The position numbers and the translations under genes are program-made. A DNA stretch of 64,000 bases from Amycolatopsis acidiphila (GTDB lineage: Bacteria > Actinomycetota > Actinomycetes > Mycobacteriales > Pseudonocardiaceae), in contig NZ_CP090063.1 in the NCBI RefSeq assembly GCF_021391495.1, forward strand, positions 5,580,001 to 5,644,000, written 5' to 3'. The notes below the pieces were generated by a model. That model saw nothing but the letters and a program-made list of their open reading frames with translations. It was not told where the DNA came from and did not search any database. This document shows positions 1 to 64,000 of this stretch, in pieces. The stretch's first letter is position 1; each line of letters starts with the position of its first letter.

Positions 1-249
1 CCGCAGACGATGGGGGCGACGGTCGCCGCGCTCGAGGCACGGGGATTCATCGAACGGCACCCGGACCCGGACGACGGTCGCCGGTTCCTCCTCTCGCTGA
101 CTCCGACCGGCGCCAGCCAACTGCACGACATCCGCGACGCCGCGACCAACAACATCGCGGCTGCTCTGAAGGCGCATCTCAGCCCCGAGGAGATCCGGCT
201 CATCCATGACGCGGCACCGCTGATCGAGCGCGTCGCGCAATACCTCTAA
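1..249 (+). CDS. MarR-family transcriptional regulator, C-terminal part
   Basis: The window opens inside this gene, and 82 codons remain before the stop. The visible part has the winged-helix wing and dimerisation helix of MarR regulators: a recognition-helix tail (VAALEARGFIERHPDPDDGR), the wing with DDGRR, then LTPTGASQL, where MarR proteins usually have 'LT..G'. The family binds palindromic DNA as dimers and often represses an adjacent efflux pump, releasing it when a small molecule binds. The next gene, 81 bp downstream on the same strand, is a drug-type MFS transporter, so local control of that pump is the natural inference. The N-terminus and any ligand pocket lie outside the window. 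Confidence 0.88.
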   Translation, partial: PQTMGATVAALEARGFIERHPDPDDGRRFLLSLTPTGASQLHDIRDAATNNIAAALKAHLSPEEIRLIHDAAPLIERVAQYL

Positions 250-330
250 CCCACTTCTTCCCTTCACCAGCGGGCGGCTAAGCACCTGCCCGCTGTCGAG
301 CGCGCCCGCGCGGCGCCCAGGAGTACTTCG

Positions 331-1731
331 ATGTCTGACTCAGCAACCGCCTCACCATCGGTGGCGAGTAAGCCGTTCAACTGGCGGTTCACCACACCGC
401 TGTACATCGGCTCGGCTCTGAACCCGATCAACAGCTCTCTGATCGCCACGGCGTTGGTGCCGATCGCGGCCGGCGTGCACGTCTCGATCGGCCAGACGGC
501 TGCGCTGGTGTCCGCCCTCTATCTCGCCAGCGTGATCGCGCAGCCCACCGCGGGAAAGGCGGCCGAGGTGTTCGGGCCGCGGCGCGTGTTCCTCACGGGC
601 ATCCTGCTGGTCCTGGCCGGTGGCATCGTCGGCGGTGCCGCCCCCGGGCTGCTGGCGCTCGTGATCAGTCGCGTGCTGATCGGCTTGGGCACCTCCTGCG
701 CCTACCCGACCGCGATGGTCCTGATCCGCCAGCGTGCTCGCGCGGCGGGGCTGGAGAAGCCGCCGGGCGGCGTGCTCGGCGGCCTGATGATCGCCGGCGT
801 CGCGACCGCGTCGCTCGGCCTGCCCATCGGCGGCGTGCTCGTGCAGTTCCTCGGCTGGCGGTCCGTGTTCCTCGTCAACGTGCCGGTCGCGCTCATCGCG
901 CTCGTGGCGACCTTGATGTGGGTGCCCCGTGACCAGGCCATCGAGCACCGCACCGCCCGCAGGATCATCTCCGATCTGGACGTGACCGGCATCGTCGGCT
1001 TCGCGCTCGCGATGACCAGCCTGCTGCTCTTCCTTTCCAGCCTCCCGACCCCGAACTGGACGCTGCTCGCTGCCACTGTGGTGCTCTGGGCGCTTGAGAT
1101 CTGGTGGGAGTTGCGCGCGGGATCACCTTTCTTCGACGTGCGGCTGCTCGGGCGCAATGCGGCCCTCACGCGCACGCTCATCCGGTTCGGGCTCGTCATG
1201 CTCTGCGGCTACGTGGTCCTCTACGGCATCACGCAATGGCTTGAAGCGTCCCAGGGCATGTCCGAGCTCGGCGCAGGCCTCCTTCTCATCCCAATGACCG
1301 TCGTCTCCGGCCTCGTGATCGTGCCGTTCTCGCGCCGCAACCTCGTGCGTGGCCCGATCATCGGCGCGGCCGTCGCGTGCATCGCTGCCGCCATCAGCGC
1401 CCTCTTCCTGCCCACGCCGGCCTGGCTCGTCATCACCCTCGCGGTCACGATCATGCTCGGCTTCGCGCAGGGCGCAGCCAGCAGCAACCAGCTCGCCCTC
1501 TACAGCCAGGCGACCGCCGAACAGCTCGGCACGGCATCCGGCCTGATGCGCTCCTTTGGCTACCTGGGGTCCATCGCCTCCTCCGCCGTCACCGGCATCG
1601 TCTACCGCACATCCGTGACCGACACGGGCGTCACGACTATCGCCTGGATCATGGTCGGCGCGAGTCTCGTCCTACTCGGCATCTCGATCTTCGACCGCAC
1701 GCTCGGCCGCACCGCCGCCCCGACCACCTGA
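331..1731 (+). CDS. MFS drug:H+ antiporter (DHA2-like)
   Basis: A 466-residue integral membrane protein made almost wholly of hydrophobic helices, 12 to 14 by eye, so likely in the DHA2 (14-helix) branch of the major facilitator superfamily. Residues 80-100 (GKAAEVFGPRRVFLTG) form the family's loop 2-3 signature with G, D/E and R positions, and there is a motif C-like glycine-rich stretch near GVATASLGLPIGGVL. The start has a ribosome-binding AGGAG about 8 bases upstream. It sits between a MarR regulator and an isochorismatase-like hydrolase, a layout common for regulated efflux/detoxification cassettes. Substrate cannot be read from the sequence; multidrug or dye efflux is the usual role. 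Confidence 0.9.
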   Translation: MSDSATASPSVASKPFNWRFTTPLYIGSALNPINSSLIATALVPIAAGVHVSIGQTAALVSALYLASVIAQPTAGKAAEVFGPRRVFLTGILLVLAGGIVGGAAPGLLALVISRVLIGLGTSCAYPTAMVLIRQRARAAGLEKPPGGVLGGLMIAGVATASLGLPIGGVLVQFLGWRSVFLVNVPVALIALVATLMWVPRDQAIEHRTARRIISDLDVTGIVGFALAMTSLLLFLSSLPTPNWTLLAATVVLWALEIWWELRAGSPFFDVRLLGRNAALTRTLIRFGLVMLCGYVVLYGITQWLEASQGMSELGAGLLLIPMTVVSGLVIVPFSRRNLVRGPIIGAAVACIAAAISALFLPTPAWLVITLAVTIMLGFAQGAASSNQLALYSQATAEQLGTASGLMRSFGYLGSIASSAVTGIVYRTSVTDTGVTTIAWIMVGASLVLLGISIFDRTLGRTAAPTT

Positions 1732-1760
1732 CCCGCACGACCGCAAGCAAGGAGAGAACC

Positions 1761-2318
1761 ATGCCCATCACCACCATCGACGACACCGCCGCACTCGTCA
1801 TCCTCGACCTCCAGGCCGCCGCAGCCGCCGCCCCGACCATCGAACCGGTACCGGCCCTGGCCACCCGCGTGGCCGATCTCGCCGACGCGTCCCGCGCCCA
1901 CGCGCGCCCCGTCATCCTCGTCCGGGTCACCGGCACCGCTCCCGGACGCACCGACGCCGGCGACCCGGCGGGCATGATCCTGCCCGACGAATGGACTCAG
2001 CTCCTGCCCGAACTGCGCGCCGACGAGCGCGAGCACACCGTCACCAAGAACAGCTGGGGAGCCCTGAACCGCACCGGCCTGATCGACCAACTCGAAGCGC
2101 GCGGCATCACCCAGATCGTGCTCACCAGGGTCTCAACCAGCCAAGCCGCCGATTCCACCGCCCGCGCCGCCTACGACCACGGACTCCACGTCACCATCGC
2201 CACCGACGGCATCACCGACCTCGACCAAACCGCACACGACCACGCCCTCGCCCACACCTTCCCCCGAATCGCAGAGACGGGCACGATCGCGGAAATCGTC
2301 ACCGCACCGGGCGCCTGA
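1761..2318 (+). CDS. Isochorismatase-family hydrolase lacking the catalytic Cys
   Basis: A 185-residue protein with the isochorismatase/cysteine-hydrolase fold: an Asp in VILDLQ near residue 15, a Lys in VTKNSWGAL near residue 96, and the family signature STARAAYDHG. In cysteine hydrolases a Cys lies four residues before the S/T of that last motif. Here the segment reads VSTSQAADSTAR, so the Cys is Ala. Members without the Cys include isochorismate-type hydrolases using other residues, so activity is possible, but nicotinamidase-type chemistry is unlikely. The start at 1761 has GGAGAG 5 bases upstream. It follows the MFS gene by 29 bp and is probably co-transcribed with it. Confidence 0.85.
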   Translation: MPITTIDDTAALVILDLQAAAAAAPTIEPVPALATRVADLADASRAHARPVILVRVTGTAPGRTDAGDPAGMILPDEWTQLLPELRADEREHTVTKNSWGALNRTGLIDQLEARGITQIVLTRVSTSQAADSTARAAYDHGLHVTIATDGITDLDQTAHDHALAHTFPRIAETGTIAEIVTAPGA

Positions 2319-2379
2319 CCGTCCGATCACGCGACGGTGCTGCCGGGCCCCGCGCCGCAATCGAGATCCTCGCCGCAAC

Positions 2380-3378
2380 ATGACCCACCGCAGCGCACCC
2401 CTGACTCCGGAAGGGCGAAAACGGCTCGTCGAGCGCTACCGTACCCGTCCGATCGCACACGTCGCGGCGGAGATGGGCGTCTCACGCACCACCGCCTCAA
2501 AGTGGGTGAGCCGATACAAGCGGTTCGGCGAACTCGGGCTGGTTGATCGCTCGTCAGCTCCGGCCCGGCAGCCGGCAGCCACGCCGGGGCGGCTCGTAGA
2601 TGAGATCGAGTCGCTGCGACGCGAGCACAAGTGGTCGGCTTCCCGCATCGCTTTCGAGCTGCATCAAGCCGGCACGCCCGTCAGCCGCCGCACCGTCACC
2701 CGACTGCTCGCACAGCTGGGCTTGAATCGGCGGAGGTTCATAGATCCGAACGGAGAGACCAACCGAGAATCGCAGCGGATCACCGCCGAGCGGCCTGGGC
2801 ACATGGTGCATCTCGATGTGAAGAAGACCGGCCGCATCCCCGACGGCGGTGGGTGGCGCGTGCACGGCAAAGGCAGCGACGTCGCCAGAGCCGTCGCTCG
2901 AACGAAGAAACGCGGCGCGAAGACCGGCTACGTCTTCCTGCAGTCCGCGATCGACGGATACTCACGGCTCGCCTACACCGAAGCGCTGCCCGACGAGAAG
3001 GCACTCACGGCCGTCCCGTTCCTCGGCCGAGCCAGAGCGTGGTTCGCCGCCCACGGCATCACCCGTATCGAGCGGATCGTGACCGACAACGGCGCCTGCT
3101 ACCGCGCTAATGCATTCGAGCAAGCGATGGGTGAAAACCGGCATCAGCGCATCACCCCGTACACGCCCAGGCACAACGGGAAAGTCTGTGAAGACTGGAT
3201 TCTCGCCGAGGAGTTCCGCTACGCCCGCAGCTGGCGGTCAGAAGCCGAACGAACTGCGGGCCTCGAGGTCTGGAACCGCCACTACAACTATCACCGGCCG
3301 CACGGCGCGCACGACGGACAGCCGCCAGCATCCGCGACGCCGTCCCGCGTCAACAACGTCCTGGCCAAGTACAGCTAG
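2380..3378 (+). CDS. IS481-family transposase with altered DDE motif
   Basis: A 332-residue transposase: N-terminal helix-turn-helix domain (MTHRSAPLTP, then IAHVAAEMGVSRTTASKW) followed by an rve integrase core. Catalytic Asp146 (HLDVKK) and Asp236 (TDNGACYR) are visible. In IS481 relatives the third acidic residue lies in 'HNGKVERYN'. Here the text is HNGKVCEDW, one residue shorter, placing a Glu at 271 with 34 rather than 35 residues between the acids. The change may inactivate the enzyme. Clear terminal inverted repeats were not found around it, so the ends of the insertion sequence are undefined. It lies directly after the isochorismatase-like gene. Confidence 0.88.
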   Translation: MTHRSAPLTPEGRKRLVERYRTRPIAHVAAEMGVSRTTASKWVSRYKRFGELGLVDRSSAPARQPAATPGRLVDEIESLRREHKWSASRIAFELHQAGTPVSRRTVTRLLAQLGLNRRRFIDPNGETNRESQRITAERPGHMVHLDVKKTGRIPDGGGWRVHGKGSDVARAVARTKKRGAKTGYVFLQSAIDGYSRLAYTEALPDEKALTAVPFLGRARAWFAAHGITRIERIVTDNGACYRANAFEQAMGENRHQRITPYTPRHNGKVCEDWILAEEFRYARSWRSEAERTAGLEVWNRHYNYHRPHGAHDGQPPASATPSRVNNVLAKYS

Positions 3379-3430
3379 GGGTCCCGCCAGCGTCCAAATC
3401 TACTGTCATCTTGTGCTGTGTGGACAGCGC

Positions 3431-3648
3431 TTATCGGTTATTTTTTGCCCGGTCGGCGGCTAGGAGGGCTATCAGTTCGACCACGCTTCCCGCGAATAGG
3501 AAAATAGCGACTGCTTTGCCCGAGATCACGGAAGCGAGGCCGAGTACGCCGACAACGACGATGAATACGGCGTAGATTCCAAGAACGGTTCGCCGTCGCC
3601 GAACTTGGGTTTGGTGATGGCCTGCGTCGCTCTTGGAGTCTCCGTCAT
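3431..3648 (-). pseudogene. Small two-helix membrane protein, frameshifted
   Basis: Reading from an ATG at 3648, the first 16 residues (MTETPRATQAITKPKF) are in one frame. The rest (RRRRTVLGIYAVFIVVVG, then a second hydrophobic stretch and AADRAKNNR) is in another. Adding a single G at 3601 on the plus strand (G to GG) joins them into one 72-residue protein with a basic segment, two likely transmembrane helices and a positively charged tail. That perfect repair suggests a one-base loss, either by sequencing error or real mutation. The family is not recognised. Confidence 0.5.
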
Positions 3649-4467
3649 CGCTTCTTGGCCAGCATTCGGAACAGCGTAGGCTTGCGGATCACATGGAATG
3701 AACATATTGTAGCCGGCCACCCCGACGCCAGCCATACTTCTGCACCCGTTGGCAGGATACGGACTGCCCGCGCAGTGTGGTCAAGAGGTGGCGAGGACAT
3801 GCCGGAGCAGGCAGTGGTCAGCCGCGCACCGGAAGCTCTTCTGGCTCAAGCGCGGCGAGAGGACGCCGCTCATCGTGCGGCCCACCAGAGACCGAGTTCC
3901 GCAAACGCGCTACGCGTTCGGCTTGGGGTTGGCGCGGGTCAGGCCCCGCCAACTAGTCAAGCTCGTGCGGTCCGAGTTCGAGGAGAAGGCTGCGCAGCGA
4001 CCTGGCGGTGGGACGGTGAACGAACAGCAGGCTTCGGTCACCAAAGCCGCGTGAATCGGCGGTGCGGCTAGACCCGCGGGGTGAGCAACTACGATCGCCC
4101 GCACCGAGCGACATCGGCTACAGCGAGGTACTGCAGCCACTCGCCGGATTCACGGTCTCCGCCAAGACAAACTGCCCGGCAACGCCGGGCACTGGCACAA
4201 TCCTACCGAACGAGCGAACGCTGCACCACCAACGTTCCTGTCCACGGTGGAACCGACCGACCCTGCGTCCACATCCAGCGCAGCCCGGCAGCCACAGACG
4301 GACAGGAGAAAGCTCGCACAAATACCCAGATGGGCGAACACGCTGGGGCAGTTTCAGTGACCCCATATCGAACGGGATCACGGCTTGCCCCAGTTTTGCC
4401 CCAGTTACTGAAGGGTAACTTAATCGAAGTCCATAATGGACAAATTTAGGGCATATCTAAAAAAAAA
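3649..4467. other. Region without a supportable gene
   Basis: About 820 bases between the small membrane gene and the tRNA-Ala remnant. An open frame at 3749-4054 (101 codons) has a plausible composition but no ribosome-binding site, no recognised motif and overlapping rivals. Just before the terminator the text GCCCCAGTTTTGCCCCAGTT repeats a short unit, and a related GCCCCAGGATTGCCCCAA occurs at 4660-4677, on the other side of the tRNA half. Such paired repeats are typical of decayed phage or integrative-element ends. I see no gene I can defend. Confidence 0.5.
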
Positions 4468-4499
4468 CGCCCGACCTGCGGAAACCGCAGAGCCGGGCG
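4468..4499 (-). terminator. Intrinsic terminator behind the tRNA-Ala 3' half
   Basis: A hairpin made of CGCCCGacCTGCGG and CCGCAGagCCGGGCG with a three-base loop. On the plus strand it is preceded by a run of nine A (4459-4467), which gives a U-tract for transcripts made on the minus strand. This is the expected terminator of a tRNA gene read on the minus strand. Confidence 0.75.
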
Positions 4500-4512
4500 A
4501 TCTTGAAACCTG

Positions 4513-4560
4513 TGGAGCTAAGGGGACTCGAACCCCTGACCCCTCACTGCCAGTGAGATT
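4513..4560 (-). other. 3' half of tRNA-Ala(GGC): attachment-site remnant
   Basis: The reverse complement reads CTCACTGGCAGTGAGGGG, then a full T arm (GGGGTTCGAGTCCCC) and the acceptor end TTAGCTCCA. The loop CTGGCAG gives anticodon GGC (Ala). The D arm and 5' acceptor strand are absent: upstream sequence does not pair. Integrative elements that use tRNA 3' ends leave exactly such halves at the border away from the intact gene. The bases beyond it (4570-4680) contain short repeats that could be integrase arm sites. The element itself is gone or lies elsewhere. Confidence 0.75.
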
Positions 4561-4763
4561 CGAACACGTATTCTACCTGTGAGAACAGAGAAACCGCAGA
4601 AAAAACGGTGCCGTTCAGTGCAGTTAGCTGCCGTTCAACGTCGTGGTGTGCGCCGCTGTGCCCCAGGATTGCCCCAACAAAATTCGTGTGAGAACTGGTG
4701 TGTCCCGGGTTTGACAGAGTCTGATTGTTGGGTTCTTATGCCACTTGATCTTGTGAGGGTGGT

Positions 4764-4874
4764 ATGGGACGACGTGGGTATCCGCCGGAGTTCCGGCGGA
4801 AAGTACTGGACCTGATCGAGGCTGGCCGCAAGGTCGCCGATGTGGCGGACGATCTGCGGATCAGCGATCAGACG
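4764..4874 (+). pseudogene. IS3-type OrfA N-terminal fragment
   Basis: Thirty-seven codons beginning MGRRGYPPEFRRKVLDLIEA match the helix-turn-helix start of IS3-family OrfA proteins (compare the fuller copy at 7112, which starts MPKAFPPEFRRDVV). The match stops after RISDQT, where the reading frame runs on into an unrelated decarboxylase-like sequence. It is an insertion-sequence scar and the left part of a chimaeric reading frame. Confidence 0.65.
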
Positions 4875-5440
4875 AACGGGACCGACCAAGCCATCCGCGC
4901 AGCACTCGCCGCAGGCGCCACGGCCGGGCAGATACACGAGACACTGGTCCTCGTATCCGCACTCGGAGTCCATACGCTGATGGAAGGCTCGCGCCGCCTG
5001 GCTTCCGCACTCCGCGAAAACGGCGGCACCCGGATCGACGACACGCTGGACGAGACGAGAACGACTTTGAAGGCCCGGTATGAGAACGACAGCGGCTACT
5101 GGCGTCAGTTCAACGAAACCGTGCCGGGCTTTCTCGACGCACTGCTCCGCCTTTCGCCCGAGGCTTACGAGTCATTCTTCACCTGCTGCGCCGTTCCGTG
5201 GCGGCACCGGAGAGATTCCGTCACTGGAAAAGGAATTGCTGTCCATCGCCTGCTACGCGACACCCACGCACCGCTACCTGCCCGGCCTGCGAGTGCACAC
5301 CATCAACGCAGTGCGCCTCGGCGCGATGCGCGCAAACGTATTGCAGGCGCTCGACCATCGCCGCGACGGCGCCGACGCATCCCGGCATTGCAAAGCGGAC
5401 GCCGTGGACCTCGATCCAGCCGCGAAGCCGGGGCGGCAAA
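4875..5440 (+). pseudogene. Carboxymuconolactone decarboxylase (AhpD-like) family, decayed
   Basis: The text AIRAALAAGATAGQIHETLV and LSPEAYESFF, followed in another frame by SLEKELLSIACYATPTHRY and LRVHTINAVRLGA, is a carboxymuconolactone decarboxylase/AhpD-like protein with two repeats of the helical core. At least two frame changes are needed to read through (near 5200 and near 5355, where IAATAPTHPGIA continues the homology), and the N-terminus is replaced by an IS3 fragment. It is therefore a pseudogene. Members of this family act as peroxidase reductases or lactone decarboxylases; this copy should make no functional product. Confidence 0.6.
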
Positions 5441-5446
5441 CTCGCG

Positions 5447-6070
5447 TCATGGCGCGTCCGTCCGGAACAGTGGGCCCAGTACCGACGCGACGAGTCGCAA
5501 GCTCTCGTCCAGCCGGGCGACGAAGGCCGCGCGATCGTCGTCGACCTGGAGCCAGCCGCGCAACTGGGCGACGAACCCGCCGTGGAAAGCGCCCGCGACC
5601 ACCATGGGGACAGTCGAATCCGGCAGGCCGCCGAGTACGCCGGCGAGGTAGCCGGTGATGACCCGCTTCCAGCCCTCCCAGTGTTCATAGGACTCCGCCC
5701 GCAGTTCCGCGACCGTGTCGAGAAGCTTGAAACGTTCCAGCCAGACATCGCTGTCGTAGATGGCGTCCCGGGTCGACACGACAACGGCCGCGCGCACCAC
5801 GTCGAGCGGGTTCGCGCCGGGCTCCGCGGCATCGATCTCCCTGGACAGCCTGGCGATCGTGTCGTCGAAGGCATACCAGATGACACCGGGCTTCGACCGG
5901 AAGTAGCGGAAGAACGTGGTACGGCCGATGCCCGCCGCGGACACGATCGCATCCACGGTCACGTTCTCATAGCCGTCCCGCTGCATCAACGCGATGGCAG
6001 CCTGTTCCACCACCTCGCGGCTGGCCGCGTGCGGTCGTCCTCGCCCGCGCCGGGCCGGCTGAGCTGACAC
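5447..6070 (-). CDS. TetR-family transcriptional regulator
   Basis: A 207-residue protein with an N-terminal TetR DNA-binding domain: a basic leader (RRGRGRPHAASREVV), then VTVDAIVSAAGIGRTTFFRYF (residues about 38-58), the classic TetR recognition helix ending in 'FFRYF..K'. The C-terminal part is helical and should form the ligand pocket and dimer interface. A GTG start at 6070 is used. It is divergent from the SDR gene at 6229, with 158 bp between them, so it likely represses that gene and itself. The ligand is unknown. Confidence 0.9.
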   Translation of the reverse strand: MSAQPARRGRGRPHAASREVVEQAAIALMQRDGYENVTVDAIVSAAGIGRTTFFRYFRSKPGVIWYAFDDTIARLSREIDAAEPGANPLDVVRAAVVVSTRDAIYDSDVWLERFKLLDTVAELRAESYEHWEGWKRVITGYLAGVLGGLPDSTVPMVVAGAFHGGFVAQLRGWLQVDDDRAAFVARLDESLRLVASVLGPLFRTDAP

Positions 6071-6228
6071 CCGATGAGTCTAGCGGTCGCGTGACCGGGT
6101 TCGCGTTGATTTTTGAAACTGAGGCCCACTATTCTGGAGAGGTGCCGACAGAACCCTCGCACAGGGCACTGCCGACCGGCCGCCACCGCCGGTGGCGGCG
6201 AGTGATCCGTACGGAAAGGCACGAACTC

Positions 6229-6975
6229 ATGGGTAAGCTCGATGGCAAGGTGGCCATCATCACCGGCGCCGCTCAGGGCATGGGCGAAGCACACGCGCGA
6301 CGCTTCGTCGCCGAGGGCGCCAAGGTCGTGCTGACCGACCTCAACGAGGAACGCGGCCAGGCGATCGCCAAGGAACTCGGCGACAACGCCCTGTTCATCC
6401 GGCACGACGTCACGTCGCCGGCCGAATGGAAGCAAGTCCTGCAGCAGGCCGAACAGGCCTTCGGCACGGTGACCGTCCTCGTGAACAACGCCGGCATCCT
6501 GGGCCCCCTCGTCGAAACGACGGAGTTCGACGAGGACGAGTACCTCAAGGTGTGCGCGGTCAACCAGCACTCCCAGTTCTACGGGATGAAGACCGTCATC
6601 CCATCCATGCAGAAGGCGGGCGGCGGCGCCATCGTCAACATCTCCTCCACCGCGGGCATGGTCTCCATCGTCGGCGCGCCGAACCTCGCCTACGTCGGCA
6701 GCAAGTTCGCGTCCCGCGGCATGACCAAGCACGTCGCCGTCCAGTACGGACCCGACAACATCCGGGTCAACTCGGTCCACCCGGGATACATCAAGACCCC
6801 GATGATGGCGGCGGCCACCGACGCGGACGGCGGCGGCATCACCGCGCAGGTCCCGCTTCGCCGGATGTCCGACCCCGACGAGGTTTCGAGTCTGGTGCTC
6901 TTCCTCGCCTCCGACGATTCCTCCTACATCAGCGGGATGGAGCACGTCATCGACGGAGGCCTCACCGCGCAATAG
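6229..6975 (+). CDS. SDR-family NAD(P)-dependent oxidoreductase
   Basis: A 248-residue classical short-chain dehydrogenase. The dinucleotide motif TGAAQGMGEA lies at residues 12-21, NNAGI follows near residue 88, the catalytic Ser is in NISSTAG, and the catalytic pair is YVGSK (Tyr and Lys four apart). Asp in VVLTDLN, after beta strand 2, points to NAD rather than NADP. PGYIKTPM and a C-terminal GG precede a short tail. Related enzymes oxidise secondary alcohols, steroids or 3-hydroxyacyl substrates. Control by the divergent TetR gene is the simplest reading. The start at 6229 has GGAAAGG upstream. Confidence 0.92.
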   Translation: MGKLDGKVAIITGAAQGMGEAHARRFVAEGAKVVLTDLNEERGQAIAKELGDNALFIRHDVTSPAEWKQVLQQAEQAFGTVTVLVNNAGILGPLVETTEFDEDEYLKVCAVNQHSQFYGMKTVIPSMQKAGGGAIVNISSTAGMVSIVGAPNLAYVGSKFASRGMTKHVAVQYGPDNIRVNSVHPGYIKTPMMAAATDADGGGITAQVPLRRMSDPDEVSSLVLFLASDDSSYISGMEHVIDGGLTAQ

Positions 6976-7111
6976 CTGCCACGTCACTGGGCCGCTGATC
7001 CACAGTGGACCAGCGGCCCGGTGCCGCCACGCTGTCGGCCGGAGCAGATCACGGGACTGCGCCCGGTTCGGTTGACTTCTGACCTGTGAGGATGCGTTCC
7101 TCGCTGGAAGG

Positions 7112-7405
7112 ATGTCCACCATGCCCAAAGCGTTCCCGCCGGAGTTCCGCCGCGACGTGGTCGCGGTCGCCCGCAAGGGCGAAGCACCGATCTCCCAGAT
7201 CGCGAAGGACTTCGGGATCTCCGAGTCCTGCCTGCACCGCTGGCTCAAGATCGCCGACACCGACGACGGGAACCGGCCCGGCACGACGACCATGGAGTTG
7301 GCCGAGCTGCGTGAGCTGCGCAAACGCACCACACTGCTGGAGCAGGAGAACGAGATCCTGCGCCGAGCCGCGGCGTACTTCGCCAAGGAGATCTCCCCAA
7401 AATGA
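7112..7405 (+). CDS. IS3-family transposase OrfA
   Basis: A 97-residue protein with the IS3 OrfA helix-turn-helix (PPEFRRDVVAVARKGEAPIS, ISESCLHRWLKIAD) followed by a leucine-zipper-like helix (LAELRELRKRTTLLEQENEILRR, here about residues 65-87). In the family OrfA binds the element's ends and, by ribosomal frameshifting, contributes the DNA-binding part of the OrfAB transposase. The AGGA motif before the start is suitable. Confidence 0.88.
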   Translation: MSTMPKAFPPEFRRDVVAVARKGEAPISQIAKDFGISESCLHRWLKIADTDDGNRPGTTTMELAELRELRKRTTLLEQENEILRRAAAYFAKEISPK

Positions 7406-8255
7406 CATACCCGCTGGTCACGGACCTGGCCGCTGATGGGTTCCCCGTCGCGGTGACCTGCCGGGTCCTGGGGTTCTCCACACAGGCCTACTACGCCTGG
7501 AAAGCAGCCCCGGTCACCCGCCGCGACCTCGACAACGCCTACCTGATCAACGCCGCATATGACATCCATCGTGACGACCCCGCGTTCGGGCAACGGTTCA
7601 TCGCTGATGAACTGCCTGCTCGGGGCATCACGGCCCGGGTGAACCGGGTCGCGCGGCTGTGCGCTCAGCAGAAGATCTGGTCGGTGTTCGCGAAGAAGAA
7701 GGGCCTGAGCAGACGGGCCGGGCCACCCGTGCACGACGACCCGGTGCGCAAGGTGTTCACCGCCGACGCGCCGGACCGGCTGTGGCTGACCGACATCACC
7801 GAGCATCCCACCGCCGAGGGCAAGCTGTATCTCTGCGCGATCAAGGACGTCTGCTCCGGTCGGATCGTCGGGTACTCGATCGACTCGAGGATGACGGCGT
7901 CACTGGCGGTGTCGGCGTTGCGTAACGCGGTCCGGCCGCGGAAACCGGCCGGCACGACCGTCCACTCGGACAGGCGTAACCAATTCCGGTCGCGGAAGTT
8001 CGTGAACACATTGCACCGCAATGGCTTACGTGGATCGATGGGACGGGTCGGGGCGTGTGGTATCAACGCCGCGACGGATTCTTTTTTCGCGCTGCAGAAG
8101 AACGTCCTGGACGACGGCAGACCCGCGAGGAACTGCGCCTGGCAATCGTGACGTGGATCGAGCGCACCTATCACCGCCGACGCCGTCAGACCCGTCTGGG
8201 CAAGCTCACCCCGATCGAACTTGAGACAATCAACAGGCACGCAACCGCGGCCTGA
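7402..8255 (+). pseudogene. IS3-family transposase OrfB, frameshifted
   Basis: The integrase-like catalytic subunit of the IS3 element. WLTDITEHPT supplies the first catalytic Asp; the second Asp is in VHSDRRNQFRS. The conserved Glu block, usually 'DNAAMESFF', reads INAATDSFF, so Glu is Asp. The frame then breaks: after QKNVLD the homology (QTREELRLAIVTWIERTYH) continues in another frame. Restoring CC for C at 8112 gives LDRRQTREEL, the family text. The frameshift and the altered acidic residue make it inactive. Confidence 0.8.
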
Positions 8256-8327
8256 CCCACCCCACCTGCGAGTCACCCAAACTCGGGGCAGCCCCCACTG
8301 CTGCCAACCGAGCCGAACGGCGTAGAG

Positions 8328-8633
8328 ATGATGGCCAAGTTCTTCCGCGCCCCGAGCGACCCCGCGCGCCTGCGGCTGCTGGAGTTCCTGCTGCACGAGG
8401 AGCACACCGTCACCGAATGCGTCGAGCACGTCGGCCTGTCCCAGAGCCGGGTCTCCACGCACCTGGGGTGTTTGGCGGACTGCGGGTATGTGCAGGTACG
8501 CCGGCAACGCCGGTTCGCGCATTACACGGTCGCCGACCCGCGGGTGGCCGAGCTGGTGGTGCCGGCGCGGTCGCTGGCCGCAGACAACGCCGCCGCTCTG
8601 GCCGCGTGCATGCGCATCCCGCCCGCCAGCTGA
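8328..8633 (+). CDS. ArsR/SmtB-family metal sensor, CmtR-like
   Basis: A 101-residue winged-helix repressor. The recognition-helix region reads HVGLSQSRVSTHLGCLADCGYV. The CxxxC pair in it and a third Cys near the C-terminus (LAACMRI) match the thiolate pattern of mycobacterial CmtR, which senses Cd/Pb with Cys57, Cys61 and Cys102. Related sensors govern actinobacterial mercury genes. The next gene is MerT-like, so a mercury or cadmium response is inferred. The start is uncertain: homologues usually have about ten more N-terminal residues, and the IS3 element ends just upstream, so the 5' end or promoter may be damaged. Confidence 0.8.
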   Translation: MMAKFFRAPSDPARLRLLEFLLHEEHTVTECVEHVGLSQSRVSTHLGCLADCGYVQVRRQRRFAHYTVADPRVAELVVPARSLAADNAAALAACMRIPPAS

Positions 8634-8650
8634 GCGAAGGTGATTCCGCG

Positions 8651-8945
8651 ATGTCCGCTTCCGACGGCGACGGCAAGCGCGTCACGCTGGCGACCGGTGC
8701 TGCCCTGCTTGTGCCCGTGCTGTGTTGCGGTCTGCCGTTGCTGCTCGCCGGGGGGGCCGGCCGCGCTCGGCTCGGTCCTGGGCGGCCCGTGGGTGATCGG
8801 CGCGGCTGTCGCGCTGCTCGTCGCTGTCGTGGTCTGGCGAATTCGTCGCCACGTTCACGCCGCGCGCTCAGAAGCACACGGCCTTCTTCCCGGCAATTGG
8901 GCGCAGGGCTCCGACGTACGCGACGGGCACCAGAGCCTCGAATAG
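8651..8945 (+). pseudogene. MerT-like mercury membrane protein, frameshifted in a G run
   Basis: An ATG with GAAGGTGA upstream begins MSASDGDGKRVTLATGAALL then VPVLCCGLPLLLAGG, a transmembrane helix containing the paired Cys of MerT-type mercury transporters. A run of seven G (8750-8756) throws the frame off. Reading six G gives GGPAALGSVLGGPWVIGAAV and a second helix, making a 97-residue two-helix protein ending at 8945. MerT proteins carry Hg(II) from the periplasm to mercuric reductase. No reductase is present here. The frame defect may be a homopolymer sequencing error. Confidence 0.6.
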
Positions 8946-9163
8946 CGGCGCGGGAAGGTCGCCCTCGAGGACATGGACAACCGGGGAGAGGACCTCTGGG
9001 GGGTCTGCTCGTGCCGGCCGGCTGATGCTCTGACGACGAGAAGTGGCCATATCGTGGACGGCGGCGGGCGGGGTGGCCTTTCCTGCGATCAGGACCACGT
9101 CGGCACCGGCTCCTCCTTGCCTCCTGACGGGCGGCTGTGACCCAGATATCAAAGAATCAAATA

Positions 9164-9185
9164 GTCGGATGCCCTACTATCCGAC
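9164..9185. promoter_or_regulatory. Palindromic operator candidate upstream of thiolase
   Basis: A perfect 7-base inverted repeat GTCGGAT-N8-ATCCGAC, 29 bp before the thiolase start. A related 22-base site occurs at 14571-14592 upstream of the 3-hydroxyacyl-CoA dehydrogenase fragment. This size and symmetry suit a TetR-type operator. No cognate regulator is adjacent. Confidence 0.5.
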
Positions 9186-9214
9186 CTCAAAGGTGTGAGG
9201 CGAGTGAGGTGCGG

Positions 9215-10396
9215 ATGAACCAGGACGGTGTGGTGCTGCTGGCAGGTGCGCGGACGCCGGTGGGCAGTTTCGGCGGCGTGTTCCGGGACGCTCCTGGGTC
9301 CGAGCTGGGCGCGACGGCGGCGCGGGCCGCGATCGAGCGTGCCGGGGTCGAGCCGGCCGACATCGGTGAAGTGGTGATGGGCTGCATCGGGCAGGTAGGG
9401 CCGGACGCCTACAACGCGCGCCGGGTGGCGCTGGGGGCCGGGGTGCCGGTGACGACGCCCGCGTATACCGTGAACCGGCTGTGCGGGTCGGGCTTGCAGG
9501 CGATCTGGTCGGCGGCGATGCAGCTGCGCTGGGGCGGCGTCGACGTGGCGCTGGCGGGCGGCGACGAGTCGATGAGCCGCATGCCGTTCTACGACTTCGG
9601 GGCCCGCTCCGGGTACAAGCTGGGCGACCGGACTCTGGTCGACGGCACGGTGATGATGCTGACCGACCCCTTCCACAACGTGCACATGGGCGTGACCGCC
9701 GAGAACGTCGCTCGCAAGTACGGGGTGTCGCGGCAGGAACAGGACGAGTTCGCGCTGGAGTCGCAGCGGCGGGCGGCGTCCGTGCCCGCAAAGACGGCCT
9801 TCGCCGAGGAGATCACGCCCGTGGCAGTGGGTGGCCGCCGGCCGGTGACGGTGACGGAGGATGAACACCCCAAACCGGGCACCACTCTGGAGGCGCTAGC
9901 GAAGTTACGGCCGGCGTTCGAGGCCCACGGCACAGTGACCGCGGGCAACGCTTCCGGCATCAACGACGGAGCCGCGGCGGTCGTGCTGACACGCGAGTCG
10001 GTCGCCGCGGAACGGGGATGGACCGGGCTGGTCAACCTGGAGGCCGTGGCGACGGCGGCGATGGAGCCCGAGCTGATGGGTTACGCACCGGTGCCCGCGC
10101 TGCGGAAGCTGTTCGAGCAGACCGGGCTGACGCCGGGGAACGTCGACGTGGTCGAGCTCAACGAGGCGTTCGCCTCCCAGGCGGTGGCGGTGATCCGCGA
10201 CGCCGGGCTCGACCCTGCAAAGACCAACCCCTACGGTGGCGCGATCGCGCTGGGGCATCCAGTCGGCGCGACCGGGGCGATCCTGACGCTGCGGGTGGCC
10301 CAGCATCTCGTCCGGCACGATCTCGAGCTGGGCGTGGTGACGATGTGCATCGGCGGCGGCCAGGCGCTGGCCGCGCTGCTACGCAGGGTCGGCTGA
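9215..10396 (+). CDS. Acetyl-CoA acetyltransferase (thiolase)
   Basis: A 393-residue thiolase. The acyl-accepting Cys is in NRLCGSG (about residue 89), the GHP motif (ALGHPVGATGA) supplies the active-site His, and the second catalytic Cys is in MCIGGGQA near the C-terminus. NEAFA is also conserved. It condenses two acyl-CoA or cleaves 3-ketoacyl-CoA. The downstream enoyl-CoA hydratase starts inside its stop codon (TGATG at 10394-10398), so the two are co-translated and likely serve one beta-oxidation route. A palindrome lies just upstream. The start is ATG at 9215 with a GAGG motif about 12 bases before it. Confidence 0.93.
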   Translation: MNQDGVVLLAGARTPVGSFGGVFRDAPGSELGATAARAAIERAGVEPADIGEVVMGCIGQVGPDAYNARRVALGAGVPVTTPAYTVNRLCGSGLQAIWSAAMQLRWGGVDVALAGGDESMSRMPFYDFGARSGYKLGDRTLVDGTVMMLTDPFHNVHMGVTAENVARKYGVSRQEQDEFALESQRRAASVPAKTAFAEEITPVAVGGRRPVTVTEDEHPKPGTTLEALAKLRPAFEAHGTVTAGNASGINDGAAAVVLTRESVAAERGWTGLVNLEAVATAAMEPELMGYAPVPALRKLFEQTGLTPGNVDVVELNEAFASQAVAVIRDAGLDPAKTNPYGGAIALGHPVGATGAILTLRVAQHLVRHDLELGVVTMCIGGGQALAALLRRVG

Positions 10397-11148
10397 TGTC
10401 GGGCGTGGGGTTCGAGGTCAGCGGCGGGGTCGGGCGGATCACTCTCGACCGGCCGGAGGTGTCCAACGCGATCGACCTGCCGACAGCGCACGAGTTCGCG
10501 GATGCGGTCGCCGCAGTGGCAGCCGACGAGGTGCGCGTGGTGCTGCTGTCGGGGGCCGGCGCACGGTTCTGCGCCGGCGGCGACGTGCGATCGTTCGTGA
10601 CGGCCGCGGAGCCGTCGCGGTACCTGCACGAGCTGGCCTCCGTGCTGGAGGGCGCGTTGCGGCGGCTGTCGGAGCTGCCCAAAGCCGTCGTGGCGGGCGT
10701 GCACGGCGCGGTCGCCGGTGCCGGGCTGGCGTTCGTGCTCAACGCTGACGTCGTCGTCGCCGCGCGGTCCACGAAGTTCCGGATGGCCTACTCCGGTATC
10801 GGGCTCACCCCCGACTGCGGAGTGTCCTACCTGCTTCCCCGGACGGTCGGGACGCAGCGTGCCCTAGAGCTCGCGCTGACCGGCCGGACCCTCACCACCG
10901 AGCAGGCCCAGGACTGGGGCCTGATCACCGAGGTCGCCGAGGACGACGTGCTGGCCCGCCGGGCGGACGAGCTGGCTACAGCGCTGGCCGACGGGCCGGC
11001 CGCGGCGCTCGGCCAGGCGAAGCGACTCATCAGGTCGTCGTTCGACGGTTCACGGCAGCGCAGTGCGGCTGACGAGGCCGGCACCATCGCCGCCGCCGTC
11101 ACCACCAGCGAAGCCCAACGGCTGATCCAGCACTTCATCGGGAAGTGA
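10396..11148 (+). CDS. Enoyl-CoA hydratase/isomerase family protein
   Basis: A 250-residue crotonase-fold protein. ARFCAGGDV (about residues 54-62) and HGAVAGAGLA (oxyanion-hole helix) are the family signatures. In typical hydratases two Glu residues act at 'EA.LG' and 'PELG'; here the second site reads IGLTPDCGVSY, with Asp instead of Glu, a pattern seen in hydratase/isomerase subgroups such as PaaG-like isomerases. So isomerase or hydratase activity on an enoyl-CoA is likely, with the substrate unknown. It overlaps the thiolase stop by one base. Confidence 0.9.
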   Translation: MSGVGFEVSGGVGRITLDRPEVSNAIDLPTAHEFADAVAAVAADEVRVVLLSGAGARFCAGGDVRSFVTAAEPSRYLHELASVLEGALRRLSELPKAVVAGVHGAVAGAGLAFVLNADVVVAARSTKFRMAYSGIGLTPDCGVSYLLPRTVGTQRALELALTGRTLTTEQAQDWGLITEVAEDDVLARRADELATALADGPAAALGQAKRLIRSSFDGSRQRSAADEAGTIAAAVTTSEAQRLIQHFIGK

Positions 11149-11769
11149 ACCCCTGAACCATCCGCAAGTTCTGCCATCGAAGGGCTAATCAGGCCGACCG
11201 ACTGGAGAGGACGAACCGCGGGTAACCGTCGCAGCAGACCTTCCAGGAGCCGATCGCCTCACCGCACTGGAGGGGTTGCGAGAACACGCCGCTCTCCCAG
11301 ACCGCAGGCAACAGGCCTCTCCGAACCCGCAAGTCCATCTTTCGACGGCCGACACGTGCACCGACCTGCCGGAACGCCTAACCACCGGCGCCAGTCGTCT
11401 ACACCACGGCAGCCACATCAGCCGCCCACAACGGTGTCGTTCCGTCTCCAACCGGAATCCGGTTCAGAACGGTTCACCCCGGCGGCCGCCGATTGCCGGA
11501 GGAGCCGCCACGAAGGGCTCGTAGAGCGACTACAAGGGCTCCCGGGTCGATGACTTCAGGATCAGCTCCTGCCCCTGCCCCGCCGCACACTGCGGTCGGG
11601 CCGGCCGTACACCCTTCCAGCGAGGCAGAACTTCACCGCGGGACCGAGCGGCTGTCACTGACGGGTCGGTGCCTTCCCGGGTTCGGCGAACTCGGTCGTT
11701 TGGCTCCTTGCAGACGACCGGCTCGTCCGAAACGATGTCTGGTACTCGCTGGGGAGCCGACCTCGACGC
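11149..11769. other. Region without a supportable gene
   Basis: About 620 bases. Short open frames exist on both strands. The text VTVAADLPGADRLTALEGLREH from 11220 (read from a GTG-like codon) has protein-like composition but no ribosome-binding site or recognised motif. It may be a worn gene fragment. Confidence 0.4.
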
Positions 11770-11958
11770 CTAGGGCATGTCTCCTAAAGCTTTGAGCCAG
11801 GTGATGATGGCTTTGAGGACGACGCCACCACGGAAGGTCAGCGCGAGTTTGTCGTAGCGTGTAGCCAGGCCGCGACACTGTTTGATCGCAGCGAAACCAC
11901 GTTCGACCACGTTGCGGTTGCGGTAGTCCTGCTGATCGAACGCGGGCGGGCGCCCGCC
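11770..11958 (-). pseudogene. IS5-family transposase, C-terminal fragment
   Basis: The minus-strand frame ending at 11770 contains HGGRPPAFDQQDYRNRNVVER, then FAAIKQCRGLATRYDK and a hydrophobic tail. This is the C-terminal end of IS5-type DDE transposases; the Glu of NVVER is the third catalytic acid. Upstream (above about 11958) the similarity stops, so the N-terminal two-thirds are missing. The sequence AGGGCATGTCTCCTAAAG at 11771-11788 resembles the terminal repeat of such elements. Confidence 0.7.
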
Positions 11959-12233
11959 ATGTGTTGCACTCACCGGCTGAATCCATCCTTTGCGACGAGC
12001 TCGCCAGTCGCAACACAGCAACACGCACCTCGACAACGGCGTGATCGTCGTTCGACCCGGATATCGACGCACTCAAGCTCTTCGGTTGCCCACAGCACCT
12101 CGTCCAAATTTTTGGCCTGAACATTGAACGGTCGGACCGATCCAGATAGTATTCGCAAGGTTCCGCCCCTTTGCGACGAGGCGGCGGCGCGCGGCAGTCA
12201 CACCGATGTGGTGGGCAATGAGTTGGAGTCGAG

Positions 12234-13184
12234 ATGCGGACAACGAGGTCCAGCAGCATCAGCAGGGCGCTCGCCATGGTCGCGACGATCTGCGCGCTAT
12301 CGACGTCCGAAATGAGCACCGCGGCGGCGGACACCATCCGTTACCCAGTGCCCTACACCTTCGCGGCCAATGTGCTGGGCGCCGCGCAGCCGTACACCGA
12401 TCCCCCCGGCAGCAACGACTGGAACTGTCATCCGTCCGCCTCGCACCCACGTCCGCTGGTGCTGGTGCACGGTTTCGCGTCGGTGATCAACGACGCCTGG
12501 CAGACCTACTCGCCGTTACTCGCCGACGAGGGCTACTGCGTGTTCGCACTGAACTACGGCGTCCCGGACGGCGCGTCGTTCCCACTCGACCAGATCGGCG
12601 GCCGCACCCCGCTGGAAGACAGCGCCGCCCACCTCGCCGCGTTCATCGACCGGGTGCTGGCCACGACCAGTGCGGCGAAGGTCGACATCGTCGGTCACTC
12701 CGAGGGCACCCAGATGCCCGACTACTACCTCAAACACCTCGGCGGCGCGGCGAAGGTCGACAAATACGTCGCGTTGGCACCGTTCTGGCACGGCACCAAT
12801 GCCGCCGGGCTCGCCACCGCCACCCGGTTGGCTGCCCGTTTCGGCTACGCACCAGTCGTGGACGGCGCACTCGACCCGGTGTGCACAGCCTGCCGCGGGT
12901 TGCTCACCGGCTCGGACTACTACGCCGCCCTTGGCGACCCGGTCGTCGCAGGTGTGAGCTACACCAGCATCATCACCCGCTACGACGAGCTGGCCGTGCC
13001 GTACACCAGCGGCATCGAGCCGGGCATGCACAACATCACGCTGCAAGACCAATGCCCGCTGGACCACGCGGAGCATTTCGCCATCCTGTCCGATCCGGTA
13101 GCCGCCGCCGACGTACTCAACGCTCTGGACCCCGAACACCCCCGGCCCGTGCCGTGCGTGCCGGTCGCGCCATTCCTCAGTTGA
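12234..13184 (+). CDS. Secreted triacylglycerol lipase (class 2 type)
   Basis: A 316-residue alpha/beta hydrolase. The N-terminus (MRTTRSSSISRALAMVATIC) has arginines, a hydrophobic core and a likely cleavage near STAAADT, so it is exported. VLVHGFAS gives the oxyanion hole. The nucleophile elbow reads GHSEG (about residue 151) where most relatives have GHSQG. A catalytic Asp and the His in CPLDHAEH complete the triad. Four Cys could form disulphides outside the cell. Mycobacterial and streptomycete homologues hydrolyse triglycerides or esters. A cytosolic monoacylglycerol-lipase-like hydrolase follows 73 bp downstream. Confidence 0.88.
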   Translation: MRTTRSSSISRALAMVATICALSTSEMSTAAADTIRYPVPYTFAANVLGAAQPYTDPPGSNDWNCHPSASHPRPLVLVHGFASVINDAWQTYSPLLADEGYCVFALNYGVPDGASFPLDQIGGRTPLEDSAAHLAAFIDRVLATTSAAKVDIVGHSEGTQMPDYYLKHLGGAAKVDKYVALAPFWHGTNAAGLATATRLAARFGYAPVVDGALDPVCTACRGLLTGSDYYAALGDPVVAGVSYTSIITRYDELAVPYTSGIEPGMHNITLQDQCPLDHAEHFAILSDPVAAADVLNALDPEHPRPVPCVPVAPFLS

Positions 13185-13257
13185 CCGCACCCGAGCGGCA
13201 ACGCCCACACCACCATCGGACCGCGCAGGACACGCGCCCGCAGACAGGAGATCCGCC

Positions 13258-14124
13258 ATGTCGACAACGTTCACCTTCACCGGCAGCGATGGCCTGGAAA
13301 TCACCGCCTACCGCTGGGATCCCGCGGCGACGCCGACGGGCGTCGTGCAGATCACGCACGGGGTGGGTGAGCACGCCCTGCGGTACACGGAGACCGCGGA
13401 ACGGTTCACCGCCGCGGGGCTGGTCGTGTACGCGCAGGACCACCGCGGACACGGCGCCACGGCCGACGCCACGCAGTACGGCATGATCGGGGCGGACGGA
13501 TGGGCCGCGCTGGTAGCCGACATCGGGGTGCTGAGCACTCACGCGCGCCTTGAGCATCCGGAGCTACCACTGACTCTGCTGGCGCACAGCCTTGGCTCGT
13601 TCGCCGCCCAGCAGTACCTTATCGAACACAGCGCCGACGTGGACGCGGTAATCCTCACCGGCACGGCCGCGGTGGATCTGCTCGCCCCGGCGCTGGACCT
13701 CGACAGTCCGGTCGGCCTGGAGATGTTCAACGCCCCGTTCCAGCCCGCGCGCACTGAGTTCGACTGGCTGACTCGCGACGAGTCCATTGTGGACGCCTAC
13801 CTTGCCGATTCGCGCTGCGGCTTCAACCTCGACCCAGGCGGTCTCAAGGCCATGTTCGACGAGGCGGCCCGCGCAGGCGAAGCAACCGACCGCGTCCGGA
13901 CAGACCTTCCGCTCTACATCGCCGTCGGCGAACTCGACCCCGTCAACGGCAACCTGGCACTACTACGCGCACTCGAACAACGCTACCTCGCGGCTGGACT
14001 CACGGACCTCACCATGGTCACCTACCCCGGCGCTCGCCACGAACTGCTCAACGAAACCAACCGCACCCAGGTGGTCATCGCGATGATCGACTGGATGCGC
14101 GAACGCCACCTCATCACCACATGA
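13258..14124 (+). CDS. Alpha/beta hydrolase, monoacylglycerol lipase-like
   Basis: A 288-residue hydrolase of the serine aminopeptidase/monoacylglycerol lipase group. HGVGEHALRY (residues about 37-46) is the typical oxyanion-hole segment. LLAHSLGS holds the nucleophilic Ser, VGELDPVN the acid and PGARHELLNE the His. There is no signal peptide, so it is cytosolic. With the secreted lipase just upstream it could complete breakdown of imported glycerides. The start has AGGAGA about 6 bases upstream. Confidence 0.9.
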   Translation: MSTTFTFTGSDGLEITAYRWDPAATPTGVVQITHGVGEHALRYTETAERFTAAGLVVYAQDHRGHGATADATQYGMIGADGWAALVADIGVLSTHARLEHPELPLTLLAHSLGSFAAQQYLIEHSADVDAVILTGTAAVDLLAPALDLDSPVGLEMFNAPFQPARTEFDWLTRDESIVDAYLADSRCGFNLDPGGLKAMFDEAARAGEATDRVRTDLPLYIAVGELDPVNGNLALLRALEQRYLAAGLTDLTMVTYPGARHELLNETNRTQVVIAMIDWMRERHLITT

Positions 14125-14612
14125 GCGCGCCCCACTCCCCCACTGAACGCGGGGTTGACGTCGCCGGATTACTACCCAGCGTTGCGTGACAGGCGGTTTG
14201 CGGAGCCGAAAGCTGTGGCGAATCCGATTGTGGTGCGAATTGGTGCGCGGGTGCCGATCGAACCGGCCAGAGTCATGAGACAAGGGGCATGCCAGGCCAG
14301 GCGCGATGCGCGCCGGGGCCCGCTGTTACACACAGTTACAGTGCGCCACGTGGATGATCGCCGGGACATTCACGGAGATCCTCGAAATCCGGGTCTCTCG
14401 GCGGTGATTGCTGCAGCAACTCCTGTCGTTTGGTCGAGCTTCTGTGTGACTCTGGGCGGGTCCACTGCCTTCGCGGGCGCCTCGTCCGGATGCGCCGCCC
14501 ATCAACCGAACGCCCAGCACGTCACGGCGCACTCGAGGTGACAGCTTGAGTGAGACCGATATCGCATATGGTCGTATGCCCGATAGTCTGACTTCCTACT
14601 AATCCCCGACGG
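14125..14612. other. Region without a supportable gene; contains one operator candidate
   Basis: Nearly 490 bases between the hydrolase and the dehydrogenase fragment. The short open frames in it lack ribosome-binding sites and motifs. The only feature I trust is the GTCGTAT-type site at 14571-14592. Confidence 0.45.
14571..14592. promoter_or_regulatory. Operator candidate related to the site at 9164
   Basis: GTCGTATGCCCGATAGTCTG then AC aligns with the site at 9164-9185: both read GTCG-ATGCCC-A-TA--C-GAC with identical spacing. It lies 21 bp before the 3-hydroxyacyl-CoA dehydrogenase fragment. The shared site suggests that the thiolase pair and this damaged beta-oxidation locus once answered to one regulator. 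Confidence 0.45.
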
Positions 14613-14742
14613 GTGGCTGCCTTCATCAGAGTGGCCGTAGTCGACGGTGGCCTGATGGGCTCCGGAATCGCCGAGATCTGCGCTCGGGCAGGACTGGACG
14701 TACTGGTAACCGAGGTCAACGCGGAAGCACTCGACTCGCGGC
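14613..14742 (+). pseudogene. 3-hydroxyacyl-CoA dehydrogenase, N-terminal fragment
   Basis: The first 43 codons (IRVAVVDGGLMGSGIAEICA, then RAGLDVLVTEVNAEAL) are the NAD-binding start of 3-hydroxybutyryl-CoA dehydrogenases, with the glycine-rich turn (usually GxGxMG; here DGGLMG, so the first Gly is Asp). Similarity ends near 14742, where acyl-CoA dehydrogenase sequence begins in a different frame. A deletion has joined the start of one beta-oxidation gene to the body of another. Confidence 0.7.
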
Positions 14743-14746
14743 TGAT

Positions 14747-15802
14747 GTGGACGAGCGGGAGCGTTACCCGTCCGAGGCGCGGGACGCGCTGGTCAAGGCC
14801 GGTTTCCACGCGGTGCACGTTCCGGAGGAGTACGAGGGTCAGGGTGCGGACGCGGTCGCGGCGTGCATCGTGATCGAGGAGGTCGCGCGGGTGGACGCGT
14901 CGGCGTCGTTGATTCCGGCGGTGAACAAGCTGGGTACGCAGCCGATCATCCTCTCGGCGTCGGATGCGGTGAAGAAGCTGGTGTTGCCGGATATCGCGGC
15001 CGGGGCGTCGGCCTCGTACGGGCTCTCGGAGCGCGAGGCGGGTTCGGACACCGCGTCGATGCGTACCCGGGCCCGGCTCGAGGGTGATGTGTGGGTTCTC
15101 AACGGCACCAAGGCGTGGATCACCAACGCGGGGGAGTCCACCTGGTACACCGTGATGGCGGTGACCGATCCGGACGCGGCGAAGAAGTCGAACGGTATCT
15201 CGGCGTTCGCGGTGCACAAGGATGATCCGGGCTTTTCGGTGGGGCCGAAGGAGCGCAAGCTCGGTATCAAGGGTTCGCCGACGCGGGAGATCTACTTCCA
15301 GGACTGCACGATCCCGGTGGACCGGATCATCGGTGAGCCCGGCACCGGTCTGAAGACGGCGTTGCGCACGCTGGACCACACCCGCCCGACGATCGGGGCG
15401 CAGGCACTGGGCATCGCCCAGGGTGCGCTGGAGGCGGCGGTGGCGTATGTGAAGGACCGCACGCAGTTCGGCACGGCCGTCGCGGAGTTTCAGGGCGTGC
15501 AGTTCATGCTGGCCGACATGGGTATGAAGATCGAGGCGGCACGGCACCTGGTGTACGCCTCCGCGGCGGCGACCGAGCGCGGTGACTCGCGGGCGGGTTT
15601 CATGGCGTCGGCGGCGAAGGCCTACGCGAGCGATGTGGCGATGTCGGTGACCACCGACGCGGTGCAACTCTTCGGTGCTGCCGGCTACACCCGCGACTTC
15701 CCGGTGGAACGCATGATGCGCGACGCGAAGATCACCCAGATCTACGAAGGCACCAACCAGATCCAGCGGATGGTCATCGCAAGAACACTACTCAAGGGCT
15801 GA
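14747..15802 (+). CDS. Acyl-CoA dehydrogenase, 5'-truncated
   Basis: A 351-residue reading frame with all the later landmarks of acyl-CoA dehydrogenases: the FAD-binding YGLSEREAGSDTASM, RTQFGTAVAEFQGVQF, and the C-terminal IYEGTNQIQRMVIAR with the catalytic Glu. Normal enzymes are about 380 residues; the first 30-35 (start of the N-terminal helical domain) are missing and replaced by the dehydrogenase fragment upstream. A GTG at 14747 could start translation but has no clear ribosome-binding site. It may be a pseudogene. Relatives oxidise short or branched acyl-CoA with electron-transfer flavoprotein as acceptor. Confidence 0.8.
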   Translation: MDERERYPSEARDALVKAGFHAVHVPEEYEGQGADAVAACIVIEEVARVDASASLIPAVNKLGTQPIILSASDAVKKLVLPDIAAGASASYGLSEREAGSDTASMRTRARLEGDVWVLNGTKAWITNAGESTWYTVMAVTDPDAAKKSNGISAFAVHKDDPGFSVGPKERKLGIKGSPTREIYFQDCTIPVDRIIGEPGTGLKTALRTLDHTRPTIGAQALGIAQGALEAAVAYVKDRTQFGTAVAEFQGVQFMLADMGMKIEAARHLVYASAAATERGDSRAGFMASAAKAYASDVAMSVTTDAVQLFGAAGYTRDFPVERMMRDAKITQIYEGTNQIQRMVIARTLLKG

Positions 15803-16115
15803 ACCAGCAAACCCCACCTGGGCCCGCTTCACCCAACCGGAACCGACCGAACAGGTGACCACCGCCTACGCATATGCCCAAGGCAACCCCCTTTGGGGCA
15901 CAGTCCACCGGGACGTTCTCGTTCAGCTACGTCTCAAGCTCCCTCAACCCGTTCACGCCCGCACCAGCGCTGGTGGCGAGTTCGCTTACGCCGGCGCGAC
16001 CGGCACAGGCTACGGCGGTACAGGCCTTGCAGCGAGCGCAGAGGATGAGGGTCCTTGCCACCTTAGAGCTTGTCTCACTTGGATGTTGGTTGAGGTGCGG
16101 GCATGATCATGACCT

Positions 16116-16475
16116 GTGATGGACGAGTTGTCGCGGCGGCTGGTGTCCGACGAGTTGTGGGCACTGGCGGAACCGCTGATCCCGCCGGGCAAGACGCGTC
16201 CGCAGGGCGGCGGGATGCCGCGGGTGGACGATCGAGCGGTGTTCACCGCGATCGTGTTCGTGCTGACCAGCGGTTGCGCGTGGCGGCATCTGCCACCCAG
16301 TTTTGGGGTCACCGTACCGACGGCGCATCGCCGGTTCACCGAGTGGACCGAGGCCGGGCTGTGGCGGCAAGTGCACCAAGCGGTGCTGGACGAACTGGGT
16401 GGCCGAGGGCTGATCGACTGGTCGCGCGTGGTCCTCGACGGAGCATCCGTCAGGGCCAAAAGGGGGGCGGACTGA
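16116..16475 (+). CDS. IS5-family transposase OrfA
   Basis: The 119-residue N-terminal half of the transposase (DUF4096 type): ELWALAEPLIPPGKTRPQGG, GCAWRHLPPSFG, and RRFTEWTEAGLW, ending with VVLDGASVRAKRG. The first catalytic Asp is in VVLDG. A slippery AAAAGGGGGG run at 16458-16467 lies just before the stop. Frame -1 from there continues the transposase, as in other two-frame IS5 elements. Confidence 0.9.
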   Translation: MMDELSRRLVSDELWALAEPLIPPGKTRPQGGGMPRVDDRAVFTAIVFVLTSGCAWRHLPPSFGVTVPTAHRRFTEWTEAGLWRQVHQAVLDELGGRGLIDWSRVVLDGASVRAKRGAD

Positions 16476-16924
16476 CCGGTCCCAGCCCGGTCGACCGCGG
16501 CAAACCCGGCTCGAAGATCCACGCGCTCTCCGACCGGAGCGGGCTGCCCTTGACAGTCGGGATCTCCGCGGCCAACACCCACGACAGCCACGCGCTCAAG
16601 CCTCTGGTCAACGCCCTCCCGGCCATCCGCTCCCGTCGAGGACCACGACGACGCAAACCGGCGAAACTCCACGCGGACAAGGCCTACGACATCCCAGCCC
16701 TGCGCGACTGGCTACGCCAGCACCGGATCATCCCGCGCATCGCCCGCAAAGGCATCGAATCCGCCGAGAAACTCGGCCGGTACCGCTGGGTCATCGAACG
16801 AACCATCGCCTGGCTCACCGGCTACCGCCGCCTGACCATCCGATACGAACGCAAACCCAACCACTACCTCGCCTTCCTCACCCTCGGTGCCGCCATCACC
16901 TGCCACAAGAAACTCACCAAATGA
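16450..16924 (+). CDS. IS5-family transposase OrfB (frameshift product)
   Basis: The C-terminal half of the transposase, read in the -1 frame from the A4G6 run at 16458-16467: GLTGPSPVDRGKPGSKIHAL, then LHADKAYDIPALRDWL (second catalytic Asp) and RYRWVIERTIAWL (catalytic Glu), ending AAITCHKKLTK. It has no good start of its own, as expected for a frameshift product. Confidence 0.88.
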
Positions 16925-16936
16925 GACAAGCTCTTA

Positions 16937-17766
16937 GGTGTCGCCACGGAATTGGACCTGGCGATCGCATGTCTCGGCATTGTCGGATTCGGCGCCTACC
17001 AGGTTGCAAAACCATGTGGTTTAAAAAGCAGAAATGGTCTAGCGCTGCCCATAATCTGCGCTCAATTATGAGCCTGATAGTCAGCCTAACAGGCCTCGGT
17101 CTCACCATGGGCCCTGGTGAACGGTGGTGATCACCGAACGAACCGAATCCTGTTAATTCTCCCGGAAGCAATCCGCATTATGTGTCATCAACTCCACAGA
17201 GAGAAGAAGCCCTACCCCAGCGATAGCATTTCCCCGCGGCAGTTACTCCAGCCCAGGAGGCCCGCGGATGACTGGCTATCGGAGCATCAGCTTCCGGGCC
17301 GCTTGGGATAATTACAGCAGTCGTGTCAATCGTTATCGCGAGACGCAGTAAACGTTAGTGCGACCGGTAGAGATGGGAGGAGCCTTCTCCCCATCACTAC
17401 CGGAGCGATCATCCAGCTTTCCCGATCGATAGCGGAAGTTCTGATCAGCACGGAACTGGGCAGTCAGCAGTAACACTTGGTGAAAATAGCGACAGACCAA
17501 CACCATCCTCTGAAGTTCTCTGCGGCGGCCGAGACCGGTTTCGGCGTGGCGGCCGAATTCGTCCCTTTTGCGCTCCGGGCGGCTGGGGTGTGAGCCGACA
17601 AGCAGCCGCGACGAGCGGTTCGAATCGACCTCGAAGCCCAGCCGCCGACTCCAGGCCGGTCAGTCGCGCTGAGCCTGGTCGAGAAGCGCAGGTTACATTG
17701 CTCGCAGGCGGTGGTGAGCACGGCGCAGCCGTCTGTCACATCCGTGCCTCGCTGCCATCGGGCCTC
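16937..17766. other. Region without a supportable gene; one stem-loop
   Basis: About 830 bases of less GC-rich DNA between the IS5 element and the catabolic cluster. No frame has both a ribosome-binding site and a recognisable product. At 17364-17403, CCGGTAGagATGGG and CCCATcaCTACCGG can form a strong hairpin with no T-tract. It sits 360 bp beyond the stop of the minus-strand cluster, so it could mark the end of that transcript. Confidence 0.45.
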
Positions 17767-18918
17767 CTACTTGGAACTCGTCACGCCGCCTCCGGAGCGT
17801 CGGCCGTCGGGTGGGGCAAGGCCTTCAGGCAGCCCCGAGGGGATGTGCCGTCCGATGGCGACATGCTCGAAGAGCCCGATGCCGACCGCGCCATCGTCCC
17901 GAACCGCGCGGCTCAGCTGCTGGACGTGCATGTTCTCCTTGAGTGACGGGTCGAGATCGGCGAGCACCCACCGGTCCACGCCGACGACCTCGCCGCCGTG
18001 GTCGGCTCCATGCCGCCATTTCGGGTGGTAGTAGCCCAGCCCCTGCATCTGGAACAGCCCGCGGGGTTCGATGTCGATCCGCCGATCGAGCAGCCCCCGC
18101 GGACCGACAGTCAGGTCGACCCTCGCGGGGCGGCGGGTCCCGGCGAGGTAGTCGATGTCGAACTGGAACGTGTCACTGCGCGTGATCGTCGCCTCGTTGC
18201 CGTAGGCCGGGTCGTCCGGACCAAGGAATGGCAGCGCTGCCGCTGTGCGTGCCTCTCCGCACCCGTCAGGCGTCTCGTTCACCGCCACCACCAGGCACTC
18301 GTCGGGAAAGCGCAGCAGGGTCCACGCGAAGTAGATAGCCGAATGCTGTTCACCCATCTGGCTTTCGGCGACGGTTCCGGTGGTGCGGCTTCCCCACGAG
18401 CGGTCCCGGAACCCCCACCACTGGTCGCGCGTGATGTCGAAGGTCTCCCCGTCGAGGGTGAGGCTGCCCGACCACTCGCCGAACTGAACGGTGCGGGTGC
18501 GCTCGGAGATGAGCACACCCGCGGCCTCCCGCCGCATCCGGCTGTCCTCGATGCACTGGCTGACCGCTGTGAACGTCAGGTCGGCGGCCATACCGTCGTG
18601 TTCGTCGAGAACGACCCGCAGGACGCGCATCGGTTCCACCACGTCGACCCGCAGTGGGCCCACGGCGGTGTCCCGGTCGCGTGTCATCCGGCCGGAGGCG
18701 AAGACCGACTGCTGCGTTCCGTTCCGCGAGACACTGATCGCGGCGTCCACGATCCCGCGGTTCGGGTGCACGCTCAGTCCGAAGCCGAGCTGAGTGGTCA
18801 GCCCCTTGTCGTGCATGACGAGCCAGTGCCGTTCGTAGCGTCCGAGGTCGCTGGACAAGAGTTCGGCCGCGGGAACGGCCGTCTGATGTATGGGGTAGTC
18901 GTCCCACTTGGTGAGCAT
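17767..18918 (-). CDS. Lipocalin-like (AttH/hydroxyneurosporene synthase-type) protein
   Basis: A 383-residue protein with no signal peptide or membrane helix, rich in beta-type sequence. Near the middle TRDQWWGFRDRSWGSR, followed later by YFAWTLLRFPDE, resembles the conserved core of actinobacterial AttH/CrtC-like double-lipocalin proteins that sit in lipid, terpenoid and steroid catabolic loci. The family binds or modifies hydrophobic molecules; several are hydratases or cyclases, and many have no known reaction. ATG at 18918 has AGGAG 6 bases upstream. It is the last gene of a minus-strand run behind a kinase. The family call is by motif resemblance only. Confidence 0.55.
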   Translation of the reverse strand: MLTKWDDYPIHQTAVPAAELLSSDLGRYERHWLVMHDKGLTTQLGFGLSVHPNRGIVDAAISVSRNGTQQSVFASGRMTRDRDTAVGPLRVDVVEPMRVLRVVLDEHDGMAADLTFTAVSQCIEDSRMRREAAGVLISERTRTVQFGEWSGSLTLDGETFDITRDQWWGFRDRSWGSRTTGTVAESQMGEQHSAIYFAWTLLRFPDECLVVAVNETPDGCGEARTAAALPFLGPDDPAYGNEATITRSDTFQFDIDYLAGTRRPARVDLTVGPRGLLDRRIDIEPRGLFQMQGLGYYHPKWRHGADHGGEVVGVDRWVLADLDPSLKENMHVQQLSRAVRDDGAVGIGLFEHVAIGRHIPSGLPEGLAPPDGRRSGGGVTSSK

Positions 18919-18946
18919 GCAACTCCTGTTCGGTGTCGGGGTGCCG

Positions 18947-19999
18947 TCAAACGAAGGACAGGACGTCGTGGTCGATCGCGTGCTGAGCGCCACGGCTGAG
19001 CAATGAGGCGAACATGTCGAAGCCGCGGCTGGTCGGCCTGACGTAGGCCATGGCAGGGACCATGGCGAGCAGCACCGAGCCGCTGAGCCGCCGGTGCTCC
19101 TGCCAAGCGGTGTCCACGCTCCAGCCGGTCACTCCTCGCTCGGCCAATGCGGCCACGTGCGCCTCGACCAGCCTCCGCTCGGTGCTCCGCCGTACTTCCG
19201 GTGGCAGCGCGGAGCCGATCAGGAACGAAGGATCCCAGGCCGGGGTGGTCCAGGCCAGCGTCTGCCAGTCGACCAGCCAGGCGCCGGTGCCGCTCCACAG
19301 CAGGTTGTCCAGCCGGAGGTCCTGGTGGACCAGCGTCCGGGGGCCGATGATCCCCGCGGCCCAGTCGACGCATACCGCGCCGAACCGCTCTACGACCTCT
19401 CGTTGCCGGCTGTCGAGCAAGTCGCCGACGAGGTCCTTGTGCCGCGTCCATGACCGGTCGTAGCGCTCGGCGAGCCCGTCGATGTGATCCGCGGTCCGGT
19501 TGTAGAAGCGTGCGGCTCCGCCGACTGCGCGCTCGTCGTTCCAGAAGGGTGCCTGGAGCCTGGCCAGCTGGCCGATGGCGGAGGTGACCTCCTCCGCGGT
19601 GCCGTCTCGCAACTGGTCCAGGGGCTGGCAGCTGTCAGAAAGGTCCTCCAGGACCAGCACCGGGTCGCTCCCGGGCAGCTCGATGGCGCCGAGATACGCG
19701 GGGGTGCGGACGTCGAGCCGTGGCAGCAGCTCCTGGTAGAAGACGCACTCCCGGGCATAGGCACCGATCCGGGCGGCGGTCGCGGCCGACCGCTCGTCCC
19801 GCGACGGCAGCTTCACGAACAGGCTCGGCGGTCCTGGCGTTCCCCGGTACGTGGGGACAACGCGCACGCTCTCAGCCAGCTGTCCGGCCCCAAGGGGCAT
19901 CACCTCGCAGCGAACCACTTCCGCATCCGTGGCCAGAACGCCGGACGCGCGCAGAGCCGCGGTGAGCCCGTCCGGGCTGACAGTCGCCGTGTTCGTCAT
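18947..19999 (-). CDS. Small-molecule kinase (APH/ecdysteroid-kinase-like), paralogue 1
   Basis: A 350-residue protein kinase-like phosphotransferase. LFVKLPSRDE holds the ATP-binding Lys, LVLEDL the hinge, LVHQDLRLDNLLW the catalytic loop (Asp and Asn) and LVDWQTLAW the metal-binding Asp. These are the marks of the aminoglycoside phosphotransferase/EcKinase clan, which phosphorylates hydroxyl groups of small molecules such as sugars, choline, steroids or antibiotics. A homologue with the same layout (VHHDFRVDNLLF, VLDWQTVGW) lies at 30484. Its ATG overlaps the stop of the alcohol dehydrogenase (19996-19999), so it is in the P450 operon. An alcohol made in this pathway is the likely acceptor; resistance to a drug is less likely in this setting. 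Confidence 0.85.
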   Translation of the reverse strand: MTNTATVSPDGLTAALRASGVLATDAEVVRCEVMPLGAGQLAESVRVVPTYRGTPGPPSLFVKLPSRDERSAATAARIGAYARECVFYQELLPRLDVRTPAYLGAIELPGSDPVLVLEDLSDSCQPLDQLRDGTAEEVTSAIGQLARLQAPFWNDERAVGGAARFYNRTADHIDGLAERYDRSWTRHKDLVGDLLDSRQREVVERFGAVCVDWAAGIIGPRTLVHQDLRLDNLLWSGTGAWLVDWQTLAWTTPAWDPSFLIGSALPPEVRRSTERRLVEAHVAALAERGVTGWSVDTAWQEHRRLSGSVLLAMVPAMAYVRPTSRGFDMFASLLSRGAQHAIDHDVLSFV

Positions 20000-21066
20000 G
20001 GCGTGACCATCACTCGGACCGCGTCAGCCGCGAGCTGACGGTCCACGGCCTCGTTGATCCGGTCGAGCGGCACCACGTCGGAGACCAGTGCCGTCAGGTC
20101 GAGCCGCCCCGAACGCCACAGCTCGACCAACCTGGGCACCTCGAAGCGCATGTCGCTGGAGCCGTAGAACGACCCGACGAGCCGCTTCTCCTCGTGGAAA
20201 AGCTCCAGCACGCTGAAGCTCACCAGATCGTCGGCCTTGCCGGCGCCCACGACGACGACGCGGCCTCCTCTCCGCACCGCATCCCAGGCACCGCGAACGG
20301 TCGCGGACCGTCCGACGGCGTCGATGGCGACATCGAACCCGACACCGCCGGGCGGGGCGACGTGATCCTCCGGTGCGTGGGCCGACGCGGCTCCCAGTTC
20401 GAGCGCTCGCTTGCGGCGGCCGGGCTGCGGATCGATCGCCACAACGGTTGATCCGCCCGCGATGACAGCGCCCTGCACGGCGCTGAGTCCAACCGCGCCG
20501 CACCCGACAACCAGCACGGTCTCGCCGGGCTGGACCCGCGCGGAGTTGAGGGCGGCTCCGACCCCGGTCGGCACCGCGCACCCCAGCAGCGCTGCCTGTT
20601 CGAAGGGCAGGTCTTCAGGGATCGGGATGACGCCGGCCGCGGGCACCACGGCGTGCTGGGCGAAGGTCGCAGTACCCATTCCCTGCCGCACCGGCCGGTC
20701 GCCCACCCGCAGGTCCGCGCCTGCCTCGAGTTCGCCGGCCCGTTTACGGCCGGAGCAGATGAAGGTCTGCCCGCGCACGCAGAAGTAGCATCGGCCGCAC
20801 GGGGGCACCCAGCTGAGCACTACGCGCTGGCCCACTTCGATTTCGCCGGCTTCCGGCCCGATTTCGACGACTTCACCGGCTCCCTCGTGCCCGAGGATGA
20901 CCGGTGTCGCCTGGCCGAAGTGCCCGCGCGACAGCGAGATGTCGGTTTGGCACACGCCTGCGGCGTGGATCCGTACCAGAACTTCGCCGGCGCCGGGCCG
21001 GCGAAGCACGACGTCGTCCTCGATGGAGAAGGGCGCGTTCGGCTCCCAGGTCACGGCTGCTCTCAT
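19996..21066 (-). CDS. Zinc-dependent alcohol dehydrogenase (MDR family)
   Basis: A 356-residue medium-chain dehydrogenase. Catalytic zinc ligands are in GVCQTDISL (Cys38), GHEGAGEV (His, Glu) and the Cys of GCAVPTG. Structural-zinc cysteines are spread over CGRCYFCVRGQTFIC. The NAD motif VVGCGAVGLSAVQGA precedes AIDPQ, whose Asp favours NAD. It oxidises primary or secondary alcohols to carbonyls. It lies between an aldehyde dehydrogenase (40 bp upstream) and a kinase (4 bp overlap), so it probably oxidises the P450 product for the aldehyde dehydrogenase. The start at 21066 is chosen for its GAGGAG ribosome-binding site; GTG at 21072 is possible. Confidence 0.93.
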   Translation of the reverse strand: MRAAVTWEPNAPFSIEDDVVLRRPGAGEVLVRIHAAGVCQTDISLSRGHFGQATPVILGHEGAGEVVEIGPEAGEIEVGQRVVLSWVPPCGRCYFCVRGQTFICSGRKRAGELEAGADLRVGDRPVRQGMGTATFAQHAVVPAAGVIPIPEDLPFEQAALLGCAVPTGVGAALNSARVQPGETVLVVGCGAVGLSAVQGAVIAGGSTVVAIDPQPGRRKRALELGAASAHAPEDHVAPPGGVGFDVAIDAVGRSATVRGAWDAVRRGGRVVVVGAGKADDLVSFSVLELFHEEKRLVGSFYGSSDMRFEVPRLVELWRSGRLDLTALVSDVVPLDRINEAVDRQLAADAVRVMVTP

Positions 21067-21106
21067 GTCCACTCCTCGAGACGGTGATGTGCGGTTTTGC
21101 AGCGGG

Positions 21107-22573
21107 CTAGGTCAGCTCGGGATCTCCCAGGATCGCCTTCACCTCGAGGTACTCTTCCAGTGCGAAGGCGCCCATCTCGCGCCCGAGCCCGGACATCTTG
21201 TAGCCGCCGAACGGGGACACCGGCAGCGACGGCGTACGCACCCCGTTGACGCGTACCTGGCCGGCACGGACACGACGCGCGAGGGCGGCGGCCCGCGCGG
21301 GGTCCCCGGACCACACCTCGGCCGACAGGCCGTACTCCGTGTCGTTCGCGATGCGTACCGCGTCGTCCTCTCCGCGGTGGCCCAGGACGACCAGCACCGG
21401 CCCGAAGATCTCCTCGCGCACCACCGGAGCGGTCTCGGGGAGGTCCGTGACGATGGCAGGCCGAACGAAGTAGCCCCGCTCGTGCTCGTCCGCGAGCCCG
21501 CCAGTAACGACCCGGCCGTCGCGTCTGGCGCCGTCGAGGTAGCCGAGGACCTTGTCGCGCTGTGCGTGCGACGCAAGTGGTCCCATGGTCGTCGCCTCGT
21601 CGAGCGGGTCGCCCAGCACGTAGGCGTCCGCGGCCGCGGCCGCGATGTTCACCGCCACGGCACGGAGTTCCTCCGGCACGATGAGCCGGGTCGGCGCATT
21701 GCACTTCTGACCGGCGTTGACGAAGCAGTTCTTCACTGTGGTGCGCACGGCGGTATCCAGGTCGGCATCGTCGAGGAGTACAGCGGGCGACTTGCCGCCG
21801 AGCTCCAGCGTCGCCCGCACGATTCGGCCGCCTGCGACAGCACCGATGTGCCTGCCGATGGTGAGGGAGCCGGTGAAGGAGACGACGTCGTAGTCGCCAC
21901 TCTGCACCAGCGCCTCGCCGGTCGTGGCCCCCCGGCCGGTGACGATGTTGACGACCCCGGCGGGAATGCCTGCCTCGCCGCACAATGCGGCGACGAACAG
22001 CGCGTTCAGCGGGGTCAGTTCCGCGGGCTTGACGACTACCGTGCAACCGGCGGCGAGCGCAGGGGCGAGCTTGGCGACTATCTGGTGCACCGGGAAGTTC
22101 CAGGGGGTGATCGCCAGGACGACCCCCGAGGGCTCGCGCACTATGGAGCTGCCCGAAGCATCGCGGCCGTCCCACCGATAGGCGCGGGCGAGGTCAGCAG
22201 TGCTGCGCAACACCCTGGTCGGCAGGTCCACCTGCACCGCGCGGGCCTCGCGCAGTGGCATGCCGATCTCCCGCGCCGCGAGGGCCGCGAGTTGGTCACC
22301 GTGCTGCTCGAACGCGTCGGCCAGCGCGTCGAGGTGGGCCGCCCGCTGACCCGCTGAGGTCCGCGACCAGTCGTCGAAGGCGCGGCGTGCCGCCGCGGTG
22401 GCCTTCGCCGCGGTCTCCGCCGAGCAGTCGGTGACCGAGCCGATGCGCTCCTCGGTCGCGGGGTTGATCACGTCGAGCCGCGGCTCGTCGTCCGGCACGA
22501 TCCACTCACCGCCGATGTACACGGCGTCGGCCGGGAGGTCGATTGCCGCGCGCGCTGCTGATGTGATGGTCAT
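21107..22573 (-). CDS. NAD(P)-dependent aldehyde dehydrogenase
   Basis: A 488-residue aldehyde dehydrogenase. It shows ITPWNFPVHQI and VVKPAELTPLN in the cofactor domain, SFTGSLTIG, the general base in LELGGKSP, and the catalytic Cys in FVNAGQKCNAPTR. EEIFGPVL and PFGGYKMSGLGREMG close the pattern. It oxidises an aldehyde to a carboxylate, here presumably the product of the neighbouring alcohol dehydrogenase; the acid could then go to the ADP-forming acyl-CoA ligase at 31679. ATG at 22573 overlaps the P450 stop, so the genes are translationally coupled. Confidence 0.94.
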   Translation of the reverse strand: MTITSAARAAIDLPADAVYIGGEWIVPDDEPRLDVINPATEERIGSVTDCSAETAAKATAAARRAFDDWSRTSAGQRAAHLDALADAFEQHGDQLAALAAREIGMPLREARAVQVDLPTRVLRSTADLARAYRWDGRDASGSSIVREPSGVVLAITPWNFPVHQIVAKLAPALAAGCTVVVKPAELTPLNALFVAALCGEAGIPAGVVNIVTGRGATTGEALVQSGDYDVVSFTGSLTIGRHIGAVAGGRIVRATLELGGKSPAVLLDDADLDTAVRTTVKNCFVNAGQKCNAPTRLIVPEELRAVAVNIAAAAADAYVLGDPLDEATTMGPLASHAQRDKVLGYLDGARRDGRVVTGGLADEHERGYFVRPAIVTDLPETAPVVREEIFGPVLVVLGHRGEDDAVRIANDTEYGLSAEVWSGDPARAAALARRVRAGQVRVNGVRTPSLPVSPFGGYKMSGLGREMGAFALEEYLEVKAILGDPELT

Positions 22574-23802
22574 CAGCCCACCCGGTGTGCGGGAACGACC
22601 CGAACCGGGAGCTTGCTCCAACCGCGGAAGATGTTGTGGCGGACCCGCTCGGGTTCTCCGACGACGTCGAACCGGAGGCCCCGCTCCCTCGTCTGCCGGT
22701 AGAACTCCCGTACCTCCGCGCGGGCCAGGTGGGCGCCGAGGCAGAAGTGGATCCCCCAGCCGAAGGTCAGGTGGTCGTTCGGTGTCCGGTCGATCCGGAA
22801 CTCCCCCGGGTTGTCGAACACCTCAGGGTCCCGGTTTGCCGCTGCGAACCAGAGCACGACCTTGTCGCCGGGGGAGATGGTCTTGTCGCCGATGATGACC
22901 TGCTTGGTTGCGGTCCGGCGCATCCCGGCCACCGGACTCACGTAGCGGAACATCTCCTCGACCGCCGGCCCGAGCAGCGCCTCGTCGCGCAGGATGCGAG
23001 CCCATGAGTCGGGGGTGTCGTGCAAGGCCAGCGTCGCACCGGACACGAGGTGCCTTGTCGTCTCGTTGCCCGCCGCGACCAGCACGATGTAATAGGCCGC
23101 CAGCTCCTCCCACGTCAATGGCCTGCCGTCCTTCTGGCCTGTGGCCAAGACGCTGATCAGGTCGGTGGTGGGGTGCGCGCGACGCCACTCGGTCAGGTCT
23201 GCGAAATAGGTCATGAGCTCCTCGCGCGCCAGCGCGAGCGTTGCCTTGTCCACCATGTCGTCCGGGTCGGAGCTGGTCAACCGGTTCGTCCAATCGACCA
23301 TCCGCGGCGCGTCCTCGCCGGGGACACCGAGGACCTGGGCCAGCACGAGCATCGGAAGCCGGGCGGAGACCACCTCGACCATGTCGAACTCGCCGCGGTC
23401 CTCTGCTTCGTCGAGCAGGAGCCGCACCGAGGAGGAGATGACCTCCTGCCACTGCTGCACCTTGATCGCACGAAGGTGCGGTACGGCGATCCTGCGCAGC
23501 TTGGCGTGCTCGGGGTCATCCATGTTGTGCAGGCTGGCCAGTGCGCCCTCAACCTTGCGATCGACGATCTGCGTCCCCTCCGCCGACGACAGGCCCTCGA
23601 CATCCGATGCCGCCTGCTTCACGTCGGCATGCCGGGTCAGGGCCCAGAAGCCCGGCCCGCGCTCGGATGGCGCGTTCCAGTACACCGGCTGGTGCTTTCG
23701 GAGGTCGTCGAAGATCTTCATCTCCTGGTTGGCCGCCACTGCCGACAGGTCCATCAAATCGATGTCACTGCCTGCTCCAGGTGCGCTGTAGGACAGAGTC
23801 AT
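22573..23802 (-). CDS. Cytochrome P450
   Basis: A 409-residue soluble bacterial P450. The I-helix oxygen-activation motif is AAGNETTRH, the ExxR motif is EEMFRYVSP, and the heme-binding loop is FGWGIHFCLGAHLAR with the axial Cys near residue 354. The overall text resembles terpenoid/steroid/fatty-acid hydroxylases of the CYP125/142/124 type in actinobacteria, but the substrate cannot be assigned. Electrons should come from the ferredoxin (25534) and reductase (25731) encoded divergently. The start at 23802 is chosen over an upstream one because it follows a GGAGA motif. It heads the minus-strand operon P450, aldehyde dehydrogenase, alcohol dehydrogenase, kinase, lipocalin-like. Confidence 0.94.
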   Translation of the reverse strand: MTLSYSAPGAGSDIDLMDLSAVAANQEMKIFDDLRKHQPVYWNAPSERGPGFWALTRHADVKQAASDVEGLSSAEGTQIVDRKVEGALASLHNMDDPEHAKLRRIAVPHLRAIKVQQWQEVISSSVRLLLDEAEDRGEFDMVEVVSARLPMLVLAQVLGVPGEDAPRMVDWTNRLTSSDPDDMVDKATLALAREELMTYFADLTEWRRAHPTTDLISVLATGQKDGRPLTWEELAAYYIVLVAAGNETTRHLVSGATLALHDTPDSWARILRDEALLGPAVEEMFRYVSPVAGMRRTATKQVIIGDKTISPGDKVVLWFAAANRDPEVFDNPGEFRIDRTPNDHLTFGWGIHFCLGAHLARAEVREFYRQTRERGLRFDVVGEPERVRHNIFRGWSKLPVRVVPAHRVG

Positions 23803-23883
23803 GGCATCTCCGGCATCAGAGGTCGGGCACGGCGAGGTCTTCCCTCGACCGTAAGGTCCTGCTAAATTCGTGTCAACCATTAA

Positions 23884-23895
23884 AAAGGTCAACCA
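23884..23895. promoter_or_regulatory. GGT-CA-ACC operator candidate between P450 and dikinase
   Basis: AAAGGTCAACCA lies in the 108-bp divergent promoter region, with a second GTCAACCA 18 bases to its left. The same core with one change (AAAGGTCTACC) precedes the FadR-type regulator at 27009, and GGTCCAACC lies at 31581-31590. FadR-family proteins bind GGT-N2/3-ACC palindromes, so this is probably the binding site of the cluster's regulator. Confidence 0.5.
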
Positions 23896-23910
23896 AAGAG
23901 GTTGTAGGCG

Positions 23911-25728
23911 ATGCGATCAGGTTCGACGATCTATGCGTTTGACCACGACCACGGGGTCCCCGCCCGCGAACTCGTGGATCTCCTGGGCGGCAAGGGAGCA
24001 GGTCTCGCCGAGATGACCTCGGCCCTCGGCGCCCCGGTGCCGCCCGGGTTCACCATCCCGGTGCCGGTGTGCCGCGAATTCGCCGAGGCCGGGTGGCCGG
24101 GACAGCTCGACATGGCCCTCGCCACCCACGTCGACCGGCTGGGCAGGCTCATGGGCAGGCGCCTGGGAGACCCCGCCGACCCCCTTCTGGTCGCGGTGCG
24201 CAGCGGAGCACCGGCCTCGATGCCGGGAATGCTCGACACGGTGCTCAACCTGGGACTGAACAACGAAACCGTGCACGGGCTTGCCGAGCGCTCCGCCGAC
24301 CGGTGGTTCGCCTGGGACAGCTACCGCCGGTTCGTGACGATGTTCGCCACGACGGTCATGGGGGTGACGCCTGCGGCGCTCGAGCTCGAACCGGCCGACG
24401 ATACGCCCGAGGCCCTGCGCGCCCACGTGAATGACCTTCTCGAGGCCGTGCGGCGCGAGGCAGGCAGGCCGATTCCGCAAGATCCGGTCGTGCAGCTCCG
24501 GGAAGCGATCGAGGCGGTCTTCCGTTCCTGGAACAGCCACCGTGCGCGGGCGTATCGCGAGAAGGAACGCCTCGACCACCGGGTGGGCACCGCAGTCAAC
24601 GTCCAGGCCATGGTCTTCGGAAACCGCGGCCCCGACTCGGGTACCGGCGTGGTCTTCACCCGCAATCCCGCAACCGGGGAACCGCACCCGTACGGCGACT
24701 ACCTTCCGCGCGCCCAGGGCGAGGACGTCGTCGCGGGCACGACCCGCACGATGCCCATTGCCCACTTGGCCGAGCACCAGCCCGAGGTGTACCAGCAGCT
24801 CGTGGCGCTCCTGCGCCGCCTCGAGGTCCACTACCGCGACGTGTGCGACGTCGAGTTCACCGTGGAGGAAGGCCAGCTCTGGCTGCTGCAGACCCGGATC
24901 GGCAAGCGGGGTGCGGTCGCCGCCGTCCGGATCGCCGTCGACCTGGTCGACGACCCCGACATCCGGCTGACCACGCAGGAGGCCTGCGAGCGCGTACCGC
25001 GGGAGCTGCGCGAGCACGCACGGCAGGAGATCCTGGCCCGAGTCAGCCCCCAGGGGCAGGACGAACGGCTCCTGGCCATCGGTCTCGGCGCGTCACCCGG
25101 CAGGGTCAGCGGCAGAGTGGTGCTGACCAGCGACGAAGCGGCGGACGCCGAGGACGACGTCATCCTGGTGCGCAGCGAAACCAGTCCCGAGGACGTCGCC
25201 GGGATGGCCGCTTCCGCAGGCATCCTCACTACGCACGGCGGGCTGGTGAGCCACGCTGCCGTGGTCGCGCGCGGCTGGCACCTGCCCGCTGTGGTCGGCG
25301 CCCAGGAACTCACGCTGGACTCGGGTGTTGTCCGTTCCACCCGCGGGTTGGCCGCGCGGGCAGGCGACGTCATCACCATCGATGGCAGCACCGGGCACGT
25401 GTGGCAGGGCGCCGTGGAGCCGCCTGCCAGTCGACAGCTCGATCACGCGATAGGCGATGAGCTCCCTCAGCTGCTCCGGCTCGAGAGCTGGACGGCACCG
25501 CGAACCACTCCTAGCACTCCGGGAGACAAGACCATGAAGATCGCCGTCGACCGCGACAAGTGCACCGCTCTCGGGATCTGCGAGTCGCTCGCGCCCGAGT
25601 ACTTCGAGGTCAACGAGGAGGGCGAACTCGCGATGCTGCGTGAGGACGTGCCTGCCGATCGCCGCGCATTGGTCGAGGGCGCCGTTGCCGGCTGCCCGAC
25701 GGCTGCCCTGCGCCTGTTGCAGGCGTGA
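23911..25728 (+). CDS. PPDK/PEP-synthase-like phosphotransferase without PEP domain, running into a ferredoxin
   Basis: A 605-residue frame. Residues 1 to about 360 are the ATP-binding domain of pyruvate phosphate dikinase type (LLGGKGAGLAEM, VAVRSGAPASMPGMLDTVLN, GVVFTRNPATGE, LLQTRIGKR). Residues about 385-520 are the swivelling domain with TTHGGLVSHAAVVARG; His448 corresponds to the phosphohistidine. The C-terminal PEP/pyruvate TIM barrel of real PPDK (about 870 residues) is absent. The frame continues without a stop into the ferredoxin at 25534. The enzyme should therefore pass a phosphoryl group from ATP via His448 to another acceptor, as in phenylphosphate synthase, where the parts are also split. 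Whether the fused ferredoxin is made is unclear because it has its own start. Confidence 0.82.
   Translation: MRSGSTIYAFDHDHGVPARELVDLLGGKGAGLAEMTSALGAPVPPGFTIPVPVCREFAEAGWPGQLDMALATHVDRLGRLMGRRLGDPADPLLVAVRSGAPASMPGMLDTVLNLGLNNETVHGLAERSADRWFAWDSYRRFVTMFATTVMGVTPAALELEPADDTPEALRAHVNDLLEAVRREAGRPIPQDPVVQLREAIEAVFRSWNSHRARAYREKERLDHRVGTAVNVQAMVFGNRGPDSGTGVVFTRNPATGEPHPYGDYLPRAQGEDVVAGTTRTMPIAHLAEHQPEVYQQLVALLRRLEVHYRDVCDVEFTVEEGQLWLLQTRIGKRGAVAAVRIAVDLVDDPDIRLTTQEACERVPRELREHARQEILARVSPQGQDERLLAIGLGASPGRVSGRVVLTSDEAADAEDDVILVRSETSPEDVAGMAASAGILTTHGGLVSHAAVVARGWHLPAVVGAQELTLDSGVVRSTRGLAARAGDVITIDGSTGHVWQGAVEPPASRQLDHAIGDELPQLLRLESWTAPRTTPSTPGDKTMKIAVDRDKCTALGICESLAPEYFEVNEEGELAMLREDVPADRRALVEGAVAGCPTAALRLLQA
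25534..25728 (+). CDS. 3Fe-4S ferredoxin (P450 redox partner)
   Basis: A 64-residue ferredoxin, MKIAVDRDKCTALGICESLA and on to AGCPTAALRLLQ, with Cys-x5-Cys and a late CysPro: the three-cysteine pattern of actinobacterial [3Fe-4S] ferredoxins that serve P450s. Its ATG has GGGAGAC 5 bases upstream, so independent translation is likely, although the preceding dikinase frame reads straight into it. The reductase follows after 2 bases. It should carry electrons to the P450 at 22573. Confidence 0.9.
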   Translation: MKIAVDRDKCTALGICESLAPEYFEVNEEGELAMLREDVPADRRALVEGAVAGCPTAALRLLQA

Positions 25729-25730
25729 CG

Positions 25731-26963
25731 ATGAACGACGTCGCACCCGGCCACGTCGTCGTGGTCGGCGCCTCGCTGGCCGGGCTCCGCGCGTGTGAGT
25801 CCGCTCGCCGCGAGGGGTTCACCGGCAAGCTGACGCTCGTCGGGGCTGAGGAGCACCTTCCCTACGACCGCCCGCCCCTGTCCAAGGCCTTCTTGCAGGA
25901 CGACCCGATGCCGGAGGTGCCCCGACTTCCCGCCGCGAGCACGCTCGCTGATGCGCTCGAGGTCGACCTCCGCCTCGGACGACCGGCAACGGGCCTGGAT
26001 GTCGAGGGCCACCGGCTACTGATCGGCGAAACGGAGGTCTCTTACGACGCGCTCCTGCTGGCCACCGGAGCCTCGCCCAGGCGGCTGCCCGGAAGCGAGC
26101 ACCTGGCCGGGGTTCACACGCTGCGCACGCTCGAGGACGCCTGCGCCGTTCGCGCCGCACTGAAGCGAGGTGCGAAGACAGTGGTGGTAGGCGCGGGATT
26201 CATCGGCTCCGAGGTCGCCTCGGCAGCAAGAAAACGCGGACTGCCCGTGACAATCGTCGAGGCCCAGCCCACCCCACTCGTCCGGGCCGTCGGGTACCGC
26301 GCGGGCGAAGCCCTCGCGTCGTTGCATCACCGTAACGACACGGACCTTCGATGTGACGTCGGTGTGGAGGCACTGCAGGGCTCCGGCAGCATCGAGTCCG
26401 TGCGCCTGACCGACGGCACCGAACTCGCCGCAGATCTGGTCGTGGTGGGCATCGGAGCGGCACCCGCCACGGGCTGGCTCGAGGGCTCGTCGTTGACCCT
26501 TGACGATGGAGTGGTCTGCGACGAACAGTTGCGCGCAGGCCCAGAGGTGTACGCCGCCGGTGACGTCGCACGATGGCTCAGCCCGGACTTCGACGTAGTC
26601 CTGCGACTCGAGCATTGGACCAACGCCGCCGAGCAGGCGGCGCGGGCGATCCGCAACCTGCTCGATCCCGGCACCGCGACCGCGTACCACCACGTCCCCT
26701 ACTTCTGGTCCGACTGGTACGGCTCCCGCATCCAGTTCGCCGGCCTACCTCTTGGCGAGCCCGTCGTGGTGGCCGGCTGGTGGGATACCGACGCCTTCAC
26801 TGCCTTGTACCGCCACGGGGATCGCCTCATCGGGGTGCTGACGCTCAACCGTCGCGCCGACATCATGAAGTACCGCGGGCTGATCGCGCGCCAGGCAAGC
26901 TGGCAGGACGGGCTGAACCTCGCAGCCTCCCGCAACGCCGTCCTGACCCGTGCCCGGGGCTGA
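25731..26963 (+). CDS. Ferredoxin reductase (FAD, NADH-dependent)
   Basis: A 410-residue pyridine-nucleotide-disulphide oxidoreductase of the ferredoxin-reductase type. VVVVGASLAGLRACESAR binds FAD, PYDRPPLSK is the class signature, VVVGAGFIGSEVASAAR binds NAD, and VYAAGDVARW closes the FAD site. The C-terminal domain is of the reductase_C type (PYFWSDWYGSRIQFAG). It passes electrons from NAD(P)H to the ferredoxin just upstream. ATG at 25731 is taken; a GTG at 25725 overlapping the ferredoxin stop is an alternative. The dikinase, ferredoxin and reductase form one plus-strand operon. Confidence 0.93.
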   Translation: MNDVAPGHVVVVGASLAGLRACESARREGFTGKLTLVGAEEHLPYDRPPLSKAFLQDDPMPEVPRLPAASTLADALEVDLRLGRPATGLDVEGHRLLIGETEVSYDALLLATGASPRRLPGSEHLAGVHTLRTLEDACAVRAALKRGAKTVVVGAGFIGSEVASAARKRGLPVTIVEAQPTPLVRAVGYRAGEALASLHHRNDTDLRCDVGVEALQGSGSIESVRLTDGTELAADLVVVGIGAAPATGWLEGSSLTLDDGVVCDEQLRAGPEVYAAGDVARWLSPDFDVVLRLEHWTNAAEQAARAIRNLLDPGTATAYHHVPYFWSDWYGSRIQFAGLPLGEPVVVAGWWDTDAFTALYRHGDRLIGVLTLNRRADIMKYRGLIARQASWQDGLNLAASRNAVLTRARG

Positions 26964-27008
26964 AGCCCCGCGTCATCCTTACGCCGCCGCTTGATTCTAT
27001 TGACCCTG

Positions 27009-27022
27009 AAAGGTCTACCTTT
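27009..27022. promoter_or_regulatory. AAAGGT-CT-ACCTTT palindrome upstream of the FadR-type regulator
   Basis: A perfect 6-base inverted repeat around a 2-base centre, 128 bp before the regulator's start and about 45 bp after the reductase stop. Its GGT-N2-ACC core is typical of FadR-family operators and matches the site at 23884. Autoregulation is inferred. Confidence 0.55.
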
Positions 27023-27150
27023 GGGCAGATCGAGGTTTCGAGTACGATGGGGCGTCGGACCAGCTGGCCACCATCTGGGACCGAGTCGATGTCGTCGACC
27101 GCCACGTGGTTCACCGAGACTTCGTGCTGAGTCTGTCGAGGGAGGAAGAG

Positions 27151-27936
27151 ATGACGGTCGAGAGCCCTGCCGCGGCCCACGCTCGAGGGGCCGCCGTGAT
27201 CGGACCCATCCATGCGCCCAAGGCGTCGGAGATCTTCGCGGATCTCCTGCGGCAGAAGATCCTGGACGGCGAGTTTCCCGAAGGGCAGCCCTTGCCTTCC
27301 GAGCGGAGCCTGGGTGAGCAGAGCAGGTTGAGCCGTGCCGCCGTACGGGAGGCGATCGGGATCCTGAAACAGCAGGGCCTGATCGTGAGCAAGCCCGGCC
27401 GCAACGGCGGTTCGATCGTCACCAGGCCGACCTCGCAGGAGCTCGTCGCTTCGCTGCAGACCTATGTGCGGTCCCAAGGCTGGGGCGCGGACAACCGAAC
27501 CCTGCTGGAGATGCGCGAGATCATCGAGCCCTGGTGCGCGGCGTTCGCCGCCAGTCACCGTACGGACGAGGACCTGCAGCGGATCCGGCAACGTCTCGAC
27601 CAAGCCTCGGCCTCGATCGATCGCGTGGAGGAATACGTGTCGGCCGGACTGAGCTGGCATGCAGCAGTCGCCGACGCCGGCCACAACGTCCTCCTGTCGG
27701 CCTTCATGAGTGCCGCGAGCACCCCGTTTCTTTCCGCAGCCGACCACGGCCGCTATGACTCGCTCAAGGCGCGGAAGTCGACGCTGAAGACGCACAAGGC
27801 CATCACGGCGGCGATCTCCGATCGCGATCCGCAACGCGCCTTCGATTTGATGGCTCGCCACGTCCAGGGGTCGGAGGCACCCTTGCTCGAGAACCTTGCG
27901 ACGACCCTCGAGAACGACACGGCAGCTACCGGCTGA
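27151..27936 (+). CDS. GntR-family regulator, FadR (FCD) subfamily
   Basis: A 261-residue regulator. The winged helix is at residues about 25-85 (LPSERSLGEQSRLSRAAVREAIGILKQQGLI in the first two-thirds), followed by an all-helical FCD ligand domain containing the metal/effector residues EMREIIEPWCAAFAA and SWHAAVADAGHN. FadR proteins bind organic acids or acyl-CoA and control their breakdown genes. Its place in the centre of the P450/dikinase/kinase cluster, and the shared GGT-ACC sites at three promoters, suggest it controls the whole locus. ATG at 27151 follows GAGGAAGAG. Confidence 0.92.
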   Translation: MTVESPAAAHARGAAVIGPIHAPKASEIFADLLRQKILDGEFPEGQPLPSERSLGEQSRLSRAAVREAIGILKQQGLIVSKPGRNGGSIVTRPTSQELVASLQTYVRSQGWGADNRTLLEMREIIEPWCAAFAASHRTDEDLQRIRQRLDQASASIDRVEEYVSAGLSWHAAVADAGHNVLLSAFMSAASTPFLSAADHGRYDSLKARKSTLKTHKAITAAISDRDPQRAFDLMARHVQGSEAPLLENLATTLENDTAATG

Positions 27937-27938
27937 GC

Positions 27939-27970
27939 CGCACCGGGTGGTCGGGAAACCACCCGGTGCG
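27939..27970. terminator. Bidirectional hairpin terminator
   Basis: CGCACCGGGTGGT and ACCACCCGGTGCG form a perfect 13-bp stem with a six-base loop between the stops of two converging genes (regulator and 793-residue protein). There is no strong T-tract, as is common in high-GC actinobacteria. Confidence 0.75.
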
Positions 27971-28002
27971 CCTGCATGGACGGGACTGAGCGCGGACAGC
28001 AC

Positions 28003-30384
28003 TTACTCGTCGTGCTCGGAGCGTCGGCGTCCGAGTGTGGCCAGCAGGTCCTCGTGTAGCTCCATCCAGATGTCGTGGTAGGACTCGGACATCGGCTTGG
28101 CGAGGGCATCGGTATCACCCGCCTCGAAGCGCGCCAGAGCGGTTTCGAGACGGGTCCGGTAGCGGCCATAGCGCTCCTGTGCTCCGGCTGCCTTGTCAAG
28201 CAGGGCACTGACCTCAGCGTGAACACGCCGGAGTTCAACTGGAATCCCGGAGCCCTCTTGCAGCTGCCATGCGCTGGTGAGCGACTTGAAGGCACGGTTC
28301 GGCGCGAGGAAGGCCTGATAAACCTCGGCGATCTCGGTTCGCTCGGCAGCTGAGACCACGTGCGAAGTCAGCAACGCCAACCGCGCCTTGCCGGCAGGCG
28401 TCAGCGACGCACCGGTCACCTTGCCGGTGCGCCGCTTGACGAAGCCCGCCTCTTCCGCCGCCGTCACGACGGAGCCGACCTGCTCGACCGGGAGACCGGC
28501 ACTGGCGACGAGTTGCTCAGGCCGCGCGAAACCGCGTGCGCGCAGGGCCAGCAGGACGTCAAACTCGCCCGGCTGGATGGACGGCATCGTGCGACTGGTC
28601 TCTGGGACGTCGTTGGCCCAGGAACCGGTCAGAAACAGGCGCGGGATCATTTCGGTGGCCACGCCGCTGATGATCGTGTCGTAGGCGGCCTCGACGACCG
28701 GGTGCAGCTCACCGAAGCCATGCTCGCGCACGAGTTCCTCGTGCATCCCCGCCGCGCGCGCGATCGGCAACACGAAACCCGCGGCGTAGGTGTACGCGCC
28801 TGCCAGCACCTTCTCGCGCTTGCTCATCGCGGCGATGCGCCGATAGAGCGTTTCGGACTTGGCTTCACACTCCTCGCGCAGCGCTGCCATGTCCTGCAGT
28901 GTCAGCGTGCGAAGGTGGTCCATCGGAGTGTCGAACTTCTCCCGCGTGTACACCGCCACACCGGAAACGTGGGGCAGGTAGTTGCTCGGTTCGGTGAACA
29001 GCGTCGACAGGTCGAACACCCTTGGTGAAAGGCGACCGTCGCCCGGGAAGAACATCGCGATGGTGACCACGTACGGCAGCCCTTCTGTCGTGTCGCTCCA
29101 CGGGAAGGCCGGCTCGTTGATGAAGAGGTCGCGAACGATGACGAACCCGCCGTCCCCGGTCGGATAGGGCCCCGAATCGCCCAAGCCGAGCCTGTTGTCG
29201 AAGTGGAGCAGGAATCCCATGAGCTCCACCGCGCCGTTGAACCGCTGGAACGCCGAGCGGTCCCGCTCGGGTGCCAGCGAGATGCGGTCTGTCTCGAACC
29301 GGTCGATCCAGGACGGGTCGAGGACCGGGGCGGCGTAGCCGCGCATCGAGGACAACATCGGACCGGAGCCCCAGAGGCCCTTGTACAGCCGACGAGTCGT
29401 CGTCATGGTGCGGGAGATCCGCTCGACCTGGTAGTCGAAGTCGTGCAAGCCGAGCTCGAGGGTGATGCCCCTGCCGAAACTGGAGGCCGTGGCGATCGCC
29501 CACAGGTGCAGCATGTTGATCTTCGTTCCGATCTCGCGCTTCGCGCGGGCACCAATGTCGAGGACGCCGTCGACGCCGACACGGTCCTCGATGGCACGCA
29601 TCCACTCCGGGTGCATGAACCAGGAGTTCATGATGCCGAGGGCCTCGTACTCCTGCCGTGGAATGAGCCCGGACTCCCCCTCCGTGGCTCGAGCGGCGAG
29701 TGCATCCCATTCGTTCCAGGCCAGGTAGTGAATCGCGTCGTTGACCTCCTCGATCGTGAGGTCACGGTGCATCGACGCATCATCCAGGTCGAGGACCGAC
29801 GTGCGTTGCCGCGCGAACATGATCTCGTGCCCCTCGAGCCCGTGCGGCACTTCCCCGCCGAACTTCTCGAGCAGGAGCTGGATCTGGGCGAGCTGCTCCG
29901 GCGACATGGCGACGCCGTCTGCGGCCATCGGGGAGTCGTCGACCGGAGCTCCGGGTTCGACGCTGACCGAGCCATGCGGCCGCGACGAGACGTCCATTCG
30001 CAGGCGGACGCCGTCAGCAGGGACGATCTCGCCGCGAGCGGTCCGCACGCCCTTCTCGAACGCGACCGACATGATGCACGGGATGCCGTATTCGCGGCTG
30101 AGGATGCCCAGGTGACTCTCCGGAGCACCCTGCAGGGTCAGCACGCCCCGTACCCCGGCGTTGAGCGCCATGGTCAGGAACGTGGTGGCGCCACCCCGCG
30201 CGATGACGATGACGTCACTGACATCCTCGCCACTCTCGATGAAGGCGATCACGTCGTCCGGGGTGTCGAGCCACTTGGCCCGGCCCTCCACCGCCTCCGC
30301 GCTCTCGTAGACGTTGACCCCGACACCGACCTGCTCGTACGCGTCCGGCGGCGTGCGTGTTCCGGTGTCCGCGACGTGCGACAT
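28003..30384 (-). CDS. Swivelling phosphohistidine domain protein with C-terminal winged helix
   Basis: A 793-residue protein. Residues about 55-130 look like the PEP-utilising 'swivelling' domain: DVIVIARGG, then GVLTLQGAPESHLGILSREYG with His91 at the phosphohistidine position. Residues about 160-590 form a large soluble region I cannot place. Residues about 607-673 (EFDVLLALRARGFARPEQLV, then GFVKRRTGKVTGASLTPAGK) read as a MarR-like winged helix. No ATP-grasp domain is present. With the dikinase-like protein at 23911, which has an ATP site, it could act as a partner or phosphoryl acceptor enzyme. It might instead be a regulator switched by phosphorylation. ATG at 30384 has GGAGGT 4 bases upstream. 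Confidence 0.6.
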   Translation of the reverse strand: MSHVADTGTRTPPDAYEQVGVGVNVYESAEAVEGRAKWLDTPDDVIAFIESGEDVSDVIVIARGGATTFLTMALNAGVRGVLTLQGAPESHLGILSREYGIPCIMSVAFEKGVRTARGEIVPADGVRLRMDVSSRPHGSVSVEPGAPVDDSPMAADGVAMSPEQLAQIQLLLEKFGGEVPHGLEGHEIMFARQRTSVLDLDDASMHRDLTIEEVNDAIHYLAWNEWDALAARATEGESGLIPRQEYEALGIMNSWFMHPEWMRAIEDRVGVDGVLDIGARAKREIGTKINMLHLWAIATASSFGRGITLELGLHDFDYQVERISRTMTTTRRLYKGLWGSGPMLSSMRGYAAPVLDPSWIDRFETDRISLAPERDRSAFQRFNGAVELMGFLLHFDNRLGLGDSGPYPTGDGGFVIVRDLFINEPAFPWSDTTEGLPYVVTIAMFFPGDGRLSPRVFDLSTLFTEPSNYLPHVSGVAVYTREKFDTPMDHLRTLTLQDMAALREECEAKSETLYRRIAAMSKREKVLAGAYTYAAGFVLPIARAAGMHEELVREHGFGELHPVVEAAYDTIISGVATEMIPRLFLTGSWANDVPETSRTMPSIQPGEFDVLLALRARGFARPEQLVASAGLPVEQVGSVVTAAEEAGFVKRRTGKVTGASLTPAGKARLALLTSHVVSAAERTEIAEVYQAFLAPNRAFKSLTSAWQLQEGSGIPVELRRVHAEVSALLDKAAGAQERYGRYRTRLETALARFEAGDTDALAKPMSESYHDIWMELHEDLLATLGRRRSEHDE

Positions 30385-30483
30385 GTGACCTCCGTTGGTC
30401 ATTTCAGGTGAGCTGGGTACGGACCTCCGGCGGGTACCGGAGGCGGGTCGTGCGGGACAGGTACAAGGTTTGAGCGGTTCGTC

Positions 30484-31548
30484 TCACTCCGTCAGCAGGT
30501 CAAGGGCATCGAGGTCGAGGGCCATCCGAGCTCCCGAGGCGAGAAGGCGGCGGTACATGGCCTCCATCCGGCCGTTGCTCTTCACCGACGCGATCGGCGG
30601 CACCAGCATCAGCAGAACCGCGAACGCAGCCTGCCGGTACGCCTCCCACGCCTCATCGAATGTCCAGGAGACGCCATGCTCCCCGAGTTCGTCGACGTGG
30701 CGACGGATCTCCTCCCGTTCTGCCACGCGCCGCTGAGCCGGCCCCACCGAGGTGCCAAACAGGTAGGCGACGTCGAACATCACCTGGCCCCACCCGACCG
30801 TCTGCCAGTCCAGCACGACCAGGTCGTCGCCTGCGAAGAGCAGGTTGTCCACCCGGAAGTCGTGATGCACCAGCGAACGCGGCCCGCCCAGCCGAGACGC
30901 CCACTCGCCCGCGGCTCGAACGAACCGGTCGATGCAACGGCGCTCCTCGGTGGCCAGCGAGCAGGCGATGGACTGTCCGGCCTGAAACCAGGAACGCTCC
31001 ATACGATCGAGGATGTGCGGGATCGGGACTCCCAGCCGCCGGTGCAACCACGGCAGGCCTGCCGTGTCCAGATCCTCCCAGAACGGTGCCTGCAGGAGTA
31101 CCAGCTGCCGGCGAGCGCGCCGGAGCACCGGCAGCGGGAGGTCGGCCAGTTGGTCACCAGTGTGGTACCTCCCCGTCAGATCCTCGAGCAGCAGGATCGG
31201 CGGCCCACCGTCGGCGGCATCCAATGAACCGAAGGACCGCGGTAACCGGATCGAAGACCGTGGCGCGAGTTCGGCGTAGAAACGCACCTCGCGCTCGTAC
31301 GCGCCGAGCGAGGCGGCCGTCGCGGCCGCGGTGGCGTCTAGCGACGGCAGCTTTGCCACCACCGACGCCGGCCCGGACCCGGACGGCGCCCACGAGAGTT
31401 CGAGCCGGAGGGTGTCCGCGAGGGCGCCGTGACCGACGGGCCGGGACATGACGGACACCAGCTCGGCCGCGGCGTCGCATGCTCCCGCCCGTTCGAGAGC
31501 TTGGCGTAGTTCGCCGACATGGGTGAACCGGGCAGTGTCAGCGGGCAC
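30484..31548 (-). CDS. Small-molecule kinase (APH/ecdysteroid-kinase-like), paralogue 2
   Basis: A 354-residue homologue of the kinase at 18947. VVAKLPSLDA holds the ATP-site Lys, LLLEDL the hinge, LVHHDFRVDNLLF the catalytic loop and VVLDWQTVGWG the metal Asp. Both paralogues share LQAPFW and a similar helical tail, so they arose from one ancestor. It lies 99 bp upstream of the 793-residue phosphohistidine protein on the same strand and is divergent from the acyl-CoA ligase. It likely phosphorylates a hydroxyl on an intermediate of the pathway. Two related kinases in one locus suggest two acceptors or sequential phosphorylation. Confidence 0.85.
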   Translation of the reverse strand: MPADTARFTHVGELRQALERAGACDAAAELVSVMSRPVGHGALADTLRLELSWAPSGSGPASVVAKLPSLDATAAATAASLGAYEREVRFYAELAPRSSIRLPRSFGSLDAADGGPPILLLEDLTGRYHTGDQLADLPLPVLRRARRQLVLLQAPFWEDLDTAGLPWLHRRLGVPIPHILDRMERSWFQAGQSIACSLATEERRCIDRFVRAAGEWASRLGGPRSLVHHDFRVDNLLFAGDDLVVLDWQTVGWGQVMFDVAYLFGTSVGPAQRRVAEREEIRRHVDELGEHGVSWTFDEAWEAYRQAAFAVLLMLVPPIASVKSNGRMEAMYRRLLASGARMALDLDALDLLTE

Positions 31549-31579
31549 GTCACCTCCTCGTGACTCAGCTCACAGGTAT

Positions 31580-31603
31580 TTGGTCCAACCTTAAATATGG
31601 TTG
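31580..31603. promoter_or_regulatory. GGT/ACC operator candidate between kinase 2 and acyl-CoA ligase
   Basis: TTGGTCCAACC and, overlapping it, the inverted repeat CAACC-TTAAATAT-GGTTG lie in the 130-bp divergent promoter region. The GGTC-AACC core matches the sites at 23884 and 27009. It is placed to control both flanking genes. Confidence 0.5.
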
Positions 31604-31678
31604 CCCTATTGTGTCAATAACCTTCAGTCCGAATAATGACTTGCTACCGACCCCCATCGCCAGCTTGCGGGAGGACCC

Positions 31679-33808
31679 ATGTCTGCCGACGCCACTGTGA
31701 TCGCCGATCAGCCGCTTGCCGTCGAGAGTCTCGACCGGCTCTTGCGGCCTCGTAAGCTGGCGCTGGTGGGCGCCAGCGACAAGAACCTCTTTTCGCGGCG
31801 CGCCTTCGCACAGCACAAGCGGGTCGGCGGAGACCGCCGCTTGGGCTTGGTGAACCCGCGCAGCCGAACAGTCCACGGCGCGGAAACGGTGGCGAGCTGC
31901 ACGGACCTTCCCGGCGGCATCGACTGCGCGTTCCTCATGACGCCGCAGCGCACCACGGCGGCAGCGCTCGAAGACGCCGCGGCGGCGGGTGCCCGGGCCG
32001 CCGTCATCCTGAGCCAGGGCTGGGCGGAGGAGGGCGCGAGTGGGCTGCGTCGCCAGCAGGAGCTGGTCGCCCAGGCCGAGGAACTCGGGGTTGTCCTTCT
32101 AGGACCCAATCACCTCGGCTTCGCCAATCTCTGGGACGGCGTCGCGGCCTGCGCGCTGGGACTCGACCTGCCCGTCGAACCCGGCTCATTCGCTCTCGTC
32201 TCCCAGAGCGGAGCCGTCGGCTCGTCGATGGTCGGGTATGCCGCTCGACAAGACGTCCGGTTCAGCTTCGTGGTGACCACGGGCAATGAGGCGATGGTGA
32301 CCGTTGCCGATGCCGTTCACTACCTCGTCGACGACGAGCGGACACGGGCTATCGGCATTTTTGCCGAAACGATCCGCAAACCGGCTGTTTTCCGAGCGGC
32401 AGCCGCGCGAGCCGCCGAGCTGGGCAAGGCGCTGGTCATCCTCAAGGCAGGTACCAGCGAGCTGGCCGCTCGAACCGCGGCGGCGCACACCGGAGCGCTG
32501 GTCGGTGACGACCGGGTGATCGACGCCGTCCTCCGGCAGGACGGCGTCATCCGGGTGCGCTCGGTGGAGGATCTGATCTGCACCGGCACCCTCTGTGCCA
32601 GTGTTGGACCGGTCCGCGCCCCTGGTGTCGGGATCCTCTCGGTTTCCGGCGGCGCCTGCGACCTGATCGCGGACCGCGGGGAGGATGTCGGCCTCGTGCT
32701 CCCGTCGCTCTCAGAACAGACCAACGCACGCCTCGCGCAAATCCTGCCGCCGTACGGCCATCCCCAGAACCCTCTCGACGTGACCGGTGGAGCCCTGGCC
32801 GACCCGGAGGTGTGGCGCCAGGGCATAACGGCGATGGCAGCCGAACCCGACATCGGGCTGATCGGCGTGGTCACGTCGCTGCCGACCGCTGGGGAGGAAC
32901 AGCGCGACGACACATTTCACGCCGTCGGTTCCACCTTGGCCACCGTCGGGCTTCCCGGCGCCGTCTTCCCGCAGATCGACCAGGTGCAGTCCGATTACGT
33001 CCGCAAGGTCAAGTCCGAGTCAGGCGTGCACGTGGTGCTCCCGAGTGTGGAGCGTTTCGTCCATGCCGCCGCCGGACTCACCACCTGGTCGAAATGGCTG
33101 AACGCCCACACTGCCCCGCCGGCGCGCACCACGCGGGTCGAACCGGCAGTCCCGGTCATCGGTCCAATGCTCAGTGAGCATGCCGGCCGTGCCCTGTTGC
33201 AGCAGTTCGGCGTGCCACTCATTCCCGCCGAACTGATCACAGACGCGACCGCCGCCGTCGCAGCCGCGGCGCGTTTCGGTGGACCCGTCGCGATGAAGAT
33301 CTGCTCGGCCGAAGTCGCTCATAAGACCGAACTCGGTGGAGTCGAACTCAAGGTCGAGGGCAGCGACGCGGTCGCAGCGGCCTATGAACGCCTGATCACC
33401 AGCGCGTCCGCCGCCGGTGTGGCACTCGAAGGCGTCCTGGTCAGCCCCATGCGTTCGAGTGGGGTCGAGCTGCTGGTCGGCGTCACCGCCGACCCCTCGT
33501 GGGGACAGGTACTCGCGGTCGCATTCGGTGGTGCACTGGTCGAACTGCTCGACGACACCGCCCTACGCGTGCTGCCCGTGGGCCGCGACGACGTCCGATC
33601 AATGTTGGCGGAACTGCGCGGCTACCGGCTGCTGACCGGATTCCGCGGAAGCAAACCGGCCGACATCGACCGGCTGACAGAAGTCATCCTCGCCGTCGCG
33701 GACCTCGCCGTGAGCCTACCGGCCTTCGATTCGGTCGAGATCAACCCGCTGCTCATCGACGGAGAACGGATCGAAGCTCTTGACGTGCTCATCACCTCGA
33801 CGCCATGA
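31679..33808 (+). CDS. ADP-forming acyl-CoA synthetase (fused alpha-beta)
   Basis: A 709-residue NDP-forming acid-CoA ligase. The N-terminal CoA-binding domain starts LALVGASDKNLFSRRAF. The central ligase-CoA domain carries LVSQSGAVGSSM and the phosphohistidine loop AAHTGALVGDD. The C-terminal ATP-grasp domain includes PVAMKICSAEVAHKTELGGV and ESVEINPLL-like text (DSVEINPLLID). It makes acyl-CoA, ADP and phosphate from an acid, ATP and CoA through a His phosphate. It is divergent from kinase 2 and ends the cluster, so it may activate the acid made by the aldehyde dehydrogenase. GGGAGGA precedes the ATG. Confidence 0.92.
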   Translation: MSADATVIADQPLAVESLDRLLRPRKLALVGASDKNLFSRRAFAQHKRVGGDRRLGLVNPRSRTVHGAETVASCTDLPGGIDCAFLMTPQRTTAAALEDAAAAGARAAVILSQGWAEEGASGLRRQQELVAQAEELGVVLLGPNHLGFANLWDGVAACALGLDLPVEPGSFALVSQSGAVGSSMVGYAARQDVRFSFVVTTGNEAMVTVADAVHYLVDDERTRAIGIFAETIRKPAVFRAAAARAAELGKALVILKAGTSELAARTAAAHTGALVGDDRVIDAVLRQDGVIRVRSVEDLICTGTLCASVGPVRAPGVGILSVSGGACDLIADRGEDVGLVLPSLSEQTNARLAQILPPYGHPQNPLDVTGGALADPEVWRQGITAMAAEPDIGLIGVVTSLPTAGEEQRDDTFHAVGSTLATVGLPGAVFPQIDQVQSDYVRKVKSESGVHVVLPSVERFVHAAAGLTTWSKWLNAHTAPPARTTRVEPAVPVIGPMLSEHAGRALLQQFGVPLIPAELITDATAAVAAAARFGGPVAMKICSAEVAHKTELGGVELKVEGSDAVAAAYERLITSASAAGVALEGVLVSPMRSSGVELLVGVTADPSWGQVLAVAFGGALVELLDDTALRVLPVGRDDVRSMLAELRGYRLLTGFRGSKPADIDRLTEVILAVADLAVSLPAFDSVEINPLLIDGERIEALDVLITSTP

Positions 33809-33879
33809 CCCCGCACTGATCAGCCACGGCGGAGCAAGCCCGGCGTCACGCCGATGAGCGTGTCGTCGGTCGCAGCTCC

Positions 33880-33990
33880 TCTTCGGATATAGCCATGCTC
33901 GACACCCGCGGCGACCTCGCCGCCACCTACACCTACGACCCCTACGGCGCCATCACCACGACCGGCACCCACGCCGGCGACAACCCGAAG
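33880..33990 (+). pseudogene. RHS/YD-repeat protein fragment
   Basis: LDTRGDLAATYTYDPYGAIT is a typical YD repeat followed by the start of the 'Y.PYG' core of RHS proteins. Only about 35 codons remain, with no start or stop context, then unrelated sequence follows. RHS proteins deliver C-terminal toxins; this is a relic. Confidence 0.6.
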
Positions 33991-34275
33991 CAGCGGTTCC
34001 TGCCGTGTGCTCGCGCGCAGTGTCCCCCTGTCGACCCCAAAAGCTGGGTCACTCCAGAACGCCGACCGGCGACCGGCGACCGACCCGCACCTACAGCCGG
34101 GGCAGGTCACCGCCTGGCTGCGAGTGGAGGACCAAGGAGTTAGCCGCATCGACGAACCCGGCCCGTTCGAACAGTTCGTCATCCACCTGCGACTGTCCAA
34201 CCAACAGCCCCGGCCCGTCCACTTCGCCAGCGGGCCCGCCCAGGTCATCCGCAACCTGTAGACCATCCGACAGGG

Positions 34276-34587
34276 TTGGGTATGCTGCGTACCCCCGTCG
34301 CACGGCCACCAGTGCGGGCCCAGCCGGTCGTGCCCGGGCTGCACTTCCACGGACTACGCCACAGCCACAAAACGTGGATGATCGCCGACGGCATCCCCGA
34401 AGTAGGCCAAGCCCGCCGACTCGGCCACGAAATCCCCAACGACATCCGCGAGATCTACTCCCACGTCGCCCCCGAGGTCGACACCCGCCTCGTCGACGCA
34501 CTCCAGCGACGGTGGATCGACGCGCTCGCCAGCCTGCACGACAACGAGGACCCCGCCATACCCAAGCCCCTCCTGCTCACCGCCTGA
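34276..34587 (+). pseudogene. Tyrosine integrase, C-terminal fragment
   Basis: The last catalytic block of a phage-type tyrosine recombinase: FHGLRHSHKTWMIADG (HxxR), RRLGHEIPND (third His), and EIYSHVAPEV (nucleophilic Tyr). The first half, with the first catalytic Arg, is missing. It sits 400 bp left of the tRNA-Pro half, so it is probably what is left of an earlier element that used the same tRNA. Confidence 0.75.
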
Positions 34588-34964
34588 CACACCAACACCA
34601 CCGCGGCCCGCCGTTCCCCGGAACGGCGGGCCCTCCTCATACCCTGCCATGACTGCCTTTTCGACCACCGCAACCAGCACCAACCGCGCTACCCGGGCCC
34701 GAACCACCCCGACCACCCACCAACCCCACAGCGGCGACGTCAGCCGCCCGCAAACGGTCGTGATGCGCCCGCAACCGACAGCAACCGAAACGGGTTCAGG
34801 CAGTTTCAGGGCAATTGACAGTCGTTGCCGGAGGAGCCGGTCTGAAGGCGACCCCCTTCGCCCTGGGGTCAAAAATTTCCATGATCGGCTCCTGATTCGC
34901 TCCTGCACACCCCTGTCGATCAGGAAAACCAGACCCCCGACGAGACACGCGCAGAACGCGAAAA
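34588..34964. other. Region without a gene
   Basis: Contains a strong hairpin (34605-34632) directly after the integrase fragment and then about 330 bases with no recognised coding capacity. These are probably arm sequences of the earlier element. Confidence 0.5.
34605..34632. terminator. Hairpin terminator behind the integrase fragment
   Basis: GGCCCGCCGTTCC and GGAACGGCGGGCC form a 13-bp perfect stem with a two-base loop, followed by CTCCTCAT. Placed 18 bp after the integrase stop. Confidence 0.7.
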
Positions 34965-35003
34965 AGCCCGCTGACCTGGGCGTACACCCAGAGCCAACGG
35001 GCT
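34965..35003 (-). terminator. Intrinsic terminator for the tRNA-Pro (minus strand)
   Basis: AGCCCG...CTGGG and CCCAG...CGGGCT form a hairpin immediately beyond the tRNA 3' end; an A-run at 34961-34965 gives a U-tract for minus-strand transcripts. It is the terminator of the tRNA gene before the elements inserted. Confidence 0.7.
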
Positions 35004-35010
35004 CTTCCAA

Positions 35011-35055
35011 CCGTCGGGACGACAGGATTCGAACCTGCGACCCCTTGACCCCCAG
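35011..35055 (-). other. att site, left border: 3' half of tRNA-Pro(GGG)
   Basis: The reverse complement reads CTGGGGGTCAAGGGGTCGCA, then the T arm (GGTTCGAATCC) and the acceptor end CGTCCCGA, ending at 35014. Loop CTGGGGG gives anticodon GGG. The 5' side of the anticodon stem (expected CTTGA) and the D arm are missing, so this is a displaced 3' half. The identical segment at 52783 marks the next border. Identity to the left begins exactly at 35011, so that is one edge of the core. Confidence 0.85.
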
Positions 35056-35764
35056 GCACCTGATCATGACGAAAGACCTGCTAGAACGCCAGATCAGGCT
35101 CCCTTCTGACGTCCGTGGACGTCCGTGGCAGACCGTCCGTTTCCCCGGCGATTGTCACTCAGTTCGTCACTCAGCCCACTGCTGCGACCAGCAGAAAGAT
35201 GCTGAAACAGGCGCGGGCCCCTCCCCTGTTTCAGCCTTGGTGACACTGTGACCGTAAGAGAGTGTGGGGAACTGATGTCGTACCCAGCTGTCACAGGGCT
35301 GTCACACCCGTTTACCCAGGTCAACAGCCCTTGAGTGACAGAGTGACAGGTGTGACAGGGTGTACCGACCCCCCGACCTGTCACACCGGCTTCACTGGCG
35401 CTGTCCGCAAAGCCCGCCCTGGTTCAGACGCGGAAGTAGATTCCAGGTATCTCACGCTTTCAAGGCGGGCAGAACAAGGCCCCCGACGATCGCAGAGCCC
35501 TTGACCTGCACCTTCGCATTTCATCGAACTGGGACGAACCTGGGCGACTGTCAGCGATTCAGACCAGGAATGAGACCGGGCAGGCCGCAGGGGAACGGGC
35601 GTTGCGCGCGCTGCAACGCTACCGGCGGAGCCGGCGCGCCCGGAGCCCGAAGATGGCGCCATAGTGCTCGCGGTCTTCGACACTCGTGAGCATCGACGGG
35701 TGCCTGTAATGCGTCCGCCGTGCGCGGCGATCTACGCAGCGTACTGTGATCGCCCTCCGCCCGT
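35056..35764. repeat. Element left arm: eight TGTCAC/GTGACA repeats, no gene
   Basis: About 700 bases without a gene. TGTCAC or its complement occurs at 35153, 35240, 35289, 35300, 35335, 35344, 35352 and 35379, three of them 8-9 bp apart; near-matches lie at 35165 and 35247. GACGTCCGTG is directly repeated at 35107-35127. In the circular form this arm joins the right arm, where similar TGTCAC text occurs at 49978-50060 and 52672-52677, so these may be integrase or excisionase arm sites. Confidence 0.55.
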
Positions 35765-37273
35765 ATGGGCATGGCTCTGGAGCGCTGCATGGAACCGGTT
35801 CGAACCGCGGCTGGCCTAGAAGCTGACTGGAACACCGAGCGCAACTCCGAGAAAGGCTGGCCTCAGTTCCTGGAGTCTGTAAGCATCGATGGACTCCGCG
35901 GCTGGCGCGGCGAGGAGATCGAGTTTCGGTTCCCGGTCGTTGCCATCGCGGGCGTCAACGGCTCGGGAAAGAGCACGGTACTCAAGGCAGCCGCGACGGC
36001 TTATCGAGCAAAGAAGACAACGAGCAAGCACCTGAAATCAGTCACATTTAATCCTGATGATTTCTTTCCCAGTACGCCGTGGGAGAACGTCAATGGCGTT
36101 GTCCTGGAACATCGGTTCCGCTTGGGCGGAGAAGTCAGAACCGTACGAATTCGAAAGCGCACGGAGCGTTGGCGAGGAATGCCATCTCGCGCAGAGCGCG
36201 TGCTATTCTTCCTCGATATCAGCAGAATTCAGCCCATCGATACTCTTATTGGCTACGGCAAGCTGGCCAAATCGGCAGCATTCTCGGGCGATGGCATGCT
36301 CGAATTGTCCGACGAGTTTCGCGCCCTCTTGAGTCGCGTACTGGGGATATCATTCAGTTCGGGAAAAGTGTTATCGCAGGGCGAGAAGCAGGTTGGCGTC
36401 CTAGAGCGCAACAATATGACCTACTCGAACTATCATCAGGGCGCCGGCGAGGACACCACCGCCGATCTCGTGGCAATGCTGCAGGAATTGCCACGGAACT
36501 CGTTGGTGGTAATCGACGAAGTTGAAGCCTCACTGCACCCTCGCGCACAGCGAAGGCTTATGGCAGAACTTCTAGATGTCGCGCGCCGTAAGCGACTCCA
36601 GTTTATACTTTCAACTCATTCGCCGTACATATTTGAACAGCTGCCGCAGACGGCGAGAATCTTCATCCACTTGGACAGATCCTACGGCCGACAAGTGATT
36701 TATGGGGTTACCCCAGAGTTCGCTTTGTCGCTGATGGACGACGTTGGCCATCCGGAACTAACTCTTTATTGTGAAGATGCCGAGTCCGTCTTCTTGGTTG
36801 ACCGCATAGTGTCGTATGAAGACTTCAATAGCACATTGGCGAAGCGGATAAGAATGGTAAGCGTAGGCCCGGCAAGCACGGTTAAGGCGATCGGCCGAGT
36901 CGCAGCCGAGGGCAAGCTTCCCGGTAAAGGTTTGGGGGTACTAGATGGTGATCAAGATCTAGCCGAGGGCTGCATTAAAATCCCAGGATCGAAATCTCCA
37001 GAAGCAACGCTTTTTCAGTCGTTCACGTCGGCGCAGTGGGCAAGCGTCGCCGAACTGCTTGGGGTTCGCCCCGGCGATCTAGAGGATGCTGTTGAAGATG
37101 CGATGCGATTAGAGAACGTGCACACCTGGTGTCGGCGAACTGCCGAGCGACTAGGACCTCGTGTTCGCGCTCAGCGCGTGTGGGAGGACGCCGTATCCGT
37201 GTGGGTGGACCAGATTTTGCCTGATGCTGACCGAAAGGCGTTTGTCGAGGAAATACGCTCGCGGCTCGGCTGA
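35765..37273 (+). CDS. OLD-like AAA ATPase with TOPRIM-like tail
   Basis: A 502-residue protein. Walker A is GVNGSGKST (residues 63-71). A short signature region (NYHQGAGEDTT) and Walker B (LVVIDEVEASLHP) follow, then STHSPYIFE as the H-switch: the ABC-type AAA_21 ATPase seen in OLD, RecF-like and GajA proteins. After it, LTLYCEDAESVFLVDRI and GVLDGDQD (residues 391-398) mimic the Glu and DxD of a TOPRIM nuclease. Relatives often defend against phages. It is less GC-rich than its neighbours and sits by the att site, as cargo often does. No GajB-like partner is adjacent. The start is uncertain (M1, M3 or M9). Copy 2 is frameshifted. Confidence 0.75.
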   Translation: MGMALERCMEPVRTAAGLEADWNTERNSEKGWPQFLESVSIDGLRGWRGEEIEFRFPVVAIAGVNGSGKSTVLKAAATAYRAKKTTSKHLKSVTFNPDDFFPSTPWENVNGVVLEHRFRLGGEVRTVRIRKRTERWRGMPSRAERVLFFLDISRIQPIDTLIGYGKLAKSAAFSGDGMLELSDEFRALLSRVLGISFSSGKVLSQGEKQVGVLERNNMTYSNYHQGAGEDTTADLVAMLQELPRNSLVVIDEVEASLHPRAQRRLMAELLDVARRKRLQFILSTHSPYIFEQLPQTARIFIHLDRSYGRQVIYGVTPEFALSLMDDVGHPELTLYCEDAESVFLVDRIVSYEDFNSTLAKRIRMVSVGPASTVKAIGRVAAEGKLPGKGLGVLDGDQDLAEGCIKIPGSKSPEATLFQSFTSAQWASVAELLGVRPGDLEDAVEDAMRLENVHTWCRRTAERLGPRVRAQRVWEDAVSVWVDQILPDADRKAFVEEIRSRLG

Positions 37274-37424
37274 AGCGCGGCCGCGGAAACAGATCCCACC
37301 GGCCGGGTTGCCGCCCTTCACACGATGCGGGCGAGCAGGAACAGCCCGTGGCGAACCGACCAGGGTGCCAGAAGTCGGTGTGGCGGTCGGGGCCGAACAG
37401 CAACGTCCCCTGGACGCCCTCGGC

Positions 37425-37604
37425 CTACCTGCGGTTCATCTCCCGGAGCTGCCGCTTGAGGTCGTCGATGTCCCAGCGGTGATGACCACCCGCAGTAGTC
37501 AGAGTCGGTTCGATCCGGCCCTGGCTGACCCACCGCTGCAGGGTGCGGCGGTCCACTCCTATGGCTTTCGCAGCGTCAGCAGTAGGGACAAGGTCACCGG
37601 GCAC
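37425..37604 (-). CDS. MerR/HTH_17-type DNA-binding protein (excisionase-like)
   Basis: A 59-residue protein from a GTG start: DLVPTADAAKAIGVDRRTLQ, RWVSQGRIEP, TTAGGHHRWDIDDLKRQLRE. This is the winged helix-turn-helix of MerR/excisionase-like proteins, with 'GGHHRW' in the wing as in MerR-type DNA binders. It lies divergent from the GntR gene at 37749 with 144 bp between them, a region packed with CGCGA repeats that one or both may bind. It could be a regulator of element transfer or a second recombination directionality factor. Confidence 0.75.
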   Translation of the reverse strand: MPGDLVPTADAAKAIGVDRRTLQRWVSQGRIEPTLTTAGGHHRWDIDDLKRQLREMNRR

Positions 37605-37619
37605 TTACGTACTGTTGCC

Positions 37620-37725
37620 CGCGAATGTCGCGTTAGTCCACTCGGGTGACGCGATTCACCGCGAACACAGCGATTTATCGCGATGGACCGCGACCATGTA
37701 CGCTTGTCGTCAAATGTCGCGTTTG
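37620..37725. promoter_or_regulatory. Operator array between two divergent regulators
   Basis: Contains a palindrome CGCGA-ATG-TCGCG at 37620-37632, five copies of CGCGA/AGCGA starting at 37650, 37660, 37669, 37679 and 37689 (about one helical turn apart), and the direct repeat AATGTCGCGTT at 37624 and 37713. The spacing puts all copies on one face of the helix, favouring cooperative binding by a GntR-type or MerR-type protein. Confidence 0.6.
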
Positions 37726-37748
37726 CCGCAGGACTGAGTGGAGGGGTT

Positions 37749-38030
37749 ATGAGCATTCATCCTGACTTCAAACCGAAGCAGCGGGAGTTGATCTACGAGG
37801 CGATGGCTCGACACATCGCCTCCCGAATCGAGCGCGGCGAGCTGAGGCCGGACGACCCCTTGCCGTCGGAGCGGCGCCTTGCCCAGGAGTACGGTGTCTC
37901 GCTCGGCTCGGCGCGGCACGCGACGCGGCTTCTGCGGTATCGGGGTCTCGTCGATACGGTGCCGGCCAAGGGCACGTTCGTTGCTGAACGACCGACGCAT
38001 GAGGAGATCTCCGATGCCCACAACTATTGA
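37749..38030 (+). CDS. GntR-family regulator, KorSA-like
   Basis: A 93-residue single-domain GntR winged helix: YEAMARHIASRIERGELRPD, LPSERRLAQEYGVSLGSARH, ATRLLRYRGLVDTVPAKGTFV. It ends without a ligand domain. Short GntR proteins of this kind (KorSA of pSAM2) repress transfer and replication genes of AICEs. The start at 37749 is taken because GGAGGGG precedes it; a longer frame from 37683 lacks such a site. The preceding repeats are its likely operators. The next gene overlaps by 17 bp. Confidence 0.85.
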   Translation: MSIHPDFKPKQRELIYEAMARHIASRIERGELRPDDPLPSERRLAQEYGVSLGSARHATRLLRYRGLVDTVPAKGTFVAERPTHEEISDAHNY

Positions 38031-38268
38031 TCCATCGCTGCTGCGAGAACTCGGCAGCGGTCTTGTCGATCCGGATTGCCCTGATGGAAGGGTGTGCGTG
38101 CGGTGCGCAGTACCGGCAACGCTCTATGCCGTCGATCTGCTGGGCACCGCGTGGGACACCTGCGCCGCTCATCACGGACAGGTGATGCTCGCCCTTCTCC
38201 GCGGCGAGGTTGAGGACATCGAACGCAGCCTGAGCGCTCCCACTCTAAAGCTCCTTAAAAGCCCCTGA
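38014..38268 (+). CDS. Small CxxC protein of the element
   Basis: An 84-residue protein (MPTTIDPSLLRELGSGLVDP) with CVRC near residue 28 and TCAAHH near residue 50: a possible CxxC/CxxH zinc site. Its start lies inside the GntR gene (GAGGAGATCT upstream), suggesting coupled translation. No family is recognised. Confidence 0.65.
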   Translation: MPTTIDPSLLRELGSGLVDPDCPDGRVCVRCAVPATLYAVDLLGTAWDTCAAHHGQVMLALLRGEVEDIERSLSAPTLKLLKSP

Positions 38269-38412
38269 CCACCGGAAACAGTTCTACTTGGAAGCCTGCG
38301 CGGGGCGAACCCGTGACTCTGTCACTTCCGGTTCTTTTCGCCACCTTCCGACCGGGCTTGGCCCACTCACCCAGGGAGCGGATCGCAGGAAATCCGCAAC
38401 CCGGCGCATGAG

Positions 38413-38523
38413 GAACCCCTCTCGCGGCACTTGCCGTCCCCTAGCCGGGCGACGCGGAGCCAATCGCGGCGCCTGCCAAAACCGGTCGGGGACACGCGGC
38501 CGCAAGGTCCGCGAGAGGGGTTC
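38413..38523. repeat. Long inverted repeat (large hairpin)
   Basis: GAACCCCTCTCGCGG at 38413-38427 is exactly complementary to CCGCGAGAGGGGTTC at 38509-38523; inside lie GTCCCC (38436-38441) and GGGGAC (38488-38493). The whole can fold into a long stem in a gene-free stretch. Similar structures serve as single-strand origins (sti) in actinomycete plasmids or as attenuators. Function here is unknown. Confidence 0.6.
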
Positions 38524-38525
38524 TG

Positions 38526-38726
38526 CTATGCCGATGGACGGCCGTGCAACCAGACCTCATCTTCCTTCAACTCGACCAACTGCTTGCACAGGTTCACCAC
38601 GGCGTACACGCGTTCGTCGTGGATGGGCGAGTTTGGCGGCCGCTCCTTGACGTACTGCAAGGTCTCGGTGATGACCTCCCGACCTTCGCGTAACCAGTCG
38701 GGGATCAAGCGGGCCTGAGGTGACAT
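38526..38726 (-). CDS. Small hypothetical protein of the element
   Basis: A 66-residue, mostly helical protein starting MSPQARLIPDWLREG. The ATG at 38726 has GAAGGGAG 7 bases upstream, which decides the start over a longer frame. It is divergent from the coiled-coil protein at 38838. No family is recognised. Confidence 0.65.
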   Translation of the reverse strand: MSPQARLIPDWLREGREVITETLQYVKERPPNSPIHDERVYAVVNLCKQLVELKEDEVWLHGRPSA

Positions 38727-38837
38727 GGCGACTCCCTTCAAGATTGGCCGGGCTGGCGCTTCCCCCGCCAGCCCGGCAGATCGAGTAGAACATATGTTCG
38801 AAGAGCAGGCAAGGCGAGGCCCGCTAGCATCACCGGT

Positions 38838-39047
38838 ATGGTGCCGACGTTGGCTGAGCTGGAAGCGCGGGTGATCGCGCGAGGCGAGGCGCGCATCCGC
38901 GCTGTCGTGCAGCTGCAAGACCAGCTCGTGCGTCAGCACGCGGACACAAGCGCCCGCGTCCGCGCTACCGAGCAGACCCTCGCTGCGATCGAGAAGAACC
39001 TCTCGGAGTGCAAGGCCCGTCTGCTCGGCGCTCTCAGCGACGCCTAA
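38838..39047 (+). CDS. Small coiled-coil protein of the element
   Basis: A 69-residue protein, MVPTLAELEARVIARGEARI and on, that is a single amphipathic helix with heptad-like hydrophobic spacing; probably oligomeric. It ends 5 bp before the convergent dehydrogenase stop. No family is recognised. Confidence 0.6.
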   Translation: MVPTLAELEARVIARGEARIRAVVQLQDQLVRQHADTSARVRATEQTLAAIEKNLSECKARLLGALSDA

Positions 39048-39052
39048 TCGCT

Positions 39053-39979
39053 CTACTTTCGGCTGGTCACGAGGTTGGCGGGCATCTCACCGGCCAGGAA
39101 AGCACTGATCTGCTCGGCCGCGACGGCGTAGCAAAGCGCGTTCGTTCCCGGCACTGTGCGCGCCATGTGCGGGCTGATGATCGTGCCGGGGCATTGCCAG
39201 AGCGGATGCCCTTCCGGGAGGGGTTCCGGGTCCGTGACGTCAAGGGCTGCGCGCAAGCGGGCCGCCTGCAACTCGGCCACTAGCGCGTCAGTGTCGACGA
39301 TCTTCCCGCGACCCGCGTTGACGAGCAGTGCGCCGTTTGGCATCGCGGCCAGGAATGCCTTATCGACCAGGCCCCTTGTGTCCCCCGTGAGCGGCGCGGT
39401 GATCACAACAACGTCGTGTTCAGGTAGCAACGCCGGAACGTCGGAGGGTGCGTGTACGCCCTCCCGCGCCCTGCTCGCGACCAGGGTCGGCGTGGCGCCG
39501 AACGGGGCCAGGCGCTCAGCAACCGCTCTTCCGATGCTGCCAGCGCCGACGATCAGCACTCGACTGCCGGCCAAAGTGTCCGCGGCAACCCGTCGATGCG
39601 CCCACATCTCCTCGTCCTTGAACTGGACAAGTGCCGGCCACTGTCGATAAACGCACAGGATTGCCGACAGAATCCACTCCGAGACAGGCCCTGCGTGCGC
39701 TCCCCGGGCTGTGGAAAGCGTGATGTCAGCCGGAACGTCGCCGGACCATTCGTCAGCGCCGGCCGACAGCAGTTGCACCATGCGCAGATTGTCGAGCTGC
39801 TTCAAGAACGGAATCGGACGATGGCTGCTCCGGTACGGCGGAATTAGTACCTCAGCGTCGCGCCTCTCCGCTGGCAGCGGTTGGTTAGGGTCGTATGTCA
39901 CGACCTCCACGCCTTCAATACCGCTAAGGACTTCGACACCCACTTGGTCGTCAGTCTCATTGCTCACAAGAACACGCAC
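39053..39979 (-). CDS. D-isomer-specific 2-hydroxyacid dehydrogenase
   Basis: A 308-residue NAD-dependent dehydrogenase. The Rossmann motif VLIVGAGSIGRAVAERL is followed by the catalytic Arg in VNAGRGKIVD, the Glu in DVTDPEPLPEGHPLW and the His in ISPHMAR. This fold reduces 2-keto acids or oxidises D-2-hydroxyacids, phosphoglycerate or formate. It is an unusual passenger for an AICE. A GTG at 39979 starts one base after the stop of the GntR-kinase gene, with AAGG upstream, so the two are co-translated and should act together. A longer frame to an ATG at 40012 would overlap the upstream gene by 32 bases. Confidence 0.88.
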   Translation of the reverse strand: MRVLVSNETDDQVGVEVLSGIEGVEVVTYDPNQPLPAERRDAEVLIPPYRSSHRPIPFLKQLDNLRMVQLLSAGADEWSGDVPADITLSTARGAHAGPVSEWILSAILCVYRQWPALVQFKDEEMWAHRRVAADTLAGSRVLIVGAGSIGRAVAERLAPFGATPTLVASRAREGVHAPSDVPALLPEHDVVVITAPLTGDTRGLVDKAFLAAMPNGALLVNAGRGKIVDTDALVAELQAARLRAALDVTDPEPLPEGHPLWQCPGTIISPHMARTVPGTNALCYAVAAEQISAFLAGEMPANLVTSRK

Positions 39980-39980
39980 G

Positions 39981-40832
39981 CTAATCGACCTTCGCGTTCT
40001 CGACTTGTTCAACCAGTCGTCGGGCCTGCGACTGCAAAGGCTCGCTAGACGCCGAATTGTCCACCACGATGTGGGGAATGGGCGGACGCAAGTCGAGATC
40101 TATCCCCTCCACGTACCGCGACCAGTCGGCGAGCTTCGCGGAGTCTCGGGCTGCGCCACGATGGCGAACGTAGGTATGCATTGTCTCTGCATCGCAGTAG
40201 ACCCATGCAAACGTCGCAGTCGCTCCGAAATCTTTGCAGGTGGCTAAAGTTCTGTTCACCCAAGCCGCATCGGCGAATTCACGGAGAAACGGTGCGGTGA
40301 CGACCGAACTGTTTCCGCACTGGAGGTTTTCGGTCAGCGCGTTCATCAGAGATTCGTATTCACGAGGCCGGATCGTAGATAGATAGAAATCGGACTCTCT
40401 GTCGTGCGGCGAGCGTCCAACGGCTTCAAGGGCGGCCTCGACAACCGGCCGCGTCAGCGTGTCCTTGTCGAGCAGCGCCCACCCCGTATCGCGGGCAACG
40501 ACCCGGCCAAGCTCAGTCTTGCCGCTACCCGCATAGCCGCCGACGAAAACGACGTGCGGCGTGGACGGCCGAGGGCGGATGCTGGCCTGCTCTGGCGCCC
40601 TGACAACTCGGCCGGCGCGAGGTTTGCTCTCCACCAGTCCTTCCTTGCTCAGGATCGCCATCGCGTCGTTGATCACCGGCGTGCTGACCTCCCACTCTTC
40701 GGCCAGTTCACGCGTGGACGGCAGGCGTTGGCCGTCGCGAAGTCTCCCAGCCTCGATGTCGTTGCGGATGTGTCGCGCCACCTGCATGTGAAGCGGCTCC
40801 GACCGGCTGACGGTTGGGCGTGGGCGCGTCAT
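39981..40832 (-). CDS. GntR winged helix fused to a P-loop kinase
   Basis: A 283-residue chimaera. Residues 12-80 are a GntR winged helix (MQVARHIRNDIEAGRL, LPSTRELAEEWEVSTPVIND). Residues 93-283 are a P-loop nucleoside/zeta-toxin-like kinase with Walker A GGYAGSGKT (98-106), DKDTLTRP as the likely acceptor-binding loop, and HRGAARDSAKLADWSRY as the lid with basic residues. The usual GntR effector domain is thus replaced by an enzyme-like domain. It may sense or phosphorylate a small molecule and control its own operon with the dehydrogenase. The tandem CTACCAGA sites upstream are its probable operators. Confidence 0.8.
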   Translation of the reverse strand: MTRPRPTVSRSEPLHMQVARHIRNDIEAGRLRDGQRLPSTRELAEEWEVSTPVINDAMAILSKEGLVESKPRAGRVVRAPEQASIRPRPSTPHVVFVGGYAGSGKTELGRVVARDTGWALLDKDTLTRPVVEAALEAVGRSPHDRESDFYLSTIRPREYESLMNALTENLQCGNSSVVTAPFLREFADAAWVNRTLATCKDFGATATFAWVYCDAETMHTYVRHRGAARDSAKLADWSRYVEGIDLDLRPPIPHIVVDNSASSEPLQSQARRLVEQVENAKVD

Positions 40833-40857
40833 TCGACTTCCTCTCTGCGCTGCTTTG

Positions 40858-40953
40858 CTACCAGAGGCTACCAGATGGGAGTCGTGATCTCCGCAGGTGG
40901 AACACCGTTTCTGAAGAAATTTGGATCTACCAGTTGACCATCTGAGCTCTCAA
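40858..40953. promoter_or_regulatory. CTACCAGA repeats and CAGTTGA palindrome
   Basis: CTACCAGA occurs at 40858-40865 and 40868-40875, ten bases apart, and CTACCAG again at 40927-40933. The last overlaps CAGTTGA-N12-TCAACTG (40931-40956). The two tight copies lie 25 bp upstream of the GntR-kinase start, where a self-repressor would bind; the palindrome lies toward the divergent transfer operon. Confidence 0.55.
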
Positions 40954-41011
40954 CTGTTAGCTTTCGTGGTGTCCGGGATCACGGACAACCGAACGAGGCA
41001 AAGGGAGACCG

Positions 41012-41359
41012 ATGAGGTCCGCACACATGAGCCGCCGACAGGCCGAAGCGTCCTTCGACGGCCTCGACGTTGACTACGACCACGTTCTCGCCGCTCAGGC
41101 GAACGCTGTGCATTACACGGACGCGCTCGAGCTGGCTGACGCGGCCGACCTCCTGGAAGACATCGACCGTGAGCTTGCCGCTGCCAGCACGGCCGCTCTG
41201 ATTCGCGCGCCGCGCTTCATTGATCCGCGCCGTGCAGCTCGCTCCCGCCGCCGCGCCAATCGACGCACCCTGCGCCGCCTGCACGACGGTTTCGTCGTTG
41301 ACGCGGCGCACGACCAGGCCGACGGTGCCGTCCCCATGAGCGGGGAGGCCGCCGCGTGA
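41012..41359 (+). CDS. First gene of the transfer operon, hypothetical
   Basis: A 115-residue protein with an acidic helical start (ELADAADLLEDIDRELAAAS) and an arginine-rich middle (RRAARSRRRANRRTLRR), so it may bind DNA. AAGGGAG precedes the ATG. The next gene begins inside its stop (TGATG). In copy 2 a C is lost at 59038-59039 and the tail changes. Confidence 0.7.
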   Translation: MRSAHMSRRQAEASFDGLDVDYDHVLAAQANAVHYTDALELADAADLLEDIDRELAAASTAALIRAPRFIDPRRAARSRRRANRRTLRRLHDGFVVDAAHDQADGAVPMSGEAAA

Positions 41360-41514
41360 TGGGCGCGAAGTCTGTCCGCAGTCCGCAGCCACTGAGTGAA
41401 GACGAGTACGGGGCGCGCTGTGACTGCCGCTGCCCGCTCGTGCCGGGTACGCACCCGGCCGGGGTGTGCGCGCAAGTCCGGGACGCCGCGACGACGACCG
41501 GGCGGCACCAATGA
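41359..41514 (+). CDS. Small Cys-rich protein
   Basis: A 51-residue protein, MGAKSVRSPQPLSEDEYGAR then CDCRCPLVPGTHPAGVC. Four Cys (and a His) in 17 residues suggest a small zinc-binding knuckle. It starts within the stop of the preceding gene and its own stop overlaps the next start (ATGA at 41511), so it is embedded in the coupled transfer operon. No family is recognised. Confidence 0.6.
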   Translation: MGAKSVRSPQPLSEDEYGARCDCRCPLVPGTHPAGVCAQVRDAATTTGRHQ

Positions 41515-41843
41515 CCCGCTATCTGATCAGTGACCCCGGCGCGGCGCATCCCGCCAAGAACGCCACCGCGCCGGGACTCCCCAACCAGCCAGGACACGAC
41601 TCGAAGGGAAGGGCACTCATGGTGTCACAGGAACTGCTTTCCCGGGCCTCGCGCCGGACCGGCTACCGGAAGGACCTGGTGGCCGCGCCTGTGCAGATCA
41701 TCGCGGGGCGGCACGCCGAGGGGCACAGCGTCGGGCAGATCACCCGCTATCTGAAGGACCAGCTGGGTCCTGACAACACGGCTGCCGCGCGCACCTTCGT
41801 CGCGTGGGTCATCGCCGCCGCCGAGCGAGGTGAGGTGGCATGA
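41511..41843 (+). CDS. Hypothetical transfer-operon protein
   Basis: A 110-residue protein. After a Pro/Gly-rich leader, residues 37-110 are helical (LVAAPVQIIAGRHAEGHSVG, QITRYLKDQLGPDN). The ATGA overlap with the previous stop supports the start at 41511; an internal ATG at 41619 is possible. The next gene overlaps its stop by 4 bases. Confidence 0.65.
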   Translation: MTRYLISDPGAAHPAKNATAPGLPNQPGHDSKGRALMVSQELLSRASRRTGYRKDLVAAPVQIIAGRHAEGHSVGQITRYLKDQLGPDNTAAARTFVAWVIAAAERGEVA

Positions 41844-42298
41844 ATCCGCGTAAGCGTCGCCAGTCGGTAACCACGATCTACGACGGCCGCACTCACCTGG
41901 TGGCGTTGTGCCGTGGCCGGCGGGAGGGGCTACCGGTGTTCGGCTGGGGCGAGGCCCCGGCCACCCTGCTCACCCGCGCCCAGCTGCGAGAGGCCGGGTT
42001 GCGCCCAGGCGGACAGGACCCGGTGGCGTTGCTGGTGTTCCGCCACTTCAAGCCGTACGCCCACGAGACCGTGGCGGAGCTGTTCTCGGTCGAACGCGCC
42101 AGGGAACGTCGCACCCCCACCCCAGCTCAGCGGGTCGCGCTGGGCAAGGCACTGACCGCCCGCCGGATCTGCCGCACCTGCCACGAAGACGTCGGCTACT
42201 ACGTGCCCACCTCTACCCGCCAGTGCTGGGCCTGCGAGGGCGCCGAGCTGGCAGAGCTGAATCCCACGACCGAACTCGCCACGGAGGTGGCCGCATGA
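41840..42298 (+). CDS. Zinc-ribbon protein of the transfer operon
   Basis: A 152-residue protein beginning MNPRKRRQSVTTIYDGRTHL, a text I associate with AICE-borne hypothetical proteins. The C-terminal CRTCHEDVGYYVPTSTRQCW-AC forms a CxxC...CxxC zinc ribbon. It may bind DNA or partner proteins of the transfer machine. The ATGA overlaps on both sides show tight coupling. Confidence 0.7.
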   Translation: MNPRKRRQSVTTIYDGRTHLVALCRGRREGLPVFGWGEAPATLLTRAQLREAGLRPGGQDPVALLVFRHFKPYAHETVAELFSVERARERRTPTPAQRVALGKALTARRICRTCHEDVGYYVPTSTRQCWACEGAELAELNPTTELATEVAA

Positions 42299-42474
42299 GC
42301 AAGACGACAACGGTGCTGCCGAAAAAGAACACGCTGCGGAAGTTGTTGTGGGGCTTGGTGTTCCTCGCACTGGTGATGTGGGTGATCAAGCACCCGTACC
42401 AGGCCCGCGACGCTGTACAGGCCGCGGTGCACGCCCTGTCGGTGCTGTTCTCCGGTTCGGGAGGTGGCCGCTGA
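42295..42474 (+). CDS. Single-helix membrane protein
   Basis: A 59-residue protein: basic N-terminus (MSKTTTVLPKKNTLRK), one transmembrane helix (LLWGLVFLALVMWVI), then a short helical tail. It overlaps neighbouring genes at both ends. Such Spd-like small membrane proteins accompany FtsK-type pumps in actinomycete conjugation. Confidence 0.7.
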   Translation: MSKTTTVLPKKNTLRKLLWGLVFLALVMWVIKHPYQARDAVQAAVHALSVLFSGSGGGR

Positions 42475-42641
42475 TGGCCGCGAAATTGGACACCCACTAC
42501 GGCACGCGCAGCTGGTGGGACGGCACGGTCCGCACCCTGTGCGGGCTCCGGCTCCCGGCGGAGGCGCGCTACGTCCGCGGCAAGGCCACTTGCCCCGCCT
42601 GTCTTACAGCACGCGCCAACGGCGTCACGAAGGGACGGTGA
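42474..42641 (+). CDS. Small zinc-binding protein
   Basis: A 55-residue protein (MAAKLDTHYGTRSWWDGTVR) with TLCG and CPACL Cys positions, likely a zinc knuckle, and a basic end. It starts at the stop of the membrane protein and its stop overlaps the next GTG. Confidence 0.65.
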   Translation: MAAKLDTHYGTRSWWDGTVRTLCGLRLPAEARYVRGKATCPACLTARANGVTKGR

Positions 42642-42901
42642 TCACGGTGTCGATTTTCGAGGTTCTGGAACGGCGCGGGACGTGGGTGCTGCTGAAGTTC
42701 GCCGCCACCTTCGCGGTGTTCATGCTGCTGCACCTGCTCCGGATTCCGCTCGTGCTGGTGGCGCGGGTACTCGAGGTCTGCCTCCGTCGCCTCAACGGGT
42801 TCGCCGCCCGGCTGGCTACCGCCCCGCCGCGGGGGCCGGTCAACCAGTTCTTCCAGCCCAGCAACGGTTTACGAGGGGAGGCTGTCAATGTCCACGCCTG
42901 A
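42638..42901 (+). CDS. Membrane-anchored small protein
   Basis: An 87-residue protein from GTG 42638 (GTG 42647 is also possible). One or two hydrophobic segments (WVLLKFAATFAVFMLLHLL, IPLVLVARVLEV) are followed by a basic stretch and a Pro-rich end. It overlaps the next gene by 14 bases. In copy 2 a G is lost in GGGGG (42831-42835), which fuses this frame to the following protein. Confidence 0.65.
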   Translation: MITVSIFEVLERRGTWVLLKFAATFAVFMLLHLLRIPLVLVARVLEVCLRRLNGFAARLATAPPRGPVNQFFQPSNGLRGEAVNVHA

Positions 42902-43235
42902 ACACAAACCCGCCACTACCGAGCCGAACGACCACATCGGACACGCCGCGGCATCCGCCGAGCTGCAGGCCCGGCAGGACCCGGACACCGCGCTCTATGC
43001 CCGCGTCACCACGCCGACTCGCACCACGCGCGTGATCTCGTGGCTGGGCTGGCACGTCGGCGAGTTGTCCGGCATCACCGGACCGGTCGTGTTCGGCGCC
43101 GCCGTGTCCAGCTGGTTCTACCTCGCCTCCGGCCTGGCCGCGCTGGGCTGGGCCGGGAACGAGCTGCGGCTTCGCCGCCAGCAGCACAACGCTTCGGCTA
43201 GGGCGACGTCCGCTGGGGACGGTGAGGTCAAGTGA
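42888..43235 (+). CDS. Transfer-operon membrane protein
   Basis: A 115-residue protein with an acidic soluble leader, then a hydrophobic region (GITGPVVFGAAVSSWFYLAS, GLAALGWAGNEL), probably two helices, and a basic tail. The ATG has GAGGGGAGG 6 bases upstream. It is likely a Spd-type component. Confidence 0.7.
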   Translation: MSTPEHKPATTEPNDHIGHAAASAELQARQDPDTALYARVTTPTRTTRVISWLGWHVGELSGITGPVVFGAAVSSWFYLASGLAALGWAGNELRLRRQQHNASARATSAGDGEVK

Positions 43236-43447
43236 CCCGGATTGCTGATATCGCCGGGTCCTGGACGGTGCTGGTCACCACCCCGGCCGGGGAGACCGTC
43301 GCCGCCGGGAACTGGCCGGACTTGAGCGAGGCCCACGGGTGGGCACGCGAGATCAATCAGGGCCAGTTGGCGCGGGTGCGCGGGTTGTTCCCCCTCGTGC
43401 TCGCCCGGGACCTCCGTATCGAGTTGGAGAGGGGTGTGTGGGGATGA
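43232..43447 (+). CDS. Small transfer-operon protein
   Basis: A 71-residue protein from GTG 43232: MTRIADIAGSWTVLVTTPAG, GNWPDLSEAHGWAREINQGQ. The fold looks like a short alpha-beta unit. It overlaps both neighbours by 4 bases. No family is recognised. Confidence 0.6.
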   Translation: MTRIADIAGSWTVLVTTPAGETVAAGNWPDLSEAHGWAREINQGQLARVRGLFPLVLARDLRIELERGVWG

Positions 43448-44589
43448 CCTGGCAGGAAGAACGCCGCGCGAACCGGCTGGTCGACGCTCAGATCCAGCGG
43501 GAGCAGGCCGCGGCCGCGGCTCAGGTCCGGATCGCCGAGCGGGCCGCGCTGGCGCAGCAGCGCCGGGCGGACGAGCACGCCCGCGCCGAGCAGGCGCGGG
43601 CCGATCGGGAGCAGCGAGCTGCCCGCCGCCGCGCCGCCGTGGTCGCGGCCCGGGTGTGGTTGGGCCGGTCGGTGGTGGAGCTCTTGATCTACCCGATTGC
43701 GCTGCTGTCGTTCGTGCTCGCCGCGCCAGCCATGGCCGCGTGGGGCAGCACCGTCTACGCCAGTGATCTCGGGGTGCTGTTGCCTGGGATCACCGAACTC
43801 GGGATGTGGGCGTTCGCGGTCGCGGTGCTGGTGTCGCGGCGGCGCCACCCGGAACGTCCGGTGGGCTGGCTGCAGCTGGGAGTGTGGGCGTTCGCCGCGG
43901 TGGCGTTCACCTCCAACCTGCTGCACGGCCTGGACACCCGGTGGGAGTCGGGCGTGGTCATGGGCATCGTGTCCGTCGCGGGGGTGGTCGCCCATCAGCT
44001 CACCTTGGCCGCTCCGCCCCTGTCGCGCCGGGAGCGGCAGGCGGCGCGGATCGAGAGGGCCGCGACCCGCAAGGTCGCCAAGGTGCGCCGCGCTGCCGTG
44101 GTGCACGCGGTTGCCGAGATCGACCCGGACGGGTCGGCCCGCCTGGTCTACGCGCCGGGCCGCTACGTCCTCGCTCGGCGAGGGCGCCTGGAAGCGGCGA
44201 TCGTGCCGGGCCTGCCCGTGGCCGGGGAGTCGGCCGACTGGGACCGGGAGTTCGCCGATCTGCTCGCGGTACAGGGCGCCGCGTGGGCGGCCGGGGAAGG
44301 TCCCGGGGTCGAGTCTGACCCGGCGCTGGGCGACTCGATCGAGGGCGGCACGGTGGCAACCCTCGACCGGGAGCCTGACCAGCAAAAATCGACCCCCAAC
44401 CGGCCTCGCGTCGCCGGGCGCAAGGTCCGCTCGATCGAGCAGCTCCGCGCCGAGCTGGACAAGGCGCTGAAAGCTCGCCCGGGCGCGGTCGACCCGACCT
44501 CTGCCGAGTCGATCCGCAAGGCCCTGCGCTGCTCCCCGAAGAGCGCACGGCAGCTTCGCGACGAACACCGCCAGGGAGGCAGCAAGTGA
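43444..44589 (+). CDS. DUF2637-like four-helix conjugation protein
   Basis: A 381-residue protein. Residues 1-70 form an alanine/arginine/glutamine-rich coiled coil. Residues about 80-104, 109-131, 142-162 and 168-190 are four transmembrane helices, the DUF2637 layout found next to FtsK-type pumps in AICEs. Residues 196-240 are basic and helical, and the C-terminus (SIEQLRAELDKALKARPG, SAESIRKALRCSPKSARQLR) looks like a DNA-binding helix-turn-helix. It probably sits in the membrane and guides DNA to the pump. The start at 43444 overlaps the previous stop; the pump gene overlaps its end. Confidence 0.82.
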   Translation: MTWQEERRANRLVDAQIQREQAAAAAQVRIAERAALAQQRRADEHARAEQARADREQRAARRRAAVVAARVWLGRSVVELLIYPIALLSFVLAAPAMAAWGSTVYASDLGVLLPGITELGMWAFAVAVLVSRRRHPERPVGWLQLGVWAFAAVAFTSNLLHGLDTRWESGVVMGIVSVAGVVAHQLTLAAPPLSRRERQAARIERAATRKVAKVRRAAVVHAVAEIDPDGSARLVYAPGRYVLARRGRLEAAIVPGLPVAGESADWDREFADLLAVQGAAWAAGEGPGVESDPALGDSIEGGTVATLDREPDQQKSTPNRPRVAGRKVRSIEQLRAELDKALKARPGAVDPTSAESIRKALRCSPKSARQLRDEHRQGGSK

Positions 44590-46781
44590 CCACCGATCAC
44601 CACGGCACAGAGCAGGAGTTGGCCCGCGTGCACTACCTCCCCAGCCGATCGGCCGACGCCACCCCGGCGACCTCGGACACCGAGGTGCTGGAGGGCGAGA
44701 TCATTACGGACGCCGACTACCGCGCGATGCAGAAGGCCAAGGCACTGCAGCGGTACGCCCTCTACCGCAAGGACGCGGTGACTGTGGCGCGCGGCGTGAA
44801 GACCGTCGCCACGCACGACCTCACCAAGGCGGCCGGCAAGACCCTGCTCGCCACGGGGCTGACGACGGTGCAGGGGTTCGAGTCCTGGGGAAAGCGGACC
44901 TGGGATGCCTCGACAATGGGTGTCTACCGGCGCCAGATCAAGGCCGCGGAAGCCATCGGAGACCGCGAGGCCCTGGCGGAGTGGATGGAGCGTAAAGAGG
45001 CCGCAGCGGAACGGCGACACAAGCGGCTGATGGACCTCCCCGCCCTGGCCAAGGGCGCGGCGAAGGTCATCATGGGCAGCCTGGCGGGATGTGTCGTCCT
45101 CACCCTGCTGGTTGGGCTGTTCGTGCAGCTGTCCGGGTCGGGCGAGTTCGTCCACGTCATCACCGGCGTTCTCTCGGCGATGCGGTGGGTGTTCACCGCA
45201 ATTGCTGTCGCGTGGACGCCGTTCCTGATGGCCCTGCCCGGCTTCGTCGTACTGGCCGCCTACCGGGAGGGCCGTCGCCGCGGCACGGCGCCGCGCTGGC
45301 TGGCGACCGCGGCGGAGGCGGACATGGACGCTGCGATCGATGAGACCACCATCGCTCGCGCGCTGGAGGCGCTGCGAATTCCGCAGATCGCCGCCTACCT
45401 CAAGCAGGGTTTGCCGCTGCAGTACCTCACCCCGGCCCGGGCGGACGGGCGCGGCACGCACGCCGTGCTCCGTCTCCCGGCTGGGGTGACCGCGGAGAAG
45501 ATCGCCCGCCGTCGCGCCGACCTCGCCACCGGGTTGCATCGGCTGGCGAAGGAGGTGTGGCCGACGACCGGGGCGGAGGCCGGAATCCTGGACCTGTGGG
45601 TGGCGGACAAGGGCGCCCTGGCCGAGGGTGCGGGAGCGTATCCGCTGCTCACCGATGGTGTGGTGGACGTGTTCAAGGGTGCCCCGTTCGGCAAGACCCT
45701 GCGGGGGACGCCGATCCTGGCGCCGCTGATGGAACGCAACACCATCTGTGGCGGCATGCCTGGGCAGGGCAAGTCCTCCGCCGCGCGGGTCATGATGGCC
45801 GGCGCCGCGCTCGACCCCACGGCGGAGCTACGCATTTGGGTCCCGGACGCCAACTTCGACTTCGAGGCGTTCCGGCCGCGCTGCTCCCGCTACGCCATGG
45901 GCGCCGAAGACGAGAAGATCGAAGAGATCCTGCACCACCTGCGGGAACTGCACGCCGAAGTGCAGGCCCGCGGGGAACTGCTGATCCGCTTCGAGGTGCC
46001 CGCGGTGACGCGGGAGCTGGCGTCGAAGAACGTCGGGTTACACCCGCTGTTCTGCCTGCTCGAAGAGGCCCACGTCGCGATCCAGCACCCAGTGTACGGG
46101 GCGGAGATTTCCAAGCTGCTGGTAGACATCGTGCGACTCGGGCGCAAGCGCGGCATTCACCTCATCGTCTCCACCCAAGCCCCCACGAAGGACTCCATGC
46201 CCCGCGACGTGACCCGCAACTGCTCCAACGGTGTCGCGTTTGCGGTCGGCGACCACGTGGCGAATGACGCGCTGCTGGGGCAGGGCGCCTACGCCGCAGG
46301 GCATCGGGCTACCGAGCTGATTCCCGGCACGGACAAGGGAACCGCGGTCGTGAAGGGCTTCACCGGAGAACGCTCGGACATCGTGCAGGTCTATTTCCTC
46401 GACGTGGCGCGGGAAAACGACCAGGTCACCCCAATTATTGAGCGGGCCATGTGCGCAATCGAGGAGCACGGGCAGGTGCCCGGCGCGGACCGCGCTGCAC
46501 CAGAGATCGAGGCTGCCCGCGACTTGCTGGAAGACCTGGACGCCGTGCTCGGCAACGACCCGGTGCCCGCCGCAGATGTTCCGGCGCTGTTGGCCAAGTA
46601 CGCCCCTGGTTGGCTGCCCTACAAGCGGCTCACCGGCAAGGCCCTGCGCGAGCAGTTGGCGAAGCAGCACGGGATCAAAGTCCCCTCCACCGGCAACCGC
46701 TGGCCCGTCGACCCGGTCACCGTGCGTGAAGCTCTCGCGAAGCAGGCCACGGTCGACCTCGACGCCGACGAGCAGTCGTGA
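44586..46781 (+). CDS. FtsK/SpoIIIE-type conjugative DNA translocase (TraB/TraSA-like)
   Basis: A 731-residue pump from GTG 44586. Near residues 158-185 and 200-220 lie hydrophobic segments (IMGSLAGCVVLTLLVGLFVQ, AVAWTPFLMALPGFVVLAAY). The motor domain has Walker A GGMPGQGKSS (about 389-398) and Walker B LFCLLEEAH (about 488-496), followed by GIHLIVSTQAPTKDSMP. The C-terminus is a winged-helix-like segment (KRLTGKALREQLAKQHGIKV) that in TraB proteins reads the clt repeats. In AICEs one such hexamer moves double-stranded DNA between hyphae. Repeats of CTAACTC just downstream are candidate target sites. Confidence 0.92.
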   Translation: MTTDHHGTEQELARVHYLPSRSADATPATSDTEVLEGEIITDADYRAMQKAKALQRYALYRKDAVTVARGVKTVATHDLTKAAGKTLLATGLTTVQGFESWGKRTWDASTMGVYRRQIKAAEAIGDREALAEWMERKEAAAERRHKRLMDLPALAKGAAKVIMGSLAGCVVLTLLVGLFVQLSGSGEFVHVITGVLSAMRWVFTAIAVAWTPFLMALPGFVVLAAYREGRRRGTAPRWLATAAEADMDAAIDETTIARALEALRIPQIAAYLKQGLPLQYLTPARADGRGTHAVLRLPAGVTAEKIARRRADLATGLHRLAKEVWPTTGAEAGILDLWVADKGALAEGAGAYPLLTDGVVDVFKGAPFGKTLRGTPILAPLMERNTICGGMPGQGKSSAARVMMAGAALDPTAELRIWVPDANFDFEAFRPRCSRYAMGAEDEKIEEILHHLRELHAEVQARGELLIRFEVPAVTRELASKNVGLHPLFCLLEEAHVAIQHPVYGAEISKLLVDIVRLGRKRGIHLIVSTQAPTKDSMPRDVTRNCSNGVAFAVGDHVANDALLGQGAYAAGHRATELIPGTDKGTAVVKGFTGERSDIVQVYFLDVARENDQVTPIIERAMCAIEEHGQVPGADRAAPEIEAARDLLEDLDAVLGNDPVPAADVPALLAKYAPGWLPYKRLTGKALREQLAKQHGIKVPSTGNRWPVDPVTVREALAKQATVDLDADEQS

Positions 46782-47064
46782 CGGGTTCCGAGTTAGGCCC
46801 GGCCGCTCCACACAGCACCGTGAAAACTGGCTCGGTCCGCTGCCTCGACGGCCTGGTCTAACTCGGCTAACTCCCTAACTTTCCGCAGATCAGCAGGCTA
46901 GTGACCCTACCTGGCCCGGCGAGTTAGAAACCTAACCCGCTTCCGACGATCTAACTCCCCAACTAACTCCAGAACCCGCCCCTGGGCGGCACCGGCAGAG
47001 GGTGCCCGCCACGGCACTCCCTACCCGAAAACCGTCACACATCGTCACTCCGGAAGGGTCTTCG
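46782..47064. repeat. CTAACTC repeat cluster (candidate clt or origin)
   Basis: A gene-free gap of 283 bases. Perfect CTAACTC occurs at 46858, 46867, 46951 and 46963, its complement GAGTTAG at 46790 and 46921, with near-copies CTAACTT (46875) and CTAACCC (46932). It lies between the pump gene and the primase gene, where either a transfer locus read by the pump or a replication origin would fit. Confidence 0.65.
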
Positions 47065-48006
47065 ATGGACACCCGCGACAACCTCACCCGCGCCGCCCTC
47101 GCAGCAGCGGAGCGCGGCTGGCACGTCTTCCCGCTCCGCCCGAACACCAAGCGACCCGCGCTCCACGGGCACACCAACTGCCCAGCCACCGGTCCCTGCT
47201 CGAACGGTCACCTCGGCTGGGAGCAGCGGGCCACCACCGACCCCGACCGCATCCGCGCAGCCTGGACCCTCGCCCCCTACAACATCGGACTCGCGACCGG
47301 GCCGTCCGGGTTGTGCGTGATCGACCTTGACGTGACCAAGCTCGGAGAGACCATCCCTGCCGAGTGGGCACGCCGGGGCGCCACCAGCGGGGAAGACGTG
47401 CTCGCGATCGTAGCCGAGCAGGCCGGACAGGAGCTGCCCGGCGACACCCTCACGATTCGGACCCCCTCCGGGGGACTGCACCTGTACTACGCGGCGCCTG
47501 ACGGCGCTGAGCTGCGCAAGACCGAGGGTGACCGCGGACACGGACTCGGCTGGAAAATCGACACCCGCGCCTGGGGTGGCTACGTGGTCGCGCCTGGCTC
47601 CACTATGGACGGACAGGCGTACGAGTACCTGTGTGACCGTGAGCCGGCGCCGCTGCCCGGCTGGCTCGCCGAGCGGCTCACCTCTGCATCGCTCCCGGCC
47701 GCGCCGGTGGTGCCCATCCGGCCGACTACTGGCCGGGCACGGTACCTGGAAGCCGCCATCCGCGCCGAGAGCGCCAAGGTCCACGCCGCGCCCAGCAGCC
47801 AGCGCAACGCCGCCCTCTACGCCGCCGCGGTCGCCCTCGGACAGCTCGTGGCCGGAGGTGCCCTCACCGAGGCCGAGCACGAAGCAGTGCTGCTGACCGC
47901 GGCCGGGCGACATCTCGCCGAAGGCGCCTATAACGAGCACCAAGCCCGCCAAACCATCGCCTCCGGCCTCCGCACCGGACGCAACCGCCCCCGGGTTGTG
48001 GCCTAA
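47065..48006 (+). CDS. Bifunctional DNA primase/polymerase (prim-pol)
   Basis: A 313-residue AEP-type prim-pol. HVFPLRPNTKRPALHGH is the family's entry motif, LCVIDLDVTK the metal-binding DxD, TPSGGLHLYY the sGH motif and IDTRAWGGYVVAPGS the last acidic/glycine block. It can start and extend DNA during element replication. The C-terminal 90 residues are helical. ATG 47065 has GGAAGGG 7 bases upstream. It pairs with the RepA-like ATPase at 48977; the two are normally adjacent but are split here by a reverse-strand gene. Confidence 0.93.
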   Translation: MDTRDNLTRAALAAAERGWHVFPLRPNTKRPALHGHTNCPATGPCSNGHLGWEQRATTDPDRIRAAWTLAPYNIGLATGPSGLCVIDLDVTKLGETIPAEWARRGATSGEDVLAIVAEQAGQELPGDTLTIRTPSGGLHLYYAAPDGAELRKTEGDRGHGLGWKIDTRAWGGYVVAPGSTMDGQAYEYLCDREPAPLPGWLAERLTSASLPAAPVVPIRPTTGRARYLEAAIRAESAKVHAAPSSQRNAALYAAAVALGQLVAGGALTEAEHEAVLLTAAGRHLAEGAYNEHQARQTIASGLRTGRNRPRVVA

Positions 48007-48014
48007 TGAGTCAT

Positions 48015-48845
48015 TCACACGAAGAACTCCATGATATTCCTAGTCCGCTCGAACTCACGTCGGGGCAACGGGTCAGGAATATTGTTAATTCGATCAACGG
48101 CCGCATCACCGATTACGCCAGCTTTTTGCAATTCAGTAATAAGTGTGTCGAGCTTTATCGAGGCAATAACCGACTGTTCTTGCAGGCGCGTCATCGCTGG
48201 TTCGTAGGCTGGCTGATCATTGGACTCGTCGTCTTCGTACGGAACGAACACGAGACAGTGCCGAACACCCTCACTGCCAGGTTCCCACAGGCATCGCCCG
48301 AATCTCATCTTAGCGGGGGCAGATTTAACCCCAACAAGCGTCACATCGAAGTAGCGATGCTCGCGATCACCGACGAATCGGCGATCCTGGAGTACGTTTT
48401 CCAGCTTCTTGTGCGTCTCTGGGTCAACTTGAGCGAGTATTTCCATCATGTACAGGCCGGAAGCCATCTCGATAGGCTGCCAACGCTCGGGAACAAGCGT
48501 GAGCCCTTCGAACAGGACTTTCTCAAGGACAAGTTCTTCACGCTCTTCCAATTCGATCGAGTGGGTATACGTCGAGACTTTCTCGCTGGATCGATAGGAG
48601 TAGTTGTTCCGAGCCACCTTCCACTTGCCACCTCCGGTGTCCGAGAGAATCGCTTCATCGAACCCAGTCGAGGCCAACTCCTCCTGAAGCTGCTCGTGTT
48701 GCTCATCTCCCTGGGTAACGACGGTAACGGCAAGACGTCGAAGAAGTTTTTCCGTGTGAGGCGAAATCGACGGCTCAAGTTCTTCGAACCCGAGATGCGG
48801 GCACGGCTCACCAAGCAGGACAAGCGTTACATCGGGGTTGGACAC
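48015..48845 (-). CDS. Unrecognised protein inserted between replication genes
   Basis: A 276-residue soluble protein from GTG 48845 (GAGAGGA 6 bases upstream; a TTG at 48884 is less likely): MSNPDVTLVLLGEPCPHLGF, then mixed alpha-beta text, a charged middle (SIELEEREELVLEKVLFEGL), HRYFDVTLVGVKSAPAKMRF and a helical end. No motif I know is present; there is no signal peptide or membrane helix. Base composition is less GC-rich than the flanks and it points against the operon, which marks it as acquired cargo. It separates prim-pol from the ATPase. A defence or stability role is possible but unproven. Confidence 0.7.
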   Translation of the reverse strand: MSNPDVTLVLLGEPCPHLGFEELEPSISPHTEKLLRRLAVTVVTQGDEQHEQLQEELASTGFDEAILSDTGGGKWKVARNNYSYRSSEKVSTYTHSIELEEREELVLEKVLFEGLTLVPERWQPIEMASGLYMMEILAQVDPETHKKLENVLQDRRFVGDREHRYFDVTLVGVKSAPAKMRFGRCLWEPGSEGVRHCLVFVPYEDDESNDQPAYEPAMTRLQEQSVIASIKLDTLITELQKAGVIGDAAVDRINNIPDPLPRREFERTRNIMEFFV

Positions 48846-48976
48846 GCAAAATCCTCTCACGGGGTTGGCATTCTGCTCCTTCAATCGCTCCCCGCTGCAG
48901 TTTCGTTTCTATCCACCGCCAGTCCAGTACGACGCCTCGAAGTCCACGCGTTGATTGCCGAAGGGAGCAACTGATC

Positions 48977-50028
48977 ATGCCTGCCCCCGCGCACTGTCGC
49001 CGGTCCCGGAGCAACCAGCCCGCAAGACCCGCTGGACTGACGCCGAACTGATGGCCGTGGACTTCCCGGAACCGCGCTGGGCCGTGCCCGGCCTGCTCTG
49101 CGAAGGACTCAACCTGCTCGCCGGGGCGCCGAAGCTTGGCAAGTCCTGGCTGTCACTCGGTCTGGGCGCCGCCATCGCCAACGGCGACCCCGCGCTCAAC
49201 GCAATCGACGTCGAGCGCGGGCCAGTGCTGTACTGCGCCCTGGAGGACACCGGACGCCGGTTGCAGCGCCGCCGCCGTCAGATGCTCGCGGCCGGAGGCC
49301 GGGCGGCGCCCCTGCTGACGTTGGAGACCGCGTGTCCGACGATGGCGCACGGCGGGGAAGCGCTGCTGTGTGAGTGGCTCGACGCCAACCCGCACGCGCG
49401 GCTGGTCATCGTCGACACCTTCGCCAAGATGCGTGGCGCAGACCCGGCCGGCATGTCCGCCTACGCCGCGGACTACGCCGCTGCGGTGCGGTTCAAGACC
49501 CTGGCCGACCACTACAACGTGCCGTTCCTGCTCATCCACCACGTCCGCAAGCAAGGCGCCGAGGACTTCCAAGACATGGTGTCCGGCACGAACGGGCTGA
49601 CCGGTGCGGTGGACGCCACGCTCGTGCTCAAACGGACGCGAGGGCAGGCGGACGGGGTGCTGCACGTGACCGGCCGCGACGTCGAAGAGGCCGAATACGC
49701 CATGAGCTTCGACGCCACCTCCGGCGCCTGGACCAAGCTCGACGGTCCCGCCGGGGATTACCAGATGCACGACACCCGCGCGCTGCTCACCCGATTCGTG
49801 CGCGAGTACCCCGGCAGCAAACCCGCCGCCATCGCCGACGCGTTGCAGCTCAACTCGAACAGTGTCCGGCAGACCCTCTCTCGCATGGCCAAGGACGCCC
49901 AGGTCCGGGCCGCACCTGGCGGGACCTACTTCCCCACCGAAGGCGCGAGTGACAGCGACAGCTGCCCACCCCTGTCACAGCTGTCACTCCGTCACTCAAC
50001 CGCCGGTGACCAGCACGAACAGGAGTGA
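48977..50028 (+). CDS. RepA-like AAA ATPase/helicase, start probably frameshifted
   Basis: An AAA_25 (KaiC/DnaB-type) ATPase: GAPKLGKSW is Walker A, LVIVDTFAKM Walker B, and LLIHHVRKQGA with DMVSGTNGLTGAVDAT sensor-like motifs; the C-terminus is a winged helix (SKPAAIADALQLNSNSVRQT). It serves as the replicative helicase of the element. The open frame begins upstream at TTG 48955, but a good site (GAAGGGAG, then ATG 48977) is one frame off. Reading six C instead of five at 48984-48988 gives MPAPRALSPVPEQPARKTRW, in frame with the rest. A C lost in this run, by error or mutation, is the simplest reading. Confidence 0.85.
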
Positions 50029-50099
50029 CAGCACGAGTGACGCCCCGCCCACCTGTCACAACCGCCCAACCGCCTACCGCCACGCCGAGGGGGAACGCG

Positions 50100-50321
50100 A
50101 TGGACACACCACCCGGGATGCTGGACCGGCACCTGTACCGGATCACCGAAGCCATGCGCTTGCTGTCGATGAGCCGATCCGTCATCTATGAGCAGATCCG
50201 CGCCGGACGGCTGCTGTCAGTCAAGCAGGGACGTGCCCGGCTCATCCCAGCTCAGGCGATCACCGCCTACGTGCAACTACTCATCAACGAAACGGAGGGT
50301 GTCAATGGCCAAGCGGCGTAG
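50100..50321 (+). CDS. xis: Excisionase (Xis)
   Basis: A 73-residue helix-turn-helix protein of the HTH_17 type: YRITEAMRLLSMSRSVIYEQ, IRAGRLLSVKQGRARLIP, AITAYVQLL. It is the usual partner of AICE integrases and bends att DNA for excision. ATG 50100 has GAGGGGG 6 bases upstream, so it is chosen over a longer frame from 50025. The integrase gene overlaps its end by 17 bases. Confidence 0.9.
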   Translation: MDTPPGMLDRHLYRITEAMRLLSMSRSVIYEQIRAGRLLSVKQGRARLIPAQAITAYVQLLINETEGVNGQAA

Positions 50322-51462
50322 CCGAGGGGACGGTGGACTCTACTGGTCGGAGTCCCGTCAACGCTGGATCGCTGAGGTCACGACCGGCTACACCCCGGCC
50401 GGGAAGCGCATCGTCCGCAAGGCCAGCGGTAAGACCAAGACCGAGGCCAAGGACAAGCTCAAGGAACTAGTGCGGGACCTCGACGACGGCCTGCCAACTG
50501 GTCCGGCCGGATACACCGTCGCGGAGGCGGTAAGCAACTGGCTCACCTACGGCCTCAGCGGCCGCCATCCCGAGACGGTGAAGAACTACCGCTACCTCGC
50601 GGACGGGCACCTCCTGCCACTGCTGGGCAAGCGGAAGCTTCGGGAGTTGTCCGCTGAGGATGTGGACGAGTGGCTTGCCGACGTGGCCACGCGGGTCAGC
50701 ACCCGCACCCTCCGGCTGCTGCACTCGATCCTGAACCGCTCCGTTAGGCATTCCCAGGCTCGCGACAAGGTTAAGCGCAATGTCGTAGCGCTCTGTGAGA
50801 TCCCGACCGGGCAGGAAGGCAGGCCGTCAAAGTCGCTTAACTTCGAGCAGGCGGAAGCTGTGCTAAAAGCGGCGGAGAACTCGCACCTTCACGCCTATGT
50901 CGTGCTTTCACTACTGATTGGCGCTCGTACGGAAGAATTGCGCGCGCTCACTTGGAACCATGTGAACCTCGGCGTGCATGTTGGCTCCAACTCGCCCACT
51001 GTGCACTCTATCAGCGTCTGGCGTTCGGTCCGCGCTGGGGGTGACACGAAAACCAGAAAATCCCGACGGACGTTGGCGATGCCAATACGATGCGTAGTCG
51101 CATTACGACTCCACCGAATTCGGCAAGCAGAAGCAAAGCGTCAGGCCGGACAGAAGTGGGAAGATCATGACCTGGTCTTCACATCGTCAGCGGGCACCCC
51201 ACTCGACGCACACAACGTAAGGCGTGACTTTCGTCAGGTTATCAAGTCTGCTGGCCTCACGCCGAAGGAGTGGACGCCTCGCGAGATGCGGCACAGCTTC
51301 GTGTCACTGCTTTCAGACTCGGGCGTCCGACTGGAGGATATCGCCCGGTTGTGTGGACACAGTGGGACCGCTGTGACAGAACAGGTTTATCGCCATCAAA
51401 TTCGCCCAGTGATACTGGAGGGCGCGACCGCTATGGACCGCATCTTCGCACCAAATCAATAA
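50305..51462 (+). CDS. int: Tyrosine-type site-specific integrase
   Basis: A 385-residue recombinase: arm-binding N-terminus (GDGGLYWSESRQRWIAEVTT), SAM-like core domain, and catalytic domain with Arg in IGARTEELRAL, Lys in the strand before, WTPREMRHSFVSLLSD (box II, where Arg replaces the usual first His), RLCGHSGTAV (third His) and VYRHQIRP (nucleophilic Tyr). It integrates and, with Xis, excises the element at the tRNA-Pro 3' end. It lies 1.3 kb from the right att border. GGAGGGTGTCA precedes the ATG. Confidence 0.95.
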   Translation: MAKRRSRGDGGLYWSESRQRWIAEVTTGYTPAGKRIVRKASGKTKTEAKDKLKELVRDLDDGLPTGPAGYTVAEAVSNWLTYGLSGRHPETVKNYRYLADGHLLPLLGKRKLRELSAEDVDEWLADVATRVSTRTLRLLHSILNRSVRHSQARDKVKRNVVALCEIPTGQEGRPSKSLNFEQAEAVLKAAENSHLHAYVVLSLLIGARTEELRALTWNHVNLGVHVGSNSPTVHSISVWRSVRAGGDTKTRKSRRTLAMPIRCVVALRLHRIRQAEAKRQAGQKWEDHDLVFTSSAGTPLDAHNVRRDFRQVIKSAGLTPKEWTPREMRHSFVSLLSDSGVRLEDIARLCGHSGTAVTEQVYRHQIRPVILEGATAMDRIFAPNQ

Positions 51463-51517
51463 TTCAGGCCCGGACAGGATGCGTCCAACTCGGGGGCGAT
51501 GTGAAATAATAGCTGAC

Positions 51518-52593
51518 GTGACCAATTCGATCAGAACACTTTTTGCGGATCGTGGCCCGACCGCGATAGCTAGCGTCGTAGTCTTGATAACAGTACTAGC
51601 GGTAGCGTTCGTCGCAATCTGGTGGCGGGTTCCAGACATGCTCTACCCACCTGGGCCGGACAAGTCAAGCAGCATGTCTTCACCCGAATACCAGGCATCC
51701 CGCATCTCGGCAACAGCCTCGACGCGTAGCGCACTACTACTTGGACTGGCAGGAATTGCCGCGATAGGTACTTTACTAGTGAACCTGCGCAACACGCGGG
51801 TAGCTGTGGCAACCCTTCAAGTCGCGAACGAAAATGCACAAGTAGCAATTCGAAACGTGCAAATAGCAGAGCGCGGTCATTTTACAGATCGCTTCGCGAA
51901 GGCAGTGGAGCAATTGGGGGGACTTCTATCATTATCTCACTCGGCGGAGTGTACTCCCTGCAGCAATTGATGCGAGAGGGTAGTGCGCCTGGCGACCCTA
52001 AAGTGATAGCATCCGTAATTTGCGCATTCATACGAGTAAAAAGCCCGACGATCGGCTCCACTCCTGAGAAAGACCGCAAACACGAGGTTGGAGCAGCTTT
52101 GCAAGTACTCTGCTCCACGCAGCTGGAAGAACGCCTGACGGGACTAGATTTAAGTCGAAGCCGCCTGCGTGGCCACACGATCTGGGGCGACAACCTTCGC
52201 AATGCACAGTTCGACTACTCCGATCTTTCGGGCTCGTTCCTACAAGGAGTAGATTTGACAGGAGCGGCCTTTGCGGGGACTAACCTCTCCAACACCATTC
52301 TCGTTGGTGCAACCTTGAACAGGGCGACGTTTTCCTTGGTAGTTCAGAACCCTGACATTCATCGCAATAAGCCTGTACCTAAAGATCTCATCATCACGGC
52401 CAAGATGGATGACGCGCTTATGTCGGGAGCAAGCCTGTCCGAAGCGCGATTGCATGATGTTGACTTTTCCCGGACGATCGGGCTCACTCAGGAGCAAGTC
52501 GACCAAGCCGTTGGTAACGGCGGCACCCTCTTACCTCCAGGCATCAAGCGCCCCGCCTGGTGGCCACAACAGGGGCTGGCAGACTGGCACTAG
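51518..52593 (+). pseudogene. Membrane-anchored pentapeptide-repeat protein, frameshifted
   Basis: From GTG 51518: a transmembrane helix (AIASVVVLITVLAVAFVAIW), a second helix (ALLLGLAGIAAIGTLLVNL), then FTDRFAKAVEQLGG. After the six-G run at 51916-51921 the homology continues in another frame: TSIIISLGGVYSLQQLMREG, VICAFIR, and pentapeptide repeats (LTGLDLSRSRLRG, LSGSFLQGVDLTGAAFAGTN). One more G would join the two parts into a 358-residue protein. Such proteins are common in actinobacteria; their role is unknown. It lies between int and the right att. Confidence 0.75.
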
Positions 52594-52735
52594 GTGCCTG
52601 CGCCTTCGCTTGGTCGACCGTTGCCTCGACGCGCTCTGGAGCCAAGGCCCCCGGAGCTTAGTCACTCACTTTGTCACTCACCGAATACGCATAGGGCGAT
52701 TGACTGCTTTGGCGAAGAGATCGGTCAACTGCAAA

Positions 52736-52777
52736 GGGGGCCTCTGACCTCGAATTTCTTCCAGGTCAGAGGCCCCC
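52736..52777. terminator. Strong bidirectional terminator at the right border of copy 1
   Basis: GGGGGCCTCTGACCT and AGGTCAGAGGCCCCC form a perfect 15-bp stem with a 12-base loop, ending 6 bases before the tRNA half at 52783. It would stop both element transcripts and a tRNA transcript from the right. Confidence 0.8.
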
Positions 52778-52782
52778 TCAGG

Positions 52783-52827
52783 CCGTCGGGACGACAGGAT
52801 TCGAACCTGCGACCCCTTGACCCCCAG
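52783..52827 (-). other. att site between the two copies: 3' half of tRNA-Pro(GGG)
   Basis: Identical to the left-border segment at 35011. The 5' part of the tRNA is again missing, and the same element arm follows. It is the hybrid site through which one unit could be excised, leaving a single copy. Confidence 0.85.
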
Positions 52828-53536
52828 GCACCTGATCATGACGAAAGACCTGCTAGAACGCCAGATCAGGCTCCCTTCTGACGTCCGTGGACGTCCGTGG
52901 CAGACCGTCCGTTTCCCCGGCGATTGTCACTCAGTTCGTCACTCAGCCCACTGCTGCGACCAGCAGAAAGATGCTGAAACAGGCGCGGGCCCCTCCCCTG
53001 TTTCAGCCTTGGTGACACTGTGACCGTAAGAGAGTGTGGGGAACTGATGTCGTACCCAGCTGTCACAGGGCTGTCACACCCGTTTACCCAGGTCAACAGC
53101 CCTTGAGTGACAGAGTGACAGGTGTGACAGGGTGTACCGACCCCCCGACCTGTCACACCGGCTTCACTGGCGCTGTCCGCAAAGCCCGCCCTGGTTCAGA
53201 CGCGGAAGTAGATTCCAGGTATCTCACGCTTTCAAGGCGGGCAGAACAAGGCCCCCGACGATCGCAGAGCCCTTGACCTGCACCTTCGCATTTCATCGAA
53301 CTGGGACGAACCTGGGCGACTGTCAGCGATTCAGACCAGGAATGAGACCGGGCAGGCCGCAGGGGAACGGGCGTTGCGCGCGCTGCAACGCTACCGGCGG
53401 AGCCGGCGCGCCCGGAGCCCGAAGATGGCGCCATAGTGCTCGCGGTCTTCGACACTCGTGAGCATCGACGGGTGCCTGTAATGCGTCCGCCGTGCGCGGC
53501 GATCTACGCAGCGTACTGTGATCGCCCTCCGCCCGT
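52828..53536. repeat. Left arm of copy 2: TGTCAC repeats, no gene
   Basis: Same as 35056-35764 in copy 1, offset 17,772, with the GTGACA repeats in the same places (for example 53107, 53116 and 53124). Confidence 0.55.
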
Positions 53537-55044
53537 ATGGGCATGGCTCTGGAGCGCTGCATGGAACCGGTTCGAACCGCGGCTGGCCTAGAAGCTGACT
53601 GGAACACCGAGCGCAACTCCGAGAAAGGCTGGCCTCAGTTCCTGGAGTCTGTAAGCATCGATGGACTCCGCGGCTGGCGCGGCGAGGAGATCGAGTTTCG
53701 GTTCCCGGTCGTTGCCATCGCGGGCGTCAACGGCTCGGGAAAGAGCACGGTACTCAAGGCAGCCGCGACGGCTTATCGAGCAAAGAAGACAACGAGCAAG
53801 CACCTGAAATCAGTCACATTTAATCCTGATGATTTCTTTCCCAGTACGCCGTGGGAGAACGTCAATGGCGTTGTCCTGGAACATCGGTTCCGCTTGGGCG
53901 GAGAAGTCAGAACCGTACGAATTCGAAAGCGCACGGAGCGTTGGCGAGGAATGCCATCTCGCGCAGAGCGCGTGCTATTCTTCCTCGATATCAGCAGAAT
54001 TCAGCCCATCGATACTCTTATTGGCTACGGCAAGCTGGCCAAATCGGCAGCATTCTCGGGCGATGGCATGCTCGAATTGTCCGACGAGTTTCGCGCCCTC
54101 TTGAGTCGCGTACTGGGGATATCATTCAGTTCGGGAAAAGTGTTATCGCAGGGCGAGAAGCAGGTTGGCGTCCTAGAGCGCAACAATATGACCTACTCGA
54201 ACTATCATCAGGGCGCCGGCGAGGACACCACCGCCGATCTCGTGGCAATGCTGCAGGAATTGCCACGGAACTCGTTGGTGGTAATCGACGAAGTTGAAGC
54301 CTCACTGCACCCTCGCGCACAGCGAAGGCTTATGGCAGAACTTCTAGATGTCGCGCGCCGTAAGCGACTCCAGTTTATACTTTCAACTCATTCGCCGTAC
54401 ATATTTGAACAGCTGCCGCAGACGGCGAGAATCTTCATCCACTTGGACAGATCCTACGGCCGACAAGTGATTTATGGGGTTACCCCAGAGTTCGCTTTGT
54501 CGCTGATGGACGACGTTGGCCATCCGGAACTAACTCTTTATTGTGAAGATGCCGAGTCCGTCTTCTTGGTTGACCGCATAGTGTCGTATGAAGACTTCAA
54601 TAGCACATTGGCGAAGCGGATAAGAATGGTAAGCGTAGGCCCGGCAAGCACGGTTAAGGCGATCGGCCGAGTCGCAGCCGAGGGCAAGCTTCCCGGTAAA
54701 GGTTTGGGGTACTAGATGGTGATCAAGATCTAGCCGAGGGCTGCATTAAAATCCCAGGATCGAAATCTCCAGAAGCAACGCTTTTTCAGTCGTTCACGTC
54801 GGCGCAGTGGGCAAGCGTCGCCGAACTGCTTGGGGTTCGCCCCGGCGATCTAGAGGATGCTGTTGAAGATGCGATGCGATTAGAGAACGTGCACACCTGG
54901 TGTCGGCGAACTGCCGAGCGACTAGGACCTCGTGTTCGCGCTCAGCGCGTGTGGGAGGACGCCGTATCCGTGTGGGTGGACCAGATTTTGCCTGATGCTG
55001 ACCGAAAGGCGTTTGTCGAGGAAATACGCTCGCGGCTCGGCTGA
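53537..55044 (+). pseudogene. OLD-like AAA ATPase, copy 2, truncated by frameshift
   Basis: Identical to copy 1 for 391 residues, then GKGLGY and a TAG at 54713-54715. Copy 1 has five G at 36934-36938; here there are four (54706-54709). The break removes the DxD of the TOPRIM-like tail and the last 110 residues. The ATPase core remains intact. Confidence 0.8.
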
Positions 55045-55195
55045 AGCGCGGCCGCGGAAACAGATCCCACCGGCCGGGTTGCCGCCCTTCACACGATGCG
55101 GGCGAGCAGGAACAGCCCGTGGCGAACCGACCAGGGTGCCAGAAGTCGGTGTGGCGGTCGGGGCCGAACAGCAACGTCCCCTGGACGCCCTCGGC

Positions 55196-55375
55196 CTACC
55201 TGCGGTTCATCTCCCGGAGCTGCCGCTTGAGGTCGTCGATGTCCCAGCGGTGATGACCACCCGCAGTAGTCAGAGTCGGTTCGATCCGGCCCTGGCTGAC
55301 CCACCGCTGCAGGGTGCGGCGGTCCACTCCTATGGCTTTCGCAGCGTCAGCAGTAGGGACAAGGTCACCGGGCAC
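55196..55375 (-). CDS. MerR/HTH_17-type DNA-binding protein, copy 2
   Basis: Same 59-residue GTG-started helix-turn-helix protein as at 37425-37604, with the same divergent repeat-filled promoter region (CGCGA series at 55421-55464). Confidence 0.72.
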   Translation of the reverse strand: MPGDLVPTADAAKAIGVDRRTLQRWVSQGRIEPTLTTAGGHHRWDIDDLKRQLREMNRR

Positions 55376-55519
55376 TTACGTACTGTTGCCCGCGAATGTC
55401 GCGTTAGTCCACTCGGGTGACGCGATTCACCGCGAACACAGCGATTTATCGCGATGGACCGCGACCATGTACGCTTGTCGTCAAATGTCGCGTTTGCCGC
55501 AGGACTGAGTGGAGGGGTT

Positions 55520-55801
55520 ATGAGCATTCATCCTGACTTCAAACCGAAGCAGCGGGAGTTGATCTACGAGGCGATGGCTCGACACATCGCCTCCCGAATC
55601 GAGCGCGGCGAGCTGAGGCCGGACGACCCCTTGCCGTCGGAGCGGCGCCTTGCCCAGGAGTACGGTGTCTCGCTCGGCTCGGCGCGGCACGCGACGCGGC
55701 TTCTGCGGTATCGGGGTCTCGTCGATACGGTGCCGGCCAAGGGCACGTTCGTTGCTGAACGACCGACGCATGAGGAGATCTCCGATGCCCACAACTATTG
55801 A
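55520..55801 (+). CDS. GntR-family regulator, KorSA-like, copy 2
   Basis: Identical 93-residue winged-helix protein to that at 37749. A second dose of this repressor would act on both copies. Confidence 0.85.
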   Translation: MSIHPDFKPKQRELIYEAMARHIASRIERGELRPDDPLPSERRLAQEYGVSLGSARHATRLLRYRGLVDTVPAKGTFVAERPTHEEISDAHNY

Positions 55802-56039
55802 TCCATCGCTGCTGCGAGAACTCGGCAGCGGTCTTGTCGATCCGGATTGCCCTGATGGAAGGGTGTGCGTGCGGTGCGCAGTACCGGCAACGCTCTATGC
55901 CGTCGATCTGCTGGGCACCGCGTGGGACACCTGCGCCGCTCATCACGGACAGGTGATGCTCGCCCTTCTCCGCGGCGAGGTTGAGGACATCGAACGCAGC
56001 CTGAGCGCTCCCACTCTAAAGCTCCTTAAAAGCCCCTGA
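55785..56039 (+). CDS. Small CxxC protein, copy 2
   Basis: Identical to the 84-residue protein at 38014, again overlapping the GntR gene by 17 bases. Confidence 0.65.
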   Translation: MPTTIDPSLLRELGSGLVDPDCPDGRVCVRCAVPATLYAVDLLGTAWDTCAAHHGQVMLALLRGEVEDIERSLSAPTLKLLKSP

Positions 56040-56183
56040 CCACCGGAAACAGTTCTACTTGGAAGCCTGCGCGGGGCGAACCCGTGACTCTGTCACTTCC
56101 GGTTCTTTTCGCCACCTTCCGACCGGGCTTGGCCCACTCACCCAGGGAGCGGATCGCAGGAAATCCGCAACCCGGCGCATGAG

Positions 56184-56293
56184 GAACCCCTCTCGCGGCA
56201 CTTGCCGTCCCCTAGCGGGCGACGCGGAGCCAATCGCGGCGCCTGCCAAAACCGGTCGGGGACACGCGGCCGCAAGGTCCGCGAGAGGGGTTC
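56184..56293. repeat. Long inverted repeat, copy 2
   Basis: GAACCCCTCTCGCGG and CCGCGAGAGGGGTTC as in copy 1 (38413-38523). The loop is one base shorter because CC became C at 56215-56216. Confidence 0.6.
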
Positions 56294-56295
56294 TG

Positions 56296-56496
56296 CTATG
56301 CCGATGGACGGCCGTGCAACCAGACCTCATCTTCCTTCAACTCGACCAACTGCTTGCACAGGTTCACCACGGCGTACACGCGTTCGTCGTGGATGGGCGA
56401 GTTTGGCGGCCGCTCCTTGACGTACTGCAAGGTCTCGGTGATGACCTCCCGACCTTCGCGTAACCAGTCGGGGATCAAGCGGGCCTGAGGTGACAT
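56296..56496 (-). CDS. Small hypothetical protein, copy 2
   Basis: Identical 66-residue protein to that at 38526-38726, with the same ribosome-binding site. Confidence 0.65.
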   Translation of the reverse strand: MSPQARLIPDWLREGREVITETLQYVKERPPNSPIHDERVYAVVNLCKQLVELKEDEVWLHGRPSA

Positions 56497-56607
56497 GGCG
56501 ACTCCCTTCAAGATTGGCCGGGCTGGCGCTTCCCCCGCCAGCCCGGCAGATCGAGTAGAACATATGTTCGAAGAGCAGGCAAGGCGAGGCCCGCTAGCAT
56601 CACCGGT

Positions 56608-56817
56608 ATGGTGCCGACGTTGGCTGAGCTGGAAGCGCGGGTGATCGCGCGAGGCGAGGCGCGCATCCGCGCTGTCGTGCAGCTGCAAGACCAGCTCGTG
56701 CGTCAGCACGCGGACACAAGCGCCCGCGTCCGCGCTACCGAGCAGACCCTCGCTGCGATCGAGAAGAACCTCTCGGAGTGCAAGGCCCGTCTGCTCGGCG
56801 CTCTCAGCGACGCCTAA
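56608..56817 (+). CDS. Small coiled-coil protein, copy 2
   Basis: Identical 69-residue protein to that at 38838. Confidence 0.6.
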   Translation: MVPTLAELEARVIARGEARIRAVVQLQDQLVRQHADTSARVRATEQTLAAIEKNLSECKARLLGALSDA

Positions 56818-56822
56818 TCGCT

Positions 56823-57749
56823 CTACTTTCGGCTGGTCACGAGGTTGGCGGGCATCTCACCGGCCAGGAAAGCACTGATCTGCTCGGCCGCGACGGCGTA
56901 GCAAAGCGCGTTCGTTCCCGGCACTGTGCGCGCCATGTGCGGGCTGATGATCGTGCCGGGGCATTGCCAGAGCGGATGCCCTTCCGGGAGGGGTTCCGGG
57001 TCCGTGACGTCAAGGGCTGCGCGCAAGCGGGCCGCCTGCAACTCGGCCACTAGCGCGTCAGTGTCGACGATCTTCCCGCGACCCGCGTTGACGAGCAGTG
57101 CGCCGTTTGGCATCGCGGCCAGGAATGCCTTATCGACCAGGCCCCTTGTGTCCCCCGTGAGCGGCGCGGTGATCACAACAACGTCGTGTTCAGGTAGCAA
57201 CGCCGGAACGTCGGAGGGTGCGTGTACGCCCTCCCGCGCCCTGCTCGCGACCAGGGTCGGCGTGGCGCCGAACGGGGCCAGGCGCTCAGCAACCGCTCTT
57301 CCGATGCTGCCAGCGCCGACGATCAGCACTCGACTGCCGGCCAAAGTGTCCGCGGCAACCCGTCGATGCGCCCACATCTCCTCGTCCTTGAACTGGACAA
57401 GTGCCGGCCACTGTCGATAAACGCACAGGATTGCCGACAGAATCCACTCCGAGACAGGCCCTGCGTGCGCTCCCCGGGCTGTGGAAAGCGTGATGTCAGC
57501 CGGAACGTCGCCGGACCATTCGTCAGCGCCGGCCGACAGCAGTTGCACCATGCGCAGATTGTCGAGCTGCTTCAAGAACGGAATCGGACGATGGCTGCTC
57601 CGGTACGGCGGAATTAGTACCTCAGCGTCGCGCCTCTCCGCTGGCAGCGGTTGGTTAGGGTCGTATGTCACGACCTCCACGCCTTCAATACCGCTAAGGA
57701 CTTCGACACCCACTTGGTCGTCAGTCTCATTGCTCACAAGAACACGCAC
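56823..57749 (-). CDS. D-isomer-specific 2-hydroxyacid dehydrogenase, copy 2
   Basis: Identical 308-residue enzyme to that at 39053, GTG start one base after the GntR-kinase stop. Confidence 0.88.
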   Translation of the reverse strand: MRVLVSNETDDQVGVEVLSGIEGVEVVTYDPNQPLPAERRDAEVLIPPYRSSHRPIPFLKQLDNLRMVQLLSAGADEWSGDVPADITLSTARGAHAGPVSEWILSAILCVYRQWPALVQFKDEEMWAHRRVAADTLAGSRVLIVGAGSIGRAVAERLAPFGATPTLVASRAREGVHAPSDVPALLPEHDVVVITAPLTGDTRGLVDKAFLAAMPNGALLVNAGRGKIVDTDALVAELQAARLRAALDVTDPEPLPEGHPLWQCPGTIISPHMARTVPGTNALCYAVAAEQISAFLAGEMPANLVTSRK

Positions 57750-57750
57750 G

Positions 57751-58602
57751 CTAATCGACCTTCGCGTTCTCGACTTGTTCAACCAGTCGTCGGGCCTGCG
57801 ACTGCAAAGGCTCGCTAGACGCCGAATTGTCCACCACGATGTGGGGAATGGGCGGACGCAAGTCGAGATCTATCCCCTCCACGTACCGCGACCAGTCGGC
57901 GAGCTTCGCGGAGTCTCGGGCTGCGCCACGATGGCGAACGTAGGTATGCATTGTCTCTGCATCGCAGTAGACCCATGCAAACGTCGCAGTCGCTCCGAAA
58001 TCTTTGCAGGTGGCTAAAGTTCTGTTCACCCAAGCCGCATCGGCGAATTCACGGAGAAACGGTGCGGTGACGACCGAACTGTTTCCGCACTGGAGGTTTT
58101 CGGTCAGCGCGTTCATCAGAGATTCGTATTCACGAGGCCGGATCGTAGATAGATAGAAATCGGACTCTCTGTCGTGCGGCGAGCGTCCAACGGCTTCAAG
58201 GGCGGCCTCGACAACCGGCCGCGTCAGCGTGTCCTTGTCGAGCAGCGCCCACCCCGTATCGCGGGCAACGACCCGGCCAAGCTCAGTCTTGCCGCTACCC
58301 GCATAGCCGCCGACGAAAACGACGTGCGGCGTGGACGGCCGAGGGCGGATGCTGGCCTGCTCTGGCGCCCTGACAACTCGGCCGGCGCGAGGTTTGCTCT
58401 CCACCAGTCCTTCCTTGCTCAGGATCGCCATCGCGTCGTTGATCACCGGCGTGCTGACCTCCCACTCTTCGGCCAGTTCACGCGTGGACGGCAGGCGTTG
58501 GCCGTCGCGAAGTCTCCCAGCCTCGATGTCGTTGCGGATGTGTCGCGCCACCTGCATGTGAAGCGGCTCCGACCGGCTGACGGTTGGGCGTGGGCGCGTC
58601 AT
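57751..58602 (-). CDS. GntR winged helix-P-loop kinase fusion, copy 2
   Basis: Identical 283-residue fusion to that at 39981, with the same CTACCAGA pair upstream (58628-58645). Confidence 0.8.
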   Translation of the reverse strand: MTRPRPTVSRSEPLHMQVARHIRNDIEAGRLRDGQRLPSTRELAEEWEVSTPVINDAMAILSKEGLVESKPRAGRVVRAPEQASIRPRPSTPHVVFVGGYAGSGKTELGRVVARDTGWALLDKDTLTRPVVEAALEAVGRSPHDRESDFYLSTIRPREYESLMNALTENLQCGNSSVVTAPFLREFADAAWVNRTLATCKDFGATATFAWVYCDAETMHTYVRHRGAARDSAKLADWSRYVEGIDLDLRPPIPHIVVDNSASSEPLQSQARRLVEQVENAKVD

Positions 58603-58781
58603 TCGACTTCCTCTCTGCGCTGCTTTGCTACCAGAGGCTACCAGATGGGAGTCGTGATCTCCGCAGGTGGAACACCGTTTCTGAAGAAATTTGGATCTAC
58701 CAGTTGACCATCTGAGCTCTCAACTGTTAGCTTTCGTGGTGTCCGGGATCACGGACAACCGAACGAGGCAAAGGGAGACCG

Positions 58782-59108
58782 ATGAGGTCCGCACACATGA
58801 GCCGCCGACAGGCCGAAGCGTCCTTCGACGGCCTCGACGTTGACTACGACCACGTTCTCGCCGCTCAGGCGAACGCTGTGCATTACACGGACGCGCTCGA
58901 GCTGGCTGACGCGGCCGACCTCCTGGAAGACATCGACCGTGAGCTTGCCGCTGCCAGCACGGCCGCTCTGATTCGCGCGCCGCGCTTCATTGATCCGCGC
59001 CGTGCAGCTCGCTCCCGCCGCCGCGCCAATCGACGCACCTGCGCCGCCTGCACGACGGTTTCGTCGTTGACGCGGCGCACGACCAGGCCGACGGTGCCGT
59101 CCCCATGA
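58782..59108 (+). pseudogene. First transfer-operon gene, copy 2, frameshifted
   Basis: Follows copy 1 up to the arginine-rich NRRT, then CC replaces CCC (59038-59039) and the frame becomes CAACTTVSSLTRRT, ending at 59108 instead of 59128. The next gene's start at 59128 is no longer coupled to its stop. Confidence 0.7.
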
Positions 59109-59127
59109 GCGGGGAGGCCGCCGCGTG

Positions 59128-59283
59128 ATGGGCGCGAAGTCTGTCCGCAGTCCGCAGCCACTGAGTGAAGACGAGTACGGGGCGCGCTGTGACTGCCGCT
59201 GCCCGCTCGTGCCGGGTACGCACCCGGCCGGGGTGTGCGCGCAAGTCCGGGACGCCGCGACGACGACCGGGCGGCACCAATGA
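59128..59283 (+). CDS. Small Cys-rich protein, copy 2
   Basis: Identical 51-residue protein to that at 41359. Coupling to the upstream stop is lost by the frameshift before it. Confidence 0.58.
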   Translation: MGAKSVRSPQPLSEDEYGARCDCRCPLVPGTHPAGVCAQVRDAATTTGRHQ

Positions 59284-59612
59284 CCCGCTATCTGATCAGT
59301 GACCCCGGCGCGGCGCATCCCGCCAAGAACGCCACCGCGCCGGGACTCCCCAACCAGCCAGGACACGACTCGAAGGGAAGGGCACTCATGGTGTCACAGG
59401 AACTGCTTTCCCGGGCCTCGCGCCGGACCGGCTACCGGAAGGACCTGGTGGCCGCGCCTGTGCAGATCATCGCGGGGCGGCACGCCGAGGGGCACAGCGT
59501 CGGGCAGATCACCCGCTATCTGAAGGACCAGCTGGGTCCTGACAACACGGCTGCCGCGCGCACCTTCGTCGCGTGGGTCATCGCCGCCGCCGAGCGAGGT
59601 GAGGTGGCATGA
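59280..59612 (+). CDS. Hypothetical transfer-operon protein, copy 2
   Basis: Identical 110-residue protein to that at 41511. Confidence 0.65.
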   Translation: MTRYLISDPGAAHPAKNATAPGLPNQPGHDSKGRALMVSQELLSRASRRTGYRKDLVAAPVQIIAGRHAEGHSVGQITRYLKDQLGPDNTAAARTFVAWVIAAAERGEVA

Positions 59613-60067
59613 ATCCGCGTAAGCGTCGCCAGTCGGTAACCACGATCTACGACGGCCGCACTCACCTGGTGGCGTTGTGCCGTGGCCGGCGGGAGGGGCT
59701 ACCGGTGTTCGGCTGGGGCGAGGCCCCGGCCACCCTGCTCACCCGCGCCCAGCTGCGAGAGGCCGGGTTGCGCCCAGGCGGACAGGACCCGGTGGCGTTG
59801 CTGGTGTTCCGCCACTTCAAGCCGTACGCCCACGAGACCGTGGCGGAGCTGTTCTCGGTCGAACGCGCCAGGGAACGTCGCACCCCCACCCCAGCTCAGC
59901 GGGTCGCGCTGGGCAAGGCACTGACCGCCCGCCGGATCTGCCGCACCTGCCACGAAGACGTCGGCTACTACGTGCCCACCTCTACCCGCCAGTGCTGGGC
60001 CTGCGAGGGCGCCGAGCTGGCAGAGCTGAATCCCACGACCGAACTCGCCACGGAGGTGGCCGCATGA
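59609..60067 (+). CDS. Zinc-ribbon protein, copy 2
   Basis: Identical 152-residue protein to that at 41840. Confidence 0.7.
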   Translation: MNPRKRRQSVTTIYDGRTHLVALCRGRREGLPVFGWGEAPATLLTRAQLREAGLRPGGQDPVALLVFRHFKPYAHETVAELFSVERARERRTPTPAQRVALGKALTARRICRTCHEDVGYYVPTSTRQCWACEGAELAELNPTTELATEVAA

Positions 60068-60243
60068 GCAAGACGACAACGGTGCTGCCGAAAAAGAACA
60101 CGCTGCGGAAGTTGTTGTGGGGCTTGGTGTTCCTCGCACTGGTGATGTGGGTGATCAAGCACCCGTACCAGGCCCGCGACGCTGTACAGGCCGCGGTGCA
60201 CGCCCTGTCGGTGCTGTTCTCCGGTTCGGGAGGTGGCCGCTGA
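60064..60243 (+). CDS. Single-helix membrane protein, copy 2
   Basis: Identical 59-residue protein to that at 42295. Confidence 0.7.
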   Translation: MSKTTTVLPKKNTLRKLLWGLVFLALVMWVIKHPYQARDAVQAAVHALSVLFSGSGGGR

Positions 60244-60410
60244 TGGCCGCGAAATTGGACACCCACTACGGCACGCGCAGCTGGTGGGACGGCACGGTCC
60301 GCACCCTGTGCGGGCTCCGGCTCCCGGCGGAGGCGCGCTACGTCCGCGGCAAGGCCACTTGCCCCGCCTGTCTTACAGCACGCGCCAACGGCGTCACGAA
60401 GGGACGGTGA
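60243..60410 (+). CDS. Small zinc-binding protein, copy 2
   Basis: Identical 55-residue protein to that at 42474. Confidence 0.65.
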   Translation: MAAKLDTHYGTRSWWDGTVRTLCGLRLPAEARYVRGKATCPACLTARANGVTKGR

Positions 60411-61003
60411 TCACGGTGTCGATTTTCGAGGTTCTGGAACGGCGCGGGACGTGGGTGCTGCTGAAGTTCGCCGCCACCTTCGCGGTGTTCATGCTGCTGC
60501 ACCTGCTCCGGATTCCGCTCGTGCTGGTGGCGCGGGTACTCGAGGTCTGCCTCCGTCGCCTCAACGGGTTCGCCGCCCGGCTGGCTACCGCCCCGCCGCG
60601 GGGCCGGTCAACCAGTTCTTCCAGCCCAGCAACGGTTTACGAGGGGAGGCTGTCAATGTCCACGCCTGAACACAAACCCGCCACTACCGAGCCGAACGAC
60701 CACATCGGACACGCCGCGGCATCCGCCGAGCTGCAGGCCCGGCAGGACCCGGACACCGCGCTCTATGCCCGCGTCACCACGCCGACTCGCACCACGCGCG
60801 TGATCTCGTGGCTGGGCTGGCACGTCGGCGAGTTGTCCGGCATCACCGGACCGGTCGTGTTCGGCGCCGCCGTGTCCAGCTGGTTCTACCTCGCCTCCGG
60901 CCTGGCCGCGCTGGGCTGGGCCGGGAACGAGCTGCGGCTTCGCCGCCAGCAGCACAACGCTTCGGCTAGGGCGACGTCCGCTGGGGACGGTGAGGTCAAG
61001 TGA
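60407..61003 (+). pseudogene. Membrane-anchored small protein, copy 2, fused to the next gene
   Basis: Four G at 60600-60603 instead of five shift the frame after PPRG, giving RSTSSSSPATVYEGRLS and then reading in frame into the next protein (MSTPEHKPATTEPND) to 61003. The fusion carries the hydrophobic segments of both proteins. The downstream start at 60656 is still usable. Confidence 0.65.
60656..61003 (+). CDS. Transfer-operon membrane protein, copy 2
   Basis: Identical 115-residue protein to that at 42888, with the same ribosome-binding site, now also reachable as the tail of a fusion. Confidence 0.68.
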   Translation: MSTPEHKPATTEPNDHIGHAAASAELQARQDPDTALYARVTTPTRTTRVISWLGWHVGELSGITGPVVFGAAVSSWFYLASGLAALGWAGNELRLRRQQHNASARATSAGDGEVK

Positions 61004-61215
61004 CCCGGATTGCTGATATCGCCGGGTCCTGGACGGTGCTGGTCACCACCCCGGCCGGGGAGACCGTCGCCGCCGGGAACTGGCCGGACTTGAGCGAGGC
61101 CCACGGGTGGGCACGCGAGATCAATCAGGGCCAGTTGGCGCGGGTGCGCGGGTTGTTCCCCCTCGTGCTCGCCCGGGACCTCCGTATCGAGTTGGAGAGG
61201 GGTGTGTGGGGATGA
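61000..61215 (+). CDS. Small transfer-operon protein, copy 2
   Basis: Identical 71-residue protein to that at 43232. Confidence 0.6.
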   Translation: MTRIADIAGSWTVLVTTPAGETVAAGNWPDLSEAHGWAREINQGQLARVRGLFPLVLARDLRIELERGVWG

Positions 61216-62357
61216 CCTGGCAGGAAGAACGCCGCGCGAACCGGCTGGTCGACGCTCAGATCCAGCGGGAGCAGGCCGCGGCCGCGGCTCAGGTCCGGAT
61301 CGCCGAGCGGGCCGCGCTGGCGCAGCAGCGCCGGGCGGACGAGCACGCCCGCGCCGAGCAGGCGCGGGCCGATCGGGAGCAGCGAGCTGCCCGCCGCCGC
61401 GCCGCCGTGGTCGCGGCCCGGGTGTGGTTGGGCCGGTCGGTGGTGGAGCTCTTGATCTACCCGATTGCGCTGCTGTCGTTCGTGCTCGCCGCGCCAGCCA
61501 TGGCCGCGTGGGGCAGCACCGTCTACGCCAGTGATCTCGGGGTGCTGTTGCCTGGGATCACCGAACTCGGGATGTGGGCGTTCGCGGTCGCGGTGCTGGT
61601 GTCGCGGCGGCGCCACCCGGAACGTCCGGTGGGCTGGCTGCAGCTGGGAGTGTGGGCGTTCGCCGCGGTGGCGTTCACCTCCAACCTGCTGCACGGCCTG
61701 GACACCCGGTGGGAGTCGGGCGTGGTCATGGGCATCGTGTCCGTCGCGGGGGTGGTCGCCCATCAGCTCACCTTGGCCGCTCCGCCCCTGTCGCGCCGGG
61801 AGCGGCAGGCGGCGCGGATCGAGAGGGCCGCGACCCGCAAGGTCGCCAAGGTGCGCCGCGCTGCCGTGGTGCACGCGGTTGCCGAGATCGACCCGGACGG
61901 GTCGGCCCGCCTGGTCTACGCGCCGGGCCGCTACGTCCTCGCTCGGCGAGGGCGCCTGGAAGCGGCGATCGTGCCGGGCCTGCCCGTGGCCGGGGAGTCG
62001 GCCGACTGGGACCGGGAGTTCGCCGATCTGCTCGCGGTACAGGGCGCCGCGTGGGCGGCCGGGGAAGGTCCCGGGGTCGAGTCTGACCCGGCGCTGGGCG
62101 ACTCGATCGAGGGCGGCACGGTGGCAACCCTCGACCGGGAGCCTGACCAGCAAAAATCGACCCCCAACCGGCCTCGCGTCGCCGGGCGCAAGGTCCGCTC
62201 GATCGAGCAGCTCCGCGCCGAGCTGGACAAGGCGCTGAAAGCTCGCCCGGGCGCGGTCGACCCGACCTCTGCCGAGTCGATCCGCAAGGCCCTGCGCTGC
62301 TCCCCGAAGAGCGCACGGCAGCTTCGCGACGAACACCGCCAGGGAGGCAGCAAGTGA
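61212..62357 (+). CDS. DUF2637-like four-helix conjugation protein, copy 2
   Basis: Identical 381-residue protein to that at 43444. Confidence 0.82.
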   Translation: MTWQEERRANRLVDAQIQREQAAAAAQVRIAERAALAQQRRADEHARAEQARADREQRAARRRAAVVAARVWLGRSVVELLIYPIALLSFVLAAPAMAAWGSTVYASDLGVLLPGITELGMWAFAVAVLVSRRRHPERPVGWLQLGVWAFAAVAFTSNLLHGLDTRWESGVVMGIVSVAGVVAHQLTLAAPPLSRRERQAARIERAATRKVAKVRRAAVVHAVAEIDPDGSARLVYAPGRYVLARRGRLEAAIVPGLPVAGESADWDREFADLLAVQGAAWAAGEGPGVESDPALGDSIEGGTVATLDREPDQQKSTPNRPRVAGRKVRSIEQLRAELDKALKARPGAVDPTSAESIRKALRCSPKSARQLRDEHRQGGSK

Positions 62358-64000
62358 CCACCGATCACCACGGCACAGAGCAGGAGTTGGCCCGCGTGCA
62401 CTACCTCCCCAGCCGATCGGCCGACGCCACCCCGGCGACCTCGGACACCGAGGTGCTGGAGGGCGAGATCATTACGGACGCCGACTACCGCGCGATGCAG
62501 AAGGCCAAGGCACTGCAGCGGTACGCCCTCTACCGCAAGGACGCGGTGACTGTGGCGCGCGGCGTGAAGACCGTCGCCACGCACGACCTCACCAAGGCGG
62601 CCGGCAAGACCCTGCTCGCCACGGGGCTGACGACGGTGCAGGGGTTCGAGTCCTGGGGAAAGCGGACCTGGGATGCCTCGACAATGGGTGTCTACCGGCG
62701 CCAGATCAAGGCCGCGGAAGCCATCGGAGACCGCGAGGCCCTGGCGGAGTGGATGGAGCGTAAAGAGGCCGCAGCGGAACGGCGACACAAGCGGCTGATG
62801 GACCTCCCCGCCCTGGCCAAGGGCGCGGCGAAGGTCATCATGGGCAGCCTGGCGGGATGTGTCGTCCTCACCCTGCTGGTTGGGCTGTTCGTGCAGCTGT
62901 CCGGGTCGGGCGAGTTCGTCCACGTCATCACCGGCGTTCTCTCGGCGATGCGGTGGGTGTTCACCGCAATTGCTGTCGCGTGGACGCCGTTCCTGATGGC
63001 CCTGCCCGGCTTCGTCGTACTGGCCGCCTACCGGGAGGGCCGTCGCCGCGGCACGGCGCCGCGCTGGCTGGCGACCGCGGCGGAGGCGGACATGGACGCT
63101 GCGATCGATGAGACCACCATCGCTCGCGCGCTGGAGGCGCTGCGAATTCCGCAGATCGCCGCCTACCTCAAGCAGGGTTTGCCGCTGCAGTACCTCACCC
63201 CGGCCCGGGCGGACGGGCGCGGCACGCACGCCGTGCTCCGTCTCCCGGCTGGGGTGACCGCGGAGAAGATCGCCCGCCGTCGCGCCGACCTCGCCACCGG
63301 GTTGCATCGGCTGGCGAAGGAGGTGTGGCCGACGACCGGGGCGGAGGCCGGAATCCTGGACCTGTGGGTGGCGGACAAGGGCGCCCTGGCCGAGGGTGCG
63401 GGAGCGTATCCGCTGCTCACCGATGGTGTGGTGGACGTGTTCAAGGGTGCCCCGTTCGGCAAGACCCTGCGGGGGACGCCGATCCTGGCGCCGCTGATGG
63501 AACGCAACACCATCTGTGGCGGCATGCCTGGGCAGGGCAAGTCCTCCGCCGCGCGGGTCATGATGGCCGGCGCCGCGCTCGACCCCACGGCGGAGCTACG
63601 CATTTGGGTCCCGGACGCCAACTTCGACTTCGAGGCGTTCCGGCCGCGCTGCTCCCGCTACGCCATGGGCGCCGAAGACGAGAAGATCGAAGAGATCCTG
63701 CACCACCTGCGGGAACTGCACGCCGAAGTGCAGGCCCGCGGGGAACTGCTGATCCGCTTCGAGGTGCCCGCGGTGACGCGGGAGCTGGCGTCGAAGAACG
63801 TCGGGTTACACCCGCTGTTCTGCCTGCTCGAAGAGGCCCACGTCGCGATCCAGCACCCAGTGTACGGGGCGGAGATTTCCAAGCTGCTGGTAGACATCGT
63901 GCGACTCGGGCGCAAGCGCGGCATTCACCTCATCGTCTCCACCCAAGCCCCCACGAAGGACTCCATGCCCCGCGACGTGACCCGCAACTGCTCCAACGGT
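62354..64000 (+). CDS. FtsK/SpoIIIE-type conjugative DNA translocase, copy 2, partial
   Basis: Identical to the first 549 residues of the pump at 44586, including Walker A and Walker B; the window ends before its C-terminal clt-reading domain. Confidence 0.9.
   Translation, partial: MTTDHHGTEQELARVHYLPSRSADATPATSDTEVLEGEIITDADYRAMQKAKALQRYALYRKDAVTVARGVKTVATHDLTKAAGKTLLATGLTTVQGFESWGKRTWDASTMGVYRRQIKAAEAIGDREALAEWMERKEAAAERRHKRLMDLPALAKGAAKVIMGSLAGCVVLTLLVGLFVQLSGSGEFVHVITGVLSAMRWVFTAIAVAWTPFLMALPGFVVLAAYREGRRRGTAPRWLATAAEADMDAAIDETTIARALEALRIPQIAAYLKQGLPLQYLTPARADGRGTHAVLRLPAGVTAEKIARRRADLATGLHRLAKEVWPTTGAEAGILDLWVADKGALAEGAGAYPLLTDGVVDVFKGAPFGKTLRGTPILAPLMERNTICGGMPGQGKSSAARVMMAGAALDPTAELRIWVPDANFDFEAFRPRCSRYAMGAEDEKIEEILHHLRELHAEVQARGELLIRFEVPAVTRELASKNVGLHPLFCLLEEAHVAIQHPVYGAEISKLLVDIVRLGRKRGIHLIVSTQAPTKDSMPRDVTRNCSNG

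What the first reader, a model, noticed from the sequence alone, without database searches (positions are those of the whole stretch)
17767..33808. Catabolic locus that joins P450 oxidation to a split dikinase and twin small-molecule kinases
Seen: P450, ferredoxin, reductase, alcohol and aldehyde dehydrogenases and an ADP-forming acyl-CoA ligase stand with two paralogous APH/EcKinase-like kinases, a PPDK-like protein lacking its PEP domain, and a second phosphohistidine-domain protein. Known: phenylphosphate synthase of anaerobic phenol degraders uses split PEP-synthase parts to phosphorylate its substrate. Inferred: this locus phosphorylates an alcohol or phenol-like substrate as part of its breakdown. 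I know of no described pathway with this gene set.
Basis: partly seen in the sequence, partly recalled or inferred. Interest (0 to 1): 0.85.

Follow-up and report, generated by a model that had tools for sequence, protein, structure and literature searches.

The report
P450 locus with phosphorylate-and-eliminate enzymes
A bacterial gene cluster for breaking down an unknown, probably oily, compound appears to put a phosphate on an alcohol, using a multi-part kinase built from a shortened metabolic enzyme, and then to pull the phosphate off to make a double bond, which may also hint at what such shortened enzymes do elsewhere.

Summary
(1) 17767-18993 is a 25-phosphosteroid-lyase homologue (PDB 9fzn, E 7.5e-36) beside an intact APH-fold kinase: a kinase/phospholyase pair, the known logic for ATP-dependent dehydration of tertiary alcohols. 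(2) 23911 is a VadK-type short PPDK (ATP-grasp + His448 swivel) fused to a ferredoxin. (3) 28003 is a fusion: a second His swivel (His97; 59 of 59 swivels), a ~430-aa domain with no solved relative found by sequence, and a winged helix. That last domain occurs alone beside short PPDKs in 22 of 26 loci; in relatives swivel, middle domain, winged helix and PPDK are consecutive genes. So 23911 and 28003 very probably form one multi-subunit dikinase, built unlike phenylphosphate synthase, CreHI and HpeHI. A lyase of this family lies within 10 kb in 16 of 39 loci, 10 of them without APH kinases by profile. The phosphorylation idea is supported; the phenylphosphate-synthase analogy fits mechanism only. 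I prefer 'phosphorylate then eliminate' to a phosphate tag. Substrate, relay direction and activity are inferred. Ten paper searches listed no description of the system.

The parts
17767..18993 (-). Phospholyase homologue (Rv3169 family / 25-phosphosteroid lyase); likely start M26 at 18918
   Evidence: NCBIfam NF053593 327 bits, cut-off 150; PDB 25-PSL 9fzn E 7.5e-36, residues 26-337; RDRSWG at 196 with D197 conserved
18947..19999 (-). APH1, APH/EcKL-fold small-molecule kinase next to the lyase
   Evidence: Pfam EcKL 6e-11, APH 2e-8; HQDLRLDN 225, DWQT 244
19996..21072 (-). Zn-dependent alcohol dehydrogenase
   Evidence: Pfam ADH_N, ADH_zinc_N
21107..22621 (-). Aldehyde dehydrogenase
   Evidence: Pfam Aldedh E 1e-153
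22573..23892 (-). Cytochrome P450; likely start M31 at 23802; nearest solved sequences are CYP125 types
   Evidence: Pfam p450; PDB CYP125MRCA E 1.3e-89; AGNET, FGWGIHFCLG
23911..25728 (+). Short PPDK (VadK type): ATP-grasp + His448 swivel, no PEP domain, fused to a ferredoxin at its C-terminus
   Evidence: NF004531 466.7 bits, cut-off 456; Pfam PPDK_N, PEP-utilizers, Fer4; E315, Q327, R329, H448 invariant in 27 of 27
25534..25725 (+). Ferredoxin domain of 23911 (from Met542), C-x5-C spacing
   Evidence: Pfam Fer4_13/Fer4_15; separate gene in R. opacus B4 and separate match in Gordonia
25725..26963 (+). Ferredoxin reductase, 4-bp overlap with 23911
   Evidence: Pfam Pyr_redox_2, Reductase_C; junction
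27106..27936 (+). GntR/FCD-type regulator
   Evidence: Pfam FCD 1e-22, GntR 3e-14
28003..30402 (-). Three-module dikinase subunit: N-terminal His swivel (His97), acceptor-like middle domain, C-terminal winged helix
29953..30402 (-). Swivel module of 28003 (His97, codon starting at 30114 on the minus strand)
   Evidence: S-H invariant in 59 of 59 swivels
28597..29922 (-). Middle (acceptor-like) module of 28003
   Evidence: RATEGESGLIPRQEYE nearly invariant in the 35 sequences of A1; no PDB sequence hit at E <= 10
28006..28593 (-). Winged-helix module of 28003 (Rv1126c-like by gene position)
   Evidence: Stand-alone copies lie within 1.5 kb of short PPDK in 22 of 26 loci
30484..31548 (-). APH2, second APH-fold kinase
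   Evidence: Pfam APH 3e-16; HHDFRVDN 228, DWQT 247
31679..33808 (+). ADP-forming acyl-CoA ligase
   Evidence: Pfam ATP-grasp_5, Succ_CoA_lig, CoA_binding_2; best NCBIfam score 309 bits, below the equivalog cut-off of 1200

Best explanation
The locus is a catabolic island for a branched or terpenoid-like compound carrying a hindered, probably tertiary, alcohol. Proteins 23911 and 28003 form a multi-subunit dikinase: ATP phosphorylates His448 of the PPDK-type swivel, the phosphoryl group passes to (or the ATP site directly loads) His97 of the second swivel on 28003, and the middle domain of 28003 presents the small-molecule hydroxyl. The winged-helix module docks the PPDK-type subunit. The phosphate ester made by the dikinase and/or the APH kinases is then eliminated by the 25-PSL-type lyase to give an alkene. 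The P450 (ferredoxin tethered to the dikinase subunit, plus FdR), ADH and ALDH oxidise a methyl group to a carboxylate, and the ADP-forming ligase makes the acyl-CoA for beta-oxidation. Shown here: families, motifs, domain architecture, gene fusions and co-occurrence. Inferred: the complex, the order of steps, the relay, the substrate.
For: Lyase: 25-PSL at E 7.5e-36 for the single sequence. Kinase motifs intact. The published 25-HSK/25-PSL pair dehydrates a tertiary alcohol, with kinase Keq 0.34 because the tertiary phosphoester is high-energy (passages), which would favour a dikinase (inference). Seven of 7 window-type loci with APH kinases, the window included, have the lyase. Dikinase unity: swivel, middle, winged helix and PPDK are consecutive genes in L053-L055, L058, L075, L077, L078 and L081; winged helix beside short PPDK in 22 of 26 loci. 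Both histidines invariant: 59 of 59, and 36 of 36 with sequence there. VadK autophosphorylates its matching His, and co-expression with Rv1126c improved its solubility (passages). Dikinase + lyase without APH by profile: 10 of 10 carboxylase-type loci; four of their lyases scored 354-404 bits against the family cut-off of 150. Weaker: the Methylibium PM1 plasmid has dikinase modules beside its 2-hydroxyisobutyryl-CoA mutase genes and a PPDK and phosphatase near a Rieske oxygenase, in a strain whose tert-butyl alcohol genes are listed in PMC4517660 (passages).
Against: No activity data. Within the window-type loci the lyase goes with the APH kinases (7 of 7 with, 0 of 3 without by the core profile), so it may serve only them. 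A tyrosine-type phosphatase, which fits a phosphate tag, is in 8 of 10 window-type loci, though not in the window or L011; the host has one about 3.4 Mb away. L010, L012 and L074 pair dikinase parts with P450 and phosphatase and have no lyase hit. The lyase relatives in Methylibium, L060 and L022 are remote: 20.9-46.7 bits against the cut-off of 150. No PPDK in the locus in L010, L013, L014 (first two at contig ends). CYP125-likeness of the P450 is weak evidence of substrate.
Confidence: 0.57

Rival explanations
1. Cre-like tagging: the dikinase phosphorylates the hydroxyl as a handle, the P450 oxidises a methyl group on the phosphorylated substrate, and a phosphatase later removes the phosphate. 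The APH kinases and the lyase do a separate step.
For: P450 with dikinase parts in 10 of 10 window-type loci; tyrosine-type phosphatase in 8 of 10; one natural phosphatase-PPDK fusion, P0172; lyase tracks the APH kinases in these loci; the Cre pathway works so (recalled; that paper is not held; CreHI is described).
Against: The window and L011 lack the phosphatase; lyase in 7 of 10 window-type loci; in the carboxylase-type clusters lyase and dikinase go together without APH by profile.
Confidence: 0.27
2. Regulatory relay: short PPDK phosphorylates the 28003 swivel to control its winged-helix domain, making 28003 a phospho-switched transcription factor that senses the substrate through the middle domain.
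For: MarR-like fold; VadK is described as a regulatory kinase (abstract and passages); the winged-helix gene accompanies short PPDK in 22 of 26 loci.
Against: Pseudonocardia homologues lack the winged helix but keep swivel and middle domain; one cluster type holds two or three swivel/acceptor paralogues; a GntR regulator is already present.
Confidence: 0.1
3. The APH kinases and an acyl-CoA dehydrogenase handle a hydroxyacyl-CoA, in the manner of levulinate or ACAD11 pathways (recalled), and the dikinase makes PEP or another central metabolite.
For: ACAD, ECH and thiolase genes 2-9 kb upstream; ACADs in the Nocardioides locus; weak ACAD-type PDB hits of the kinases.
Against: No PEP/pyruvate-binding domain in 23911 or 28003; the lyase homology explains phosphate elimination directly.
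Confidence: 0.05

Closest known systems
HpeHI / CreHI / phenylphosphate synthase (PpsAB), two-component phenol dikinases
   Same: ATP-grasp subunit plus a subunit holding a His swivel and the substrate domain; used in catabolism; CreHI works beside a P450 (recalled)
   Different: PPDK-type ATP-grasp with its own His swivel; swivel N-terminal on 28003; middle domain with no profile match to CreH-like acceptors; extra winged-helix module; ferredoxin fusion
VadK (Rv1127c) and its operon partner Rv1126c
   Same: Short PPDK without PEP domain, conserved autophosphorylated His; a small partner gene next to it. MmgE/PrpD-family genes lie within 20 kb of the winged-helix gene in 6 of 26 scanned genomes, 5 of them with the PPDK pair
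   Different: VadK has no known small-molecule acceptor and is proposed to regulate the methylcitrate cycle; here the partner-like domain is fused to a second swivel and an acceptor-like domain. Rv1126c itself was not compared by sequence
25-hydroxysteroid kinase / 25-phosphosteroid lyase of anaerobic sterol degradation
   Same: Kinase plus lyase of the same lyase family; oxidation of a methyl group to acyl-CoA expected next
   Different: Cluster with P450 in place of Mo hydroxylases; additional dikinase; substrate unknown; kinship of APH1 to 25-HSK not tested
Rifampin phosphotransferase
   Same: Swivel fold and three-site dikinase logic
   Different: Single chain, other substrate domain, antibiotic substrate

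Membership tests
Two-component phenol dikinases (PpsAB/CreHI/HpeHI) | PEP-synthase-type ATP-grasp subunit without a swivel | tested here: not met
   23911 scores best as pyruvate phosphate dikinase and carries its own swivel His448
Two-component phenol dikinases (PpsAB/CreHI/HpeHI) | Acceptor subunit with substrate domain followed by a C-terminal swivel | tested here: not met
   Swivel is N-terminal in 28003 and its homologues; CreH-like proteins from related loci have it C-terminal
Two-component phenol dikinases (PpsAB/CreHI/HpeHI) | RPH-like fold of the substrate domain | tested here: inconclusive
   hhalign probability 0.04% against CreH-like proteins of related loci, not CreH itself; fold search filled by the swivel
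Two-component phenol dikinases (PpsAB/CreHI/HpeHI) | Conserved phosphocarrier His on the acceptor subunit | tested here: met
   His97; 59 of 59 swivels
Short PPDK / VadK type | PPDK ATP-grasp and His swivel, no PEP domain | tested here: met
   NF004531 over cut-off; no PEP-utilizers_C; ATP-site and His residues invariant
Short PPDK / VadK type | Small partner gene (Rv1126c type) | tested here: inconclusive
   A partner-like winged helix is the C-terminal module of 28003 and lies beside short PPDK in 22 of 26 loci; identity with Rv1126c rests on position, no sequence comparison was made
25-phosphosteroid lyase family | Full-length homology and conserved Asp of RDRSWG | tested here: met
   E 7.5e-36 over 312 residues; D in 33 of 35 aligned, 1 gap and 1 E in a fragment
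25-phosphosteroid lyase family | Phosphate elimination activity | not testable with these tools
   Needs enzyme assay
25-hydroxysteroid kinase (APH-like) | Sequence kinship of APH1 or APH2 to 25-HSK | not tested
   25-HSK sequence not obtained; only APH/EcKL domain and active-site motifs shown
MarR regulators | DNA binding by the winged helix | not testable with these tools
   Fold match only

The most novel reading that the evidence does not exclude
A new class of small-molecule kinase: a three- or four-subunit phosphohistidine relay (ATP to PPDK-type swivel His, to a separate carrier swivel His, to an alcohol held in a new acceptor domain, assembled by a winged-helix adaptor), spending two ATP anhydride bonds to make high-energy tertiary phosphoesters that a 25-PSL-type lyase turns into alkenes. 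The orphan short PPDKs of actinobacteria would be the donor half of such relays.
Probability: 0.33. Interest if true: 0.9.

Novelty: new variant of a known kind. Interest (0 to 1): 0.77.

Why it matters
It would add a multi-subunit, possibly relay-type, branch to the small-molecule dikinases with an undescribed acceptor domain. It offers a testable answer to what truncated PPDKs do when they have no PEP site. It would also widen kinase-plus-lyase dehydration, known from anaerobic sterol breakdown, to P450-bearing clusters, and give candidate enzymes for hard-to-degrade tertiary alcohols.

Tried and rejected
Direct phenylphosphate-synthase kinship: rejected on architecture. Sequencing artefact for the PPDK-ferredoxin fusion: unlikely, 8 of 119 other listed homologues have it. 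A PPDK-28003 fusion in the 1383-aa homologue P0002: it is a tandem swivel-acceptor-swivel-acceptor-winged helix. Fold of the middle domain: Foldseek gave only weak, scattered matches beyond the swivel and winged helix, and the VIA-align rows were filled by those two; no PDB sequence matched the profile. CreJ-likeness of the P450: not tested. Literature: 10 full-text searches listed no paper describing this gene set; only listings were seen, except the papers cited with passages. Order-wide co-occurrence of the lyase family with kinases: not answered twice and replaced by lyase searches in 22 chosen genomes or records, which are not a random sample. A wider lyase profile (A6) put a homologue within 10 kb in 24 of 39 loci. 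But A6 itself contains the L022, L059 and L060 proteins, and with a core profile of the five nearest sequences only 16 remain. The other 8 (L015, L054, L057, L078, L079, L081, L082, L083) are remote relatives; L054, L078 and L081 were not found there by the genome-wide search. The Methylibium and L060 proteins are DUF7064/DUF7065 types below the family cut-off. In some searches, ORFs 21063-22175 and 26863-28002 were wrong frames for the ALDH and GntR genes; one search scanned the right ones.
Full report
WHAT IS THERE. The window is 5580001-5644000 of an 8.18 Mb single-contig genome. Eleven genes span 17767-33808: lyase homologue (-), APH1 (-), ADH (-), ALDH (-), P450 (-), PPDK-ferredoxin (+), ferredoxin reductase (+), GntR (+), 28003 protein (-), APH2 (-), ADP-forming acyl-CoA ligase (+). 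PPDK-ferredoxin and FdR overlap by 4 bp, APH1 and ADH by 4 bp. The 47-bp overlap of the lyase and APH1 ORFs is probably not real, because the match to 25-PSL starts at M26. Upstream lie a thiolase (9137), an enoyl-CoA hydratase, two hydrolases, an ACAD (14747) and a transposase (16103).

THE LYASE. The 17767-18993 protein has no Pfam hit but is a full Rv3169-family member. Alone it matches 25-phosphosteroid lyase in the PDB at E 7.5e-36, residues 26-337; a profile of nine relatives gives 1.5e-50. The RDRSWG Asp is kept; in entry 9g4c that residue reads Asn (that this is a catalytic mutant is my inference). In Sterolibacterium, 25-HSK phosphorylates the tertiary C25 alcohol (Keq 0.34), and a lyase, called unknown or putative when those papers appeared, eliminates phosphate to the alkene (passages of PMC8449060 and PMC11061730). 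Here the lyase sits beside an intact APH-fold kinase. Seven of 7 window-type loci with APH kinases have the lyase; 0 of the 3 without APH have it by the core profile.

THE DIKINASE. 23911 keeps the PPDK ATP-site residues (E315, Q327, R329) and swivel His448 in 27 of 27 aligned relatives, scores above the cut-off of NF004531, and has no PEP domain. This is the architecture of VadK (Rv1127c), which autophosphorylates its His422; that paper states that the M. tuberculosis genome has no gene for the missing pyruvate/PEP-binding domain (abstract and passages of PMC13400623). 28003 has three modules. The swivel His is invariant (35 of 35 in A1; 59 of 59 swivels). The middle domain (about residues 165-600) has strongly conserved polar blocks but no relative found in the PDB by sequence. 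The winged helix resembles MarR proteins. Pseudonocardia homologues of about 590 aa lack the winged helix.

WHY THEY BELONG TOGETHER. In an order-wide scan, 74 of 397 genomes matched the 28003 profile. Only the best 30 loci were returned; 26 of these are winged-helix genes without a middle domain, and 22 of the 26 have a short PPDK within 1.5 kb. In 6 of the 26 genomes a MmgE/PrpD-family gene lies within 20 kb (5 of them with the PPDK pair), which recalls the vadK locus. In L053-L055, L058, L075, L077, L078 and L081, swivel, middle domain, winged helix and PPDK are consecutive genes. Of 39 loci with the middle domain (duplicates and short ones dropped), within 10 kb 39 have a swivel, 32 the winged helix, 31 a short PPDK, 13 a P450, 12 a tyrosine-type phosphatase, 10 a biotin carboxylase, 7 an APH kinase and 4 a CreH-like protein. 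A firm lyase homologue (core profile) is within 10 kb in 16 of 39; the window's own, at 10.9 kb, is outside that limit. With the wider profile the figure is 24, the extra 8 being remote. The genomes searched hold 0-10 lyase homologues each by the wider profile, so about one or fewer of 39 would be expected by chance. The loci are related to one another, so these are not independent events, and some members (L020, L057, L059) are in the profile that found them. The middle domain is rare: 6 of 396 genomes across the phylum, 21 of 301 in the family of the Gordonia genome.

THE CLUSTER TYPES. (a) Window type, 10 loci: P450 in 10, phosphatase in 8, lyase in 7, APH in 7, PPDK in 7, in Gordonia (3), R. 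opacus plasmid pROB02, Kribbia, Nocardioides, Pseudonocardia, Rhodococcoides, one MAG and the window. The Nocardioides locus adds ACADs, thiolase, CoA-transferase and an HMG-CoA-lyase-like gene. (b) Carboxylase type, 10 loci (L059, L080, L084-L091): two or three swivel-acceptor paralogues, a firm lyase homologue in 10 of 10, winged helix, PPDK, biotin carboxylase. The APH profile finds none there; BLAST finds an APH-like gene in L091. Four of these lyases were checked against NF053593: 354-404 bits, cut-off 150. (c) ALDH/ligase type without a firm lyase (L058, L077-L079); L058 also has microcompartment genes. (d) Methylibium PM1 plasmid: acceptor, swivel and winged helix beside the 2-hydroxyisobutyryl-CoA mutase genes; a PPDK next to microcompartment genes; a second PPDK and a phosphatase near a Rieske oxygenase; two remote lyase relatives at 46-47 bits. 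PMC4517660 lists tert-butyl alcohol hydroxylase genes of this strain (passages; matching them to this record is mine). (e) CreH-like subunits directly beside remote lyase relatives in L060 (20.9 bits) and L022 (45 bits). In the Rhodococcoides genome all three PPDK_N places look PPDK-type, so CreH-like subunits may also take phosphate from short PPDKs.

MECHANISM. Type (b) pairs a dikinase with a true family member of the phospholyase without the APH kinases, which is the main reason to prefer 'phosphorylate then eliminate' for the dikinase. Against this, in type (a) the lyase tracks the APH kinases and the phosphatase is common, so a phosphate tag stays possible. An energetic reason fits elimination: a tertiary phosphoester lies slightly above ATP, while a dikinase spends two anhydride bonds (PpsAB is a dikinase). 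Whether phosphate goes His448 to His97, or ATP loads His97 directly as in HpeHI, cannot be told from sequence; conservation of both histidines favours a relay. The ferredoxin fused to 23911 ties the P450 to the dikinase. The substrate is unknown; a branched or terpenoid tertiary alcohol is my best guess.

LIMITS. No biochemical data; the substrate, the order of steps and the complex are inferred. The counts rest on related loci found by homology to 28003. The fold of the middle domain is untested alone.

Noticed in passing
window 35011-46232 and 52783-64000: A direct repeat of 11.2 kb at 99.96% identity that runs to the window end, starting about 1.2 kb after the cluster: a recent duplication, or an assembly effect.
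   Followed up: partly
L084-L091, L059, L080: A conserved cluster with two or three tandem swivel-acceptor paralogues, a lyase homologue and biotin carboxylase (thiolase where the stretch reaches); pathway unknown.
   Followed up: partly
L092 8059-13592 and L058 26894-30585: Remote lyase relative (DUF7064/DUF7065) and HAD hydrolase beside bacterial microcompartment genes, with a short PPDK in Methylibium PM1; similar gene set in R. oxybenzonivorans.
   Followed up: partly
L014 17473-19194: Nocardioides carries both a 28003-type protein and a CreH-like dikinase subunit in one cluster.
   Followed up: partly
protein P0002 (1383 aa): Tandem swivel-acceptor-swivel-acceptor-winged helix protein from a Solirubrobacteraceae MAG.
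   Followed up: partly
protein P0172 (789 aa): Tyrosine-type phosphatase fused to short PPDK.
   Followed up: no
L053, L055, L058, L067 PPDK genes: These short-PPDK genes encode about 830-850 aa; the two scanned (L058, L067) have a C-terminal part of about 300 aa with at most a weak PEP-domain match (L067, E 4e-5).
   Followed up: no
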